From: Terrisporobacter othiniensis
Lineage (GTDB): Bacteria > Bacillota > Clostridia > Peptostreptococcales > Peptostreptococcaceae
Length of the DNA: 59,968 nucleotides
NCBI RefSeq assembly: GCF_000808015.1
Contig: NZ_JWHR01000113.1
Coordinates: 1 to 59,968 of the forward strand
Direction: 5' to 3'
In this document: positions 1-59,968 of the stretch, piece by piece
Numbering within the stretch: the stretch's first letter is position 1
Layout: each line of letters starts with the position of its first letter
The notes under the pieces: generated by a model
Database searches by the model: none
The model's input: the letters and a program-made list of their open reading frames with translations, nothing else
What the model was told of the DNA's origin: nothing
Position numbers and translations under genes: made by a program

Positions 1-80
1 AATTTATCCTTTATTTTTTATATTAAAAGAATTACTATTTCTTATAAGAAGAATTAAATATGAAAGGATTTTTAATAAAA

Positions 81-776
81 ATGAATAAATCTAATTGTTT
101 AATTTGTAATAAAGAACTTGTATATTTTAATGAAAGTAAAAAAATGAAATGTTATTATTGTGATAAAGAATTTTACTCTACTACATCATGTGAAAATGGA
201 CATTATGTATGTGATATATGCCATAGCAATGATGCAAATAAAATAATTAAAACTTATTTAATAAACTCAAAAGAAAAAAATCCCTTTATAATGGCAAGAT
301 CTTTGGAATATCATCCATCCATAAAAATGCATGGCCCTGAACATCATTTTTTAGTTCCAGCAGTACTTACTACGGCATATTTAAACACAATAGGAGAAGA
401 ATATAAAAAGGGTGAATACTTAGATGAAATTGAAAAGAGAGCAAAGAATGTATTAGGGGGATTTTGTGGTTTTTATGGTGCTTGTGGAAGTGGTATAGGA
501 AATGGAATTTTTATGAGTGTAATATTAAATGCTACACCATTATGTAATGAAGAATGGTCACTAAGTAATTTGATAACATCAAAAACTTTGAAAATAATAA
601 GTGACTATGGTGGACCAAGGTGCTGTAAAAGGGTATCTAATATTGCTATGGAAACAGCTATAGACTTTATTGATGAATATTTTCAAGTGAAATTAGAAAA
701 AGAAGAAAACTTTAAGTGTGAATTCAAAGAGTATAATAAGGAATGTATAAAAAATAGATGCAAGTATTTTAAATAA
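81..776 (+). CDS. DUF5714 family Cys-rich protein
   Basis: This 231-residue protein has an N-terminal cysteine cluster (CLIC, CYYC, then CDIC near residue 45), which looks like a small zinc-binding domain. A conserved block follows with GPEHHFLVPAVL, GGFCGFYGACGSG and GGPRCCKRVS. This pattern is typical of DUF5714 proteins, which also occur fused to SAM-dependent methyltransferases. The biochemical role is unknown. I prefer the ATG at 81, behind AAAGGA, to an in-frame ATG at 60 that lacks a good ribosome site. The next gene starts 32 bases downstream, so the two may be co-transcribed. The conserved Cys, His and Gly residues suggest metal or cofactor binding, but that is inference. Confidence 0.75.
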   Translation: MNKSNCLICNKELVYFNESKKMKCYYCDKEFYSTTSCENGHYVCDICHSNDANKIIKTYLINSKEKNPFIMARSLEYHPSIKMHGPEHHFLVPAVLTTAYLNTIGEEYKKGEYLDEIEKRAKNVLGGFCGFYGACGSGIGNGIFMSVILNATPLCNEEWSLSNLITSKTLKIISDYGGPRCCKRVSNIAMETAIDFIDEYFQVKLEKEENFKCEFKEYNKECIKNRCKYFK

Positions 777-808
777 GTAAAATATACTTACATTAAGAGG
801 TGATGTAA

Positions 809-2332
809 ATGAGAATAGGAACTTCTATGTCAACTAAGAGACTAGATGAGGTTTGTGTTAATGAGTACAAAATTCCTCTAATAGTTATGATGGAAAATGC
901 CATATTATCAGCAATTAAGCATTTAGATATGGATTTATATGATAAGTATATAGTTGTTAGTGGTGTAGGAAATAATGGTGGAGATGGTCTTGGAATAGCA
1001 AGACAATTAAAAGCTAGGGGGAAGGATGTAAAGGTATTTGTAGTTGGAAGTATGGAAAAAATCACACCATGTTCAAAAACCAATTTAGATATACTAAAGG
1101 CTATGAATATATCTTGTAGAACTTTAGATATAAAAGGAGAAAATATCAATATATTAGAAGAGTTAAAGACTAGTATAAAAAATAGTGATGTATTAGTTGA
1201 CTGCATTTTTGGAACTGGTTTAGAAAGAGAAGTTAAAGGTGTTTTTAAGGATATTATAAATATTATAAATACAAATAAGAATTTAGTTTACTCTATAGAT
1301 GTACCATCTGGAATAAATGCAACCACAGGTGAAATTTTAGGAGTATGTATAAAAGCTGATAAAACAATATCATTTGAGTTTTATAAAAGAGGTTTTTTAA
1401 AGTATGAAACAAAAGAATATATTGGAGATGTGGTAGTAGAGCACGTAGGAATACCTGAGCATATAATAAAAAAATATGATGACAATGAATATATTACATC
1501 GATAGATTTTGTTAAAGGTAATATAAAATCAAAAAACAAATTTAGTTTTAAAAACAATTTTGGTAAGGTTACTATATTCGCCGGATCAAAGGGATTTTCT
1601 GGAGCTGCATTTATTGCTAGTGAGGCGGCTATTAAAAGTGGCAGTGGATTAGTTACTTTAGTTTGCGATGAAGATATACAAGATATAATTAGTTCAAAAG
1701 TAAGTGAAGGAATGACTGCCAATTATAAAGAGGAAAATCGAATCAACAAATTAATTGAAACTTCTAGTGCCATAGGATTTGGGTGTGGAATGGGAGACAA
1801 TAAATTAACATTAGAAAGATTAGAATATGTTTTAAATAAGAGCAACTGTCCTATGATAATAGATGCAGATGGACTAAATGTGCTAAAAAATAATATAAAT
1901 ATATTAAAGAAGTGTGAAAATAGGATCATAATAACGCCCCATTTGGGTGAGATGTCTAGATTAACAGGAAAGTCAATTTCATATATAAAAGAAAATAGAC
2001 TAGATGTAGCAAAAGAATTTGCAAAAGAAAATAATATAATAGTTTTACTCAAAGGTTATGAGACTATTATCACCGATGGAAACATTTTATATATAAATCC
2101 AACTGGTAATAGCGCCATGGCAAATGGAGGTATGGGAGACTGTTTGCTTGGTATGATAACTTCTTTTATTGGGCAAGGGCTAGAAATATTTAATGCAGTA
2201 GTGTGTGCAGCATATATACATGGATACATAGGTGATATTTTATCTAAAAAACTATATACAGTAAATGCAACACAAATTATAAATGAAATTCCTAGTATTA
2301 TGAATGAGTTTGATATTGAAATTAATTTGTAA
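809..2332 (+). CDS. nnrD: Bifunctional NAD(P)H-hydrate epimerase / ADP-dependent NAD(P)H-hydrate dehydratase
   Basis: This fused repair enzyme restores damaged NADHX and NADPHX. The N-terminal YjeF/NnrE half interconverts R and S hydrates. The C-terminal NnrD half dehydrates the S form using ADP. The epimerase motif GVGNNGGDGLGIAR lies at about residues 52-65. The kinase-like C-terminal half has DADGLN, ITPHLGEMSRL and the GNSAMANGGMGD loop that holds the phosphates. Length (507 residues) is normal for the fused form. The ATG at 809 follows AGAGGTGAT. It is a housekeeping metabolite-repair gene. Nothing in the motifs I can see appears to be missing. Confidence 0.93.
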   Translation: MRIGTSMSTKRLDEVCVNEYKIPLIVMMENAILSAIKHLDMDLYDKYIVVSGVGNNGGDGLGIARQLKARGKDVKVFVVGSMEKITPCSKTNLDILKAMNISCRTLDIKGENINILEELKTSIKNSDVLVDCIFGTGLEREVKGVFKDIINIINTNKNLVYSIDVPSGINATTGEILGVCIKADKTISFEFYKRGFLKYETKEYIGDVVVEHVGIPEHIIKKYDDNEYITSIDFVKGNIKSKNKFSFKNNFGKVTIFAGSKGFSGAAFIASEAAIKSGSGLVTLVCDEDIQDIISSKVSEGMTANYKEENRINKLIETSSAIGFGCGMGDNKLTLERLEYVLNKSNCPMIIDADGLNVLKNNINILKKCENRIIITPHLGEMSRLTGKSISYIKENRLDVAKEFAKENNIIVLLKGYETIITDGNILYINPTGNSAMANGGMGDCLLGMITSFIGQGLEIFNAVVCAAYIHGYIGDILSKKLYTVNATQIINEIPSIMNEFDIEINL

Positions 2333-2402
2333 CTATTACCAATATTTATATTGTTATACTATTATAAAGAAAATGAATTTCTAAATGGAGAAGAGGGATA
2401 TA

Positions 2403-2840
2403 ATGAATACAGTGTGGTTAATTGTTGCAGTAGCATTTGGAATAGCTGAATTAATGACAACAAGTTTAACTTTAGTATGGTTTAGTATAGGGGCCTTAAT
2501 TTTAATGGTTTTAAGTACATTTATAGAAAGCATAATAATTCAGATAGCATTATTTGCTGCTATTTCAATTACTTTATTAGTTGTATTTACAAAATACTTT
2601 GTGGATAAAGATAAAACCTATAAATATAACACAAATTTACAAGGTATAGAGCAAAAAACAGGTATTGTTAAAGAAGAAATACCTCAATATATGACAGGAA
2701 TTGTAACATTGACAGGAGAAGATTGGACGGCTATATCTGAAGATGGTGAAAAAATTCAAGTAGGACAATTAGTTAAGGTAATAAGAATAGAGGGTGTCAA
2801 GTTAGTTGTAAAACCTGTTAACAATCAAGAAGAGAAGTAA
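2403..2840 (+). CDS. NfeD family membrane protein (short form)
   Basis: This is a short NfeD of about 145 residues: two or three N-terminal membrane segments (VWLIVAVAFGIAEL, then LIQIALFAAISITLLVVF) followed by a soluble OB-fold-like C-terminal domain with GIVTLTGEDWTAIS. Short NfeD proteins work with SPFH/flotillin-like partners in membrane organisation. The next gene encodes exactly such a partner. I chose ATG 2403 because GGAGAAGAGGG sits 6 bases before it. An upstream in-frame ATG at 2385 overlaps that ribosome site. The protein probably anchors or scaffolds the SPFH protein at the cytoplasmic membrane; that is inferred from the family and the context. Confidence 0.85.
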   Translation: MNTVWLIVAVAFGIAELMTTSLTLVWFSIGALILMVLSTFIESIIIQIALFAAISITLLVVFTKYFVDKDKTYKYNTNLQGIEQKTGIVKEEIPQYMTGIVTLTGEDWTAISEDGEKIQVGQLVKVIRIEGVKLVVKPVNNQEEK

Positions 2841-2882
2841 TTAATAAAATTAATTATAAATTTATAAAAAGGAGAAAAAGGT

Positions 2883-3836
2883 ATGATAAAATTAGTAGTC
2901 ATAATACTTATAGTAGTAGTTCTAAGTTTAAGTTGTGTAAAAGTCATTAAACAATCAAAAGTCGGTATAGTAATTAGGCTTGGTAAGTTTCACAAAAAAG
3001 CTGATACAGGAGTTCACTTTTTAATACCATTCTTAGATCAAATGGCTTATGTTATTGATTTGAGAGAAAATGTGGTTGATTTTCCACCACAGCCAGTTAT
3101 AACAAAAGATAATGTAACTATGCAAATAGATACAGTAGTTTATTTCCAAGTTACAGATCCTGTTAGATATGTATTTGAAATATCAAATCCAATATCTGCC
3201 ATAGAAAATTTAACTGCAACAACTCTTAGAAATATAATAGGGGAGTTAGATTTAGATGAAACTCTTACATCGAGGGATTTAATAAATACAAAAATGAGAT
3301 CTATACTAGATGAAGCAACTGATAAATGGGGTATAAAAGTTAATAGGGTAGAGCTTAAAAACATAATGCCACCACAAGATATACAAGTTGCAATGGAAAA
3401 ACAAATGAGAGCAGAAAGAGAAAGAAGAGAGTCAATACTTCAAGCAGAGGGGAATAAAGCAGCGTCAATACTTCAAGCAGAAGGAGAAAAGCAATCAGCG
3501 ATACTTAGAGCAGAAGCTCAAAAGGAAGCAATGGTTAGAGAAGCAGAAGGAGAAAAACAATCTCGTATACTTAGAGCTCAAGGGGAAGCAGAATCTATAA
3601 GACAGATTGCTCAGGCCAAGGCAGAAGGTGAAGCAACTATAATTAAAAATGTATTCCAAGCAATGAAAGAATCTGACATTGATGATAATATGTTAGCTCT
3701 TAAATCTATGGAGGCTCTTGAAAAACTTGCAGAAAGTGATTCTACTAAACTTGTTCTTCCATCAGAAACAGTTAATTTCTTAGGTTCTTTTAAAGGAATT
3801 AAAGAAGTTTTAAGTAGCGATAAGAATAATAAATAA
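2883..3836 (+). CDS. SPFH/Band 7 (slipin/stomatin-like) protein
   Basis: This 317-residue membrane scaffold has one N-terminal membrane anchor (about residues 1-20) and an SPFH/Band 7 domain with VGIVIRLGKFHKKADTGVHF and IDLRENVVDFPPQPV. A long charged helix from about residue 175 to 250 carries repeated ILQAEGEKQ / ILRAEAQKE units that should form a coiled coil and drive oligomerisation. It follows the nfeD gene by 42 bases, with GGAGA as ribosome site, so the two form an operon. The family builds membrane microdomains and is linked to protein quality control. A strong hairpin terminator follows immediately. Confidence 0.9.
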   Translation: MIKLVVIILIVVVLSLSCVKVIKQSKVGIVIRLGKFHKKADTGVHFLIPFLDQMAYVIDLRENVVDFPPQPVITKDNVTMQIDTVVYFQVTDPVRYVFEISNPISAIENLTATTLRNIIGELDLDETLTSRDLINTKMRSILDEATDKWGIKVNRVELKNIMPPQDIQVAMEKQMRAERERRESILQAEGNKAASILQAEGEKQSAILRAEAQKEAMVREAEGEKQSRILRAQGEAESIRQIAQAKAEGEATIIKNVFQAMKESDIDDNMLALKSMEALEKLAESDSTKLVLPSETVNFLGSFKGIKEVLSSDKNNK

Positions 3837-3846
3837 TTAAACGAAG

Positions 3847-3884
3847 ATACTCTAAAGACAATAGATCTTTAGAGTATTTTTTTG
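3847..3884 (+). terminator. Rho-independent terminator after SPFH gene
   Basis: A perfect 12-bp stem (ATACTCTAAAGA with TCTTTAGAGTAT) is closed by a 7-base loop and followed by a run of T residues. It ends the nfeD-SPFH operon and isolates it from the glycogen operon. Confidence 0.9.
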
Positions 3885-3968
3885 TCTTATAAAAAGTGTA
3901 CAATTGGTAAAAAATATATGGAAATTTTTAATAAAGTGATATACAATTAATTTTAAAAAAAACTAATT

Positions 3969-4002
3969 GTTAATTTTAGTACGAATTATAACTAAAATTA
4001 AC
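3969..4002. promoter_or_regulatory. Inverted repeat upstream of the glycogen operon
   Basis: The sequence holds a perfect 12-bp inverted repeat, GTTAATTTTAGT and ACTAAAATTAAC, with a 10-base spacer. It has no T-run and lies about 110 bases before the glgB start, so an operator is more likely than a terminator. No regulator can be named from the motif. I saw no catabolite-repression (cre) site in this interval. Confidence 0.45.
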
Positions 4003-4048
4003 CGTTGTAAAAATTGAATAAAGTTAGTTAAAATTTTATAAAAAAAAA

Positions 4049-4110
4049 GGGGGATTTAGATTTTACTAGAAATATATAAGATGCAAAAAATTATCATTTG
4101 GGGGGATTAA
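4049..4110 (+). other. glgB leader with duplicated GGGGGATTnAGATT motif and tiny ORF
   Basis: Between the terminator and glgB lie two near-identical translation-start-like motifs, at 4049 and 4101. Each has GGGGG, six bases, then ATT. From the first ATT (4060) a 16-codon frame runs to a TAA at 4108-4110. It includes an ATG at 4081 that would give the nine-residue peptide MQKIIIWGD. The stop lies just before the proposed glgB start at 4112, an arrangement that allows translational coupling. Whether either peptide is made is unknown. Confidence 0.4.
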
Positions 4111-4111
4111 G

Positions 4112-6025
4112 ATTAAATATTTAGACATAATTACTAAAGAAAAAATAGACAAATTTATTTCAGGAAATTCTTTAGATAGTTATAAATTTCTTGGAAATCA
4201 TAAAGTGGAATATAAAGGGGAAGTTGGAAATTCTTTTGCTGTATGGGCACCAAATGCAAAAGCTGTATATCTAGTGGGGGATTTTAATAATTGGAATGAA
4301 ACATCCCATTCTTTAACAAACATGTATGATAGTGGTATTTGGTCAATATTTACTACAGATCTAGGGGAAGGGGAAATTTATAAATACAATGTGGTTGGAT
4401 GTGATGGAGTAAGCCGATTAAAATCAGATCCATATGGTACATTTTCTGAATTAAGACCTAAAACAGCATCAGTAGTATATGAGGGAATAGATTATAAGTG
4501 GAAAGATAAAAAATATTTAGAAAAAAAGAATAAGATAATAACAAATAATGAACCTATGAATATATATGAGGTTCATCTAGGTTCCTGGAAGAGAAAATGG
4601 GACGGGGGGTTTTTCTCATTTGAAGAGTTATATGAAATGATTGATTATGCAAAAGATATGGGATATACACATATTGAGTTAATGCCTATAACAGAACACC
4701 CATTAGATATGAGTTGGGGATATCAGACTGTAGGGTATTATGCTACTACAAGTAGACATGGTAATCCTGATGAATTTAAAGCATTTGTAGACAAATGTCA
4801 TGAAAATAATTTAGGAATAATATTAGACTTTGCATATAGTCATTTTTGTAAGGATGAGCACGGTTTATATAGATTTGATGGCTCTCCTCAATTTGAATAC
4901 GAAGATCCATTAAAAGCAGAAAATTTAGGATGGGGAACGGTTCACTTTGATTTAGGAAAACCTGAGGTTAATAGTTTTTTATTATCAAATGTAATGTATT
5001 GGTTTAAAGAGTTTCATGTGGATGGTATTAGGGTAGATGCTGTTAGCTCCATATTATATTTGGACTATGATATAGGTGATTGGAGACCAAATAAATATGG
5101 AGGACGAGAAAATATAGAAGGAATAGATTTTCTAAGACGATTAAATGAAGTTGTTTATGAGAATATAAAAAATCCATTAATAATAGCTGAAGAATCAACA
5201 TCATGGCCAATGGTTACATCACCTACTTATTTAGGTGGATTAGGGTTTAGTAATAAATGGAATATGGGGTGGATGAATGATACTTTGAAATACATGGAGA
5301 TGGACCCTATATATAGAAAGCATCATCATAATTTAATAACTTTTTCATTTATGTATGCATTTTCAGAAAACTTTATTTTACCACTATCCCATGATGAGGT
5401 TGTTCATGGCAAAAAGTCATTGCTAGATAAAATGTCAGGAGATGAATGGCAAAGATTTGCAAGTTTAAGATTATTATATTCTTACTACATGATACATCCA
5501 GGTAAAAAATTATTGTTTATGGGAGGAGAATTTGGCCAAGGTCTTGAATGGAGATACGCCTATGGTTTGGAGTGGCAATTGCTAGATAGAGAACAGCATG
5601 CTAAAACAAAAGTTTTTGTAAAAGAATTAAATAATTTATATAGAAAAGAAAAAGCTTTATATGAAATTGATAATTCATATGAAGGATTTGATTTCATAGA
5701 CCCTCATAATGAGGATCAAAGTATAGTTACATTAATGAGAAAAGGTAAAGATGAAGGTGAGTTTATTATAGGTATTTTAAACTTTACACCTGTAGTTTAC
5801 TACGATTATAAGGTTGGAGTGCCTTATTTAGATATATATGAAGAAGTATTTAATAGTGACGATGAAAAATACTGGGGATCAAATCAAACTATGAAAAATA
5901 CTGAGTTATATGCTATTGATAACAAATGGCATAATCAACCTTATCATATAAAAATAAAAGTACCGCCATTGGGAGCTACATTTATAAAACTTAAATCTAA
6001 TCCAATAAATAATAAAAATGAGTAA
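4112..6025 (+). CDS. glgB: 1,4-alpha-glucan branching enzyme (proposed ATT start)
   Basis: GlgB makes alpha-1,6 branches in glycogen. The protein has an N-terminal CBM48 (FAVWAPNAKAVYLVGDFNNW) and a GH13 barrel. The barrel has the nucleophile in DGIRVDAV, the acid/base Glu in IIAEEST and the third Asp in LSHDEVVHGKKSLL. It is the first gene of the glg operon. The first conventional start is GTG at 4205. However, the frame stays open back to 4070, and the residues just before that GTG (ISGNSLDSYKFLGNHK) match the normal GlgB N-terminus. No ATG, GTG or TTG lies there. ATT at 4112 sits 6 bases after GGGGGG, exactly where a start is expected. The family assignment is certain; the start is inferred. 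Confidence 0.95.
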   Translation: MKYLDIITKEKIDKFISGNSLDSYKFLGNHKVEYKGEVGNSFAVWAPNAKAVYLVGDFNNWNETSHSLTNMYDSGIWSIFTTDLGEGEIYKYNVVGCDGVSRLKSDPYGTFSELRPKTASVVYEGIDYKWKDKKYLEKKNKIITNNEPMNIYEVHLGSWKRKWDGGFFSFEELYEMIDYAKDMGYTHIELMPITEHPLDMSWGYQTVGYYATTSRHGNPDEFKAFVDKCHENNLGIILDFAYSHFCKDEHGLYRFDGSPQFEYEDPLKAENLGWGTVHFDLGKPEVNSFLLSNVMYWFKEFHVDGIRVDAVSSILYLDYDIGDWRPNKYGGRENIEGIDFLRRLNEVVYENIKNPLIIAEESTSWPMVTSPTYLGGLGFSNKWNMGWMNDTLKYMEMDPIYRKHHHNLITFSFMYAFSENFILPLSHDEVVHGKKSLLDKMSGDEWQRFASLRLLYSYYMIHPGKKLLFMGGEFGQGLEWRYAYGLEWQLLDREQHAKTKVFVKELNNLYRKEKALYEIDNSYEGFDFIDPHNEDQSIVTLMRKGKDEGEFIIGILNFTPVVYYDYKVGVPYLDIYEEVFNSDDEKYWGSNQTMKNTELYAIDNKWHNQPYHIKIKVPPLGATFIKLKSNPINNKNE

Positions 6026-6130
6026 ATAAGAAAAAGTAATAAATCTACAAGTCTTATTAAATAAGTAATAAAGGCAAATAAGCTTAATGAATTATGGGAG
6101 TAATTGAACTTTAATAAAGGGGGAAACTGA

Positions 6131-7279
6131 ATGAAACAAGAGATGCTAGCAATGATTTTAGCTGGGGGGCAAGGATCAAGATTAGGTGTTTTCACAAAAA
6201 GAATAGCAAAGCCAGCAGTATCATTTGGAGGAAAATATAGAATTATAGACTTTGTTTTAAGTAATTGTTCTAATTCCGGTATAGATACAGTTGGAGTACT
6301 TACACAATATAGACCAAGGATTTTAAATTCGCATATTGGAATGGGAAGTCATTGGGATTTAGATAGAATAAATGGAGGAGTTTATATACTTCAACCATAT
6401 ATGAGTGAAAAAGAGGGGCACTGGTATAATGGTACAGCAAATGCAATATATAAAAATATGAACTTTATAGATGATTATGATCCAGAATATGTATTAATTT
6501 TATCTGGAGATCATATTTACAAAATGGATTACAGCAAAATGTTGGAGTTCCATAAGGAAAAAAATGCAGAAGCTACAATTGCAGTTATAGAAGTTCCATG
6601 GGATGAGGCAAGTAGATTTGGAATAATGAATGCAGATGATGATAAAAAAATATATGAATTTGAAGAAAAACCTGAGAATCCTAAAAGTAATTTAGCTTCC
6701 ATGGGTGTATATATATTTAACTGGAGAACATTAAAACAATATTTTTTAAGAGGAAGAAAAACTAAAGAATGTTTTGATGACTTTGGAAAAGATGTAATTC
6801 CAGCGATGTTAAAAGATAATCAAGAAATGTATGCATATCCTTTTAAAGGATATTGGAGAGATGTTGGTACTATACAAAGTTTATGGGAAGCAAATATGGA
6901 TTTGATTAAAACTCCAGAAGCTGTGGATTTAAGCGATTCAAATTGGAGAATATATACAAATACGATGGATCTTCCACCACAATATATTGGACAAAATGCC
7001 AGTATAAAAGAAGCTTTAATAGCAGATGGTTGCTCAGTACTAGGAACAATTGATAATACGGTTTTATCACATAAGGTTGATGTTGGAGAGGGAAGCATAA
7101 TCAGAAACTCTGTAATAATGCCAAATGTTACTATAGGTAAGAATGTAGTAATAGAAAAAGCAATGATAGCGGAAGGTGCAGTAATTAAGGATAATGCCGT
7201 GATAAAAAGTGATACAAATGAAATAAGTGTTGTGTCAGAGTATGAAGTAGTTAATGCTAAAGAAAAAGTTGAAGCTTAA
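6131..7279 (+). CDS. glgC: Glucose-1-phosphate adenylyltransferase, catalytic subunit
   Basis: GlgC makes ADP-glucose from glucose-1-phosphate and ATP, the committed step of bacterial glycogen synthesis. The nucleotide-binding motif AGGQGSRLG is at residues 11-19. The conserved [14 protein letters not shown] and the catalytic-site block [10 protein letters not shown] are present. A left-handed beta-helix with hexapeptide repeats ([22 protein letters not shown]) forms the C-terminus. AGGGGGA lies 7 bases before the ATG. It is followed at 15 bases by glgD, so the enzyme is probably a GlgC-GlgD heterotetramer, as in other Firmicutes. Confidence 0.96.
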
Positions 7280-7294
7280 AAGGGGGAGAAGATT

Positions 7295-8425
7295 ATGAAA
7301 AATCAATGTATGGGATTAATTAACCTTGATAAAAAAGGCAATCCAAATATAAATATATTAAATTATGCAAGACCATTAACGTCTACTCCAATAGCTGGTA
7401 GATATAGAATTATAGATTTTGTTTTATCTAATATGGTTAATTCAGGTATTACTAATGTTGGAATCTATGCTAAAGAAAAATATAGATCATTAACGGATCA
7501 CTTAGGAAGTGGAAAAGACTGGGATTTGAGCAGGAAAAAAGGTGGACTTTATATATTTAGTCCAGAAAATACTAAGTACAATAACAATTATGGATTTAGA
7601 ACGGGAGATATATACTCTATACTAGCAAATATAGATTATATAGAAAAAAGTAAAGAAGAATATATACTTATTGCGCCAGGATATATGTTGTGTAGCATGG
7701 ATTATAAAGAAGCTCTTAAATATCATAAACAATCAAAAAATGATATTACTGTTATATATAAACATATAACAAACGCAGATGAAGATTTTTTAGGGTGTAT
7801 GACATTAAATATGGATAGTAATAATAGAGTTTTAAATATAGGTGGAAATATAGGAGCTTTCCCTAGTGCAAACATATCTATGGAAACTTATATTATGAAA
7901 AGAACTGATTTTATTAAATGTATATATAAAATAGCTAGTTTGGGAACTCATTCATATTTTGAAGACTATATAAAGAGAGAAATATCTAATATACAAGTTG
8001 GAGGATATGAGTTTAATAATTATTTAAAATGTATAAATTCTATTCAAAGTTATGCACAGGCAAGTAAAGAAATGTTAAGACATGATGTGGCAGCAGAACT
8101 ATTTAATTCTGAAAGAAAAATATTTACTAAGGATAAAAGTCAAGCACCAACTATATACATGAAAAATGCTAATGTGAAAAATTCCTTTGTGGCAACAGGT
8201 TGTAAAATTGATGGAACGGTTGAAAACTGTACATTATTTAGAAAGGTTGAAGTAGGAAAGGGAGCTATAGTAAGGAACTGTGTAATAATGCAAAATTGCA
8301 AAATAGAGCCAGGAGTAGTTTTAGAAAATGTTATATTTGATAAAAATATTACAATCTCAAAAGGAAAAGAATTAAAAGGAGATAAGGACTACCCTATGGT
8401 CATAGAAAAAAACCAGAAGCTTTAA
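7295..8425 (+). CDS. glgD: Glucose-1-phosphate adenylyltransferase, GlgD subunit
   Basis: This GlgC paralogue lacks the G-rich pyrophosphorylase loop: the N-terminus reads MGLINLDKKGNPNINILNYARPL instead of AGGQGSRLG. It keeps [20 protein letters not shown] and the C-terminal beta-helix. In Firmicutes, GlgD is a non-catalytic or weakly catalytic partner that raises GlgC activity and tunes its regulation. Length (376 residues) and position directly after glgC fit this role. The gene is preceded by AAAGGGGGAGA and followed at 20 bases by glgA. Confidence 0.95.
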   Translation: MKNQCMGLINLDKKGNPNINILNYARPLTSTPIAGRYRIIDFVLSNMVNSGITNVGIYAKEKYRSLTDHLGSGKDWDLSRKKGGLYIFSPENTKYNNNYGFRTGDIYSILANIDYIEKSKEEYILIAPGYMLCSMDYKEALKYHKQSKNDITVIYKHITNADEDFLGCMTLNMDSNNRVLNIGGNIGAFPSANISMETYIMKRTDFIKCIYKIASLGTHSYFEDYIKREISNIQVGGYEFNNYLKCINSIQSYAQASKEMLRHDVAAELFNSERKIFTKDKSQAPTIYMKNANVKNSFVATGCKIDGTVENCTLFRKVEVGKGAIVRNCVIMQNCKIEPGVVLENVIFDKNITISKGKELKGDKDYPMVIEKNQKL

Positions 8426-8445
8426 GAGTAAAAGGGGGAAAATAA

Positions 8446-9885
8446 ATGAAGATACTTTATGTGACTGCAGAATGCTGGCCATTTGTAAAAACAGGAGGTT
8501 TAGGAGATGTTTCCTATGCCCTTCCAAAAGCTCTAAAAAAAGAAGGGGTTGATGTAAGGGTTATAATGCCGAAATACTCTACCATACCATCATATTTTAA
8601 AGACAAATTTAAACCGGTTGCAGAGTTTAGTGTAAAAGTAGGATGGAGAAATCAATATTGTGGTATAGAAAGCATGGAATTAGATGGTGTCACATTTTAT
8701 TTTATAGATAATGAATTTTATTTTAAGAGGTCTGATCAACCAAGTATATATGGACATGGTGATGATCCAGAACGATTTGCATTTTTTAGTAATGCAGTAT
8801 TATCATCTATGGAAAAATTGAATTTTTATCCAGATGTTATTAACTTAAATGATTGGCATACGGGGATGATACCATTATTGCTGAAAGAAGACTATGCTCA
8901 TTTGAAGAAATATCAGGATATAAAGACAGTTTATACTATACACAATTTACAATATCAGGGCATATTTAATAAAGAAATAGTAGGAAATATTTTTGATATA
9001 TCTTATGATCACTTTAATAATGGAAATATAGAATTTTATGGAGATATTAACTTTATGAAGGCTGGAATTGTTTTTGCCGATAAGGTTACGACTGTAAGTA
9101 AAACTTATGTAGAAGAAATACAAACACCTTTTTATGGTGAAGGATTAGACGGACTTTTGAAATCAAACTCTTATAAATTAGAGGGCATTTTAAATGGTAT
9201 CGATTATGATTTAAATGATCCATCTACAGACAAAGCTATATTTGAAAAATTTGATGTAAATTGTATTCACAAAAAAGTAGAAAATAAAATAAAATTACAA
9301 AAAATATTAGGATTAGAAGTTAATCCAAATATTCCTTTAGTGGGGATTGTATCTAGATTAACTTCACAAAAAGGCCTAGATTTAATTAACTATATGATGC
9401 CTGAAATAATGAGAGAAAATTTGCAAATGGTCGTACTAGGTACAGGTGAGCATCAATATCAGTCTATGTTTAATTATTATAATTCAAATTTTAGTAACAA
9501 ATTATCTGCAAGAATTACATTTGATAGCGCCTTTGCACAGCAAATTTATGCTGCATGTGATATTTTTCTGATGCCATCTTTGTATGAACCTTGTGGAATA
9601 GGGCAAATGCTTGCCATGAGATATGGTGCAATCCCAATAGTAAGAGAAACCGGTGGACTTAAAGATACTGTAACTCCTTATAATAAATATACAGGTGAAG
9701 GTAATGGATTTAGTTTCGCTAATTATAACGCTCATGAAATGTTCTTTACACTTCAAAAAGCAATTAGATTGTATCAAGATAAAAAGGTTTGGAATAACCT
9801 AATTATAAATGCAATGAATACAGATAATAGTTGGAAGAAATCTGCTCAAGACTATATAAGAATATTTAATGGCTTAATAAGCTAA
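8446..9885 (+). CDS. glgA: Glycogen synthase (ADP-glucose, GT5)
   Basis: GlgA extends alpha-1,4-glucan from ADP-glucose. The GT5 signature KTGGLGDV lies at residues 15-22 and binds the ADP-glucose phosphates. The second Rossmann domain has VGIVSRLTSQKGLDL and the E-x7-E type motif MPSLYEPCGIGQMLAMRYG, followed by VRETGGLKDTV. At 479 residues it has the normal family length. AAAGGGGGAAA precedes the ATG. It receives substrate from GlgC/GlgD, encoded just upstream. Confidence 0.96.
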   Translation: MKILYVTAECWPFVKTGGLGDVSYALPKALKKEGVDVRVIMPKYSTIPSYFKDKFKPVAEFSVKVGWRNQYCGIESMELDGVTFYFIDNEFYFKRSDQPSIYGHGDDPERFAFFSNAVLSSMEKLNFYPDVINLNDWHTGMIPLLLKEDYAHLKKYQDIKTVYTIHNLQYQGIFNKEIVGNIFDISYDHFNNGNIEFYGDINFMKAGIVFADKVTTVSKTYVEEIQTPFYGEGLDGLLKSNSYKLEGILNGIDYDLNDPSTDKAIFEKFDVNCIHKKVENKIKLQKILGLEVNPNIPLVGIVSRLTSQKGLDLINYMMPEIMRENLQMVVLGTGEHQYQSMFNYYNSNFSNKLSARITFDSAFAQQIYAACDIFLMPSLYEPCGIGQMLAMRYGAIPIVRETGGLKDTVTPYNKYTGEGNGFSFANYNAHEMFFTLQKAIRLYQDKKVWNNLIINAMNTDNSWKKSAQDYIRIFNGLIS

Positions 9886-9897
9886 AGGGGCGATTTA

Positions 9898-12354
9898 ATG
9901 ATTACAATAAATAAAAAGCGATTTAAAGAATATTTCAGAAGAAAAATGAATAATTTATATGCTCAAACCCTTGAAGAAGCAAGCAATGAAGAACTTTTTA
10001 ATGTATTATGTTATGTTATAAAAGATATGATTTCAAGGGATTGGGAAGGCAGTAGAATATATGAAGAAAAAGCAGTATTTTATTTTTCTATAGAATTTTT
10101 ACTGGGAAGACAATTAAAATCTAACCTATTAAATCTTGGATTTGAAGATACTATAAGACAAGGTCTAAATGAACTAGGAATAAATTTAGATGAAATAGTT
10201 GAAGCAGAACCAGATCCAGCTCTAGGAAATGGGGGGTTGGGTAGATTAGCCGCATGCTTTCTTGATTCTATGGCATCCGTTGGAATTAGTGGTCATGGAT
10301 ATGGAATAAGATATAAATACGGATTATTTGAGCAGAAATTTGTAAATAATTCTCAGGTTGAAGTTCCAGATAATTGGCTTATAAATAGTTCTTATTCATG
10401 GGAAACAGTTAGACCAAATAGGGCAGTATTAGTAAAGTATGAAGGAAAAATTGATATGGAAGAAGATGATGAAGGTAATCTAAGGGTTACCCACAAGAAC
10501 TATATTCCTGTGATGGCAATGCCTTATGATATACCTATAATTGGTTATGAAAATGAATGCATAAACACACTTAGAATATGGAAAAGTGAAATACCAACAA
10601 GAGATTTTGGGAGGTCATCTCTATATGCTAAAAATCAAGCGGCTAGTTATGAGGATGCATTAAAATATAAGTATTATGCAGAAGAAATTTCTCAAACTTT
10701 ATATCCAAATGATTCAAACTATGCAGGCAAATTGTTAAGGTTAAAGCAAGAATATTTCTTCGTTAGTGCAGGAATTCAAGATATATTTAGAAAATGTAGA
10801 AGATATAAAATTAAACCGCAAGAATTACCAAATAAAATTGCTATTCATATAAATGACACTCACCCAGCTTTATGTATCCCTGAAATGATGAGGATATTAT
10901 TAGATGAAGAAGGATTATCTTGGGATGAAGCATGGAATATTACTACAAGGGTAATATCTTATACAAACCATACAATATTATGTGAAGCATTAGAAAGATG
11001 GTCGGAAGGTATAATGAAAAAGCTTCTACCAAGAATGTATATGATAATTGAGGAAATTAATAGAAGATATGTTAATGCTTTAAGAAAAAAAGGTTATGGT
11101 GAAGATAAGGTAAAAAGAATGGCTATTATGTATGATGGAGAAATTAGAATGGCTAATTTATGTATAGTTTCAAGCTATAGTGTAAATGGTGTAGCAGCTC
11201 TTCATACTAAATTATTAAAAGAAGAAGTTTTAAAGGATTTTTATGAAGAAGAGCCTTATAAGTTCAATAATAAAACAAATGGTATATCTCATAGAAGGTG
11301 GCTTATGAGTTCAAATCCAGAACTAGCTAATTTAATAACAGAATTGATTGGGAATAAGTGGATAAAAGATACAGCTCATTTAAAAGAATTAGAAAAATTT
11401 GTGGATGACGAGAATGTATTGAATAGATTAGAAGAGATTAAGTTTAACAATAAGGTTAAATTAGCTAACTATATAAAAGAAAATAATAATATATCAATAG
11501 ATCCTAACTCCATATTTGATGTTCAAGTTAAAAGACTTCATGCTTATAAAAGACAACTTATGAATATTTTGCATGTACTTGCTTTATATCATGAAATACT
11601 AGATAATATGGATTTAGAGTTGGATATTCAGCCACGAACTTTTATATTTGGAGCAAAGGCAGCACCAGGATATTACTTAGCAAAATGTATAATAAAATTA
11701 ATAAATTGTGTTGCTGATTTAGTAAACAATGACCCTAGAGTAAAAGACAAAATCAAAGTTGTATTTATAGAAAATTATGGTGTATCACTAGCTGAAAAAA
11801 TAATTCCGGCAGCTAATGTGAGTGAACAAATATCAACTACTACAAAAGAAGCATCAGGAACTAGTAATATGAAGTTTATGATGAATGGTGCTCTAACATT
11901 AGCTACACTAGATGGAGCTAATGTGGAAATATGCCAACAAGTAGGCAAAGATAATATGTTTTTATTTGGACTTAGTGCTAAACAAGTATTGGATTATGAC
12001 AAATATGGTGGATATTCATCTAAAGACTTGTATCATTCTAATAAGTGGCTAAGAAGAGTTGTTGATGATTTAGTTAATGGATTTATACCTGGCCTTGGAA
12101 AAGAAGGTAGGGAAATCTATGATGCATTAATAACTTATAATGATGAATATTTTGTTCTTAGAGATATTGATGAATATGCTGAGGCACAGCAAAGGATAAG
12201 TAATCTTTATAAGGATAAAATTAAGTGGAATAAGATGTCTCTTATAAATATTGCAAACTCTGGAATTTTCTCTAGTGATAGAACTATAAATGAATATATA
12301 GAAGATATTTGGTTTAAAGGGTGTGATGAGGATGTGCAAAACAATATCATTTAA
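9898..12354 (+). CDS. glgP: Glycogen phosphorylase (GT35)
   Basis: GlgP releases glucose-1-phosphate from glycogen, so the operon encodes both synthesis and mobilisation. The N-terminal half has VFYFSIEFLLGRQL and the glycine-rich EPDPALGNGGLGRLAACFLDS. The C-terminal half has the pyridoxal-phosphate block KEASGTSNMKFMMNGALTL, with the Schiff-base Lys in SNMKFMMNG. At 818 residues it is standard length. It starts 12 bases after glgA behind AAAGGGGCGA. Its last codons overlap the start of the following GH13 gene, so those two are probably translationally coupled. Confidence 0.96.
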   Translation: MITINKKRFKEYFRRKMNNLYAQTLEEASNEELFNVLCYVIKDMISRDWEGSRIYEEKAVFYFSIEFLLGRQLKSNLLNLGFEDTIRQGLNELGINLDEIVEAEPDPALGNGGLGRLAACFLDSMASVGISGHGYGIRYKYGLFEQKFVNNSQVEVPDNWLINSSYSWETVRPNRAVLVKYEGKIDMEEDDEGNLRVTHKNYIPVMAMPYDIPIIGYENECINTLRIWKSEIPTRDFGRSSLYAKNQAASYEDALKYKYYAEEISQTLYPNDSNYAGKLLRLKQEYFFVSAGIQDIFRKCRRYKIKPQELPNKIAIHINDTHPALCIPEMMRILLDEEGLSWDEAWNITTRVISYTNHTILCEALERWSEGIMKKLLPRMYMIIEEINRRYVNALRKKGYGEDKVKRMAIMYDGEIRMANLCIVSSYSVNGVAALHTKLLKEEVLKDFYEEEPYKFNNKTNGISHRRWLMSSNPELANLITELIGNKWIKDTAHLKELEKFVDDENVLNRLEEIKFNNKVKLANYIKENNNISIDPNSIFDVQVKRLHAYKRQLMNILHVLALYHEILDNMDLELDIQPRTFIFGAKAAPGYYLAKCIIKLINCVADLVNNDPRVKDKIKVVFIENYGVSLAEKIIPAANVSEQISTTTKEASGTSNMKFMMNGALTLATLDGANVEICQQVGKDNMFLFGLSAKQVLDYDKYGGYSSKDLYHSNKWLRRVVDDLVNGFIPGLGKEGREIYDALITYNDEYFVLRDIDEYAEAQQRISNLYKDKIKWNKMSLINIANSGIFSSDRTINEYIEDIWFKGCDEDVQNNII

Positions 12355-14239
12355 CTCCTGGAATGAATATTTTAAGGCTCCATTTGGAGCCTTAAAAGTT
12401 AATCAAGGAGCAGATATTAAGGTTAATACAAATATTAAGGTTAATACAAATGAAGAAGTATACAGTATTTATTTAGTAATAACAAAAGAAGATGAAAACT
12501 TAAATAGTGAAGAGATAAGACGAATTCCACTAATTAAAAAAGAGGAAAATATATATGAATGTAAAATAGAACCATTATTTATTCCAGCGATATATTATTA
12601 TTATTTTGAAGTAGAAGTTAATAGTGATGGACAGAATAAGAAGAAATTTTATGGAAAAATAAGACAAAATGGAGAAGCTTGTGAATATAGTTTCGATAAT
12701 TTAAATAAATATCAGTTAACAGTTTACGAAGAAAGTAAATCACCAACATGGTTTAAAGAAGGTGTTTTATATCACATATTTGTAGATAGATTTAACAACG
12801 GTAATAGAACCGGTAAGCCAAGCAATCCAAAGAAAAATAGTTTTATATATGCTAACTGGGAAGATGATCCTATGTATATAAAGGATGAAAATGGAGATAT
12901 CATAAGATGGGATTTTTATGGAGGTAACCTTAAGGGAATTATTAATAAATTGGGATACCTTAAGAAACTTGGAATAAGTATTATATATCTAAGTCCAGTT
13001 TTTGAATCTTCTAGTAATCACAAATATAACACAGGAGATTATAAAAAGATTGATCCTATGTTTGGAGATGAAGAAATATTTTCAGAATTGATAGAAAAAG
13101 CTAATGCAAAAGGTATATCAATAATACTTGATGGTGTATTTAGTCATACAGGAGCTGACAGTATTTATTTTGATAAATTTAATAATTATGATAGTAAAGG
13201 TGCTTATAATAATGAAGACTCTATATACAGAAGTTGGTATACTTTTGATGATTCTAAGGTAGGTTACAAATGTTGGTGGGGAATTAAAGACTTACCAAAC
13301 GTAAATGAATTAGAACCTTCATATATGAACTACATAATTAAAGATGAAGAAAGTGTTTTAAATAAATGGACAAAGATGGGAGTTAAAGGATGGCGACTAG
13401 ATGTAGTAGATGAATTACCAGATGAGTTTTTAACTGAATTTAAAAAGGAGCTAAAAAAATCCGAAAGCGATTCCGTTTTGATTGGAGAAGTATGGGAAGA
13501 TGCTTCCAATAAAATAAGTTATGGGCAACGAAGAAAATATCTCTTAGGTAAACAATTAGATTCGGCCATGGGATATCCATTTAGAAAAGGAATATTATCT
13601 TTCCTAAGAGGTGAGATGGCATCTTATGAACTTAATGATTTATATATGAATATAAAAGAAAATTATCCACCAGATGCATTTAAAGCTAACCTAAACTTAT
13701 TGGGTACTCATGATGTAAGAAGGGTAAAAACAGAGCTTGATAATGACAAAGATATGATTAAACTTGCTGTATTAGCACAGATGACATTTGAAGGAGTTCC
13801 ATATATTTATTACGGTGATGAGGCAGGCCTTGCAGGTGGTAAGGATCCAGATAATAGAAGAACTTACCCTTGGAAAAATGAAGATAATGAGATGATAGAC
13901 TTCTATAGAAATTCTATTCAAACTAGACATAGGATAAAAGCTTTATTAAAAGGAGAAACTAATTTTATTTACACTAAGGATGATGATGTTTTTGCTTATG
14001 AAAGATTTATTGATGAGGATAGTTGTTTAATAATTATAAATAGAAGTGAAGAGTATAAATATATAGATTTTGATTTAGACTATGATTTATTAGATGAGAT
14101 AGGAATAAAATACACACCAGGTGACTATGGAGTTACTTTAGAAAAGGAAAATGGGAAATTTGTAATAGATATTGAACCAAAATCTTTTATGATATTTAAA
14201 ATGAAAAATATTACAAGGGAAGCATTTGAACAAGTATAG
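12326..14239 (+). CDS. GH13 alpha-glycosidase (neopullulanase/maltogenic amylase-like)
   Basis: This cytoplasmic-looking GH13 enzyme of about 637 residues has an N-terminal beta-sandwich (CBM34-like) and a catalytic barrel. The barrel has LYHIFVDRFNNGN, the nucleophile in GWRLDVVDELP, the acid/base in LIGEVWED and the third Asp in LLGTHDVRR. It probably trims limit dextrins or maltodextrins left by phosphorylase. No signal peptide is seen. It overlaps the end of glgP. The start is one of GTG 12323, ATG 12326 or ATG 12332, behind AAAGGG. Near residue 30 it contains a perfect 6-residue tandem duplication, IKVNTN twice. Substrate specificity cannot be read from sequence. Confidence 0.88.
   Translation: MRMCKTISFNSWNEYFKAPFGALKVNQGADIKVNTNIKVNTNEEVYSIYLVITKEDENLNSEEIRRIPLIKKEENIYECKIEPLFIPAIYYYYFEVEVNSDGQNKKKFYGKIRQNGEACEYSFDNLNKYQLTVYEESKSPTWFKEGVLYHIFVDRFNNGNRTGKPSNPKKNSFIYANWEDDPMYIKDENGDIIRWDFYGGNLKGIINKLGYLKKLGISIIYLSPVFESSSNHKYNTGDYKKIDPMFGDEEIFSELIEKANAKGISIILDGVFSHTGADSIYFDKFNNYDSKGAYNNEDSIYRSWYTFDDSKVGYKCWWGIKDLPNVNELEPSYMNYIIKDEESVLNKWTKMGVKGWRLDVVDELPDEFLTEFKKELKKSESDSVLIGEVWEDASNKISYGQRRKYLLGKQLDSAMGYPFRKGILSFLRGEMASYELNDLYMNIKENYPPDAFKANLNLLGTHDVRRVKTELDNDKDMIKLAVLAQMTFEGVPYIYYGDEAGLAGGKDPDNRRTYPWKNEDNEMIDFYRNSIQTRHRIKALLKGETNFIYTKDDDVFAYERFIDEDSCLIIINRSEEYKYIDFDLDYDLLDEIGIKYTPGDYGVTLEKENGKFVIDIEPKSFMIFKMKNITREAFEQV
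12416..12451 (+). repeat. 18-bp perfect tandem duplication inside the GH13 gene
   Basis: Two identical 18-bp units (12416-12433 and 12434-12451) encode IKVNTN-IKVNTN in a linker near the protein N-terminus. The identity at DNA level suggests a recent slippage or duplication event that keeps the frame. Confidence 0.9.
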
Positions 14240-14240
14240 A

Positions 14241-14278
14241 AAAAATGTGTAGATTATTAATTTAATCTACACATTTTT
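14241..14278. terminator. Bidirectional terminator between GH13 gene and ssb
   Basis: A 16-bp perfect stem (5' arm 14241-14256, 3' arm 14263-14278) with a 6-base loop has A-runs and T-runs at its edges. It can therefore end both the rightward glycogen operon and the leftward ssb gene. Confidence 0.9.
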
Positions 14279-14283
14279 CATCA

Positions 14284-14697
14284 TTAAAATGGAATTTCGC
14301 TTTCACATATATTGTTATCAAAAACTTCGTCTGTAAAGATTTCTTCACTATTAAAAGTATTTTCAGTTTTTTTACTTTGTTTAGAATCTATAAATCTAAA
14401 TGAATCACAATGGATTGTTATAGATTTTCTGTTTTCTCCATTTGTAGATAAATATTTATCTACTTTTATTTTCCCCTCAATATAAACCAATCTACCTTTG
14501 GCCATATATTCACTAAAAACCTCTGCTTGCCTATTCCATACTTCGCAGTTAATAAAATCAGTATCATGCTCTCCTTGAGCATTTTTATAACTTCTATTAA
14601 CAGCCAAAGTAAATTTAGTTACAGCTATATTTTTTTCACCTAAATATTTCAGTTCTGGATCATGACATAATCTTCCTACTAATATGACCTTATTCAT
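14284..14697 (-). CDS. ssb: Single-stranded DNA-binding protein
   Basis: This 137-residue SSB begins MNKVILVGRLCHDPEL and has the OB-fold signature DFINCEVWNRQAEVF. It ends in an acidic tail with the conserved tip SEIPF, which recruits partner proteins. The true start is at 14697, right after AAGGAGGC; the open frame extends further upstream without homology. It stands alone rather than between rpsF and rpsR, so it is probably a second, accessory SSB, for example one used in repair or DNA uptake. That role is inference from context only. Confidence 0.92.
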   Translation of the reverse strand: MNKVILVGRLCHDPELKYLGEKNIAVTKFTLAVNRSYKNAQGEHDTDFINCEVWNRQAEVFSEYMAKGRLVYIEGKIKVDKYLSTNGENRKSITIHCDSFRFIDSKQSKKTENTFNSEEIFTDEVFDNNICESEIPF

Positions 14698-14897
14698 TAA
14701 AAGCCTCCTTGTATTAAAAGAATTATAAATATTAGTAAAATTATGGACAAACATAGGTTCGTATATACATATAGTTAGGAAAAAATTTAATTTTATGAAC
14801 TGAAGAAAAAAATATGAAAGGGTGATATAATTAAAATAATAATGAACGTTAAAATCTATGTTAATTTGATAGAGAATTAAAAATAAGGGGTTTTATT

Positions 14898-16784
14898 ATG
14901 AAAAAAGAAATTTATGAAAGTATAATAAAAAATAGCAAAATAGCTTACTTAATAATAAATTGTAAGATGGATAATCATAATAAATATATTGGCATAGAGG
15001 TACTTGAACAAAATAAAGAATTTGAGAAAATTTTTAAATTATTAACAGAAAATAATGTATTTGAAAAGGAAGTAACAGAATTAATAATAAATAATTGGAT
15101 AAAGAAAAGTTTTAAAGGTGATGAACTTGATAAGTTTATAAAAGATGTAATAAAAACTGGTCATAGGAAGATAGAATACACAACTGAATTAAATGGTAGA
15201 AATTCAATCGTAGATATGTATTACTTAGAAGACTATTTTATGTTAATATATTCAATCGATTGTAATATAGGTCATAAGGAAGAAAACTTAAAAATATATA
15301 ATTGGGCAAAAGACTTGAATGGAGTATATATTGATATACATGAAGGTTGTAATCACGACTTAAAACTAGGTAATAAAAAGAGCACTCTAGGAAAAAGAGA
15401 TATAGATTTATGGGAAGAATCTGAAATTATTCAATTTAGAAATCAAGAGAATATTGTAATAGCAAATAAAAATGCAAAAACTTTTTATCAAACATTAACA
15501 AAAAAAGATGGTAATAAAATGTACTTAGAGTCAACTTTATGGCCCATCATAGATGATAATGATAATGTAATAGGAACTAGGGGCTTTAGTATAAAAATTA
15601 ATGATAAGTTGATTTTTGAGAAAAGTTTAGAGCAAAATCAAGAAAATTTTAGGGAAATAACAAAATATTGTGACTCAGTATTTATTATTAGAGATGAAGA
15701 AAGAGCAACTTATATTAGTCCAGCTTTTAGAAATGTTTTTGAATCTAATCCAGATGATTTGTATAAAGATATTAGTAAATTAGATGATTATTTTAAACGA
15801 GTAGAAAGCAATGATTATAATATAAGTTACGAATTTGAATTTGATGAATGTAACGAAGGAACGGGAAAAGTAAAATTAGATAACGGAAAAGAAAAATGGA
15901 TTTGGTATAAATTTTTACCAATAAAGGATTCTAAGGGAAATGTATCAAAAAGAGTAGGTATTTTAACAGATGTAACAGAAAAAAGAAAAGTAGAAGATGA
16001 GAAAAATCAACTTAAATTAGATTTTTTTGCAAATTTATCTCATGAGTTAAGAACGCCAATCAATCTTATATCAAGCACAATTCAGTTAATCAAACTAAAT
16101 TTAACGAAATTATCACCACAAGAGGCTAATAAACTTTACAAATATATAGATATCATGGAAACTAATAGTTTAAGACTTGTAAGACTTATAAATAATTTAT
16201 TAGATTCAACGAGAATTGATGCGGGATTTATAAGTTTTACTCCGATAAATGCAGATATAGTCAGATTTATAGAAGACATATGTGGCTCTATTGTAGAATT
16301 TATAGAATTTAATAATATGCACTTAATTTTTGACACTAATAAGGAAGAAGATATAGTTCTATTTGATCCAGATATTATAGAAAGAACGATGCTGAATTTA
16401 TTATCAAATGCAGTCAAATTTAATAAAAAATATGGGAATATATATGTGAATCTATGTACTAAAGAAGATAAAATTATAATTAGCGTGAAAGATGAAGGTA
16501 TAGGAATTCCAAAGGAAAAAGCTAATTGTATATTTGAAAGATTTGAGCAAGTTCAAAGTAAAGATAGAATAGAAAAACAAGGAAGTGGAATAGGATTATA
16601 TTTGGTAAAATCTCTTGTTACATTGCACGGAGGAAGTATAAAGGTAAATAGTAAGGTTAATCAAGGGAGTGAGTTTATAGTGGTTATACCTAAACAAGTA
16701 ATAAAAAACGGTGAAGAGTTTTTGATGAAAAAAAATGAAGAAGTTAGATATAGCAGAGCAAATATAGAGTTTTCAGATATATAA
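14898..16784 (+). CDS. Soluble PAS-domain sensor histidine kinase (orphan)
   Basis: This 628-residue kinase has no membrane segment. A PAS-like N-terminal region covers about residues 1-240. A clearer PAS/PAC domain follows (SVFIIRDEERATYISPAF to GILTDVTEKRKVEDE, about 255-370). Next come the HisKA box FFANLSHELRTPINLI and an ATPase domain with LNLLSNAVKFN, VKDEGIGIPKEKA and GSGIGLYLVKSLVTLHGGS. All kinase boxes look intact. No response regulator gene is adjacent, so it is an orphan kinase that senses an internal signal. The ligand is unknown. In clostridia, orphan PAS kinases can feed the sporulation phosphorelay (Spo0A), but nothing here proves this. Confidence 0.88.
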   Translation: MKKEIYESIIKNSKIAYLIINCKMDNHNKYIGIEVLEQNKEFEKIFKLLTENNVFEKEVTELIINNWIKKSFKGDELDKFIKDVIKTGHRKIEYTTELNGRNSIVDMYYLEDYFMLIYSIDCNIGHKEENLKIYNWAKDLNGVYIDIHEGCNHDLKLGNKKSTLGKRDIDLWEESEIIQFRNQENIVIANKNAKTFYQTLTKKDGNKMYLESTLWPIIDDNDNVIGTRGFSIKINDKLIFEKSLEQNQENFREITKYCDSVFIIRDEERATYISPAFRNVFESNPDDLYKDISKLDDYFKRVESNDYNISYEFEFDECNEGTGKVKLDNGKEKWIWYKFLPIKDSKGNVSKRVGILTDVTEKRKVEDEKNQLKLDFFANLSHELRTPINLISSTIQLIKLNLTKLSPQEANKLYKYIDIMETNSLRLVRLINNLLDSTRIDAGFISFTPINADIVRFIEDICGSIVEFIEFNNMHLIFDTNKEEDIVLFDPDIIERTMLNLLSNAVKFNKKYGNIYVNLCTKEDKIIISVKDEGIGIPKEKANCIFERFEQVQSKDRIEKQGSGIGLYLVKSLVTLHGGSIKVNSKVNQGSEFIVVIPKQVIKNGEEFLMKKNEEVRYSRANIEFSDI

Positions 16785-16790
16785 GAAATG

Positions 16791-16828
16791 AACACATTAT
16801 TAATTTAAAAATTAGTAATGTGTTTATT
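16791..16828. terminator. Bidirectional terminator between histidine kinase and gtrA
   Basis: A 15-bp stem (16791-16805 with 16810-16824, one G-T pair) is followed by a T-rich stretch. It can serve both converging genes and overlaps the stop of the minus-strand gene. Confidence 0.8.
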
Positions 16829-17258
16829 TCTTTTCTTCTGAATGTTTTATAACTAATCTCATTAAAAAGAACACTGGAATAGTTGAAAAAATAGGAGCTA
16901 TTATGGGAGCTATAGCTTCATCTAAATCTAATAGATTAACTAATGCCAATATAATTCCTAGATTTAGAGCATATTCAAATACATAAACTAAAAAACTAAG
17001 CAGGTATTTCTTTAAAGAATACTTTTGATCTTTAAATGTAAACTTGGAGTTTAAATAATAAGATGCAGTAATACTTATAATGCTTGTAGTAGTATAGGCA
17101 ACTAGATAATTAATTTTGAAAACTAGATATAAAGTTAAATAAAATATTTGAGCTACCACAAAATTAGCAGTCCCAATAAGATTAAATTTTATATATTCTA
17201 TAATTTTATCTTTATATAACTTTAGTTTATCTATAATTGTATTCTTAATAGTCAACAC
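16824..17258 (-). CDS. GtrA-like membrane protein
   Basis: This is a small protein of 144 residues with four predicted membrane segments. The GtrA pattern is clear: FNLIGTANFVVAQIFYLTLYL, then ASYYLNSKFTF between segments two and three. The family takes part in moving lipid-linked sugars (for example undecaprenyl-phosphate glucose) across the membrane during surface polysaccharide or teichoic acid modification. No glycosyltransferase gene sits beside it here, so the sugar is unknown. The start is GTG 17258 or TTG 17255, just behind AAAAGGA. Confidence 0.85.
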   Translation of the reverse strand: MLTIKNTIIDKLKLYKDKIIEYIKFNLIGTANFVVAQIFYLTLYLVFKINYLVAYTTTSIISITASYYLNSKFTFKDQKYSLKKYLLSFLVYVFEYALNLGIILALVNLLDLDEAIAPIIAPIFSTIPVFFLMRLVIKHSEEKK

Positions 17259-17306
17259 ATCCTTTTAAAAAGTGATTATTTATATTTTATATTATTATTA
17301 TGTTCA

Positions 17307-17343
17307 TTGACAAAATAAATATAAAGAACTATATTTATTTTGT
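17307..17343 (+). promoter_or_regulatory. mrp promoter overlapped by a 34-bp palindrome
   Basis: A consensus sigma-A promoter is visible: TTGACA at 17307-17312, a 17-bp spacer, and TATATT at 17330-17335. A perfect inverted repeat with 14-bp arms (ACAAAATAAATATA at 17310-17323, and 17330-17343) and a 6-base centre covers the spacer and the -10 element. A protein bound there would block RNA polymerase, so it is a strong operator candidate for the downstream mrp gene. Confidence 0.8.
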
Positions 17344-17373
17344 AGATATAGCTATTATTAGGGGGGAGTAGAA

Positions 17374-18231
17374 ATGTCAAGTTGTAATTCGTGTCCATCA
17401 AATGGATCTTGCAATAAGGAACAATCAAGCTGTTTAGTTGAGAATAATCCACTAAATAAAATTAAAAAAATTGTAGGTGTTATGAGTGGTAAAGGTGGAG
17501 TAGGAAAATCTACAGTATCAGCATTAATAGCAAAAAATTTAGCAAAACAAGGGTATAAAGTAGGTGTATTAGATGCTGATATAACAGGACCTAGTATTCC
17601 AAGACTTTTGGGAGTGGATAAGCAAAGAGCAAGAGCAACAGAGGAATTTATATATCCAGCAGTAACAAAAGATGGAATAAAAGTAATGTCTTTAAACTTA
17701 TTAATAGAAAATGAAGAAGAGCCTGTTATTTGGAGAGGGGCAATGGTTTCTAATGCAGTGAAACAGTTTTATACAGATGTTTTATGGGAAGAGTTAGATT
17801 ACCTTATAATAGATATGCCTCCAGGAACAGGAGATGTAGCACTAACAGTTATGCAATCTATTCCTATAAATGGTATAGTAATGGTTACAGTACCTCAAGA
17901 TATGGTATCAATGATAGTTACAAAAGCTGTTCATATGGTTCAAAAGTTAGATATAGATGTTATAGGTGTAGTTGAAAATATGAGCTACATAACATGTCCA
18001 GACTGTGGTAAGAAGATTCAAATATTTAATGGACAAAATAATAGAAAATTCCTTGATGATATGAATTTGGAACTTTTAGGACAATTACCAATGAATTCTG
18101 GAATAGGAAACGTATCCATAGGTATTTATAAGGATGGTGATGAAGAGGTAGAAGGATTATTTAATCCTATAGTAATAAATATGGTTAAATCATTAGAGAA
18201 AAAAGAAAAAGAAGTTTCAAATGTGTTTTAG
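17374..18231 (+). CDS. mrp: Mrp/NBP35-type Fe-S cluster carrier P-loop ATPase
   Basis: This 285-residue protein carries and transfers Fe-S clusters to target enzymes. The deviant Walker A motif MSGKGGVGKST is at residues 37-47. The N-terminal extension has cysteines (CNSCPSNGSC), and a C-terminal CPDCGKK near residue 210 forms the dimer-interface cluster site. DMPPGTGDVALT is the Walker B-type block. The ATG follows AGGGGGGAG. A nearby 62-residue membrane protein gene lies 21 bases downstream and probably shares the transcript. Control by an operator over its promoter is inferred from the palindrome upstream. Confidence 0.92.
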   Translation: MSSCNSCPSNGSCNKEQSSCLVENNPLNKIKKIVGVMSGKGGVGKSTVSALIAKNLAKQGYKVGVLDADITGPSIPRLLGVDKQRARATEEFIYPAVTKDGIKVMSLNLLIENEEEPVIWRGAMVSNAVKQFYTDVLWEELDYLIIDMPPGTGDVALTVMQSIPINGIVMVTVPQDMVSMIVTKAVHMVQKLDIDVIGVVENMSYITCPDCGKKIQIFNGQNNRKFLDDMNLELLGQLPMNSGIGNVSIGIYKDGDEEVEGLFNPIVINMVKSLEKKEKEVSNVF

Positions 18232-18252
18232 GTATAAATAAGGAGTAAAAAA

Positions 18253-18441
18253 ATGAAATTAGGAGATGTTTTTGTTTTTGGTGTTGATTTAGTATTATTT
18301 ACATATTTTACTCAAATAGCACTAAATACCACAAGTATGACAATTAGAATAGCGGCATGTTTTGCTATGACAGCTGAAATATTCTTTATGAGACAACATT
18401 TAAAAATGATGAAGATAATTTCCAATAGAAGAGAAGATTAA
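18253..18441 (+). CDS. Small membrane protein, function unknown
   Basis: This 62-residue protein has two hydrophobic stretches (VFVFGVDLVLFTYF and IRIAACFAMTAEIFFM) and a basic C-terminal tail (MKIISNRRED). It follows mrp by 21 bases with AAGGAG as ribosome site and is closed by a strong terminator, so it is a real gene of the mrp operon. I do not recognise a family. Confidence 0.7.
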   Translation: MKLGDVFVFGVDLVLFTYFTQIALNTTSMTIRIAACFAMTAEIFFMRQHLKMMKIISNRRED

Positions 18442-18482
18442 AAAATACACAGTTCAATATATTGAACTGTGTATTTTTTTTT
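18441..18482 (+). terminator. Terminator after the mrp operon
   Basis: A long near-perfect palindrome built on CAGTTCAATATATTGAACTG is flanked by an A-run and a nine-base T-run. It is a strong intrinsic terminator. Confidence 0.9.
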
Positions 18483-18499
18483 AGATTGATTAAAATCTA

Positions 18500-18533
18500 T
18501 TGACATTCCAGTTAATGGAATGTTTATTATAAT
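18500..18533 (+). promoter_or_regulatory. Promoter region with operator-like inverted repeat
   Basis: TTGACA (18500-18505) is followed by a perfect 8-bp inverted repeat, ACATTCCA-N5-TGGAATGT (18503-18523), and then AT-rich -10 candidates (TATTAT at 18525 or TATAAT at 18528). The repeat fills the spacer, as expected for a repressor or spacer-type activator site controlling the aminotransferase-ior genes. Confidence 0.6.
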
Positions 18534-18584
18534 ATTAGGAAGTACTGTGAGTATAAAAATAGTAAAATAAATGGGGGGAAAAAT

Positions 18585-19850
18585 ATGAGATTAAGTATGG
18601 TTGCAGATCATGCAAGATGGCCGAGGGAAAACGATATTATATTTAACTTGTCTGAAAGAGCTCAAAATGCAGAAAAAGAGATAGGTAAAGAAAATGTTGT
18701 TAATGCTACTATTGGTGCCTTAATGGATGATGAAGGAAAGTTAATAACTATGAGTAGTGTTTTTGAACAATTAAAATCATTGCCAAATAATGAAATATCT
18801 GCTTATGCTTCTATAGCAGGACAAGATGACTATAAAGAAGCTGTAAAAAAAGTTTGCTTTCAAGGAAATAATCCAGATGGATATGTAAGAGTTGTAGCTT
18901 CTCCTGGTGGAAGTGGTGCTATTAAGTTAGCAATGTGGAACTATACTAATCCAAATGATGTGATTCTAACTTCAGACTGGTATTGGAGTCCTTACGGAAT
19001 TATAGGAGAAGAAGCCGGTAGAGGAGTTTCAAATTATAAGTTATTTAATGATGAAGGAAAATTTAATATGGAATCCTTTAAATCTAAATTTAAAGAAATT
19101 ATAGATAAACAAGGAAACATATTTACAATAATTAATACTCCTGGTCATAATCCAACGGGTTATAGCGTGTCAGATGATGAGTGGGATGAAATATTAGACT
19201 TTGCAAAAGAAGTTGCAAAGGATGAAAGTAAAAAAATAGTTTTATTTATAGATGTTGCTTATATAGATTTTGTGAAAGATGATGTAGCAAGTAGAAAATT
19301 CTTTAAAAAATTTGGTAACTTACCAGAAAATATACTTACAATAGTTGGATTTAGTATGTCAAAAGGATTTACTGCCTATGGAATGAGAATGGGGGCAGCT
19401 ATAGGAATATCTTCAAGTGAAGATATAGCAGAAGAATTCTACTATTCATTAATGCATTCTTGCAGAGCAAACTGGTCTAATTGTAATAGAGGGGCTATGT
19501 CTATTCTTTCTCATTTAATTGCAGATGAGAAAAAATATTCAGAATATAAAATAGAGAAAAATCAATATAAAGATATGCTTGTGAAAAGAGCAGAAGCTTT
19601 TGTACAAGGTGCAGAAGAAGTAAATCTTGAAATATTACCATACAGAGATGGATTCTTTGTAAGTATACCGTGCAATAATCCAAAGGAAATTTGCGAAGAG
19701 CTTACTAAAGAAAATCTTTATCTAGTTCCATTGAAGATGGGATTAAGGTTTGCTGTTTGTGCAGTATCGGAAGAAAAATGTAGGAAAGCACCAAAGGTTA
19801 TAAAAGAAGTTCTTGAAAAAACTAAATCATTAGACACAACTTTAGCATAA
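18585..19850 (+). CDS. Class I/II PLP aminotransferase (amino acid to 2-oxo acid)
   Basis: This 421-residue fold-type I aminotransferase has VVASPGGSGAIKLAMWNY, the tyrosine-rich substrate loop DWYWSPYG, the TPGHNPTGYS block and the PLP lysine in VGFSMSKGFTAYGMRMG. It resembles aromatic or aspartate-type enzymes. Directly downstream lie iorAB and acyl-phosphate genes. The likely job is to convert an aromatic or branched amino acid to the 2-oxo acid that IorAB oxidises. Substrate choice is inferred from the neighbours. The ATG follows ATGGGGGGAAA, and the gene has its own promoter region with an inverted repeat. Confidence 0.88.
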   Translation: MRLSMVADHARWPRENDIIFNLSERAQNAEKEIGKENVVNATIGALMDDEGKLITMSSVFEQLKSLPNNEISAYASIAGQDDYKEAVKKVCFQGNNPDGYVRVVASPGGSGAIKLAMWNYTNPNDVILTSDWYWSPYGIIGEEAGRGVSNYKLFNDEGKFNMESFKSKFKEIIDKQGNIFTIINTPGHNPTGYSVSDDEWDEILDFAKEVAKDESKKIVLFIDVAYIDFVKDDVASRKFFKKFGNLPENILTIVGFSMSKGFTAYGMRMGAAIGISSSEDIAEEFYYSLMHSCRANWSNCNRGAMSILSHLIADEKKYSEYKIEKNQYKDMLVKRAEAFVQGAEEVNLEILPYRDGFFVSIPCNNPKEICEELTKENLYLVPLKMGLRFAVCAVSEEKCRKAPKVIKEVLEKTKSLDTTLA

Positions 19851-19880
19851 AAAAACATAAAAATAAGGGGGACTATTAAC

Positions 19881-21665
19881 ATGAAGAAATTAATGACAGG
19901 TAACGAGGCAATAGCTCGTGGAGCCTATGAAGCTGGTGTAAAATATGCTTCAGCTTATCCAGGAACTCCAAGTACAGAAATATTAGAAAATATAGCTTTA
20001 TATAAGGATGATATTCTTGCAGAATGGGCTCCGAATGAGAAGGTAGCAGTTGAGGCAGCTGCAGGTGCCTCAATAGCAGGAGCGAGAACTGTAGCATCTA
20101 TGAAACATGTTGGTTTAAATGTGGCGGCAGATCCACTGTTCACAGTAGCATATACAGGTGTAACTGGAGGATTTATAATAATTACAGCAGATGAGCCAGG
20201 GCAACATTCATCACAAAATGAGCAAGACAATAGAAATTATGCTAGAGCAGCTAAAATTCCAATGTTTGAACCATCAACTAGCCAAGAAGCTAAAGATATG
20301 TTCAAGGAAGCATTTGAAATAAGTGAGAAATTTGATACGCCAGTTTTATATAGATTAACAACTAGACTATGTCATTCAAAGGGGATAGTTGAGTGTGAAG
20401 ATAGAAAAGAAGTTGGAATAAAAGAGTATGTAAAAGACGCACATAAATATGTTACAGTTCCTGCAAACTCAAGAGTATTAAGAGGGAAGGTAGAAGAAAG
20501 ACTTCACAATTTAGAAAAGTTTTCTAATGAAACTGATCTTAACTCTATTGAATTAAATGATACTAAAGTAGGAATTATTGCATCAGGAATGTGTATAAAT
20601 TTTGCAAAAGAAGTGTTTGGAAATGATGCATCTTATTTAAAACTAGGATTTACTTTCCCAATGCCAGATGAAAAAATAAAAGAGTTTGCATCTAAAGTAG
20701 AAAAAATATATGTTATAGAAGAAAATGATGAATTTATAGAAGAGCATGTTAAAGCTTTAGGCATAAATTGTCATGGTAAAGATGTATTTCCAGCATATGG
20801 AGAAATGACACCGGATGTTATAAGAAAAGCTATATATGGAAAAACATTTGATCACTTAGAAGCAAATGAAGAATTATTAGTTCCAAGACCACCAACATTC
20901 TGTGCAGGATGTCCACATAGAGGTTTATTCTATGAACTAGGGAAAAGAAAAGATGTAGTTATAACTGGAGATATAGGATGTTATACTCTAGGATTTGCAC
21001 CACCATATAATGCGATGGATTGTGTAGTTTGTATGGGTGCATCTTTGGGTTCAGGACATGGAGCACAACAAGTTTTCAACATGGTAGAAGGAAATAAGAA
21101 AAGAGTTGTAGGAGTGCTTGGAGATTCAACATTCTTCCATACAGGAATAAATGGGCTTTTAGATATTATTTATAACAATGGTAATGCAATATCAATAATA
21201 TTAGATAATAGAATTACTGGTATGACAGGACATCAAGAAAATCCAGGTTCTGGATTTAAATTACAAGGTGAGCCAACTAATGAAATAAGTATAGAAGAAG
21301 TAGTTAGAGCTTGTGGTGTGAAAAATTTAAGAGTAATAAATCCTAATGATTTAAAAGAAGTAAATGATACTCTTGATTGGGCATTTGCGAATGAAGAGGC
21401 ATCTGTAATCATTACAAGATGGCCATGTGCTCTTAAAAAATTCTCTAAAGAAGATATAGAAGAGTTTAATAAGCCATTTACAACAAAATGTGAAGTTGTA
21501 GAAGATTTATGTATAGGATGTAAAAAATGTACTAAGACAGGATGTCCAGCAATTTCATACAATAAAGAAACTAAAAAATCTAAAATAGATAGAAATCAAT
21601 GTTTAGGATGTGAAGTATGTGCACAAGTATGTCCTAAAGAAGCGATAGTAAAGGAGGTAAAATAA
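19881..21665 (+). CDS. iorA: Indolepyruvate:ferredoxin oxidoreductase, alpha subunit
   Basis: IorA is the thiamine-diphosphate subunit that oxidatively decarboxylates aryl pyruvates to aryl-acetyl-CoA and reduces ferredoxin. The N-terminal domain has AYPGTPSTEI. The TPP-binding region has CAGCPHRGLFYELG and GDIGCYTLG. The C-terminus has two 4Fe-4S motifs, CIGCKKCTKTGCP and CLGCEVCAQVCP (about residues 540-585). At 594 residues it has normal family length. It follows the aminotransferase by 30 bases and overlaps the ribosome site of iorB, so the two subunits are co-translated. Confidence 0.95.
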   Translation: MKKLMTGNEAIARGAYEAGVKYASAYPGTPSTEILENIALYKDDILAEWAPNEKVAVEAAAGASIAGARTVASMKHVGLNVAADPLFTVAYTGVTGGFIIITADEPGQHSSQNEQDNRNYARAAKIPMFEPSTSQEAKDMFKEAFEISEKFDTPVLYRLTTRLCHSKGIVECEDRKEVGIKEYVKDAHKYVTVPANSRVLRGKVEERLHNLEKFSNETDLNSIELNDTKVGIIASGMCINFAKEVFGNDASYLKLGFTFPMPDEKIKEFASKVEKIYVIEENDEFIEEHVKALGINCHGKDVFPAYGEMTPDVIRKAIYGKTFDHLEANEELLVPRPPTFCAGCPHRGLFYELGKRKDVVITGDIGCYTLGFAPPYNAMDCVVCMGASLGSGHGAQQVFNMVEGNKKRVVGVLGDSTFFHTGINGLLDIIYNNGNAISIILDNRITGMTGHQENPGSGFKLQGEPTNEISIEEVVRACGVKNLRVINPNDLKEVNDTLDWAFANEEASVIITRWPCALKKFSKEDIEEFNKPFTTKCEVVEDLCIGCKKCTKTGCPAISYNKETKKSKIDRNQCLGCEVCAQVCPKEAIVKEVK

Positions 21666-21666
21666 T

Positions 21667-22266
21667 ATGACTAAAAGTATTATGTTAGTAGGTGTAGGTG
21701 GTCAAGGGACTATACTTGCAAGTAAATTATTAACTATAGGATTAATGGAAGCTGGATACGATGTAAAGATGAGCGAAATACATGGTATGAGCCAAAGAGG
21801 TGGATCAGTTTCTTCTCAAGTAAGATATAGTGATGATAATGTTTATTCTCCTGTTATTGAAATTGGTGGAGCAGATATGATAGTTTCTTTTGAAAAAATG
21901 GAAGCTTTAAGATATTTAAAATATTTAAAACCAGAAGGAAAAGTAGTTGTAAATAATTATAGATTAAACTCAGTATCTACATTAGTAGGAAAATTTGAAT
22001 ACAAAGAAGAAGAAATAGATTTAGAATTAAAAAGATTAAATGCAAAAATTATAGATGCAGCAAAAAAAGCTGAAGAATTAGGAAATGCAAAAGTAATGAA
22101 TGTTATATTATTAGGTTCTTTAGTAAAATCAATGAAGTTAGAAAAAATTGACTGGGAAGATATAATCAGAAAAAATGTAAAAGAAAAGTTTGTTGATTTA
22201 AATATAAAAGCTTTCCGAATGGGAATGGAGCTAGTAGAATCTGAAGTAAGTAAAGCAGCTGTTTAA
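21667..22266 (+). CDS. iorB: Indolepyruvate:ferredoxin oxidoreductase, beta subunit
   Basis: IorB is the gamma-type domain partner of IorA. It is 199 residues and starts with SIMLVGVGGQGTILASKLL, followed by MSEIHGMSQRGGSVSSQVR, the hallmark block of this subunit. It starts one base after the iorA stop, behind AAAGGAGGT. The complex passes electrons to ferredoxin. The acyl-CoA made is then a substrate for the downstream phosphate acyltransferase and kinase. Confidence 0.95.
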   Translation: MTKSIMLVGVGGQGTILASKLLTIGLMEAGYDVKMSEIHGMSQRGGSVSSQVRYSDDNVYSPVIEIGGADMIVSFEKMEALRYLKYLKPEGKVVVNNYRLNSVSTLVGKFEYKEEEIDLELKRLNAKIIDAAKKAEELGNAKVMNVILLGSLVKSMKLEKIDWEDIIRKNVKEKFVDLNIKAFRMGMELVESEVSKAAV

Positions 22267-22285
22267 ATTTATTTAGCCATATAAA

Positions 22286-22326
22286 ATCAAAAGCTATTAT
22301 AAGTTTTTCTTATAATAGCTTTTGAT
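22286..22326 (+). other. 18-bp hairpin between iorB and buk
   Basis: A perfect 18-bp stem (22286-22303 with 22309-22326) has a 5-base T loop. No clean T-run follows the stem, so it may be a partial terminator or an mRNA processing or stability element that sets the ratio of iorAB to buk transcript. Confidence 0.7.
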
Positions 22327-22389
22327 ATCTATCTTGGTGAAAGGTTAAATTTTTAAAAATATAAAAAATTATAAAAAGGGGATAAAAAT

Positions 22390-23475
22390 ATGACTTATAG
22401 AGTTTTAGCCATAAATCCTGGCTCAACATCAACGAAATTTGCAGTATATGATGGAGAAAATCAAGTTTTTGCAAACACATTAAATCATTCAGTTGAAGAA
22501 TTATCAAAATTTAAGTCTATAATGGATCAATTTGAAATGAGAAAAAATGAGGTAGAAAAAGCTTTAAAAGAAAATAACATAGAATTAAAAAGTATAAATG
22601 CAGTAGTTGGAAGATGTGGAGGATTACCACCAGTCAAATCAGGTGCATATTTAATAAATGAGGAAATGATAGACAGATTAACTAATAGACCTACATTAGA
22701 TCATGCATCGAACTTGGGTGCTATAATTTCATATTCCATTGCCAATGAAATAGGTGTTAACTCTTATATATATGATCCAGTTTGTGTTGATGAAAGTGGC
22801 GATATAGCAAAAGTATCAGGACTTAATGGCTTGGATAGAGTTTGTTTAACTCATGCTTTAAATACTAGAGCAATGGCAATAAAATATGCCAAAATGAATC
22901 ATAAAAACTATAATGATTTAAATTTAATAGTTGCTCATTTAGGTGGAGGTATAAGTCTAAATGTTCATGAGAAAGGAAAGATGGTAGACTTTGTTTCTGA
23001 TGAAGAAGGACCATTTTCACCAGAAAGAGCAGGAAGACTGCCTGCAAAAATGTTAGTTGATTTATGTTACTCTGGTAAATATACTCATAAAGAAATGGTT
23101 AAAAATGTAAGAGGTAAAGGAGGCATAGTTTCATATTTAGATACTGTTGATGCTAGAGAGGTTGAAGAAAGAATAGCAAATGGTGATGAATATGCAAAAT
23201 TAATATATGATGCTCTAGCTTTACAAGTTGCAAAATCTATTGGTGAACTTGCTACAGTTGTTAATGGTGATGTGGATGCTATAATTATAACTGGTGGAAT
23301 TGCATACTCTAAATATATGAGCGAATCCATAGTTAAGAGAGTTAAGTTTATAGCACCAGTTGAAGTATTAGCTGGAGAAAATGAATTAGAAGCTTTAGCT
23401 TTTGGAGCTCTTAGAGTATTAGATGGCGAAGAAGAAGCTACAATATATAGGGAATCTGATATGGTGAAGGCTTAG
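22390..23475 (+). CDS. buk: Butyrate kinase family (acyl-phosphate to acid plus ATP)
   Basis: This 361-residue ASKHA-fold kinase has INPGSTSTKFAVYD at the N-terminus, the LTHALNTRAMA block, VAHLGGGISLNVH and IITGGIAYSKYM. The family converts butyryl-, branched-chain acyl- or other acyl-phosphates to the free acid with ATP formation. Its place next to iorAB suggests that an aryl- or branched-chain acyl-phosphate is the true substrate. That is inference, since the active site cannot be read for chain type. It follows iorB across a hairpin and starts behind AAAAAGGGG. Confidence 0.93.
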   Translation: MTYRVLAINPGSTSTKFAVYDGENQVFANTLNHSVEELSKFKSIMDQFEMRKNEVEKALKENNIELKSINAVVGRCGGLPPVKSGAYLINEEMIDRLTNRPTLDHASNLGAIISYSIANEIGVNSYIYDPVCVDESGDIAKVSGLNGLDRVCLTHALNTRAMAIKYAKMNHKNYNDLNLIVAHLGGGISLNVHEKGKMVDFVSDEEGPFSPERAGRLPAKMLVDLCYSGKYTHKEMVKNVRGKGGIVSYLDTVDAREVEERIANGDEYAKLIYDALALQVAKSIGELATVVNGDVDAIIITGGIAYSKYMSESIVKRVKFIAPVEVLAGENELEALAFGALRVLDGEEEATIYRESDMVKA

Positions 23476-23509
23476 AAAGAAAATTTTATAAGTGATTAAA
23501 TTAACACAA

Positions 23510-23561
23510 TTGGATATACTCCTCTAATTTTATATAATATAAATATAATTAAAATTAGGGG
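23510..23561 (+). promoter_or_regulatory. Promoter and inverted repeat of the MerR gene
   Basis: TTGGAT (23510-23515), a 17-bp spacer and TATAAT (23533-23538) form a good promoter. It overlaps an 11-bp inverted repeat, CCTCTAATTTT (23521) and AAAATTAGGGG (23551), with one G-T pair. The left arm lies upstream of the expected transcript start, so this is a DNA site and a likely autoregulatory operator. The right arm contains the ribosome site. Confidence 0.6.
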
Positions 23562-23570
23562 AGTTGTCAT

Positions 23571-24392
23571 ATGAAGGACTTTTTTACCATCGGAGAAATA
23601 TCTAAGCTGTTTGATATAAATAAAAAAACATTAAGATATTATGATGAAATAGATTTATTTAAACCTAGCTTTGTTAATAAAAACAACAAGTATAGATATT
23701 ACACATTAGATCAATTTCAATATTTGGAGACAATAAAGTATTTGAAAGAGTTAGGACTTTCTTTGGATAAAATAAAATATAATCTTAATAATGTGAATGC
23801 AGAAGATGTAATACATTCTTTAGAAGAACAAAATAATATTATTAATCAAAAAATAAGTGAATTACAGCTTATAAAACATAAAATTAATAATAAAATAATG
23901 CAAATTAAAGATTCTACAAGAGAAGACTTATTAGGAATTATTAGAGAACTAGATTATGATGAGAGGCAAGCTGTTAGGCTTAGACATAGTATTAAGACTG
24001 ATTATGATATTGAGCTTTCTCTTAGAAAATTGACTAAGATGTCTGAAAACAAAATATTTCTAACTTATGGAACTGTTGGAGTATCCATATCTAGAGAAGA
24101 TTTAATTAAGAGAGAATATGGAGAGTATAAATCTATATTTGTCATGATAGAAGAGGAAAAATACGATAAAAATTTAATTAAAATTTTTCCAAAAGGGACT
24201 TATGTTTGTATTAGATTTAATGGTATTCACAAAGATGCAGCACCATATTATGAGAAACTAATAGATTATATCAATAAGCAAGGGTATGAAATTTTAGATG
24301 ATTCATTGGAGATGGAGTTAACAGATCCAAGTTTATCTTTAACTGATAAAGAAGTAGTAATGGAGTTACAAATTTTAGTTGAAAAATCTTAA
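23571..24392 (+). CDS. MerR-family regulator with GyrI-like effector domain
   Basis: The N-terminal winged helix (FTIGEISKLFDINKKTLRYYDEIDLFKP) and RYYTLDQFQYLETIKYLKELG are standard MerR. A coiled-coil dimer helix follows, then a C-terminal effector domain of about 130 residues of the GyrI/BmrR type (about 140-270). That domain usually binds hydrophobic or cationic small molecules. The gene sits between buk and ptb, so it probably senses an acid, acyl compound or amino-acid derivative of this pathway and controls the cluster. It has its own promoter. Confidence 0.9.
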   Translation: MKDFFTIGEISKLFDINKKTLRYYDEIDLFKPSFVNKNNKYRYYTLDQFQYLETIKYLKELGLSLDKIKYNLNNVNAEDVIHSLEEQNNIINQKISELQLIKHKINNKIMQIKDSTREDLLGIIRELDYDERQAVRLRHSIKTDYDIELSLRKLTKMSENKIFLTYGTVGVSISREDLIKREYGEYKSIFVMIEEEKYDKNLIKIFPKGTYVCIRFNGIHKDAAPYYEKLIDYINKQGYEILDDSLEMELTDPSLSLTDKEVVMELQILVEKS

Positions 24393-24408
24393 ATAAAGGG
24401 GAATAATT

Positions 24409-25320
24409 ATGATAAATAAATTAGAGGATATATTACAACAATTAAAGGGCGACAAAAAAGTTATATTATCAGTGGCAGCAGCCCATGATGAAGAGGTTTT
24501 ATTGGCTATACAAAGTGCAGTAGAGAAGAATATAATAGTTCCTGTTTTAATTGGTGAAGAGAATAAAATAAGAGATATTAGTAAAGAAATTGGATTTAAT
24601 TTAGATGGAATTAAAATAATACAAAAAAATACAATAGAAGAATGCGCTGAAACTGCTGTAAAATTAGTTTCTTCAAAAGAAGCTGATTTTGTAATGAAGG
24701 GGTTACTGGACACATCAGTTATATTAAAAGCAGTTTTAAATAAAGAGTGGGGGCTTAGAACAGATAGTTTATTAAGTCATGTTATGGTTTATGAAATACC
24801 TACTTATGACAAGTTACTTGTAACAACAGATGGAGGTATGAACATATCACCTGATTATGAACAAAAAGTAAAAATATTAAAAAATGCAATAGAAGCAACA
24901 AAGCCTTTAGGTTTAGAAGAAATAAAGGTTGCTTGTTTAGCTGCAAAAGAAAAAGTAAATCCTAAGATGCAAGCTACAGTAGATGCAAGAGCTTTAGAAG
25001 AAGCTTGTGAAAAAGGTGCGTTTGGTGAAGGTGTAATTGTAGAAGGACCTTTAGCATTTGACTTAGCAGTATCAAAAGAAGCAGCAAGAATAAAAGGATT
25101 TGAAAGTAAGGTAGCTGGTGAAACAGACATAATGTTAATGCCAACTATAGAAGTAGGTAATGGAATAGGAAAAGCATTAACATATTTTGCAGGTGGAAAG
25201 TCTGCTGGAATAATAATGGGTGCAAAAGCTCCTATAGTTTTAGTTTCTAGAGCCGATAGTCATGAGTCAAAATTATATTCTATAGCGTATGGTGCCTTAA
25301 TAGCAGGCCACAATAAATAA
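24409..25320 (+). CDS. ptb: Phosphate butyryltransferase-type acyltransferase
   Basis: This 303-residue enzyme of the phosphate acetyl/butyryltransferase family has DEEVLLAIQSAVEKNIIVPVLIG at the N-terminus, then FVMKGLLDTSVILKAVLN and VEGPLAFDLAVS. It moves the acyl group from CoA to phosphate, feeding Buk. Starting 16 bases after the MerR stop behind AAAGGGGA, it continues the same operon. Together with IorAB and Buk it gives substrate-level ATP from oxidised amino acids. Confidence 0.93.
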   Translation: MINKLEDILQQLKGDKKVILSVAAAHDEEVLLAIQSAVEKNIIVPVLIGEENKIRDISKEIGFNLDGIKIIQKNTIEECAETAVKLVSSKEADFVMKGLLDTSVILKAVLNKEWGLRTDSLLSHVMVYEIPTYDKLLVTTDGGMNISPDYEQKVKILKNAIEATKPLGLEEIKVACLAAKEKVNPKMQATVDARALEEACEKGAFGEGVIVEGPLAFDLAVSKEAARIKGFESKVAGETDIMLMPTIEVGNGIGKALTYFAGGKSAGIIMGAKAPIVLVSRADSHESKLYSIAYGALIAGHNK

Positions 25321-25321
25321 T

Positions 25322-26527
25322 ATGAAGAAGTTAAATCGCTGGGTATATGCTATTGTAGGAACTATAGCCTTATTATTTGCAGGCCTTATATATGCTTGGA
25401 GTGTACTATCATCTCCCATTGCAGAAGAATTTGTAAACTGGTCTACAGCACAACTGTCTTTAACCTTTACTATAGGAATGACTATGTTTTGTTTAGGAGG
25501 ATTAGTTGGTGGATTATTGTCAAATAAAATTAATGTCAGAATTAATGTATGGACATCATCAATTTTATTTTTTATTGGATTTTATTTAGCATCAAAAACA
25601 ACTACATTGATGGGGCTTTATTTGGGTTTTGGAGTTTTAGGTGGATTTGCTTCTGGTTTGACATACAATGCTGTAATGAGTACTATGTCAAAATGGTTTC
25701 CAGATAAACAAGGCTTAATATCAGGAATACTATTAATGGGATTTGGACTGGGAAGTTTTATAATAGGTAAAGTTTATCAAGCTTATACTCCAACAGAAAT
25801 AGGTGGATGGAGAACATCCTTTATGATTTTGGGAGTTTTATTATTTATAGTTATAGGAATTGGAGGATTTTTCTTTGTAAAACCAGGAGAAGATTTTGTA
25901 CCTCCAGAGACTGTAAAGAAAAAGAGAATTATAGAGCGAGGTATGGATGTTAATGCGTTAGTTATGATAAAAAGACCAACTTTTTGGTTATTTTTCTTTT
26001 GGTCATTTTTATTAAATGGAGCAGCGCTTGCTTTAATATCACAGGCAAAAGGTGTTGCTATGGAGGTTGGTCCACACTTTGACTTAAGCACTATAGCAAC
26101 AGTAGTTGGATTGATTTCAATATTTAATGGTGTGGGACGTGTGGTTTATGGTGCTATGTTTGATAAAATAGGAAGACGAAAAACCATGTGGACAATTAAC
26201 ATAGTGTTTTTTGTATCAGCAGGAATATTAATACTTGCTTTTATAAACGATAACTTTTTATTAATGAGTTTTGGATTTATGTGCTGTGGATTTTCTTATG
26301 GAGGTATTCCAACGATAGGTTCAGCATTTATAAACACATTCTATGGTTCAACACATTATCCTGTCAATTTCTCTATAATTAACTTAAATCTAATTATTGC
26401 ATCTTTAGGAAGTACTATAGCAGGTGGATTATACGATAGTAGTGGATCATACTTTAGTACATTTATATTTATGATAGGTATTATAAGTATTGGTTTTATA
26501 TGTTTAATAGGTATAAAAAAGCCATAA
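25322..26527 (+). CDS. MFS transporter, OFA (oxalate/formate antiporter-like) family
   Basis: This 401-residue, 12-segment MFS protein has the OFA N-terminal pattern WVYAIVGTIALLFAGLIYAWSVL and later FNGVGRVVYGAMFDKIGRRK. The family exchanges small carboxylates. It starts one base after ptb, with no strong ribosome site of its own, which suggests translational coupling. By context it may export the acid end product or import a keto or hydroxy acid substrate. A strong terminator follows. Confidence 0.88.
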   Translation: MKKLNRWVYAIVGTIALLFAGLIYAWSVLSSPIAEEFVNWSTAQLSLTFTIGMTMFCLGGLVGGLLSNKINVRINVWTSSILFFIGFYLASKTTTLMGLYLGFGVLGGFASGLTYNAVMSTMSKWFPDKQGLISGILLMGFGLGSFIIGKVYQAYTPTEIGGWRTSFMILGVLLFIVIGIGGFFFVKPGEDFVPPETVKKKRIIERGMDVNALVMIKRPTFWLFFFWSFLLNGAALALISQAKGVAMEVGPHFDLSTIATVVGLISIFNGVGRVVYGAMFDKIGRRKTMWTINIVFFVSAGILILAFINDNFLLMSFGFMCCGFSYGGIPTIGSAFINTFYGSTHYPVNFSIINLNLIIASLGSTIAGGLYDSSGSYFSTFIFMIGIISIGFICLIGIKKP

Positions 26528-26544
26528 ATATTTAATATAAATGC

Positions 26545-26582
26545 AAAAAATTACTGGAATATAAGTTCCAGTAATTTTTTAA
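26545..26582 (+). terminator. Terminator after the ior-buk-ptb cluster
   Basis: A 15-bp stem (26545-26559 with 26566-26580) built on TTACTGGAA / TTCCAGTAA has a 6-base loop and a T-run. Confidence 0.92.
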
Positions 26583-26743
26583 TTGTAAGTAAATTATATG
26601 TTATCTGTTATGTGGATAACGTATAATTTCCAACTTTGTTATTTGAGCAACGGGCGAAGCCGTTGGCAATAGGAAGTAGAGCGCCCACGCAGAGGCTTAA
26701 AGTGTTTCGCCGACACGTCGCTCAAGCAAAGCGAATTTTTTAT
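26582..26743 (+). repeat. Interspersed modular repeat, copy 1 (long form)
   Basis: Copy 1 starts ATTGTAAG and has a palindromic module (AAATTATATGTTATC / GATAACGTATAATTT), then AACTTTGTTATTTGAGC. An unusually GC-rich part follows, with CAACGG-gcgaag-CCGTTG and further small hairpins, and the end is AAAGCGAATTTTTTAT. Related copies lie at 29264 and 42725. The GC-rich core stands out in this AT-rich genome. It lies between converging genes, just after a terminator. Confidence 0.9.
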
Positions 26744-26771
26744 GCTTATAAAGCTCTACATTTTAGATTAT

Positions 26772-28157
26772 TTAATTATATCTAGGTTCACGTGCTTCTA
26801 TACCACTAAGAGCAGCCCAAACATAGAATATTAATCCTAAAGCTGCCCAACCAAGAATGATACCCCATTCATAAGGCCAAGATAATGAAGCTGGAGCACC
26901 AGGTAAATACATTATTCCTAGGAATAAACACATACAAATAGATACGAAGCCTACAAATCTAACTCTCTTAACTTTGTATGGTCTTAACATGTTTGGCTCT
27001 TTTCTTCTTAGTACTAAGAATGATAAGCAAACCATTGAATAAGATATTACTATACTACAACCACCTGCATTAGATAACCAAGTAAGCATATTTCTTCCTA
27101 AGAACGGTGATAAGGAAGTTAGGATACCGATTAATATTATTGCATTGCAAGGTGTTTTATATTTAGGATGTAACTTTGCTAAGAATGGTGGTAGCATACC
27201 ACAAGCTGCCATAGAATAAATAGCTCTACTTCCACCTACATAGAAAGAATTCCAGCTAGTAATTATACCAGCTATTCCACCTAAAATTAATATTTTAGAA
27301 GCTATTGAACTGTTATTGTAAACTTTAGCCATAGCATCCGCTGTAACTAGAGCAGAACCTTGAATTTCTGCATGATCCATAGCAAGAGATACACCAAGTA
27401 TTATCATAGCATACCAAATAACTGCCATAATAACAGATAGAATTAATATTTGGCCAATTTTCTTAAATGGTATATTCATTTCTTCTGCTGCTTGTGGGAT
27501 TACATCAAAACCAACATACATGAAAGGTGTCATAACAGCTACAGCCATAAGTCCACCGACTCCATCATTAAATAGAGGTTGTATGTTTGAAGTTGAACCA
27601 TTTACAAAAGATCCACTAATTAGGGCTAAACCAACTAATGTAATTAATACAGTACATAAACCTTGTAGAAATGCTGCTGTTTTTACTCCAATGTAATTTA
27701 TGATAGTGATTACTATGGAACTTACTATACCCACTATAACCCATGTAGCATAAACATCAAATCCAGCAATAGTGTACATATATCCTTTCACGTAATTTGG
27801 AAATAGATACTGTAACACTGTTGGAAGTGCAACTGTCTCGAAGGCTATTACAGATATGTATCCTAATATTATCGCCCAAGTACAGATAAAAGACGCATTT
27901 CTTCCCAGCGCTCGATAACTAAAGACTTGCTCTCCACCGCACTTAGGCATAGCAGATGTTAGTTCTGCGTATGCTTGTCCTACAAATAGTACCATTACGC
28001 CACCTATAACAAAAGCTAAGATAGCACCTAAAGTTCCTGCTGTTTGTATCCATTCTCCGGATAAAACAACCCATCCCCAACCAATCATTGCTCCAAATGC
28101 AAGCACAAATACGTCAGACTTGTTTAGGACCTTGTCAAAATTATCGTTTTTACTCAT
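26772..28157 (-). CDS. APC superfamily amino acid permease
   Basis: This 461-residue permease has 12 predicted membrane segments. The substrate-site loop GAMIGWGWVVLSG in segment 1 and the helix-6 region FMYVGFDVIPQAAEEM are typical of APC amino acid transporters. GGSRAIYSMAACGMLPPFLAKLHPKYKTP is the conserved segment 8-loop. It probably imports amino acids for fermentation. The start at 28157 follows AGGGGGTC. It is transcribed leftward toward repeat copy 1. The substrate cannot be set from sequence. Confidence 0.9.
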   Translation of the reverse strand: MSKNDNFDKVLNKSDVFVLAFGAMIGWGWVVLSGEWIQTAGTLGAILAFVIGGVMVLFVGQAYAELTSAMPKCGGEQVFSYRALGRNASFICTWAIILGYISVIAFETVALPTVLQYLFPNYVKGYMYTIAGFDVYATWVIVGIVSSIVITIINYIGVKTAAFLQGLCTVLITLVGLALISGSFVNGSTSNIQPLFNDGVGGLMAVAVMTPFMYVGFDVIPQAAEEMNIPFKKIGQILILSVIMAVIWYAMIILGVSLAMDHAEIQGSALVTADAMAKVYNNSSIASKILILGGIAGIITSWNSFYVGGSRAIYSMAACGMLPPFLAKLHPKYKTPCNAIILIGILTSLSPFLGRNMLTWLSNAGGCSIVISYSMVCLSFLVLRRKEPNMLRPYKVKRVRFVGFVSICMCLFLGIMYLPGAPASLSWPYEWGIILGWAALGLIFYVWAALSGIEAREPRYN

Positions 28158-28455
28158 ATAAAGACCCCCTAAAATTTTAAATACTTACTTTGTTAAAATT
28201 TTATATAGTATAATAATATAATAACAACTTTGGTAATAAATGTAAATTGGTTCTTTTATATTCTTGTATAAAAAGTATCATATACATATAAAATCTGAAT
28301 TGTAGCCTTTAAAAATTTTTCTTTGTATTAACAAATAAGATATTTTATAATAAAAAGAGTAAACAATATGATTATAAAAGTTTTATTTAAATTTAAAATG
28401 ATAAATAATTTGTACTGCTGATATATATAAAGAGTAAGTATTGGAGGTTGTAATA
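28158..28455. other. Divergent intergenic region
   Basis: About 300 very AT-rich bases separate the permease and racemase genes and must hold both promoters. I see no clear consensus pair, large hairpin, riboswitch or coding region in it. Confidence 0.5.
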
Positions 28456-29232
28456 ATGAATAATAAAGATAAGGCAATAGGTGTTTTTGATTCTGGCCTA
28501 GGTGGAGTAAGTGTATTAAAAGAATTAGTTCAAGCTATGCCAAATGAAAAATTTCTATACTATGGAGATTCTGCAAATGCTCCTTATGGAATAAAAACAA
28601 AGGAAGAAATAACTGAAAGGTGTGTAGACATTATAGAGTTTTTCCTGGCTAAAGGTGTGAAAGCCATAGTAATAGCTTGTAATACGGCAACTTCTGCAGC
28701 GGCTAATATGCTTAGAGAAAAATATTCTCACCTACCAATCATAGGAATGGAGCCAGCACTAAAAGTTGCTGCTGATGGAAAGATAGATAATACCATAGTA
28801 GTAATGGCAACACCTCTTACACTAAAAGAAACAAAGTTCAATGATTTAATGGCGAGATACAGTGATGATAATACTGTAATAAAAATGCCATGTCCAGAAC
28901 TTGTAAATATAGTGGAAAATGACTTATTAGATGATGAAGAAGTTGTTGAAAGCCAATTAAAAGATTATTACAAAGACTTGGATATGAGTAAAATCAATAG
29001 TGTAGTTTTAGGATGTACTCACTTTGTATTCTATAGAGAATATATGGAAAAAATATTAAATCATAGTATAAATATAGTTGATGGAAATTTAGGAACTACA
29101 AATCATTTAAAAGAAATTTTAAAGGATAAAGACGAGTTAAGGGATTATGATGAAGAGGGAAGTGTAACAATTTATAACTCTTCAGGAGATAAGAGGTTTA
29201 TAAAATTGTCAGAAAAACTATTAAATAGATAA
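28456..29232 (+). CDS. murI: Glutamate racemase
   Basis: MurI makes D-glutamate for peptidoglycan. The protein has DSGLGG at residues 12-17, the two catalytic cysteines in IACNTATS (Cys75) and VLGCTHF (Cys187), and YYGDSANAPYG. At 258 residues it has normal length. ATG 28456 is chosen because TTGGAGG lies 8 bases before it; the frame extends upstream only over the ribosome site. It stands alone, with its own terminator. Confidence 0.95.
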   Translation: MNNKDKAIGVFDSGLGGVSVLKELVQAMPNEKFLYYGDSANAPYGIKTKEEITERCVDIIEFFLAKGVKAIVIACNTATSAAANMLREKYSHLPIIGMEPALKVAADGKIDNTIVVMATPLTLKETKFNDLMARYSDDNTVIKMPCPELVNIVENDLLDDEEVVESQLKDYYKDLDMSKINSVVLGCTHFVFYREYMEKILNHSINIVDGNLGTTNHLKEILKDKDELRDYDEEGSVTIYNSSGDKRFIKLSEKLLNR

Positions 29233-29262
29233 AAAACAAAGTATTAAATACTTTGTTTTTTA
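29231..29262 (+). terminator. Terminator after murI
   Basis: The AAAAACAAAGTATT / AATACTTTGTTTTT palindrome is followed by T residues and starts at the murI stop codon. A-runs on the other side could make it work for the minus strand too. Confidence 0.85.
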
Positions 29263-29263
29263 T

Positions 29264-29346
29264 ATTGAAGGAAATAATATGTTATATGTTTTGTATATAA
29301 CGTATCATTTCCAACTTTGTTACTTGAGCAAAGCGAATTTTTTTAT
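29264..29346 (+). repeat. Interspersed modular repeat, copy 2 (short form)
   Basis: Copy 2 has the palindromic module (GGAAATAATATGTTATAT with ATATAACGTATCATTTCC), then CCAACTTTGTTACTTGAGC joined directly to AAAGCGAATTTTTTTAT. It lacks the GC-rich middle found in copies 1 and 3. Its right end overlaps the stop codon of the leftward kinase gene. Confidence 0.9.
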
Positions 29347-30974
29347 TCACATATTTTAAATTGTAAAATTACCTTAAATAAATCACCATCTATATTTAAA
29401 TCCATAGTACCATTTTGAGTATTAATGATACTTTGAGTAATAGATAGGCCAAGACCTGAACCTTCTGTATTTCTAGAAGAATCACCACGTCTAAATCTTT
29501 CTAAAAATTCATCTGGACTTAAATTTAATCTATAGTTAGATATATTTTTAAATATTATAGATATAGTATCATTTTCAACAAATAAATCTATATAAACTCT
29601 AGTGTTAGGAGCAGAGTATTTTGTAATATTTGTTATTAAATTTTCAAAAGCTCTAAAAGTTCTTTTACCATCGGCCATAGTAAATATAGGTTCATCTGGT
29701 GTGTCTATAATAAAATCGAGTCTACTTTCTTGAATTTTATCGTCTAATTCAACAACACTTTGTATTAAAAGTTCTTTAATATCAGTTTTTTCTATATGGA
29801 ATTCAATTTCACCACTACTAAGTTTTGCAGCTTCAAAAATCTCTTCAACTAGAATCTTAAGTCTTTTAGATTTTTTATCTAGAATAGATAAATAAGCTTT
29901 TCTAGTATTATCATCAATATCCTCACTTCTTAACATGTCCACATAGTTTATTATGGATGTTAAAGGTGTTTTTAAATCATGAGATACATTTGTGATTAAC
30001 TCTGTTTTCATTTTTTCACTTCGAATAGCGTTATCTACTGCTTTTCCTAAACCTTCGCTCATATTATTAATGTTATTAGCAAGTCTGGCAATTTGATCAT
30101 TGCCCCTAACTTCTAATTTATAGTCTATTGAACCTTCTTTTATAGATTCGATTTCTTTTGAAATATAATCTACATAATCGAATTTTTTACAAATTATTCT
30201 GAATAGATAGATACAAAGTACAAAAGTAACAAAATCTATAAATAATACAAATTTATAAGAGTATATAAAACCACCAGATATAGAATTAAGTATAATGAAT
30301 AAAAATATAGTTTCTACGATTAATCCTACACATAAAGAATAAGCTAATTTTCTGTTTATTGTTTTTTTACTTTTCTTACTAAATAAAGCTTTTATAAATG
30401 GAGATAAATAAGCTTTATTTAATAAATTATTTTTGTTATAAATAATATAATTAATTAGAAACAGCAGCAATAACAAGCAAATTGCATCATAAAATACAAA
30501 TTTATCATAAAAATATATATGTCTATTCATGCTATTTATACTTAAAAATACAGATATAATAACAAATAATAACGGTGCTTCTATAGTAAGTTTGTCGTAT
30601 AAGTAAATCATATATTTACTGAATCGAGTTTTAGCTTTAAGATTTTTCCTATATAGATTAAAACATATAAAAATTGCAATAATTGAAACTATGCAAATAG
30701 CTACTATTGTAGAAGCCACAATTCTATTATCTGTATAATAAATTCCTGGACCAAATAGAATAAATTTTCTAACTTCTGTCTGACCATACCAACCATAATT
30801 ATTCAAAAGATCTTCAAGGGTATATCTAATCAATGCAAAATGATCTCTAATCAAAAATAATAATGTATTAAAAAATAAAGAAGCAAATACAACCATTAAC
30901 AAAAGAGTAACAATCTTTATATAGGGATTTTTTGAAATGAGGTCTTTATTTAATTTTTTCAATTTTATAGCCAA
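29343..30974 (-). CDS. Membrane sensor histidine kinase (VanS-like)
   Basis: The first half of this 543-residue kinase has about six membrane segments (for example VTLLLMVVFASLFFNTLLFLI near residues 20-40). A HAMP-like linker follows, then HisKA with TNVSHDLKTPLTSIINY and an ATPase domain with FENLITNITKYSAPN, FLERFRRGDSSRNTEGSGLGL. Its first codons overlap the end of the response regulator gene by 29 bases. The extra membrane segments suggest sensing at or within the membrane, for example a cell-wall antibiotic or lipid. A decayed second copy of this gene lies upstream at 31815-32828. Confidence 0.93.
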   Translation of the reverse strand: MAIKLKKLNKDLISKNPYIKIVTLLLMVVFASLFFNTLLFLIRDHFALIRYTLEDLLNNYGWYGQTEVRKFILFGPGIYYTDNRIVASTIVAICIVSIIAIFICFNLYRKNLKAKTRFSKYMIYLYDKLTIEAPLLFVIISVFLSINSMNRHIYFYDKFVFYDAICLLLLLFLINYIIYNKNNLLNKAYLSPFIKALFSKKSKKTINRKLAYSLCVGLIVETIFLFIILNSISGGFIYSYKFVLFIDFVTFVLCIYLFRIICKKFDYVDYISKEIESIKEGSIDYKLEVRGNDQIARLANNINNMSEGLGKAVDNAIRSEKMKTELITNVSHDLKTPLTSIINYVDMLRSEDIDDNTRKAYLSILDKKSKRLKILVEEIFEAAKLSSGEIEFHIEKTDIKELLIQSVVELDDKIQESRLDFIIDTPDEPIFTMADGKRTFRAFENLITNITKYSAPNTRVYIDLFVENDTISIIFKNISNYRLNLSPDEFLERFRRGDSSRNTEGSGLGLSITQSIINTQNGTMDLNIDGDLFKVILQFKICE

Positions 30975-31668
30975 TACCCCACACCACCTTTAAGTATTTT
31001 GGATTTTTTGAATCTATTTCAATTTTTTGACGAATTCTTCTAATATGAACAGCCACAGTTTTTTCACAATTATAAGCATCTTCCTCCCAAACTCTTTCGT
31101 ATAGCTCATGAGAAGAAAACACCCTTCCTTGATTAGAAAGAAGTAATTCTAAAATTTTATACTCAATAGGTGTAACCTTTATATCATCTCCATCTAGAGT
31201 TACAGTCTTCGTTTCTTGGTTTAATTCTAAACCACCGCTTTTTAAAATTACCTTTTTATCTTCAATAGTGGAAGATGAATTTGTATCAGACATATTACCT
31301 AGATTTATATATCTTCTAAGGTGAGAACGAACTCTTGCAGTTAGCTCTAAAGGATTAAATGGTTTAGTTATATAATCATCAGCCCCCATATTTAATCCTA
31401 AAATTTTATCCATATCTTCAGATTTTGCAGACAATAAAATAATTGGTATATTTTTATCTTCTCTTATTTTCATAGTTGTTTTAAGACCATCCATATTTGG
31501 CATCATTACATCCATGATAATAAGTTTAATATCATTTTCTATAAGCATTTCTAAAGCTTGTAAACCATCATAAGCTTTTAAGATATTATATCCCTCAGGC
31601 TTTAAATAAAATTCAATAGCATCAACTATTTCTTTTTCATCATCAACAACTAAAATATTTTCATTCAT
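30946..31668 (-). CDS. OmpR-family response regulator (VanR-like)
   Basis: The receiver domain has VVDDEKEIVDAIEFYL and the phospho-acceptor Asp53 in LIIMDVMMPNMDG, and the DNA-binding domain is a C-terminal winged helix (VTPIEYKILELLLSNQGRVFS, CEKTVAVHIRRIRQKIE). At 240 residues it is a standard OmpR/PhoB protein. It is co-transcribed with the kinase. A GTAAT-rich sequence with a TATAAT box lies upstream of both this gene and the deacetylase gene at 33038, suggesting that the regulator controls both; this is inference. Confidence 0.94.
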   Translation of the reverse strand: MNENILVVDDEKEIVDAIEFYLKPEGYNILKAYDGLQALEMLIENDIKLIIMDVMMPNMDGLKTTMKIREDKNIPIILLSAKSEDMDKILGLNMGADDYITKPFNPLELTARVRSHLRRYINLGNMSDTNSSSTIEDKKVILKSGGLELNQETKTVTLDGDDIKVTPIEYKILELLLSNQGRVFSSHELYERVWEEDAYNCEKTVAVHIRRIRQKIEIDSKNPKYLKVVWGIGYKIEKIK

Positions 31669-31814
31669 AAATTCACCCCTTACAAAAATTATAGACTAAT
31701 TAATTATATCAAAATAAATTACCAATAACAGTGTATAATTATTACAAATTTATAGCTATTTCTTCTTAATATGATAATTAACAAATGTAGTTGATTTAGT
31801 TATCATTATGATGA

Positions 31815-32828
31815 TATTTTTCAAACTTTAAAATTACCTTGAATAAATCACCATCTATATTTAAATAGTACCATTTTGAGTATTAACAATACTTTGTATA
31901 ATAGAAAGACCAAGTCCAGAGCCTTCAGTATTTCTAGAAGAATCGCCTCGTTTAAGTCTTTCTAAAAACTCATCTTGACTTAAATTCAGTCTATAATTTG
32001 ACATATTTTTAATATTATGGATATAGTATTATTTTCAACCAATAAATCTATATAAACTCTCCTATTAGGAGCAGAGTATTTTGTTATATTTGTAATTAAA
32101 TTCTCAAAAGCTCTGAAAGTTCTTTTGACATCTATATATGGTAAATACAGTTTCATCAGGTGGATCCACAATAAAATTTAATCTACGTTCTTGAATTTTA
32201 TCTTCTAGTCCCACTACATTTTGTATTAAAAGTTCTTTAATATCAGTTTTTGCTATGTTGAATTCTATCTCACTGCTACTAAGTTTTGAGGCTTCAAAAA
32301 TTTCTTCTACTAAAATTTTAAGTCGCTTAGATTTTTTATCTAAAATAGATAGATAAGAGTTTTTAGATTAATATTTTTTGCAATAAGGGAAATTTAATCA
32401 TTACCTTTGATTTGCAATTTACAATCAATACTTGCATTTTTAACAGATTGAACTTCTTTTGAAATATACTCAATACAGTCGAATTTATTACATATCAATT
32501 TAAATACAAAAATATAAAATGTAAAATTTATAAAAACAAAATAAAAAAAATAATGCAGATGGATGTAAACACCCAGAATATATGGGAAGTACCATAACGA
32601 ACTCCAGAGCCAAATAAAAAGAATTGTCTTATGAGAATACTAGATAATCAAGGTCTATTATTATAAATTTCATTAAAAAAATAGTCAAAAAACTTGGTCT
32701 CTATAAATAAATCCTATTGTTTCTGCAAAAATAGATGCAGATAAAAACATAAAAAATAAAGAAAATATTTTTAAATAGGAATTATAAGCTCTTAAATTTT
32801 TAATGTAATTTTTGATGCTTAGAATCAA
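31815..32828 (-). pseudogene. Decayed copy of the VanS-like histidine kinase
   Basis: Read leftward, this stretch matches the intact kinase at 29343 over most of its length. The N-terminal YLKIFSLFFMFLSASIF and RQFFLFGSGVRYG correspond to YIKIVTLLLMVVFASLF and RKFILFGPGIYYT. The C-terminal FENLITNITKYSAPN is also kept. The HisKA segment with the phospho-accepting His is deleted, most membrane segments are lost, and small indels break the frame (for example 4 bases near 31865). A good ribosome site, AAGGAGGT, remains before a TTG at 32828. It has no adjacent response regulator. Confidence 0.88.
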
Positions 32829-32960
32829 AGATTATTACCTCCTTTTATATAATTTCTCTTCATCCAATCAATTATATCAAAAGAAAATATCAAAAGTAGT
32901 GCTTAATTATTACAAATTTATAACGATTTATGCGCAATATTACGTAATTGTAAGAAAATT

Positions 32961-33003
32961 GTTATTCTGTCGTAATCATTTAGTAATTTATAAAAGGTAT
33001 AAT
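32961..33003 (+). promoter_or_regulatory. 11-bp-spaced direct repeats and -10 box before the PIG-L gene
   Basis: GTTAT (32961), GTAAT (32972) and GTAAT (32983) recur at exactly 11-bp steps, and TATAAT follows at 32998-33003. No consensus -35 is present at the proper distance. This layout fits a promoter activated by an OmpR-type regulator bound to direct repeats. A further GTAAT lies at 32944. Confidence 0.55.
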
Positions 33004-33037
33004 TGATTTAAGACATGAGGGAGAAGGAGTGAATATT

Positions 33038-33820
33038 ATGATGAATAATAAGATTAAGCTAGCAATAAGTATAGCGGCATTATTAATGTTACCATTGTTT
33101 ATAACAGGATTTGAAAATGAAGAAGGTTATGGAGATACAAAATTTAAGGATAATGTAGTATTTTATGCACAACATCAAGATGACGAGACACTTTGGGCAT
33201 CAGCAGCAATTATAGAGGCAATAAATGAAGTAGGAGCAGACCATGTTTATGTGGTACAGGTATCTTATGGAACGGGAATAAAGATATTTGATAAGGAAAA
33301 AACTTTTGAAAACATGAGTGAAATGGAAAAGTATAAATATAGAGAAAGAGAATTTCTTGCAGCTGTTAAGGCGTTAGGTGTAAAACGAGAAAATGTAGTT
33401 TTATTACCACAACTAAATAAAACAGGTTCAACAAGCTTTAATTTAATGGAGGAAGTTGCTTTAAAATTTGAAAAGGAATTAAAAAGTGTAACACATGTTG
33501 CTCATACTTATAAATTAGACTGGCACTTACAACATTTAAAAAATGGTGCAGTAATTCAATCTTTATATAATGCAGGACAAATAAAAGATGTAAAATATTT
33601 TGTAAAGCCGGAGTATAAAAAAGATATTCCAGAGAGTGAAAGGATATTTTATAAAGCTATAAAAAAAGAAGATAGAGATAAAATAAGAAAAGCTTGTGAA
33701 CAGTATAAAATAATAGATAAAGATAAGAAAAGAGAAGGTATAGGGTATAAGTCAGATCATAGATCTTTCGATAGACTTATGGAAAACTATGATTCTATAC
33801 TACACACAGCAAGTATATAA
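33038..33820 (+). CDS. PIG-L family deacetylase, membrane-anchored or secreted
   Basis: The N-terminus has a hydrophobic signal or anchor (LAISIAALLMLPLFITGF, residues 8-25). The zinc-binding motif HQDDE follows at residues 46-50, the variant of the usual HPDDE. Distal histidines in DWHLQHL and KSDHRSF could complete the site. The family removes N-acetyl groups from GlcNAc-containing molecules. Next to a VanRS-like system, a role in remodelling cell-wall or surface sugars is reasonable, but this is inference. ATG 33038 follows GAAGGAG. Length (260 residues) is normal. Confidence 0.88.
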   Translation: MMNNKIKLAISIAALLMLPLFITGFENEEGYGDTKFKDNVVFYAQHQDDETLWASAAIIEAINEVGADHVYVVQVSYGTGIKIFDKEKTFENMSEMEKYKYREREFLAAVKALGVKRENVVLLPQLNKTGSTSFNLMEEVALKFEKELKSVTHVAHTYKLDWHLQHLKNGAVIQSLYNAGQIKDVKYFVKPEYKKDIPESERIFYKAIKKEDRDKIRKACEQYKIIDKDKKREGIGYKSDHRSFDRLMENYDSILHTASI

Positions 33821-33821
33821 G

Positions 33822-33863
33822 AAAAAGGGATTGCTACAAAATTTGTAACAATCCCTTTTTTAT
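33822..33863 (+). terminator. Terminator after the PIG-L gene
   Basis: AAAAAGGGATTG pairs with CAATCCCTTTTT, with an inner TACAAA/TTTGTA stem, and ends in a T-run. Confidence 0.92.
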
Positions 33864-33934
33864 GTGTTAAAAGTTATAATTATTACAAATAATAATAAAT
33901 ATGTAAAAAATTAAAATAAATAGGAGGACTAGAG

Positions 33935-35176
33935 ATGGAAAATTTAATAGAACGTTTTGTTAAATATGCAAAAATATATACAACAAGTGATGAAGATTCA
34001 ACAAGTACACCGAGTACAGAAATACAAAAAAATCTTGCTAAAATCTTAGTGGAGGACTTAAAAGAAATAGGTGTTGAGAACTCTTATATGGATGACAATG
34101 GTTATGTTTACGGATTTGTACCATCAAACACAGATAAAATGTGTAATACAATAGGTTTCATTTCTCATATGGATACTGCACCAGCAGCTTGTGGAGAAAA
34201 TGTAAATCCACAAATTCATAAAAATTATAATGGTAAAGATCTTATTTTAAATAAAGAAAAAAATATTGTTTTATCCATAAATGAATTTCCGTATTTAAAA
34301 GATCAAGTAGGAAAGACTCTAATTACATCAGATGGAACTACATTGCTTGGTGCTGATGATAAAGCAGGTATAGCAGAGATTATGGAGGCTATAAAATATA
34401 TAATTGAAAATAAAGACATAGAGCATGGTCCTATTGCTATAGGTTTTACACCAGACGAAGAAGTGGGGAGAGGTGCAGATTTATTTGATGTGAAAAAATT
34501 TAATGCTCATTTTGCTTACACCATAGATGGAGGGTATTTAGGAGAGTTAGAATATGAAAATTTCAATGCAGCAGGTGCTATAGTGAATATTACAGGGAAA
34601 AGTGTTCACCCTGGTTCAGCAAAGGATATTTTAATAAATGCAACTACAGTAGCAATGGAATTTCATTCATTGTTACCAGAAGATGAAGTACCAGAAAAAA
34701 CAGATGGATACGATGGTTTTTATATGATAACAGATTTTAAAGGTAGTATAGAAAACGCGACGTTGAAATATATAATTAGAGATTTTGACCTAGAGAATTT
34801 ACAAAAGAGAAAGGATTTATTAAAAAATATAGGTGATAGAATTAATAAAAAATATGAAAAAGAAATAGTTAAAGTAGAAGTTAAAGATGAGTATTATAAT
34901 ATGAAAAAAGTAATAGAGCCAGTTATGTATGTTATAGAGTTGGCTAAGAAATCCATGATAGAAGCTGGAGTAAAACCAAACATAATTCCGATAAGAGGGG
35001 GTACTGATGGTGCTAAGCTATCATATATGGGACTTCCAACGCCAAATATATTTACTGGTGGAGCAAATTTTCATGGAATCTATGAATATGTTTCAGGAGA
35101 AGATATGTTAAAAGCTAAGGAAACCATAATTAATATTATAAAAAATGATGTAATAAACCATGATAATATTAAATAA
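33935..35176 (+). CDS. pepT: Peptidase T (tripeptide aminopeptidase, M20B)
   Basis: This 413-residue di-zinc aminopeptidase removes the N-terminal residue of tripeptides. It has ISHMDTAPA (first zinc His and Asp), LGADDKAGIAEIMEAI (bridging Asp), FTPDEEVGRGAD (catalytic Glu pair), the dimerisation-domain HPGSAK and RGGTDGAKLSYMGLPTPNIFTGG. The ATG is preceded by AGGAGG. It is a cytoplasmic enzyme that helps an amino-acid-fermenting cell use peptides. Confidence 0.95.
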   Translation: MENLIERFVKYAKIYTTSDEDSTSTPSTEIQKNLAKILVEDLKEIGVENSYMDDNGYVYGFVPSNTDKMCNTIGFISHMDTAPAACGENVNPQIHKNYNGKDLILNKEKNIVLSINEFPYLKDQVGKTLITSDGTTLLGADDKAGIAEIMEAIKYIIENKDIEHGPIAIGFTPDEEVGRGADLFDVKKFNAHFAYTIDGGYLGELEYENFNAAGAIVNITGKSVHPGSAKDILINATTVAMEFHSLLPEDEVPEKTDGYDGFYMITDFKGSIENATLKYIIRDFDLENLQKRKDLLKNIGDRINKKYEKEIVKVEVKDEYYNMKKVIEPVMYVIELAKKSMIEAGVKPNIIPIRGGTDGAKLSYMGLPTPNIFTGGANFHGIYEYVSGEDMLKAKETIINIIKNDVINHDNIK

Positions 35177-35246
35177 CTTCTAAATAGTACAAATAGTGGA
35201 ATATAATTATTAATATAGAGATTAAAAGTTTAAGAGTGTTGTTTAT

Positions 35247-35707
35247 ATGTTCAAAAATAAAGAATATAATTCTTGGGTGGTTGTTGTTATTATTATTCTT
35301 CTTTCCTATATATTTATGACTATATGCATCTTATTGGCAGCACTAGCCTTGGAAGTATTTCTAATTCAAGTTTCCTTTGCTATGATTCTATTCTCTCTAT
35401 TGCTTGAAGTATTTAAGTTTGTTGAAGAGGTTATTAACGATATACTTATGGCAATTGTATTTGGTGGTATACTTCTGGGAATAGGAGTGGTTTTATTATA
35501 AGATATGGAGCTTGCTTAGATACAGGGTCAGAAGGTTTAGATCAAGCAAAAGTAGACTTATATGCTGTTGTTACAAGGCTAGAAGTAAGAGGACTTAAGA
35601 AAATAGTTGAAGCGGATGATGTATCTGATTTTCTGACAATCACAGATGTGGGTAAAATCGTTGGACAACATATTAAAGACAAAGAAAGTTTAAATATAAA
35701 TAGATAA
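35247..35707 (+). pseudogene. Relic of a YitT-family membrane protein
   Basis: The first frame (35247-35501) gives hydrophobic segments ending MAIVFGGILLGIGVVLL, which match the YitT block before RYGG-x-LDGTE. A -1 shift at the TTATTATAAG near 35495 continues as IRYGACLDTGSE. It then runs straight into a DUF2179-like tail (VDLYAVVTRLEVRGLKKIVE, then FLTITDVGKIVG) up to the TAA at 35707. The remains are far shorter than a normal YitT protein of about 280 residues, so internal deletions plus a frameshift have destroyed it. The family match is by eye. Confidence 0.65.
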
Positions 35708-35718
35708 TTTAAAGATAC

Positions 35719-35780
35719 AAAAAGCATATACTAAGCAAAATTATAAGAGTCTGATACTTTACTTAATATATGCTTTTTAA
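35719..35780. terminator. Bidirectional terminator before the DTD2-dpaL operon end
   Basis: AAAAAGCATATA (35719-35730) pairs with TATATGCTTTTT (35767-35778) around a long loop. A-runs and T-runs on both sides fit termination in both directions. Confidence 0.7.
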
Positions 35781-35794
35781 TTATGTAATGAATT

Positions 35795-36730
35795 TTACCA
35801 AATAGGTAAATCCTTTGGAGTTCTTAGTTTTTTATGTTTAAAAGTAGGTACATTTAATTCTTCGGCAAGCTTTTTAATTTGATTTTTATAACCAGACTTT
35901 AAATTATCATGAATTACTATTCCGTCAATACTACCAATAATAGAGTCAGTACACTTTTTTAATAAATCATATTTTTCATCTTTATCATATTCACCTTGAA
36001 CTAACCATTGATTAGGAAGAACATGTCCCACAGAAATTTTATAATCCTTATCTATAATAATATTTGAGAAAGTTTCCTCAAAGTGCATACCGCCAGTGCA
36101 AAGAAGGATTTTTACTTCTTCTTCATCAGAGAAAACCTCTTGCAAAGATGTAGCCAGGGTCTTTACAGCAGTTTCATTAGTCCAACTCTCCAAAGTACTG
36201 CCTATTTCTATATCAAATAGAGGAACTTGATATTTATCTATTAAATTAATATTTCCATCTCTTATGGTACCTGTCCAATGAGTTCCTTCAGTCATTACCT
36301 TAAAATCATCTAGATTATTTTCAACTCTATGTTTTTCTATAGAAACTAATAAATTTCTTAAATATAGAGGATTGGAAGGAGCGTACACTCCTCCTACAAC
36401 ATCACCAGTTGAATGAACTGTAAGAATTTTATCTGGAGCTTTTTCTCCACCATGCCAGTTTACAACACCAGCTATGTCATAGTCTGAAAAGAACTCATTT
36501 AAAATAGGTATGTATTTATCGTAATCATAGCTTAAAACTTTATTAGTCTCTACATAAGTAAATAAATTATTATTTTTATCAACATAATTATAAATATCTC
36601 TGTTATCAAATTTTGTATTGCTCAACTTAAGGGGATAATTATTTTTTAAGTAGTTAAGAACCCTTGGTGCAACTTCATCTCTTTCATAATCTGTACAGAA
36701 AAAATATACAGCTTTTTTATTATAATTCAT
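35795..36730 (-). CDS. DTD2/GEK1-type D-aminoacyl-tRNA deacylase homologue
   Basis: This 311-residue protein matches the archaeal and plant DTD2 (DtdA/GEK1) family by motif order: WHGGEKAPDK (92-101), HSTGD (106-110), TEGTHWTG (147-154), FDIEIGSTLESWTN (172-185), CTGGMHFEETFSN (211-223) and GHVLPN (235-240). That family hydrolyses D-aminoacyl-tRNA and can remove aldehyde adducts on aminoacyl-tRNA. It differs from the usual bacterial DTD1, which is about 145 residues. It starts 5 bases after dpaL in the same operon, suggesting a shared role in D-amino acid handling. Substrate and activity are untested. Family call is good; function is inferred. Confidence 0.8.
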   Translation of the reverse strand: MNYNKKAVYFFCTDYERDEVAPRVLNYLKNNYPLKLSNTKFDNRDIYNYVDKNNNLFTYVETNKVLSYDYDKYIPILNEFFSDYDIAGVVNWHGGEKAPDKILTVHSTGDVVGGVYAPSNPLYLRNLLVSIEKHRVENNLDDFKVMTEGTHWTGTIRDGNINLIDKYQVPLFDIEIGSTLESWTNETAVKTLATSLQEVFSDEEEVKILLCTGGMHFEETFSNIIIDKDYKISVGHVLPNQWLVQGEYDKDEKYDLLKKCTDSIIGSIDGIVIHDNLKSGYKNQIKKLAEELNVPTFKHKKLRTPKDLPIW

Positions 36731-36735
36731 TGAAA

Positions 36736-37974
36736 TTACCTTCCTTCCACAAATGAACTTGGATTTTTACCATCATAAATTATTTCATCATATCCTATAG
36801 GGTCAGTATTGCCTTCTGTACTAAATATTAAAACTACAGAGTCTGAATTTAAATTCATAGCTTCTTTTATTTTTTTTAATTCATCTCTTTCCATTAATAA
36901 AGATAGTAACCCAAGACCAACTGCTCCAGATTCTCCAGAAATAATTTTTTTATCATCTCCTATAGGAGATGATAAAATCCTCATTCCTTTAGCACTTACA
37001 TAATCAGGACAAGCAGCATAGAAAGATGCAAAATCTCTAAGAATAGGCCAAGTAGCAGTATTGGGTTCACCGCAATTTAGACCCGCCATTATTGTTTGTA
37101 AATCTCCAGTAACTGCATGAGGATTTCCGTCACCAGACAAAGCTGATTTATAAATACAAGCAACAGTTTTTGGCTCCACAATTGTGGTAATAGGAGGATT
37201 ACCTTTATACTTATTTGCGAAATATCCTAAAACTCCTCCAGCCATTGAGCCTACACCAGCCTGCAAAAATAAGTGAGTAGGTTTTTCAATACCATATTCT
37301 TGTAATTGATCATAAGCTTCATTTGCCATTGTCGTATACCCTTGGGTAATAAAATTAGGAACATCTTCATATCCACCCCAAGCTGTATCTTGAACTAGAT
37401 ACCAGTTATTTTCCTCAGCTAACTTAGCAGCTTTTCTTACAGCATCATCATAATTAAGGTCCGTAATAGTTACTTCATAAGCTCCAACTTGGCGAATTGC
37501 CTCAGCTCTAACTTCTACAGTTCCTTTTGGCATAAGAACTATAGATTTGCATCCTAATTTTGATGCAGCAAATGCCACACCTTTACCGTGATTTCCGTCT
37601 GTAGCAGTTATAAAAACCATATCTTTCAAATATTCTTTTATTTCAGGGCTTTGCAAATCTTCAAAAGTTGTTTTGCTATCATCTAGATTTAGTTTTTTAC
37701 ATACTATTTTAAAAATAGCATATAAACCACCCAAACCTTTAAAAGCATTTAAATTAAATCTATAGGATTCATCTTTAATATAAATTCCTTTAATATTTAG
37801 TTTTTTTGCTAAATTGTTTAAAGATATAAGAGGTGTTATTTTATAGTTACTAATTGATGAGTGAAAATTCCTTACTCTGTCAGATATTTCTTCATTTAAA
37901 AATAGAGGTAAATTATGATTGTCCGTAGATGTTGAAATTACATTAATTCCTAATTGTTCTTCAAAGCTTATCAT
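36736..37974 (-). CDS. dpaL: Diaminopropionate ammonia-lyase
   Basis: DpaL is a fold-type II PLP enzyme that splits D- or L-2,3-diaminopropionate to pyruvate and ammonia; enzymes of the family also act on D-serine. The N-terminal RNFHSSISNYKITPLISL and the PLP lysine (Lys79) in RFNLNAFKGLGGLYAI are diagnostic, as are TATDGNHGKGVAFAA and LQAGVGSMAGGVLGYF. Length is 412 residues from ATG 37974, which follows TTGGAGGAATAT; the open frame extends to a TTG that is part of this ribosome site. It is followed by the DTD2 homologue. Confidence 0.93.
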   Translation of the reverse strand: MISFEEQLGINVISTSTDNHNLPLFLNEEISDRVRNFHSSISNYKITPLISLNNLAKKLNIKGIYIKDESYRFNLNAFKGLGGLYAIFKIVCKKLNLDDSKTTFEDLQSPEIKEYLKDMVFITATDGNHGKGVAFAASKLGCKSIVLMPKGTVEVRAEAIRQVGAYEVTITDLNYDDAVRKAAKLAEENNWYLVQDTAWGGYEDVPNFITQGYTTMANEAYDQLQEYGIEKPTHLFLQAGVGSMAGGVLGYFANKYKGNPPITTIVEPKTVACIYKSALSGDGNPHAVTGDLQTIMAGLNCGEPNTATWPILRDFASFYAACPDYVSAKGMRILSSPIGDDKKIISGESGAVGLGLLSLLMERDELKKIKEAMNLNSDSVVLIFSTEGNTDPIGYDEIIYDGKNPSSFVEGR

Positions 37975-38062
37975 CTTATATTCCTCCAAATATATAATTT
38001 ATAAAAACTAGTATAAAATAATTATAGCAAAATATAGCTGTTGTTATTGAAGGTAAAGATAA

Positions 38063-38077
38063 AATACTTGTAGTATT
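38063..38077. promoter_or_regulatory. Small palindrome in the dpaL upstream region
   Basis: AATACTTGTAGTATT is a perfect 6-bp dyad with a 3-base centre, between the divergent dpaL and 38157 genes. It could be an operator for either side. Evidence is limited to the symmetry. Confidence 0.3.
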
Positions 38078-38156
38078 ATAAGTTTATATTCCAAAATGAA
38101 GAAAAAGTATAATATAATAATTGTATTAATAGAAATAAATACAAGGATGTGAAAAA

Positions 38157-38369
38157 ATGCAAAATAAAAACTCTATTATGGCAACGTTCTTTATAGGTAC
38201 TATAGGGGTTATGCTTATATTGAGTGGAATAATTTTTCTTATTTATTGTTTTTCATATGAGGTGAAAAATAAGAAAAAAGTGTACAATGAATCAAAGATA
38301 TTAGCCATAGTATGTATAATAATTGGAATAATAATGTCGACTTTATCATTTTTATATTTTACATATTAG
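38157..38369 (+). CDS. Small two-segment membrane protein, unknown
   Basis: This 70-residue protein has two strong membrane segments (FFIGTIGVMLILSGIIFLIY and ILAIVCIIIGIIMSTLSFLYF) joined by a lysine-rich loop. AAGGATG lies before the ATG, and a TATAAT box lies about 45 bases upstream. The next gene begins 39 bases downstream. No family is recognised. Confidence 0.65.
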   Translation: MQNKNSIMATFFIGTIGVMLILSGIIFLIYCFSYEVKNKKKVYNESKILAIVCIIIGIIMSTLSFLYFTY

Positions 38370-38408
38370 GGTATTATAAATTATCTAGAATATAAGGGGG
38401 GATGTATT

Positions 38409-39062
38409 ATGTCATTTACAAGTAAAATACTTTTGTTTTTTGTAATCTTGGGGGCAATTAATATAATCATACTTTTAGTAATAAAGAATAAATCTAGATC
38501 TATAAAGGTTGAAAAAAAGGAAAAACGCAAAAAAGGTGATATAAGAGTATTAAATTATGATGATGAAGATTTACTTTGTATGGTGGACAATGATTTAGAG
38601 TTTAAGTATGGGTATGGATGTAGTGATTTAGAAGTATTTAAAAATATGAAGACAACTCATAGAAATATGTATACTTTACTCTGGTTTGATACAGAGATGC
38701 AAAATGGAGGATTAGGAGAATATTTTTTTAATGTAAGCAATATAACTATGAATTATTTAGAAAAAGCGCTTGAAGACGTGAAGGCTTTGGAATTATTCAA
38801 AGAATATAGGCAATTTATGGAAAAAAATAATGTCATAGAAGCAATAAATTATATAAATAAAAGAAGTGTTGAAGAGTATTCTGAATTTATGAGTGAGTTT
38901 GATTTTTCTAACTTTAATAACTTATACGAAAAAATAGATTTAAGATTATTTATGGCTAATTATATTAGAGAAAATATAGTTGATTTTTCTGATTTAAGTG
39001 AAGAAGAATTAAAAATTTTAAGAGAAATGGAAGAAGAACAAAAGTTAATAGAAAATAATTAA
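38409..39062 (+). CDS. Membrane-anchored DUF4375 (DMP19-like) protein
   Basis: The protein has 217 residues: one N-terminal membrane anchor (ILLFFVILGAINIIILLVI), a basic linker, then a helical domain with LLWFDTEMQNGGLGEYFFN. This matches the DUF4375 signature, where a 'D-x-x-NGG-x-x-x-FF' core is conserved. DMP19 of Neisseria is a DNA-mimic member, but function in Firmicutes is unknown. The acidic C-terminus (EEELKILREMEEEQKLIENN) is notable. AAGGGGGGAT precedes the ATG. Confidence 0.7.
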   Translation: MSFTSKILLFFVILGAINIIILLVIKNKSRSIKVEKKEKRKKGDIRVLNYDDEDLLCMVDNDLEFKYGYGCSDLEVFKNMKTTHRNMYTLLWFDTEMQNGGLGEYFFNVSNITMNYLEKALEDVKALELFKEYRQFMEKNNVIEAINYINKRSVEEYSEFMSEFDFSNFNNLYEKIDLRLFMANYIRENIVDFSDLSEEELKILREMEEEQKLIENN

Positions 39063-39070
39063 GTGAATAT

Positions 39071-39101
39071 AAAATGCCACCCATTTTGGGTGGCATTTTA
39101 T
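39071..39101 (+). terminator. Terminator after the DUF4375 gene
   Basis: A 13-bp GC-containing stem, AAAATGCCACCCA with TGGGTGGCATTTT, has a 3-base loop. Confidence 0.93.
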
Positions 39102-39136
39102 AAGCTTAAGATAAAATACTTTATAGAGGAGACGTT

Positions 39137-40504
39137 ATGAGCGAACAAATTGATTTAACTAGTGGTAATATTGTTGAAAAATTGGTAAAACTATCATTAC
39201 CGATAATGGGAACTGCTTTTATACAAATTGCCTACAGCCTTATAGATATGATTTGGGTTGGAAAAATAGGTAGTAAGTCTGTGGCTGCAGTTGGAACAGC
39301 AGGATTTTATCCTTGGCTTGCCATGGCATTTATTATGATTTCGAAAGTCGGTGGAGATATTAAAGTTGCACAAAGTGTAGGAGAAAAAAATGAAAAAGGC
39401 ACTAAATACTATATTAAATCTGCAATTGAGATTAATATGATTTTATCTTTTTTGTATAGTTTAGTTCTAATCTGTTTTAAGAGTCCGCTTGTTGGATTTT
39501 TTAAATTAGAAGATATGGAAGTTATTAATATGGCTGAGCAATATTTAGTTATTGTAGGATTCGGTATGATGTTTTATTTTATAAACCCTGTATTTACATC
39601 AATATTCTTAGGCCTAGGAAATAGCAAGTCACCATTTAAAATAAATACAATAGGTTTAGTTACTAATATTATTCTAGACCCAGTGTTAATATTTGGGATA
39701 GGACCATTACCTGAAATGGGGGTGGAGGGTGCTGCTCTTGCTACGATTATATCTCATATAGTTGTGTCATTATGTTTTATCTATTTAATTATGAAAGATA
39801 ATGCAAATCATTTTAAAATTAAACTATTTAGGGAAATTGATTTTAGTTATTATAAAACTTTATTTGTACTTGGGATACCAGTGGCACTTCAAAATGGATT
39901 ATTTACTATTTTTTCTATGATAATGGGAGTTATAGTAGCATCTTTTGGGCCAGTAGCAATTGCAGTTCAAAAAGTAGGGTCTCAAATAGAATCCATATCT
40001 TGGAATAGTTGTGAAGGATTTGCATCGGCTTTATCTAGTTTTGTAGGGCAAAATTATGGTGCTAAGAAAATTGATAGAATAAATAAAAGTATTAAATATG
40101 CATTAATAGGTGTATTTATATGGGGTATTTTAACAACAGTAATATTAGTATTTTTAGGAGAGCCAATATTTAGATCTTTTATAAATGAACCAGAGGCAAT
40201 TTTAAAAGGCGTAGATTATTTAAAAATACTAGGATATTCCCAACTTTTTATGTGTTTAGAAATTACAGTTGCTGGAATTTTTAAAGGATTAGGTAGAACA
40301 TATATACCTTCAATAATAATTGCAGTATTAACTGGTTGTAGAATACCATTAGCAATTTTACTTTGCAGGCCTGATATACTTGGGTTAAATGGAGTTTGGT
40401 GGAGTATAACATTAAGTAGTATGGTAAAAGGTATTTTATTGGTGAGTATTTTGGTTGTCCTTAGGAAAACACATAAATTATATTTGAGTGAAGATTATCT
40501 ATAA
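39137..40504 (+). CDS. MATE family efflux transporter
   Basis: This 455-residue exporter has 12 predicted segments. Typical MATE features are LSLPIMGTAFIQIAYSLIDMIWVGKIG at the N-terminus and, at the start of the second half, GIPVALQNGLFTIFSMIMG, plus GAALATIISH. It exports drugs or metabolites using a Na+ or H+ gradient. GAGGAG precedes the ATG. It is followed by a MerR regulator and an MFS exporter gene, so the block looks like a small drug-export region. Confidence 0.92.
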   Translation: MSEQIDLTSGNIVEKLVKLSLPIMGTAFIQIAYSLIDMIWVGKIGSKSVAAVGTAGFYPWLAMAFIMISKVGGDIKVAQSVGEKNEKGTKYYIKSAIEINMILSFLYSLVLICFKSPLVGFFKLEDMEVINMAEQYLVIVGFGMMFYFINPVFTSIFLGLGNSKSPFKINTIGLVTNIILDPVLIFGIGPLPEMGVEGAALATIISHIVVSLCFIYLIMKDNANHFKIKLFREIDFSYYKTLFVLGIPVALQNGLFTIFSMIMGVIVASFGPVAIAVQKVGSQIESISWNSCEGFASALSSFVGQNYGAKKIDRINKSIKYALIGVFIWGILTTVILVFLGEPIFRSFINEPEAILKGVDYLKILGYSQLFMCLEITVAGIFKGLGRTYIPSIIIAVLTGCRIPLAILLCRPDILGLNGVWWSITLSSMVKGILLVSILVVLRKTHKLYLSEDYL

Positions 40505-40517
40505 GTAAAAACTATTG

Positions 40518-40561
40518 CATTATAGACTATGGAGTTACACCATAGTCTATAATGTTTTTAG
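40518..40561 (+). terminator. Terminator after the MATE gene
   Basis: A perfect 15-bp stem (40518-40532 with 40540-40554) with a 7-base loop is followed by TTTTTA. Confidence 0.92.
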
Positions 40562-40582
40562 AAATAAAAAGGAGTTGAGAAA

Positions 40583-41409
40583 TTGAAGTTTTCAATAGGA
40601 CAGGTAAGTAAATTATTTGAGATAAGTAAAGATACTTTAAGACATTATGATAAAATTGGAGTTTTAAAGCCAGAAGTGAATGAAACTAATGGATATAGAT
40701 ATTATTATGAAGAAGATCTTGAGAAGTTAGGATTAATACTTGAAACTAAATATCTTGGAATACCTCTTTCTGAAATAAAAAAACTATAGAAAGTGAAAGT
40801 TTAATGCAGTATAAAAATTTAATTGAAAAACAAGAAGAATCTATAAAGAAACAAATAGAAGAATTAAGGATAAAAGAAAAACACTTACAAGAATCTAGAG
40901 AAACACTAGATAAAATAATAAAGTTTAAAAATGAATATGATTTTAGTAAGTTAAATATATATGAAAAATCAATGAATCTTTATGGAATTAAGTTCAAAAA
41001 AATATTTGATGGAAGCTTTTATAAACAATTTTTATTAGAGTTAGAAGAAGGTTTAGGATTTGATGAAGAAGAGTATTACTACATTCATCAAATTTTAGAA
41101 GATGGAACCTTAGAAGAAAATCAATATGAGATTTATATAAAAGAAAATAAAAATAATAAAGATTTAATTCAAAAGTATATAGCTAAAAAAGATTTAGAAG
41201 TAAGTAAAAAATATTTAAGTGGTAATGTTATTTCAACTTGTTTTTATGGAAATGAAGAGGAATTAAATGAATATATAGTATCTCTTAGTAAGTATTTTAA
41301 TGAAAATAAATGTACAAATGTTTATATAATGTATGATTTTTCTTTGCCAAAACAAAATAATAAGGACGATTATTTTGTGAAAATAATTTTAGAAATAAAA
41401 AATAGTTGA
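40583..41409 (+). pseudogene. MerR-family regulator interrupted by a -1 frameshift at A7
   Basis: Frame one (TTG start at 40583 behind AAGGAG) gives a full MerR DNA-binding domain, FSIGQVSKLFEISKDTLRHYDKIGVLKP to YLGIPLSEIKK, and stops at a TAG at 40787. Read one base back at the run of seven A, the protein continues as TIESESLMQYKNLIEKQEESI with a coiled coil and an effector domain to 41409, about 275 residues in all. One extra A, or a -1 slip, would restore it. It could be a recent pseudogene, a phase-variable gene, slippage-dependent expression or a sequence error. The target is likely the MFS gene downstream. Confidence 0.8.
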
Positions 41410-41436
41410 CTGTAGACTTACTCCATTCTTTAGAAT
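41406..41436 (+). promoter_or_regulatory. MerR-type promoter with 19-bp spacer before the MFS gene
   Basis: TTGACT (41406-41411), a 19-bp spacer and TAGAAT (41431-41436) lie just after the MerR gene. Spacers of 19 bp are the hallmark of MerR-activated promoters, and the adjacent regulator supports this. No clean dyad is visible in the spacer. Confidence 0.45.
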
Positions 41437-41469
41437 AAGAAAATGAAGAAAGAATTAGGAGGTAAAGTT

Positions 41470-42669
41470 TTGAATTTATTTAAAAATAGAGTATTCACAA
41501 CAATTTTATTTACAGATATAATACAGCAAGCAGCTATCTGGATAAGAAATATATCTGTAATGTTTTTTATTATGGATGTTACCAATAAGGATCCAATGGC
41601 AATTTCTGCACTAAATTTTGTAGAAATGGTACCTATGTTTTTATTAACTTTTTTAGGGGGAATAATAGCTGATAAATATAATCCTAAGAAATTAATGTTT
41701 CTAGGGGATTTTTTAAGTTTTATTTCTTTTGTGATTTTAGGGTCTTTAATTAGTAAAGGATATATGGTAGCTATATTTATAACAGTGTTAATATCGGCTA
41801 TAGTTACGCAATTTTCTTATCCTGCATCACAAAAATATTTTAAAGAATATGTAGATGAGAAAGAGATTGATTTGGCTATAGGGATCTCTCAACTATTAGC
41901 ATCCATATTTCCTATAATAGGACCATTTTTAGGATCATATTTTTATTTTACTTTTGGAATAGGAAAAACATTATTAATAATAGCCTTTATGTTTTTACTT
42001 TCTGTGGCTCTTATCATTACACTACCAAACAAACAATTTGAAAAAATAGAAAGTGATGGATTTATAGAGGATGCAAGGCTTACATTTAATTACGTGAACA
42101 ATAAAAAGGTGATAAAAGTTTTTGCAAAAATGTTATTTATTCTTTCCTTTGGTATTGGAATATCAGGTAATTTAGATATATTTTTGATTACAGAAAGATT
42201 GGGATTAAATGAAGAGTTTTATCAGTTTTTCTCAGGTATTGCAGGAATTGGGGCGGTAGTTGGGGGATTATTATATATTGCAATATCCAAATATTTAAAA
42301 GATATGAAGATCGTATATTCTTTAATAGGAGTATTTGCTATAACAGTATTTTTAGAAGGATATTCAACATTACCTGTATTTACAATGATTTTACAATTCA
42401 TAGATAATGTTATAGGTGCTTTATTAAGTGGATATGTAATGACACTTATGACTAAAATAACAGATCAAGAATACTTGGGTAAAGTAAATGGACTTACATC
42501 AACATTAATGTATTTTGGATTGATGATATCATTTGTTTTATCGGGTGTAATACTTAAATATTCATCAATAGTAATAGCATTTTCTTTAGCGAGTTTTACA
42601 TTTGTTGTATGCTTTATAATGCTTTATAGAGAAATTAAAAGAGGATTATTGGATGATTTAAATAATTAG
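41470..42669 (+). CDS. MFS transporter, multidrug-efflux-like
   Basis: This MFS protein of about 399 residues has 12 predicted segments and resembles the MFS_3/enterobactin-exporter-like group (FTDIIQQAAIWIRNISVMFFI, then GGIIADKYNPKKLMFLGDF). I chose the TTG at 41470 because a canonical AGGAGGT lies 6 bases before it. An upstream in-frame ATG at 41443 has no ribosome site. The gene is probably controlled by the MerR gene immediately upstream. The substrate is unknown. Confidence 0.87.
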   Translation: MNLFKNRVFTTILFTDIIQQAAIWIRNISVMFFIMDVTNKDPMAISALNFVEMVPMFLLTFLGGIIADKYNPKKLMFLGDFLSFISFVILGSLISKGYMVAIFITVLISAIVTQFSYPASQKYFKEYVDEKEIDLAIGISQLLASIFPIIGPFLGSYFYFTFGIGKTLLIIAFMFLLSVALIITLPNKQFEKIESDGFIEDARLTFNYVNNKKVIKVFAKMLFILSFGIGISGNLDIFLITERLGLNEEFYQFFSGIAGIGAVVGGLLYIAISKYLKDMKIVYSLIGVFAITVFLEGYSTLPVFTMILQFIDNVIGALLSGYVMTLMTKITDQEYLGKVNGLTSTLMYFGLMISFVLSGVILKYSSIVIAFSLASFTFVVCFIMLYREIKRGLLDDLNN

Positions 42670-42672
42670 TTA

Positions 42673-42724
42673 AAATCAAATTTATATTATATAACTGCAA
42701 TTATAATATAAATTTGATTTTTTT
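42673..42724. terminator. Terminator after the MFS gene
   Basis: A perfect 19-bp AT-rich stem (42673-42691 with 42702-42720) with a 10-base loop and T-run ends the MFS transcript just before repeat copy 3. Confidence 0.88.
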
Positions 42725-42835
42725 ATTGTAAGGAAATTATATGTTATCTGTTCTATGGATAACATATAATTTATAACTTTGTGACTTGAGCAACGGGCAA
42801 AGCCGTTGGCGACATAAGCGAAGCGAATTTTTTAT
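42725..42835 (+). repeat. Interspersed modular repeat, copy 3 (middle form)
   Basis: Copy 3 has a perfect palindromic module (AAATTATATGTTATC / GATAACATATAATTT), then AACTTTGTGACTTGAGC, the hairpin CAACGG-gcaaag-CCGTTG, and the end AAGCGAAGCGAATTTTTTAT. It abuts the stop codon of the leftward cyclase gene. Like the other two copies, it lies between converging genes in the same orientation. Confidence 0.9.
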
Positions 42836-43477
42836 TTAGTCTAGCATAGCAATAGCTCTTATTGGAGCTCCATCAGAGTTTTCAAATTTAAGCGGTAAAG
42901 CACAAAATATAAAAGTATCGCTATCTATTAAATCCAAGTTAGTTAAGTTTTCAAATATTAAAATGTTATTTTTAAGAATTTTATGATGTTTAGCTAAAAC
43001 AGACACATCTATAGGATCAACAGAAATTGTATCAAAAGCAATCCCTTTCTTTTTGGAAGTCTTAATAAAATCCACAACTTCATCACTTATAACAGGATAT
43101 TGGCCTAAGTATTTGTCCGTATTCCAATATTTACTCCAATTAGTTTTAAATACTATAAATTCACTATTATCAATAGCTTCTTTATTTTTTTCAATGAAAT
43201 CATAAGTAATAATATCCCCTTCTCCTAAAGATGAACAATCAATAAGAGCGGCAGTGCCTACAAAATTTATTACATTAATTTTATCAAGGGAGATTCCATC
43301 TTCAAAAACATGGTTAGGAGAATCCATATGAGTTCCATTATGTGAGCGAATATGTAATTCAGTTTCTTTATATCCATTTTCAGATACGGTACTTATTATT
43401 TTATTTTGTGGTTTTGGGCCTCCAGGATATACAGTCATATTATTTGCGATAGAGTGAGTTAAATCAATTATTTTCAT
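42836..43477 (-). CDS. Cyclase-family metal hydrolase (kynurenine formamidase-like)
   Basis: This 213-residue protein has the family motif HNGTHMDSPNHV (residues 46-57), whose His and Asp residues bind metal, and MTVYPGGPKP near the N-terminus. The fold covers arylformamidases (KynB) and related amide or lactone hydrolases. No tryptophan-degradation genes are adjacent, although the ior cluster elsewhere in the window uses aromatic keto acids. AAGGAGGT precedes the ATG at 43477. The substrate is unknown. Confidence 0.87.
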   Translation of the reverse strand: MKIIDLTHSIANNMTVYPGGPKPQNKIISTVSENGYKETELHIRSHNGTHMDSPNHVFEDGISLDKINVINFVGTAALIDCSSLGEGDIITYDFIEKNKEAIDNSEFIVFKTNWSKYWNTDKYLGQYPVISDEVVDFIKTSKKKGIAFDTISVDPIDVSVLAKHHKILKNNILIFENLTNLDLIDSDTFIFCALPLKFENSDGAPIRAIAMLD

Positions 43478-43589
43478 TTTTACCTCCTTAAAAATATAAA
43501 GTTAATATACAAGATGCAACAATTCTAATTAATGTCCTATACTATAATTATATTATATATGAAATTTGCATATACTATGGGGGTATAAT

Positions 43590-44771
43590 ATGAATTTTCA
43601 AGAGATAATTAACACAGTAAATGATTTAAATGAATGGATAATTAGTACTAGAAGAGATATACATGAGACATCAGAGCTTGCCATGGAAGAATATATAACG
43701 AAAGAAAAAACAAAGAAATATTTAGATGAAATTGAAATTTAATATAAAGAATTTGAAAGTCATAGAGGAATTTTGGCGTATATAATAAAAGATCCAAGTT
43801 ATGAAATTATTGCAATAAGAGCAGATATAGATGTATTACCAATAACAGAACAAAATAATAAAACGTATAAATCAAAGCATGAAGGAGTTATGCATGCTTG
43901 TGGACATGATGCTCATACAGCCATGTTTATAGGAGCTTGTAAAGTTTTATATAATATGAGAAATGATTTAAAAGTAAATGTTAAATTTTTCTTCCAAGAA
44001 GCAGAAGAACGATTTGGATGAGCAAAATATTTAATTAAAGATAAATGCTTGCAAAATACTAAAGTTGATTATATGTTTGGATTACATGTTCAGGCAAATG
44101 TGGAAAAGGGATGTATTGAATGTAAAGAGGGAACTCTAAATGCTAGTTCAAATAGTGTAAAGATAAAAGGAAAGAGGACTCATGGTGCGTATCCTGAAAA
44201 TGGAACGGATGCACTAGTTTTTGTGGATCAAGTTATCACACCTTTACAAAGCATAATAAGTAAAAATCTTTCGCCTTCTAATATGGCAGTATTAACCTTA
44301 GGTAAAATTTCTGGAGGGGAAGCTCAAAATGTTATATGCGAAAATGTTGAGATCAACGGAACAATCAGATTTTTAAATGAGGAAAGCAAACAGATTATAA
44401 TGGACAAAGCAAAAACTATAGTAGAAAATACAGCAAAGGCTTATGGATGTAAAGGATGCATATATTTGGAAAATAAGGGGTATTCGCCAGTTATAAATGA
44501 CAAAGAATTAGTATATATCATAAAATTTAATGGAGAGATACTACTTGGTAAAGAATCTTATAAAGAAAAAGCCTATCCTTCCATGGGAGCAGAAGATTTT
44601 TCATTCTATACAGAAGATTGTAAAGGATCATTTTTTCATTTAGGTTGTGGAAATAAGAAAAAAGGAATAAACAGCTTAATTCATACAGACACATTTGATA
44701 TTGATGAAGATTGTTTATTTATAGGGACAGCTATGCATGTACTGAATGTAATTTATTTTAATGAAAAATAA
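43590..44771 (+). pseudogene. M20 amidohydrolase gene with two in-frame nonsense codons
   Basis: One reading frame from ATG 43590 (GGGGG six bases before) to 44771 encodes a complete M20D-type amidohydrolase (hippurate or N-acyl-amino-acid hydrolase-like), with ADIDVLPITEQN, HACGHDAHTAMF, FFQEAEERFG and the dimerisation region. It is broken only by TAA at 43740-43742 (after DEIEI) and TGA at 44019-44021 (where family members have Gly, as in GGAK). No indels are seen, so inactivation looks recent. Both stops could come from a single G-to-T change (GAA to TAA, GGA to TGA). Confidence 0.88.
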
Positions 44772-44776
44772 TTATA

Positions 44777-44824
44777 AAAATAGCCATATTAAACAAAGTG
44801 ATTTGTTTAATATGGCTATTTTAA
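44777..44824. terminator. Bidirectional terminator after the M20 relic
   Basis: A perfect 21-bp stem (44777-44797 with 44802-44822) with the 4-base loop GTGA is flanked by A-runs and T-runs and serves both converging genes. Confidence 0.92.
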
Positions 44825-44831
44825 GTGGATA

Positions 44832-45347
44832 TTAAAAATAAATAATATTATTGTACATTCCTTTTTTACTCATATAATCATTGATATACTTAAGATTTTC
44901 TGATTTTTCATCAATTATGTATTTTAAAACGTTGTAAAATTCACTTTTTTCAAATTCTAAACTAGATGCACTAGATGTTGAATGAAGCAGTTCTTCTGTA
45001 GTTAGAGCATCAAAACATATAATTTTATCACCATCTTCATAGCTGTTATTATCATATATAGAAGTTAAGGTAATATTATCTATATTTATATAATCATTGG
45101 ATGTAATAGAATTATTTTTATAGTATGGATGAAGATCTTTTTTATTTATTTCGGGAATCTTACCTTGTAACATATCATCAATCATACCTAAATGTTTTTC
45201 CTCAATTTTAACCAAATTAGAAAATAGGTTTTTTAGAGTGCTATCTTGTGCTTGTAAAGCATAGTCATTGTATTTATCTATTGCTAATTGTTGTTGATAT
45301 TTTTCGCCTTCTAGTAAAAATTTTTCTTTGCTAGTTAAATTTACCAC
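44832..45347 (-). CDS. CotF/ferritin-like spore coat family protein
   Basis: This 171-residue protein begins with the pattern LTSKEKFLLEGEKYQQQLAIDKYNDYALQAQD, followed by LKNLFSNLVKIEEKHLGMIDDML. This is the helical ferritin-like fold of CotF-type spore coat proteins. A hydrophilic middle and a second helical pair (ELLHSTSSASSLEFEKSEFY) complete it. The start is GTG at 45347 behind GGAGGTGA. It suggests a spore-forming host. Function is inferred from family resemblance alone. Confidence 0.75.
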   Translation of the reverse strand: MVNLTSKEKFLLEGEKYQQQLAIDKYNDYALQAQDSTLKNLFSNLVKIEEKHLGMIDDMLQGKIPEINKKDLHPYYKNNSITSNDYINIDNITLTSIYDNNSYEDGDKIICFDALTTEELLHSTSSASSLEFEKSEFYNVLKYIIDEKSENLKYINDYMSKKGMYNNIIYF

Positions 45348-45487
45348 TGAATCACCTCCATTTATATTTTTACTTTAAAAATATAAATTATTCATATATT
45401 GCAAATAATAATAAGAGCATACAATGTGATGAGGAAAAATATAAAATTAAAATAAATTGATTTAGACGGTGAAAAAGGAGAATAGAC

Positions 45488-47152
45488 ATGAGAAAAAGAA
45501 AATGTGTCAAAGTAATTCCACTTGGAGGATTAGGAGAGATAGGAAAAAACATAACAGCTATAGAATATGAAGATGAAATAATAGTTATAGATTGTGGTAT
45601 ATCATTTCCAGACGAAGATATGTATGGAGTTGACTTAGTAATTCCAGACGTAGCTTACTTAATAGAAAATAAAGATAAAGTTAAAGGTTTGTTTTTAACG
45701 CATGGTCATGAAGATCATATTGGAGCAATTCCTTATATCTTAAAACAAATTAATATGCCTATTTATGGAACTAGACTTACATTGGGATTAGTTAAAAATA
45801 AATTAGAAGAACATAAGATGACAGATATAGTAACAATTTATCCTGTGGAAAGTGGAGATATAGTGACTCTTGATAAGATTAAAGTGGAGTTTATAAAAGC
45901 AACTCACTCTATAGCAGATGCTTGCTCTTTAGCTATAACAACTCCTATAGGAGTAATTATTCATACGGGAGATTTTAAAATAGATTATACACCAATAGAT
46001 GGAAGGCTTATGGATTTGAATAGATTTTCAACTCTTGGTAAAAAAGGAGTGTTATTACTTTTAGCTGATAGCACAAATATAGAAAGACCAGGTCATTCGT
46101 TATCAGAAAAAACCATAGGCGAAACTTTAAATAGAATTTTTACAGGAGCAAAAGGAAGAGTTATTGTGGCTACATTTGCATCTAATATTCATAGAATGCA
46201 ACAAATAGCAAATGCTTCTATAAAGGAAAATAGGAAAATAGTTTTTAGTGGAAGAAGTATGGAAAATGTGTCTAGGGTGGCAATTGAGCTTGGATATTTA
46301 AATATACCAGCAGAATCATTAATTGATATAGATGATATGAATAGATATCCAGATGAAAATATAACTATTATAACTACAGGAAGTCAAGGTGAAGCAGGAG
46401 CAGGACTTTCAAGAATTGCTTTTGGTAGCCATAGAAAAATAGAAATACACTCAGATGATTTATTTATTATTTCAGCTTCACCAATTCCAGGTAATGATAA
46501 GATAATCTCGAGGGTTATTAATCAATTATTTAGAAAAGGTGTGGAAGTTATTTATGAAGATTTAGAAGATATACATGTATCTGGTCATGCTTATCAAGAA
46601 GAGCTGAAATTAATTCATACACTAGTAAATCCAAAGTATTTTATGCCAGTACATGGTGAGTACAGACATTTAAAACATCATGCTGACTTAGCAATAAAAC
46701 TTGGTATGAATCCTGAGAATGTTTTCACTTTGGAAACAGGTCAAGTATTGGAAATTACATCTAAAGGAGCTTCTGCAACAGAAAGAGTTCATACAGGAAT
46801 ATTATATGTTGATGGTCTTGGTGTAGGTGATGTTGGAAATATTGTTTTAAGAGATAGAAGAAATCTAGCTAAAGATGGAATGGTTATAGTTGTGATTGCA
46901 ATTGATAAATTAAATTATGAAATTGCTTCAGGGCCAGATGTGATTACTAGGGGATTTATTTATGTGAGAGAGTCAGAAGATTTAATAAGAGAAATTAAAA
47001 ATTTATCTAAGGAAAAGATAGATGAATGTTTAGCAAGTGAAATTATTGAATGGCAAGTACTAAAATCAAGTGTAAAAAAATCTGTAGAACAATTGCTTTA
47101 TGATAAAACAAAAAGAAGACCTAGCGTATTCCCAATAATTATGGAAATATAA
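45488..47152 (+). CDS. rnj: Ribonuclease J
   Basis: RNase J is a metallo-beta-lactamase/beta-CASP nuclease with endo- and 5'-exonuclease activity, central to mRNA decay and rRNA maturation. The zinc motif THGHEDH lies at residues 71-77, LADSTN follows, and the beta-CASP part has IVATFASNIHRMQQI and ISASPIPGN. PVHGEYRHLKHH supplies further metal ligands. The 554-residue length and C-terminal domain are normal. AAAAAGGAG precedes the ATG. Confidence 0.96.
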   Translation: MRKRKCVKVIPLGGLGEIGKNITAIEYEDEIIVIDCGISFPDEDMYGVDLVIPDVAYLIENKDKVKGLFLTHGHEDHIGAIPYILKQINMPIYGTRLTLGLVKNKLEEHKMTDIVTIYPVESGDIVTLDKIKVEFIKATHSIADACSLAITTPIGVIIHTGDFKIDYTPIDGRLMDLNRFSTLGKKGVLLLLADSTNIERPGHSLSEKTIGETLNRIFTGAKGRVIVATFASNIHRMQQIANASIKENRKIVFSGRSMENVSRVAIELGYLNIPAESLIDIDDMNRYPDENITIITTGSQGEAGAGLSRIAFGSHRKIEIHSDDLFIISASPIPGNDKIISRVINQLFRKGVEVIYEDLEDIHVSGHAYQEELKLIHTLVNPKYFMPVHGEYRHLKHHADLAIKLGMNPENVFTLETGQVLEITSKGASATERVHTGILYVDGLGVGDVGNIVLRDRRNLAKDGMVIVVIAIDKLNYEIASGPDVITRGFIYVRESEDLIREIKNLSKEKIDECLASEIIEWQVLKSSVKKSVEQLLYDKTKRRPSVFPIIMEI

Positions 47153-47230
47153 GTGGAATGCGTTTGCAAAAATATATTTATCCTATGATATAATTAATTA
47201 ACAAATATTTATAGAATTGAGGGGGAATAA

Positions 47231-47935
47231 GTGAGCGATTATATTGAATTTAGGGATGTTAAAAAAATATATAAAATGGGTGAAGTTAATATAGAAGCTC
47301 TAAGCGGAGTAGATTTTACAGTTAATAAGGGTGAATTTGTTGTGGTTGCTGGTGCAAGTGGAGCTGGAAAGAGTACAATATTAAATATTCTTGGAGGAAT
47401 GGATAGTCCAACTAGTGGTCAAATTATTGTAGATAATAATGAGATTAACAAATACACTAATAAAGAGTTAGTCACCTATAGAAGGTATGATATTGGATTT
47501 GTATTTCAATTTTACAACTTAGTACAAAACTTAACTGCTCGTGAAAATGTTGAACTTGCAACACAGATTTGTAGAGATCCGTTAGATATAGATGAAGTTA
47601 TGGAAGCTGTAGGTCTTAGTCATAGAAAAAATAACTTTCCTGCTCAATTATCTGGAGGAGAGCAACAAAGGGTAGCAATAGCAAGAGCATTGGCAAAAAA
47701 TCCAAAGTTATTACTATGTGATGAACCAACGGGAGCCTTAGATTATAATACTGGAAAATCCATATTGAAACTTTTACAAGATACTTGTAGAAAAATGAAA
47801 ATGACAGTAATAATAATTACACATAACTTGGCTCTAACTCCTATGGGAGATAAAGTTATAAAGGTCAAAAATGGAAAGATAAGTTCTATTACTATCAATG
47901 AAAATCCAACACCTGTTGAAAGGATTGAGTGGTAG
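47231..47935 (+). CDS. ABC transporter ATP-binding protein (MacB/LolD type)
   Basis: This 234-residue ATPase has Walker [10 protein letters not shown] (41-49), the Q-loop [17 protein letters not shown], the signature [15 protein letters not shown], and Walker [13 protein letters not shown]. The GTG start at 47231 follows GGGGGAAT. The permease begins two bases after the stop. The pair belongs to the type VII (MacB/FtsX) class, which uses mechanical force to move lipids, peptides or antibiotics rather than act as a classic channel. Confidence 0.93.
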
Positions 47936-47936
47936 T

Positions 47937-50900
47937 ATGATAAGAGCTCTAAATAAAGATTTTATAAGAGGTATATTAAAATCTAAGGGAAGGTTCTTTT
48001 CTATAGTGGCAATTGTTGCTTTGGGAGTAGCATTTTTTTCAGGAGTAAAATCTGCTCCCATAGTAATGAAAACATCTTCTGATAAGTATTATGATGATTA
48101 CAATTTAATGGATATTAGGTTAATTTCAACTTTAGGATTAACAAATAAAGATGTAAATGAAATAGATAATATTAATGGAGTAGAAGCAGTTTATCCTACC
48201 TACTCCTTAGATGTAATTTCAACTTATAATTCCAATGAAGAAGTAGTGAAAGTCCATGGTTTAAATCTAAATAAATTAAATGATGATAAAAATTATATAA
48301 ATAAACTTAAGCTTATTAAAGGTAGATTACCTAATAAAAGTGGAGAATGTGTTTTAGAAGTACCAAAGATTAAAACATTGAACTATCCTATTGGAAGTGA
48401 AATTGAACTAACTTCAGGTACAGATGACAAGCTAAGTAATTCATTATCTAAGTTAAAATATACTGTTGTAGGATATGTTCAAACACCTTATTATTTATCA
48501 CATGAAAAAGGAAATAGCTCTATTGGTGGTGGAGTAGTGGAAGGTGCCATTATGATACCACAAAGTGATTTTAAGCTAGACGCTTATACAGAAATGTTTT
48601 TAACTGTACAATCTGCAAAAGATTTAGATACGTATAGTGATGAATATTTTAACTTAGTAAAAACAGTAACCGATAAAATAGAAAGTTTAAAAGTTAAGCT
48701 GGGAAACAGAAGATATAATGAAATTTTAAAAGATGCTGAGGATAAGCTAGATAAGCAAGAAAATAAATTATCTAAGGCAAAAGAAGATCTTGAAAAAGGC
48801 AAAAAAGAATATGAAGAAAATAAACTAAAAGCAGAAAATAAGTTACAAGAAGCAGAAAATAAGATAAATAAATATGTTCAACAAATTGAAAATGGAGAAA
48901 AACAACTAAAAAGTGAGAAACATAATACTTTTGAGAAGATAAGGCAAGGACAATCTCAGATAGAAAAAGCAGAAGTTGACTTAATAAATGGTGAGAAAGA
49001 ATATGAAAAAGCATTAAATAAATTTAATGATAAAAAAGAAATTGCTCAAGTTGAAATTGAAAATGGAGAGGAGCAACTAAAAGATCTTAATACTCAAATT
49101 TATAATTTAAAAAGTGGAAATACATTAATAGAAGAACAACTTAAAAATGAAAACTTGACACAAGAACAAAAAACTGAGTTGGAAAATAAGTTAAATGAAA
49201 ATTTATATTTATTATCTATATTGGAAAAAAACTATAAAGATTGTAGTGCAAAATTGGAAAGTAGCGAAGAGCAGCTAAAAGCTGGTGAAGAAAAACTAGA
49301 AGAAAGTAAATATACATTAGAAAAAAGTAAAAAAAAGATATCATCAGAAAAGTTAAATTTAGAATCTTCTAAACAGATGGCAGAGAAAAAGTTTAAAGAT
49401 ACTGAAGATGAATTATCACAAAGTAAAGAAGAAATTAAAAAAGCTAAAAAAGAATTAAAAGAGAATAAGAAAAAAGTAGAATCGGAATTAAGTAAAGCAG
49501 AAAATAAATTACAAAGGGCAGAAGAAAAAATTAAAACTGGAGAAGAAAAAATAAAAGATGCTAAAAAAGAAATAAAGAAAATAGAAAAACCAACTTGGTA
49601 CATTTTAGATAGAGATAGTCATCAATCTTTTGTTGAATATGAAGGATGTGCTAATAGTATAGATGCATTAGCAAAAATATTTCCAGTATTTTTCTTTGCT
49701 GTTGCAGCTTTAGTTTGTTTAACAACTATGACAAGGATGGTAGATGAACAAAGGATTAATATAGGAACATTAAAAGGATTAGGATATAAAACTAGTCAAA
49801 TATCCAAAAAGTATATTCTATATGCATTAATAGCTTGTTTAATAGGTAGTTTATTAGGTTTAGCCATAGGATTTACTTTGTTCCCAACGGTTATATATTT
49901 TGCTTATGGAATGATGTATTCAGTTGATAAAATAATTTATACTTTTAGTGTGCCAATAGCAATAGGCATTACTAGTGTAGCATTAATAGTAATAACATCT
50001 TCTGCATACTTGGCGTGTTATAAAGAATTAAAAGAAACACCAGCTGTATTAATGAGACCTAGGTCACCTAAAAATGGTAAGAGAATACTATTAGAGAGAA
50101 TTACTTTTATATGGAATAAATTTAGTTTTATTAGTAAGGTTACTATAAGAAATATTTTTAGATATAAAAAGAGATTTTTAATGACTGTTTTAGGTATTGC
50201 AGGATGTACAGCCTTAATACTTGCAGGATTTGGAATAAAAGATTCCATAGAAATTATTGTAACAGGACAATACGGAAAATTGTTTAAATATGATATGTCT
50301 ATAGTTACGCAGTCTAATATGACTGATAATGAAACTAAACAATTGAAAGATAAATTATCAAATATAAATGAAATAAATAAATACGAATTTTTCAGCTATG
50401 AAAATGGAGATGTAAAAATTAATAATACAACTAAAGAAATAACCATAGTTGTACCACAAAATCTAAATGAAATGGATGAGTTTATTCATTTGCAAGATAG
50501 AAAAACTCAAGAGTCCATAACCCTTAAAAATGATGGAATAGTTATAACAGAAAAAATAGCTAAAGATTTAGGCGTAAAAGTAGGAGATGAGATAGAGTTA
50601 ATTAATGATGATGATAAAAAAGTAACAGTAAAAGTTAGTAATATAACAGAAAATTATATATCACATTATGCTTATATTTCACCTGAAAGTTATAATAATT
50701 TATTTAAAAAAGATCTGAAATTTAATAAGGTTTTAGGTGTTTTAAATAATCCAAACGTAAAAATGGAAGAAGAATTATCAAAGACATTATTTGAAATAAA
50801 AACTATCAATGGTGTAGGATTTAATACATCAGCAAAAGAAACTTTCCACAATACTATAAAAAATCTTAACTATGTAGTATTAATTATGATAATGTCTGCG

Positions 50901-51266
50901 GGAGCCTTAGCTTTTGTTGTTTTATATAATTTAACAAATGTGAATATATCAGAAAGAATAAGAGAAATTGCAACTATAAAGGTTTTAGGTTTTTATGATA
51001 ATGAAGTATCGGCTTATATTTATAGAGAAAATATAATTCTAACAATCATAGGGACAATAGTAGGATTAGGACTTGGAACTATATTACATCAGTTTATTAT
51101 GGTAACAGTAGAAATTCAGTCTATGATGTTTGGTAGAGTGATAGATAAAAATAGTTATTTTATAGCTGCTATATTAACTATAGTTTTAAGTTTATTTGTG
51201 AATATAGCAATGTTCTATAAGCTTAAAAATGTAAAGATGGTAGAATCATTAAAATCAATAGATTAA
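47937..51266 (+). CDS. FtsX-type ABC permease with long coiled-coil insert
   Basis: This large protein of about 1,109 residues has TM1 (FFSIVAIVALGVAFFSGV), an extracytoplasmic domain, then about 300 residues of Lys/Glu-rich coiled coil (about 240-540, AEDKLDKQENKLSKAKEDLE and similar heptads). An FtsX unit follows with three segments (IFPVFFFAVAALVCLTTM onward). A second extracytoplasmic domain and FtsX unit end it. It pairs with the ATPase just upstream. The coiled coil probably projects outward and contacts the cell wall or a partner. The start is ATG 47937, directly after the ATPase stop. Cargo is unknown. Confidence 0.9.
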   Translation: MIRALNKDFIRGILKSKGRFFSIVAIVALGVAFFSGVKSAPIVMKTSSDKYYDDYNLMDIRLISTLGLTNKDVNEIDNINGVEAVYPTYSLDVISTYNSNEEVVKVHGLNLNKLNDDKNYINKLKLIKGRLPNKSGECVLEVPKIKTLNYPIGSEIELTSGTDDKLSNSLSKLKYTVVGYVQTPYYLSHEKGNSSIGGGVVEGAIMIPQSDFKLDAYTEMFLTVQSAKDLDTYSDEYFNLVKTVTDKIESLKVKLGNRRYNEILKDAEDKLDKQENKLSKAKEDLEKGKKEYEENKLKAENKLQEAENKINKYVQQIENGEKQLKSEKHNTFEKIRQGQSQIEKAEVDLINGEKEYEKALNKFNDKKEIAQVEIENGEEQLKDLNTQIYNLKSGNTLIEEQLKNENLTQEQKTELENKLNENLYLLSILEKNYKDCSAKLESSEEQLKAGEEKLEESKYTLEKSKKKISSEKLNLESSKQMAEKKFKDTEDELSQSKEEIKKAKKELKENKKKVESELSKAENKLQRAEEKIKTGEEKIKDAKKEIKKIEKPTWYILDRDSHQSFVEYEGCANSIDALAKIFPVFFFAVAALVCLTTMTRMVDEQRINIGTLKGLGYKTSQISKKYILYALIACLIGSLLGLAIGFTLFPTVIYFAYGMMYSVDKIIYTFSVPIAIGITSVALIVITSSAYLACYKELKETPAVLMRPRSPKNGKRILLERITFIWNKFSFISKVTIRNIFRYKKRFLMTVLGIAGCTALILAGFGIKDSIEIIVTGQYGKLFKYDMSIVTQSNMTDNETKQLKDKLSNINEINKYEFFSYENGDVKINNTTKEITIVVPQNLNEMDEFIHLQDRKTQESITLKNDGIVITEKIAKDLGVKVGDEIELINDDDKKVTVKVSNITENYISHYAYISPESYNNLFKKDLKFNKVLGVLNNPNVKMEEELSKTLFEIKTINGVGFNTSAKETFHNTIKNLNYVVLIMIMSAGALAFVVLYNLTNVNISERIREIATIKVLGFYDNEVSAYIYRENIILTIIGTIVGLGLGTILHQFIMVTVEIQSMMFGRVIDKNSYFIAAILTIVLSLFVNIAMFYKLKNVKMVESLKSID

Positions 51267-51368
51267 AAAATATTTATTTTTTATAAAAAAGTAATGTCAA
51301 AAACGTACCTACTTTCATAGTATATTTTAGATAACAAATTTATTTAATATCAACAAGGGGGTAACGTA

Positions 51369-51572
51369 ATGTTAGATAGATTCTTTGGTGGATGTGAAGA
51401 TGGAGGATTCTTTGGAGCTGGATGGTGGATAATAATATTATTCTTCTTATTCTTAGCATTCCAAGACTGCTGGACAGAAATAGATATTTGTGCTTGGATA
51501 CCATTCTTAATACTATTATTAATAGTTTGCGCATGTGGTTTTGATGGTGATGACGGTTGTGGATGCTGCTAA
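51369..51572 (+). CDS. Small Cys-rich hydrophobic protein, unknown
   Basis: This 67-residue protein is rich in Phe, Trp, Leu and Cys: FFGGCEDGGFFGAGWW, a hydrophobic core ILFFLFLAFQDC, then a second core IPFLILLLIVCACG. It ends GDDGCGCC. AAGGGGGG precedes the ATG and a strong terminator follows, so it is a monocistronic gene. It resembles small spore- or envelope-associated proteins of clostridia in style, but I recognise no family. Disulfide or metal binding by the terminal cysteines is possible. Confidence 0.7.
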   Translation: MLDRFFGGCEDGGFFGAGWWIIILFFLFLAFQDCWTEIDICAWIPFLILLLIVCACGFDGDDGCGCC

Positions 51573-51596
51573 TAAAAATATTATAATTTAAATTAT

Positions 51597-51640
51597 AATA
51601 ACCTATTTGGATTTTTCCAAATAGGTTGTTTTTTTTTATA
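51597..51640 (+). terminator. Terminator after the Cys-rich gene
   Basis: AACCTATTTGG pairs with CCAAATAGGTT around ATTTTT and is followed by nine T residues. Confidence 0.94.
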
Positions 51641-51647
51641 AAAACTA

Positions 51648-51676
51648 TTGACTAATAAAAAATATTATCATATAAT
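51648..51676 (+). promoter_or_regulatory. Consensus promoter of a possible leader RNA
   Basis: TTGACT (51648-51653), a 17-bp spacer and a perfect TATAAT (51671-51676) form one of the best promoters in the window. No gene lies within the next 230 bases, so it must drive either a small RNA or a long leader for the UPF0371 gene. Confidence 0.8.
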
Positions 51677-51682
51677 AGAACT

Positions 51683-51805
51683 CCACCACAAAAAAAGTGG
51701 TGAAATTATGCGCCTATTTTTCACTAAAAACTAATAAAAACAAACCCAATAAAAATCTATAAATACAAGCCTTAAAGATAGAAAAATACTACTATCTTTT
51801 ATTTC
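51683..51805 (+). ncRNA. Candidate small RNA or attenuated leader
   Basis: From the predicted start near 51683 the RNA would begin with hairpin CACCAC-A7-GTGGTG (51684-51702), then an 8-codon ORF, MRLFFTKN (51708-51734). The ribosome site of that ORF (GGTGA) lies in the 3' arm of the hairpin. A second hairpin, AAAGATAG / CTATCTTT (51774-51799), with following T-rich bases could end it. This is a layout of a small RNA or a translation-sensing leader. No known family is recognised. Confidence 0.4.
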
Positions 51806-51840
51806 TGTTTGAAAAAATCCCAAAAAATATAAAAAACTTC

Positions 51841-51870
51841 TTGAAAAAAATTACTTGTATGGTATATAAT
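51841..51870 (+). promoter_or_regulatory. Proximal promoter of the UPF0371 gene
   Basis: TTGAAA (51841-51846), an 18-bp spacer and TATAAT (51865-51870) lie 55 bases before the gene start. This gives the gene a second, independent promoter. Confidence 0.75.
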
Positions 51871-51924
51871 AATGCCTTAGTGAAAAATAATAAGGTTAAA
51901 AAATAATTTTTGAAGAGGTGCATA

Positions 51925-53430
51925 ATGAGAGTCGGATTTGATCATGAAAAATATCTAAAAGAACAGTCTAAATATATCCTAGAGAGAGTAGAAAAATTTG
52001 ATAAATTATACTTAGAGTTTGGTGGAAAACTAATGGGAGACTTACATGCAAAAAGAATACTTCCAGGGTTTGATGAGAACGCTAAAATAAAAGTTTTACA
52101 AAATATAAAAGATAAAGTAGAAGTTGTAATATGCGTTTATGCAGGTGATATAGAACGTAATAAAGTAAGAGGTGACTTCGGTATAACTTACGATATGGAA
52201 GTTCTAAGACTTATAGATGATCTAAGAAGTTATAATCTAAATGTAAATAGTGTAGTTATAACTAGATTTGAAGGACAACCTGCAACAACAGTGTTTATAA
52301 ATAAACTAGAAAGACGTGGAATAAAAGTTTACAAACATGCTCCAACTAAAGGATATCCATCAGATGTAGATACGATAGTTAGTGATGAAGGATACGGAGC
52401 TAATCCATATATAGAAACAACTAAACCAATAGTAGTAGTAACTGCTCCAGGACCAAATAGTGGTAAGCTTGGAACTTGTTTAAGTCAGTTATATCATGAA
52501 AACAAAAGGGGTAATTCAGTTGGGTATTCAAAATTTGAAACATTCCCAGTTTGGAATTTACCATTAAATCATCCAGTTAATATAGCTTATGAAGCTGCAA
52601 CAGTTGATTTAAAAGATGTTAACATGATAGATTCATTCCACTTAGATGCTTATGGAGAAAAATCGGTTAACTACAACAGAGACTTAGAGTTATTCCCAGT
52701 ATTAAAGAAAATAATAGAAAAAATAACTGGAAAAGAATCTATGTTTAAATCACCAACAGATATGGGTGTTAATAGAGTTGGATTTGGAATAATAGATGAT
52801 GAAGTAGTTCGTAGAGCTTCAATAGATGAAATAATAAGAAGGTACTTCAATACTGCTTGCCAATACAAAAAAGGTGAAGTAAACAAAGATGCTTATGATA
52901 CAATATCTTTAATACTTGAAAAAATTAATGTTAAACCAGAAGATAGAGCCGTAGTTATGCCTGCAAGAGAATACTCAGAAAAACTAAAATCACAAAGTAA
53001 TAATCAAGATATTTGTCCTGTAGTTGCTATGCAAGTTAAAGATGGCACAATAATAACAGGAAAAAGTTCTGATTTAATGTGTGGATCTGCAGCAGCAGTA
53101 TTAAATGCAATCAAATATATGGCTAATATTCCAGATGAGATGTATTTAATATCGCCAGTAATATTAAATCCAATTATAAAATTAAAAACAGAAACTTTAG
53201 GGGGGAAAAATGTATCACTTAGCTTAGAAGAAGTTTTATCAGCACTTGCTATATGTGCAGTAACTAATCCAACAGCAGAACTTGCTATGGAAAAACTTGA
53301 AGAATTAAAAAATATACAAGCTCATTCAACTACAATAATAAGCAAAGATGATGAACAAACATTTAGAAAGTTAGGAATGCATGTAACTTGCGATCCCAAT
53401 TATCCATCTCAAAATTTATACTATAACTAA
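51925..53430 (+). CDS. UPF0371/DUF1846 family protein
   Basis: This large cytoplasmic protein of about 501 residues begins [22 protein letters not shown] and contains [39 protein letters not shown] and [20 protein letters not shown]. It matches the conserved DUF1846 (UPF0371) family of Firmicutes. The [10 protein letters not shown] loop looks like a phosphate- or nucleotide-binding loop. A structure from Streptococcus is known, but to my knowledge no function is established. ATG 51925 is used because AGAGGTG precedes it. The gene has two upstream promoters and a possible attenuating leader. Confidence 0.9.
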
Positions 53431-53441
53431 TAAGATACTTG

Positions 53442-53475
53442 AGGCCATATTGATAATCAATGTGGCCTATTTTAA
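53442..53475 (+). terminator. Terminator after UPF0371
   Basis: AGGCCATATTGAT pairs with ATCAATGTGGCCT (one G-T pair) and is followed by ATTTTAA. Confidence 0.85.
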
Positions 53476-53511
53476 AATAAAGTAAACGATAAGAAATAAA
53501 GGGTGATGATT

Positions 53512-54609
53512 ATGAAAAATAAAAGGAAAATAATTCATATAGATATGGATGCTTTTTATGCTTCTATTGAACAAAGGGATAACCCTGCCTTAAAAGGAAA
53601 ACCGGTAATTGTAGGAGGTAATCCTCAGGGAAGAGGAGTGGTAGCAACATGTTCTTATGAAGCAAGAAAATATGGAATTCATTCTGCTATGCCATGTAAA
53701 ACTGCTTATAAAAGATGTCCATATGCCATATTTTTAAGACCTCGATTTGAAGTATATAAGCAAGTATCTTATGAAATAAGAGAGATTTTTCATAAATATA
53801 CGGATTTAGTTGAGCCCTTATCTTTTGATGAAGCCTATTTAGATGTGACGGATAACAAATTAAATATAAAATATGCTACAGAAATTGCAAAATTGATAAA
53901 GAAAGAAATTTATGAAAAAACAGGATTAACTGCATCTGCAGGAGTATCTTACAATAAATTTTTAGCTAAATTAGCATCAGATTATAACAAACCAAATGGA
54001 CTAACTATTATAAGAGAAGATAATACACAAAAATTTTTAGATAACCTTCCTATAAGTAAATTTTTTGGAGTTGGAAAAGTGACACAAAGAGTACTTCATA
54101 ATTTAGGAGTTGAAACAGGATATGATTTAAGACAATTAGATATAAATGAATTAGAATCTATTTTTAAAAATAGAGGATATTTATTTTATCAACTGTCGAG
54201 GGGGATAGACCATAGAGCTGTTGAACCTTATCGAGAAAGGAAATCTATTGGAGCAGAGACTACATTGAGCGAAAATTTAGACATAGAAGATGAAAAATTA
54301 ATTAATATTTTAGATGAACTTTGTGAAGAAGTTGCTTATAGGGCGGAGTATTTAAAAAAAATGGGAAGGACAGTAACTCTAAAAATAAAATATGGTGATT
54401 TTAGGCAAATAACTAGAAGTGCTAGCTTAATAAACCCCATATTTACTCATGAAGATATTAGAACTAATATTTTTAACTTATTCAAAAACATTGAACATAA
54501 TCATAAAGATATAAGACTTGTAGGTGTTACATTATTAAATTTAATTAACAAAGAAGAAGGAACAAATATCACCCTATTTGAATATATTGATAATAGAAAA
54601 ACTAAATAA
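53512..54609 (+). CDS. dinB: DNA polymerase IV (Y family)
   Basis: DinB is a translesion polymerase that bypasses damaged bases. The catalytic residues lie in HIDMDAFYASIEQ (Asp11) and SFDEAYLDVT (Asp106, Glu107). The fingers have CSYEARKYGIHSAMP, and the helix-hairpin-helix region PISKFFGVGKVTQRVL is intact. At 365 residues the length is normal, and a little-finger domain is present. I see no C-terminal beta-clamp motif that I would call with confidence. ATG 53512 follows AAAGGGTGATG. No SOS box is obvious upstream. Confidence 0.94.
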   Translation: MKNKRKIIHIDMDAFYASIEQRDNPALKGKPVIVGGNPQGRGVVATCSYEARKYGIHSAMPCKTAYKRCPYAIFLRPRFEVYKQVSYEIREIFHKYTDLVEPLSFDEAYLDVTDNKLNIKYATEIAKLIKKEIYEKTGLTASAGVSYNKFLAKLASDYNKPNGLTIIREDNTQKFLDNLPISKFFGVGKVTQRVLHNLGVETGYDLRQLDINELESIFKNRGYLFYQLSRGIDHRAVEPYRERKSIGAETTLSENLDIEDEKLINILDELCEEVAYRAEYLKKMGRTVTLKIKYGDFRQITRSASLINPIFTHEDIRTNIFNLFKNIEHNHKDIRLVGVTLLNLINKEEGTNITLFEYIDNRKTK

Positions 54610-54618
54610 ATATTTTTT

Positions 54619-54647
54619 AATCCATGGGCTTTGTCCATGGATTTTTG
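54619..54647 (+). terminator. Terminator after dinB
   Basis: AATCCATGG pairs with CCATGGATT around GCTTTGT and is followed by TTTT. Confidence 0.88.
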
Positions 54648-54710
54648 AATATATGGGACGATGATAAAAGTTATTAACTATTAATATAACTCAAAATTGG
54701 AGGGAGATTT

Positions 54711-55634
54711 ATGGAAAAGGTAATTAATTATGATAATGATGAAAAAAATAGTTTAAAGGGGAATTGTAAAAAAGTTAAGTTTGTTTTATGGATAATACTG
54801 TTTGCTAACTTAGGTGTGGCTATAACTAAAATGGTAGTTGGTTATTTAATAAATAGTGCTAGTTTAAGTACAGATGGGATTCACTCCTTATCTGATGGAC
54901 TTTCTAACGTGGTAGGTTTAATAGGGATTACTATAGCAAGTATACCAGTGGATAAAGAACATCCTTATGGTCATAAAAAATCTGAAATAATTGCTAGTTT
55001 ATTTATTGGAGGCATGCTTTTATTTTTAGGCTTAAAGACATTGATTACTGGATTTGGGCGTTTTGTTAATCCTGGAGAGATAAGTATAACGTTAATAAGT
55101 TTGATTTCACTAATATTAACTATCGGTATAAATATTTTTGTAACTATATATGAAAGAAGAAAAGGCGAGGAATATAATAGTTTTATATTAATATCTGATT
55201 CAATTCATACTAAAAGCGATATTTTCATATCAGTAGGAGTTTTGATATCTTTGATAGGAATTAGGATTGGGCTTCCTCAAATTATAGATCCCATTATATC
55301 TATAATAATATCTTTATTTATACTTAGAGCATCTTATGAAATTTTTAAAGAATCCATTGGCATATTGCTAGATAAAGCGATGATAGGAGAAGAAAGAATT
55401 ATTGAAATACTAAATACTTTTTCAGAAATAAAAAATATTCATAATATAAGAAGTCGAGGAGTAGAAAATGATATATATGTAGATATGCATATAATGATAG
55501 ATGCTAACACAAGTATTGAAGATGCTCACAAACTATCTCATAATATAGAAAGAGAAATTAAAAATAATATTAATCCAAACTGCCAAGTGATAATTCATAT
55601 TGAACCATATCATAAAGATGAAAATGTATTGTAG
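54711..55634 (+). CDS. Cation diffusion facilitator (CDF) metal exporter
   Basis: This 307-residue CDF transporter exports divalent cations (Zn, Mn, Fe or Co) in exchange for protons. It has six predicted segments. The segment-2 site is STDGIHSLSDGLSN, and the segment-5 site is SDSIHTKSDIFIS (His and Asp ligands). HPYGHKK is the conserved loop, and a cytoplasmic ferredoxin-like domain (about 215-300) ends in VIIHIEPYH. The metal cannot be assigned from sequence. GGAGGGAG precedes the ATG. A cobalamin riboswitch lies downstream but points to the next gene. Confidence 0.92.
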   Translation: MEKVINYDNDEKNSLKGNCKKVKFVLWIILFANLGVAITKMVVGYLINSASLSTDGIHSLSDGLSNVVGLIGITIASIPVDKEHPYGHKKSEIIASLFIGGMLLFLGLKTLITGFGRFVNPGEISITLISLISLILTIGINIFVTIYERRKGEEYNSFILISDSIHTKSDIFISVGVLISLIGIRIGLPQIIDPIISIIISLFILRASYEIFKESIGILLDKAMIGEERIIEILNTFSEIKNIHNIRSRGVENDIYVDMHIMIDANTSIEDAHKLSHNIEREIKNNINPNCQVIIHIEPYHKDENVL

Positions 55635-55661
55635 AAAAAAAATTTATATTTTATAATTAAG

Positions 55662-55683
55662 ATGCATACTAAAATATGCATTT
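55662..55683 (+). terminator. Weak hairpin after the CDF gene
   Basis: ATGCATA pairs with TATGCAT around CTAAAA and is followed by only two T residues. It is a possible weak terminator. Confidence 0.45.
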
Positions 55684-55698
55684 AACTAGAGAATGAGT

Positions 55699-55875
55699 AT
55701 GTTATTCAAGGTGCCAAATGGCTTAAAAGGGAATGTGGTGAAAATCCACAGCAGCCCCCGCTACTGTAATAATGACGAAAACTTAGAGCTTTGGAGAGCT
55801 TTAACTCCACTGGTAAAATGGGAAGGAGAAGTGAGTAGGATGATTTTAAGTCAGGAGACCTGCCTAAAAATACAT
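55699..55875 (+). promoter_or_regulatory. Cobalamin riboswitch
   Basis: The class-defining core is present: AAGGTGCC, GGCTTAAAAGGGAA, TGTGGTGAAAATCCACA, the B12-box GCAGCCCCCGCTACTG, later GGAAGG, and the 3' AGTCAGGAGACCTGCC. This matches the adenosylcobalamin/cobalamin riboswitch consensus. The downstream gene is an RseC-family protein 147 bases away, an unusual target. A perfect 13-bp inverted repeat (17 bp with one G-U pair) encloses the whole aptamer, 55682-55698 with 55980-55996. It may be part of the expression platform. The family call is firm; the switching mode is inferred. Confidence 0.93.
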
Positions 55876-56022
55876 GATCTTTCGGGTGTGAGAGAAATAC
55901 TGTAATATGGGTTATTAATAAATAGGTATTAACGGAACATATTATAGAAAAAAATTAACTTTTTTGTAAAAGAGTAATAACTTATTCTCTAGTTAAGGTT
56001 TCTAAATGAAGGGGATGAAATT

Positions 56023-56460
56023 ATGAATCAACAGGGATTTATTATAGACATTGTAGACAATAGAACTGCTAAAATGATAATGCAACGTCATTCAGCATGT
56101 GCATCTTGTGGAAAATGTAGTAAGTTATCGTCTGAATGTCAGGATTTAGTGGTGGAGGTAGACAATTCTATAGGAGCAAAAAAAGGAGATCATGTAGAAG
56201 TTAGTATGGAAAGTGTAAGGGTGCTTAAGGCAACTCTGCTTGCCTATTTAGTCCCTTTAATATTTTTGCTTGTGGGAACAATATTGACATATTACATATT
56301 GGATTTAATTAAATTCTCGGGACCGACTGAAGTTATAAGTGGAGTAGTTGGTTTAATTTGTACTTGTATATCTTATTTGTTACTAAGAAAAAATGATGAC
56401 AAATTTAAACAGAGTAGACAGTATATACCTAAGGTAACTAGAATAATAGAAGAAAAGTAG
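56023..56460 (+). CDS. SoxR-reducing system protein RseC family
   Basis: This 145-residue membrane protein has an N-terminal cysteine motif (CASCGKCSKLSSEC, residues 27-40) that may bind an Fe-S cluster or metal, then two membrane segments (LLAYLVPLIFLLVGTILTYYIL and VVGLICTCISYLLL). It fits the RseC/MucC family, which sits with Rnf-type electron transfer and SoxR reduction. It follows a cobalamin riboswitch, so its level may depend on B12. No rnf genes are in the window. AAGGGGAT precedes the ATG. Confidence 0.85.
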   Translation: MNQQGFIIDIVDNRTAKMIMQRHSACASCGKCSKLSSECQDLVVEVDNSIGAKKGDHVEVSMESVRVLKATLLAYLVPLIFLLVGTILTYYILDLIKFSGPTEVISGVVGLICTCISYLLLRKNDDKFKQSRQYIPKVTRIIEEK

Positions 56461-56470
56461 AATTGTTTAT

Positions 56471-56510
56471 AATAAAAAGAAGCATTTATTTATGAATGCT
56501 TCTTTTTATT
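56471..56510. terminator. Bidirectional terminator after the RseC gene
   Basis: A 16-bp perfect stem (56471-56486 with 56495-56510) built on AAAAAGAAGCATT, with an 8-base loop, has A-runs and T-runs for both directions. Confidence 0.92.
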
Positions 56511-56557
56511 ATAAACTTTATTGTATTTTAATATCTTATTTTATATATAATAAAAAA

Positions 56558-57040
56558 TTATTTTATAAGTTTTTTTAACTGGAGTTTTTTATTATTGATT
56601 TTAAAACAAATTATATAATAAGTTTTAACTAGTGAAGTGATTAATAGTACGCCCATTGCGATTGAAGCACTTACAAAGAGTGAGTTAGTACCAATTGACA
56701 TAGCATTTGTATAATTTCCTTCAACTAGAGATAACATAGTATTATAAAGTCCTAACCCTGGTATTAAAGGTAAAATACCTGGTATAACAAATATAATAGC
56801 GGGATACTTCATTTTTCTAGCTAATATTTCACTAAGAAGTGAAATTAGTGCAGCTGCAAAGAAGTTTGCTAAAATAGCATTACCAGAGAAATTAAATAAT
56901 ATGATATAAACAGTCCATCCTATTCCACCAATAATTCCAGCAGGAATTAAAGATTTTATAGGAGAGTTAAAGAATATTGAAAATCCTATAGTAGCTAAAG
57001 ATGAAAAAAAGAAACTCTCTAATAAATTAAATAAACTCAT
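56558..57040 (-). CDS. Threonine/serine exporter family, C-terminal (YjjB-like) subunit
   Basis: This 160-residue membrane protein has about four segments (FFFSSLATIGFSIFFNSPIKSLIPAG, then IIFVIPGILPLIPGLGLYNTML). It matches the DUF3815/YjjB half of ThrE-type exporters, and its partner is encoded 4 bases upstream. The split of ThrE into two polypeptides is common in bacteria. In Escherichia coli the YjjP-YjjB pair exports succinate, so the substrate here is open. Confidence 0.88.
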   Translation of the reverse strand: MSLFNLLESFFFSSLATIGFSIFFNSPIKSLIPAGIIGGIGWTVYIILFNFSGNAILANFFAAALISLLSEILARKMKYPAIIFVIPGILPLIPGLGLYNTMLSLVEGNYTNAMSIGTNSLFVSASIAMGVLLITSLVKTYYIICFKINNKKLQLKKLIK

Positions 57041-57044
57041 TCAA

Positions 57045-57827
57045 CTAACCTCCAAATCTAACAGTTAAGTCAAGTACAACACCCACGCCTACAGCAATAG
57101 CAGCTGATATCAAGCATGATTCAACGATTCTAGATACACCGGCGATTAAATTACCAGAAATTAAATCTCTCAGTCCTTTAATAAAGGCAACTCCAGGTAA
57201 AAGTGGCATTATAGAACCAACTATCAGAGAGGTAGAATTTTCAATTACATTATATTGAACTAATAAATTACCTAAAACAGCTATGGAAAATGAACTTATA
57301 AGCGTTGCAAAAAATGGTATTTGATTAAGTTTTAACGTTTTATTATAAATGATAACTCCTATGGTAGCTATAATTAATGTAAGTACAAAGTCTAAAACAC
57401 TAGTACCACCAATTAAATAAGCAAATGATGCAGAAGCCATGGCTGTACCAATAAAATATACAAATTGATTATAATCCTTTACTGCATCAACTTCTCTCAA
57501 TCTACCGATGGCCTCCAATGGATCAATATCTTCATTTTGAACAAAATCTCTAGAGATGTTGTTTAACCTATCTATCTTAGTAAGGTTAATTGTTCTTCTA
57601 GATATAGTTTTCATAAAAGTAAGACCATCAAATTTCTCGTCTGATATTATTACACAAGTTGGTGTAGTAAAAACATTGACATGTTTGAATCCTCTTGATT
57701 TACAAACCCTAAGTACGCTATCTTCAACTCTAGCAGTTTCTGCACCGTTGATAAGCATTTGCTCTCCTAATAGCAAGGCGAATCTTAAGATTTCTTTTTT
57801 ATAGCTAACTTGAAATTCCCTTTTCAT
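57045..57827 (-). CDS. Threonine/serine exporter family, N-terminal (YjjP-like) subunit
   Basis: This 260-residue protein has a soluble DUF1212 domain (ALLLGEQMLINGAETARVEDSVLRVC) and then about five membrane segments, including IVGSIMPLLPGVAFIKGLRDLISGN. It is the YjjP half of a ThrE-type exporter and is followed 4 bases later by the YjjB half. AGGGGGAC precedes the ATG at 57827. An extended -10 (TGCTATAAT on the minus strand, 57859-57867) lies about 30 bases upstream. Confidence 0.9.
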   Translation of the reverse strand: MKREFQVSYKKEILRFALLLGEQMLINGAETARVEDSVLRVCKSRGFKHVNVFTTPTCVIISDEKFDGLTFMKTISRRTINLTKIDRLNNISRDFVQNEDIDPLEAIGRLREVDAVKDYNQFVYFIGTAMASASFAYLIGGTSVLDFVLTLIIATIGVIIYNKTLKLNQIPFFATLISSFSIAVLGNLLVQYNVIENSTSLIVGSIMPLLPGVAFIKGLRDLISGNLIAGVSRIVESCLISAAIAVGVGVVLDLTVRFGG

Positions 57828-58130
57828 AAAGTCCCCCTATTAATATAATGATAAAAAGATTATAGCAAAAATAATTTGAAATAGTTATATCATTTGTACT
57901 TTTATTGGAAATTTTTATTCCAACCATAAATTATATTCTGAAACAAATAAAATATTCCCTCTTTTTAGTATGGTATTGTATATTTTTAAATAAAAAATAA
58001 CAAATTTCATTATGTAATTATGATAGAAAATGTAAATTTGTAGTATTGAGTGGAAGTATGCCCTATGAACACTTTATTTTAATAAACCATATAATGTTAT
58101 TATCTTATCGTGGAAAAGGGGAAATTTATT
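57828..58130. other. Divergent intergenic region with inverted repeat
   Basis: This interval holds the leftward TGCTATAAT promoter element and the dyad TTGGAA-N7-TTCCAA (57905-57923). The rest is AT-rich and no RNA gene is recognised. The rightward promoter is not clear. Confidence 0.45.
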
Positions 58131-59507
58131 ATGGTTTTGACAGGCGCACATTACATCTATATCATTTTCATGGTAATAATCTTAATTACTATGATTTTGA
58201 AGAAAGAAAGCGTAGTACCTTGTGTACTAGGCATATTTTTCCTAGGACTATTCTTTACGAAAAACTTTGTAGGAGCACTTAATGGAGTTTTTAACTCTTT
58301 TGTTGTAGCACTAAATGAACTTGGTGGGATAATACTAATTATAGGAATTATGGTAGCTTTATCTAAAGCACTAGAAGAAAATCATGCCATAGATTTTATG
58401 GTAAAGCCATTTGCAAAAGTAATAAAAAGCCCTACAACTGCATTCTTTGTTTCAGGAATTGCGATGTTAGTAATGTCATGGTTCTTCTGGCCATCTCCAG
58501 CATGTGCATTAATAGGTGCAATATTTTTACCAATAGCAATTCGTTCAGGGTTGCCAGCTATGGGGTTAGCTGTAGCAATAAACTTATTTGGTCATGGATT
58601 AGCCTTATCAACTGATTTCGTGATTCAAGGAGCACCCAGTATAACAGCGGGTGCAGCAGGTATACCAGTACAATCAGTTATAATTGAAGGTATGCCACTA
58701 TATTGGACAATGGCAATAGTAACAATATCAGTAGCATTTTATATGTTAAGAAGAGATATAAAGAGGGGAATGTTTGAACAGGAATTAGCATTAGCTAGAG
58801 AATCAGACGTGGAATTAAAAGAAGTAGGACCAAAAGCAAAACTTTCTGTATTTATTGTTGCAATAGCATTTATATTAGATATAGTTGGAATGTATGTATT
58901 TGATTTAAAAGGTGGAGATGCAACAGCTTTGCTTGGTGGAACATCAGTAGCATTACTAGTTTTTGTAAATGCATTAAGTAGCCCGACGGAATGTTTAGAT
59001 AAAGTTTCTCAACATATAATTCATGGATTTGGATTTGCTATAAGTATATTTGCCGTAATCATACCAATAGCTGCGTTCTTCTATTTAGGAGATTCATCAG
59101 TAACAACAGTATTCGGAGATGTTTTGACAAAAGGATCTCAAGGATTGTTATCAGATATAGGTATAGCATTATCGAATGCAGTACCATTTAATAAGGTTGC
59201 AGCAGCAGGAATTGAAACAGTTGTTGGTGGTATTACAGGGCTTGATGGTTCTGGATTTTCAGGTATGTCACTAGCTGGATCATTGGCTCTAGTATTTGGA
59301 AATGCAATTCATGCAAATGTAGCTATTCTTACAGCATTAGGTCAGATAGCAGCTATTTGGGTAGGGGGCGGATGTTTAGTTCCTTGGTCATTAGTTGCAG
59401 CAGCAGCTATTTGTGGAGTTAGTCCAATAGAGTTGGGGAAAAGAAACTTTATACCTATTATGATAGGGTTTGTAGTAACAACCATATTGGCTATATTCTT
59501 ATTATAA
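58131..59507 (+). CDS. Multi-pass membrane transporter, family uncertain
   Basis: This 458-residue protein has about 11-12 membrane segments. Distinct features are a helix break WFFWPSPACALIGAIFLPIA, then INLFGHGLALSTDFVIQGAPS, a charged loop (ARESDVELKEVGPKAK) and, late in the protein, GGGCLVPWSLVAAAA. The layout of two repeated halves with re-entrant loops suggests a secondary transporter of the ion-transporter superfamily (GntP-, CitMHS- or dicarboxylate-like), likely for an organic acid or cation. I cannot name it. ATG 58131 follows AAAAGGGGAAA; the frame begins earlier at a GTG with no ribosome site. Confidence 0.8.
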   Translation: MVLTGAHYIYIIFMVIILITMILKKESVVPCVLGIFFLGLFFTKNFVGALNGVFNSFVVALNELGGIILIIGIMVALSKALEENHAIDFMVKPFAKVIKSPTTAFFVSGIAMLVMSWFFWPSPACALIGAIFLPIAIRSGLPAMGLAVAINLFGHGLALSTDFVIQGAPSITAGAAGIPVQSVIIEGMPLYWTMAIVTISVAFYMLRRDIKRGMFEQELALARESDVELKEVGPKAKLSVFIVAIAFILDIVGMYVFDLKGGDATALLGGTSVALLVFVNALSSPTECLDKVSQHIIHGFGFAISIFAVIIPIAAFFYLGDSSVTTVFGDVLTKGSQGLLSDIGIALSNAVPFNKVAAAGIETVVGGITGLDGSGFSGMSLAGSLALVFGNAIHANVAILTALGQIAAIWVGGGCLVPWSLVAAAAICGVSPIELGKRNFIPIMIGFVVTTILAIFLL

Positions 59508-59545
59508 TTAAAGTGATATGATTAATTTATAAAATAAATTGATAT

Positions 59546-59584
59546 AAAGAGGCTATAGAATTTTAATTCTATAGTCTTTTTATG
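59546..59584 (+). terminator. Terminator after the transporter
   Basis: GGCTATAGAATT pairs with AATTCTATAGTC (one G-T pair) around TT and is followed by TTTTTAT. Confidence 0.88.
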
Positions 59585-59700
59585 TTTATGATAATATAAT
59601 AAAATTAGTAATTAAATATATAGAAGTTTATTTTATAAATGTAAGAATTTACAAGTAATAATTATTTGGGAAAAATAAATAATAAAAATATAAAAGAATA

Positions 59701-59729
59701 TTGACAATATATTTTAATGATGATAAACT
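59701..59729 (+). promoter_or_regulatory. rRNA promoter P1
   Basis: TTGACA (59701-59706), a 17-bp spacer and TAAACT (59724-59729). A small hairpin TTGTCTT / AAGACAA follows at 59735-59754. Its twin lies 94 bases downstream, as in tandem ribosomal promoters. Confidence 0.85.
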
Positions 59730-59794
59730 TATACTTGTCTTGGAAAAAAGACAAAACACTTAATAACTTGTGGAAAAAAGAAAGTAAAAAAGTG

Positions 59795-59823
59795 TTGACA
59801 AATAAAAACAACTTTGATAAACT
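59795..59823 (+). promoter_or_regulatory. rRNA promoter P2
   Basis: TTGACA (59795-59800), a 17-bp spacer and TAAACT (59818-59823). The spacing and -10 are the same as in P1. Confidence 0.88.
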
Positions 59824-59829
59824 TAAGAA

Positions 59830-59968
59830 GTTGAAACGAACAAAGAACTTTGAAAATTAAACAGTAGGTTAACAATAAATTAATTCTTTAAGAATTAAAC
59901 TGAAACAACAAACAAACCAAGCCAGATATTCAGATAATGATTAGTCTGAGCGATGGACAACTTTTTTA
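59830..59968 (+). other. Leader of an rRNA operon (16S gene begins just past the window)
   Basis: The sequence after P2 carries the leader features AAGAACTTTGAAAATTAAAC and a long purine-rich stretch, and ends in a bipartite part (AAGCCAGATATTCAG, AGTCTGAGCGATGGACAAC) that normally pairs across the 16S precursor. No part of the mature 16S is present. The call rests on resemblance to clostridial rrn leaders and the tandem promoters. Confidence 0.8.

What the first reader, a model, noticed from the sequence alone, without database searches (positions are those of the whole stretch)
26582..42835. Three-copy modular repeat in convergent intergenic regions
The sequence shows three related elements (26582-26743, 29264-29346, 42725-42835), all in the same orientation. 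Each has an AT-rich palindrome of about 40 bp, a constant AACTTTGTTACTTGAGC linker, an optional GC-rich hairpin module (CAACGG/CCGTTG) and an AAGCGAATTTTTTAT end. All three lie just after the terminator of a rightward gene. In two of them the right end touches or overlaps the stop codon of the leftward gene; in copy 1 the gap is about 30 bp. The GC-rich core is foreign-looking in this genome. Copies differ by gain or loss of whole modules, and the palindrome arms are kept by wobble pairs or paired changes, which suggests selection for a folded RNA or a mobile palindromic unit.
Basis: partly seen in the sequence, partly recalled or inferred. Interest (0 to 1): 0.75.

Follow-up and report, generated by a model that had tools for sequence, protein, structure and literature searches.

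The report
Mobile hairpin element after gene terminators
The three repeats are copies of a small gene-less mobile DNA element, built from interchangeable hairpins, that has spread through a family of clostridia by inserting just after the T-run that ends many genes; what moves it is unknown.

Summary
The window (a Terrisporobacter-like genome) carries three same-strand modular repeats (26581-26741, 29262-29344, 42725-42833), each directly 3' of the T-run of a rightward gene's intrinsic terminator. They belong to a large family: matches in 6 of 6 genus genomes and 32 of 71 genomes of the bacterial family. They are mobile: of 49 elements from three relatives, 21 were called empty at the orthologous site of another species, 17 of them with readable junctions. 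Insertion falls at the 3' edge of a T-run and the element brings its own right-hand TTTTTTA, so there is no ordinary target duplication. Elements point with replication (26 of 27 right-end matches in 800 kb of one genome), more than terminator orientation predicts. Hairpin arms covary, and the family's usual right end holds GCGAAGC, an extremely stable DNA mini-hairpin. Best reading: a non-autonomous element moved as single-stranded DNA, IS200/IS605-like in behaviour. Against membership: no consistent Y1 transposase partner; group II maturases are mostly absent too. The 'convergent 3'-end' idea is not supported: most copies lie between co-directional genes. Closest in print: bcr1 and REP/IS200-type elements. 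The mobilising enzyme is the open question.

The parts
26575..26580 (+). Target T-run (T6) of the intrinsic terminator of the upstream MFS gene
   Evidence: stem AAAAAATTACTGGAA/TTCCAGTAATTTTTT; MFS by Pfam
26581..26741 (+). Copy 1, whole element (palindrome left module + core + two extra hairpin modules)
   Evidence: absent at the syntenic site of L079, L080, L081 and L085, where the right flank is only loosely alignable
26585..26631 (+). Copy 1 left-end palindrome (type A left module)
   Evidence: arm pairing of the family
26648..26665 (+). Copy 1 core hairpin CAACGGGCGAAGCCGTTG
   Evidence: covariation of this hairpin
26675..26725 (+). Copy 1 optional modules m1 (26675-26700) and m2 (26701-26725)
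   Evidence: like modules are gained or lost elsewhere
26726..26741 (+). Copy 1 right end GCAAAGCGAATTTTTT (loop AAA instead of the family's usual GAA) with element-borne T6
29262..29344 (+). Copy 2, short form lacking the core hairpin
   Evidence: L079 and L081 have a near-empty site, L080 a different modular element there
29270..29312 (+). Copy 2 left-end palindrome
29328..29344 (+). Copy 2 right end GCAAAGCGAATTTTTTT, overlapping the leftward kinase stop codon
42725..42833 (+). Copy 3, whole element (palindrome left module + core)
   Evidence: absent from the syntenic site in L079, L080 and L081
42732..42772 (+). Copy 3 left-end palindrome
42791..42808 (+). Copy 3 core hairpin CAACGGGCAAAGCCGTTG
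42818..42833 (+). Copy 3 right end GCGAAGCGAATTTTTT containing GCGAAGC
   Evidence: GCGAAGC stability in PMC4686876 (passages)

Best explanation
These are copies of a non-autonomous mobile DNA element family of Peptostreptococcaceae. SHOWN: the element inserts in one orientation at the 3' edge of a T-run, usually behind a hairpin as in an intrinsic terminator. It carries its own right-hand TTTTTTA, makes no ordinary target duplication, has moved since the compared species split, gains and loses internal hairpin modules, keeps its hairpins by paired changes, and points with the replication fork. INFERRED: it moves as single-stranded DNA on the lagging-strand template. The folded ends and the T-rich sequence shared by target and right end would be recognised, cut and rejoined, in the manner of IS200/IS605 or REP elements. 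In the long left-end form the target T-run pairs with an A-run inside the element, like a guide. The enzyme works in trans and is not identified. Host benefit, if any, is inferred to be incidental: terminators are a harmless landing site.
For: Family: 6 of 6 genus genomes, 32 of 71 family genomes. Mobility: 49 elements examined, 21 called empty, 7 shared, 12 other, 9 without target (alignments, its output cut). Target: the 34 nt upstream fold below -6 kcal/mol at 45 of 59 left ends against 133 of 507 control T-run sites on the replication-oriented strand (Fisher 8e-14). Element-borne end: right T-run is 6 long in 100 of 137 and followed by A in 127 of 137; where the left run is not 6, left equals right in 6 of 67. 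Orientation: 26 of 27 right-end matches with replication against 158:46 co:counter genes with a terminator (Fisher 0.02) and 133:120 hairpin-plus-T-run sites (Fisher 2e-6). Folding: paired changes in the core hairpin and the terminal hairpin; on all 41 distinct 44-nt cores 23 double-change cells against 8.1 in shuffles, 0 of 500 as high (29 of them with the pair-counting tool). T-run/A-run stem partners match better than swapped ones.
Against: No Y1 transposase is found in 17 of 32 element-positive genomes, and Y1 presence is not associated with the element (15 of 32 vs 22 of 39). None of seven Y1 loci scanned has the element's right end. Some insertions lost bases at the right junction (18 in L102 at 15364, 28 in L107; window copies 2 and 3), which a clean HUH reaction does not predict. 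The Terrisporobacter palindrome form lacks the A-run that would pair with the T-run. Predicted folds of window copies pair the right end with the linker CTTTG rather than form the mini-hairpin (copy 3 as RNA; copies 1 and 2), and copies 1 and 2 have GCAAAGC, not GCGAAGC. Orientation is weaker in some genomes (17 of 20 in G004, 20 of 25 in G054, hand counts from the cut list). G.T exceeds A.C mismatches (18 vs 5 in cores; 48 vs 28 in palindrome arms), which fits folding of the + strand as DNA or RNA alike.
Confidence: 0.55

Rival explanations
1. Site-specific-recombination-like insertion at a T-rich core, as proposed in print for the bcr elements (TTTAT): a circular form with a T6A core recombines with a target T-run.
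For: T6A sits at both ends of the filled site and once in the empty site, e.g. L090 vs L190 and L110 vs L212; [quoted passage not shown]
Against: Replication-oriented bias and the preference for an upstream hairpin are not required by it; no recombinase candidate was tested.
Confidence: 0.2
2. RNA-mediated retroelement that uses a group IIC-type intron protein: the A-run acts like EBS1 pairing with the T-run as IBS1, and reverse splicing or reverse transcription places it after terminators.
For: Bacterial-C group II introns insert just after rho-independent terminators and are strand-biased (PMC8919778, passages); the long left end pairs T6 with A6.
Against: Group II maturase domain found in 4 of 32 element-positive genomes and in none of G001, G002, G004, G053, G056, G059; I noticed no group II intron ends or domain V (by eye, no model search on the elements outside the window); the only Rfam match at gathering score in the window is a cobalamin riboswitch.
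Confidence: 0.12
3. A conserved regulatory RNA or 3'-end processing element of the flanking genes.
For: Covariation, stable folds, position after terminators.
Against: Absent at 21 of 49 orthologous sites, varied flanking genes, upstream terminator limits sense transcription (inference), five of 84 right ends fall in crude ORF calls.
Confidence: 0.08
4. A classical MITE moved by a DDE transposase.
For: Short, non-coding, high copy number.
Against: No terminal inverted repeats seen in the alignments, one orientation relative to target, no duplication of the local T-run.
Confidence: 0.05

Closest known systems
bcr1 (and bcr2, bcr3) of the Bacillus cereus group
   Same: Short non-coding repeats in many copies, described as mobile, with a TTTAT motif associated with mobility and a proposed recombination-like mechanism (PMC6542083, passages; PMC3446304, passages).
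IS200/IS605-derived elements and REP/REPIN sequences with TnpA-Y1
   Same: Hairpins near the ends, no inverted repeats or target duplication, orientation fitting the lagging-strand template, T-rich target matching the element end (IS608/ISDra2 lagging-strand targeting: PMC6006769, abstract and passages; other end rules recalled).
   Different: No consistent Y1 transposase; the possible guide pairing is 6-12 nt rather than a tetranucleotide.
Group IIC introns
   Same: Insert directly after intrinsic terminators and are strand-biased (PMC8919778, passages).
   Different: Elements are about 80-250 nt, no intron ends or domain V noticed by eye, maturase mostly absent.
BOX elements of Streptococcus pneumoniae (recalled)
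   Same: Modular: end modules with optional internal hairpins.
   Different: Not compared by sequence; target choice differs (recalled).

Membership tests
IS200/IS605-derived non-autonomous element | Ends shared with a Y1-transposase-encoding element | tested here: not met
   Y1_Tnp in 15 of 32 element-positive genomes; no right-end match in the 7 Y1 loci scanned, of 25 fetched, and L239 read in full has other ends
IS200/IS605-derived non-autonomous element | Insertion 3' of a fixed short target, no target duplication, right end resembling the target | tested here: met
   with a minority of junctions that lost bases
IS200/IS605-derived non-autonomous element | Subterminal hairpins on the mobile strand | tested here: met
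   Core and terminal hairpin covariation; left-end palindrome; whether the folded molecule is DNA was not testable
IS200/IS605-derived non-autonomous element | Preference for the lagging-strand template | tested here: met
   26 of 27 and 57 of 59 with replication in G053; partly confounded with gene direction; weaker in G004 and G054
[quoted passage not shown]
   Not seen by eye in the aligned ends; no scan was made
REP/REPIN | A cognate RAYT (TnpA-REP) gene | tested here: not met
   PF01797, taken to cover RAYTs (recalled), is absent in 17 of 32 element-positive genomes
Group IIC intron | Intron-encoded maturase and group II ribozyme core | tested here: not met
   GIIM in 4 of 32 element-positive genomes; no Rfam intron at gathering score in the window
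Group IIC intron | Insertion just after intrinsic terminators | tested here: met
bcr1 family | Sequence similarity to bcr1 | not tested
   No bcr1 sequence was available; original paper not held
MITE | Terminal inverted repeats and target-site duplication | tested here: not met

The most novel reading that the evidence does not exclude
A class of terminator-parasitic, single-strand DNA elements moved by an enzyme that is neither a Y1 HUH transposase nor a group II intron protein, in which an internal A-run guide of 6-12 nt pairs with the terminator T-run and extra-stable mini-hairpins mark the end, and which grows by nested insertion of small hairpin modules.
Probability: 0.3. Interest if true: 0.75.

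Novelty: new variant of a known kind. Interest (0 to 1): 0.52.

Why it matters
It gives a large natural set of recent, precisely mappable insertions (dozens in some genomes) of an element whose mobiliser was not found in many hosts. That makes a concrete question testable: what, besides Y1 transposases and group II introns, can place single-stranded hairpins after terminators at the replication fork. It also explains a high-copy repeat that the annotation seen here leaves blank (on Paraclostridium plasmids 4 of 6 matches have no feature under them, though that gene table is incomplete) and that could mislead small-RNA or terminator annotation in clostridia.

Tried and rejected
Own genome: none is held. 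Phage carriage: no match in phage records; the seven viral contigs show only the linker in unrelated sequence; two further viral scans with right-end patterns found nothing. Copy 1 had no plasmid match at 1e-5, but a 52-nt core found six Paraclostridium bifermentans plasmid records; the neighbourhoods of three of them show no obvious mobiliser apart from a Tn3-family transposase on one.

Convergent-gene role: rejected as a family feature, although 3 of 3 window copies being in convergent gaps, 8 of 47 gene junctions, is unlikely by chance (0.003) and stays unexplained.

Target-site duplication: rejected because the right T-run does not follow the left one (spearman 0.04 in G053, but 0.27, p 0.008, in the other loci, which is weak evidence the other way; overall the two runs are equal in 62 of 137, mostly because both are 6). 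Y1 and group II partners: no association; absence in draft assemblies is not proof. Comparison of G053 with G054 was abandoned: 147,678 of 400,000 fetched bases of G054 read N. A first regex for the core stem was out of register and is not used. Of the 59 left-end matches, many have no right end within 200 nt (decayed copies and probably some chance matches), which is why the 27 right-end matches are quoted beside them. Some right-end regex hits (2 mismatches allowed) are probably chance, e.g. L077 and perhaps L118.

Controls against or neutral: the 44-nt core alone does not fold better than shuffles by energy (z 0.05 as DNA, 0.55 as RNA) and its predicted best fold is not the covarying hairpin; the long left end is only slightly better than shuffles (z -1.24 DNA, -1.15 RNA). 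In one search, 137 of 500 shuffles reach the number of pairs with a double change and 36 of 500 the number of pair types. One search used 29 of the 41 distinct 44-nt cores (12 left out when typing); one search counts all 41, of 69 distinct core strings, the other 28 having other lengths. Only 24 of 41 core loops are G-N-A; 30 of 41 terminal loops are GAA. In the palindrome arms 186 of 840 cells are neither standard nor G.T or A.C pairs, partly regex noise.
Full report
WHAT IS THERE. The three reported repeats exist, all on the + strand. From the sequence and the family boundaries their limits are 26581-26741, 29262-29344 and 42725-42833. Each begins directly after the T-run (6, 6 and 7 T) of the intrinsic terminator of a rightward gene (MFS transporter, Asp/Glu racemase-like, MFS transporter) and ends in its own T-run (6, 7 and 6 T). 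Anatomy, left to right: AT-rich palindrome; linker AACTTTGTKAYTTGAGC; core hairpin CAACGG..CCGTTG (copies 1 and 3); in copy 1 two further modules; right end GCRAAGCGAATTTTTT. Copy 2 lacks the core. Core GC is 0.667 in a window of 0.286. All three fold better than shuffles, as RNA and as DNA.

A FAMILY. One scan of species genomes with the linker gave 30 loci: 18 in Terrisporobacter sp. MAG.180, one each in T. mayombei DSM 6539 and T. petrolearius LAM0A37, and 10 elsewhere that show only the linker. Copy 3 as query matches 6 of 6 genomes of the genus, 5 to 52 matching pieces each, some being one copy's palindrome read on the other strand, and 32 of 71 genomes of the bacterial family (candidates scored per genome were capped, mostly at 12). 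In a sample of 247 genomes of the order 38 match; 36 of these carry handles of the family set, several only weakly, and the other two (G081, G129) are weak (at most 3 candidates scored per genome). The window is syntenic with G002, G003 and G004, the best pieces at 86% identity, hence 'Terrisporobacter-like'; its organism was not told.

MODULES. Reading 91 right-end contexts in Terrisporobacter loci and those of other genera shows: a left module of one of two kinds, or none; the core TTTTGAGCAACGG..CGTTGGCGACATGA; and the end GCGAAGCGAATTTTTTA. Type A left module is the palindrome seen in the window. Type L is longer, and its first bases together with the target T-run are complementary to an internal stretch ending in an A-run: TTTTTTACGCT/AGCGTAAAAAA in several genomes, TTTTTTACATTT/AAATGTAAAAAA in T. 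petrolearius, TTTTTTATGCT/AGCATAAAAAA in G063. Over 55 distinct left-end pairs, some of them spurious regex hits, the mean paired run is 2.93 against 1.92 for swapped partners, 2.31 being the largest of 2000 shuffles. Small modules of about 25-29 nt appear inside the core loop, before the core or before the right end. The same orthologous element can have them in one species and lack them in another (L133 vs L219, L136 vs L206).

INSERTIONS AND BOUNDARIES. For 49 elements of G003, G004 and G002 the orthologous place in another species was sought: 21 empty, 7 shared, 12 other (4 of these with a left flank not conserved), 9 no target. Four of the 21 (L096, L102 at 1376, L131, L137) have unclear junctions. 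In clean cases the empty site reads T-run-flank and the filled site reads T-run, element, GCGAATTTTTT(A), flank (for example L090 vs L190, L110 vs L212, L097 vs L200, L109 vs L187). Where the local T-run is 7 or 8 long the right run is still mostly 6. Over 137 elements the right run is 6 in 100 and followed by A in 127; where the left run differs from 6 the two are equal in 6 of 67. The right T-run is therefore carried by the element and is not a copy of the target. Some junctions lost bases on the right (18 in L102 at 15364, 28 in L107; window copies 2 and 3). At the copy 2 site T. petrolearius has a different modular element and T. mayombei and G004 a near-empty site, so that site may have a longer history than one insertion. 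Two right ends run straight into a second left-end start that then decays (876336 and 1617740 of G053).

TARGET AND ORIENTATION. In 800 kb of G053, 59 left-end matches (up to 4 mismatches) were found. The 34 nt upstream fold below -6 kcal/mol at 45 of 59, against 133 of 507 control T5-8A sites on the replication-oriented strand and 120 of 1006 on the other. Elements point with the direction of most genes, that is with replication: 57 of 59 left ends, or 26 of 27 right-end matches. This exceeds what terminators offer: 158 co-oriented and 46 counter-oriented genes have one (Fisher 4e-4 for 57:2; 0.02 for 26:1), and hairpin-plus-T-run sites are nearly equal on the two strands (133:120). The leading strand was assigned by gene bias (256 of 327 and 290 of 349 ORFs), not by a mapped origin. 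From the cut list, counted by hand with the switch point chosen to fit, the figures are 39 of 40 in G053, 37 of 38 on G056 contig C5, 14 of 15 in G059, 17 of 20 in G004 and 20 of 25 in G054. In this orientation the element's top strand is the lagging-strand template. Neighbours: mostly genes oriented like the element (43 of 59; 59 of 84 in Terrisporobacter, with 11 convergent, 6 divergent, 5 inside crude ORFs and 3 other, 8 more skipped near contig ends). The convergent setting of the three window copies is not a family rule.

FOLDING. On all 41 distinct 44-nt cores (of 69 distinct core strings) 95.1% of cells pair (shuffles 90.9%) and 23 cells carry changes on both sides (shuffles 8.1); 0 of 500 shuffles reach either. 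With 29 of them the pair-counting tool gives 93.5% and 18 cells, and sliding the partner destroys pairing; there the number of double-change pairs alone is not significant (137 of 500). The decisive pairs are in the core hairpin (A-T 23, G-C 13) and the first pair of the terminal GC(GAA)GC hairpin (G-C 25, A-T 7, C-G 1). Loops are GAA in 30 of 41 terminal hairpins and G-N-A in 24 of 41 core hairpins. GCGAAGC with a GNA loop is an extraordinarily stable DNA mini-hairpin (Tm about 78 C; PMC4686876, passages). This hints, but does not prove, that the folded molecule is DNA: window copies 1 and 2 have GCAAAGC, energy models instead pair the right end with the linker CTTTG, and folding energies of the core alone are unremarkable.

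WHAT MOVES IT. If the element behaved like an IS200/IS605 derivative or a REP, a Y1 transposase should be near. Y1_Tnp was found in 15 of 32 element-positive and 22 of 39 element-negative genomes (Fisher 0.48), and in none of G001 to G004. A published account of the three Terrisporobacter type strains names IS21, IS66, IS607, IS3, IS110 and IS256 and does not mention IS200/IS605 in the part read (PMC10564238, section 10 part 1; its figure is not held), with four and six IS in T. mayombei and T. glycolicus. Seven Y1 loci scanned here show no right-end match, and the IS200 read in full in element-rich G053 has other ends. Group IIC introns share the landing site and a strand bias (PMC8919778, passages), but their maturase domain is in 4 of 32 element-positive genomes. 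In 15 of 32 element-positive genomes neither was detected; several assemblies are drafts. The enzyme may belong to an unrecognised family, may be transient (plasmids of Paraclostridium bifermentans carry copies) or may be a host function.

HOW IT LIKELY WORKS. Shown: mobility, T-run target usually behind a hairpin, one orientation, element-borne T6A, covarying hairpins, module turnover. Inferred: the top strand, exposed as lagging-strand template, folds; an unknown enzyme cuts at the T-run on the left and at T6A on the right, joins the ends and inserts the single strand behind another exposed T-run. For comparison, IS608 and ISDra2 work on the lagging-strand template (PMC6006769, abstract and passages). 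I put about 0.9 on the mobile-element statement and 0.5 on the single-strand mechanism.

KNOWN OR NEW. By behaviour it resembles IS200/IS605-derived elements and REPs; by size, T-rich ends and proposed recombination it resembles bcr1 (PMC6542083 and PMC3446304, passages). It fails membership tests that could be run for Y1-driven elements, REPs, group II introns and MITEs. I found no description in print, within these limits: the right-end string GCGAAGCGAATTTT occurs in no held paper; searches on Terrisporobacter plus repeat (10 of 331 listed; one of them searched for passages), on non-autonomous elements at terminators (2 listed), on Peptostreptococcaceae repetitive elements (1 listed) and on Romboutsia repeats (10 of 5,784 listed) listed nothing on it; subscription journals are mostly not held. 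I file it as a new variant of a known kind.

Noticed in passing
window 29351-29905 and 31816-32366: Part of the histidine kinase gene region is repeated downstream at 83-90% identity (repeat families D1, D3, D4, D7), suggesting a duplicated and partly decayed sensor kinase.
   Followed up: no
window 55692-55881: Cobalamin riboswitch, 110 bits.
   Followed up: no
L137 / L247 and L141: Element-like insertions inside sequences that look like T-box leaders (GAGTGGTAACGCGG recalled as a T-box motif), at a T-run that is not a terminator; the relative L207 lacks the L137 insertion.
   Followed up: partly
L105, L114, L117, L135, L137: Five right ends fall inside crude ORF calls in Terrisporobacter, so some core-only copies may have entered genes.
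   Followed up: partly
G053:C1, region C minus strand offset 58437: An element copy appears, by eye, interrupted by another insertion with a transposase-like reading frame.
   Followed up: no
L342, L343, L344: Paraclostridium bifermentans plasmids carry the core; in two of about 19-20 kb it lies beside DUF1659/DUF2922/YvrJ genes.
   Followed up: partly
window copies 1-3: All three copies sit in convergent gaps although only 8 of 47 gene junctions in the window are convergent; unexplained given the family pattern.
   Followed up: partly
window 26632-26741, 29313-29344, 42775-42833: In the window copies the linker CTTTG can pair with CAAAG/CGAAG of the right end, an alternative to the terminal mini-hairpin.
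   Followed up: no
G054 loci L296-L315: About 37% of the fetched bases read N, which makes this assembly unsuitable for empty-site work.
   Followed up: no
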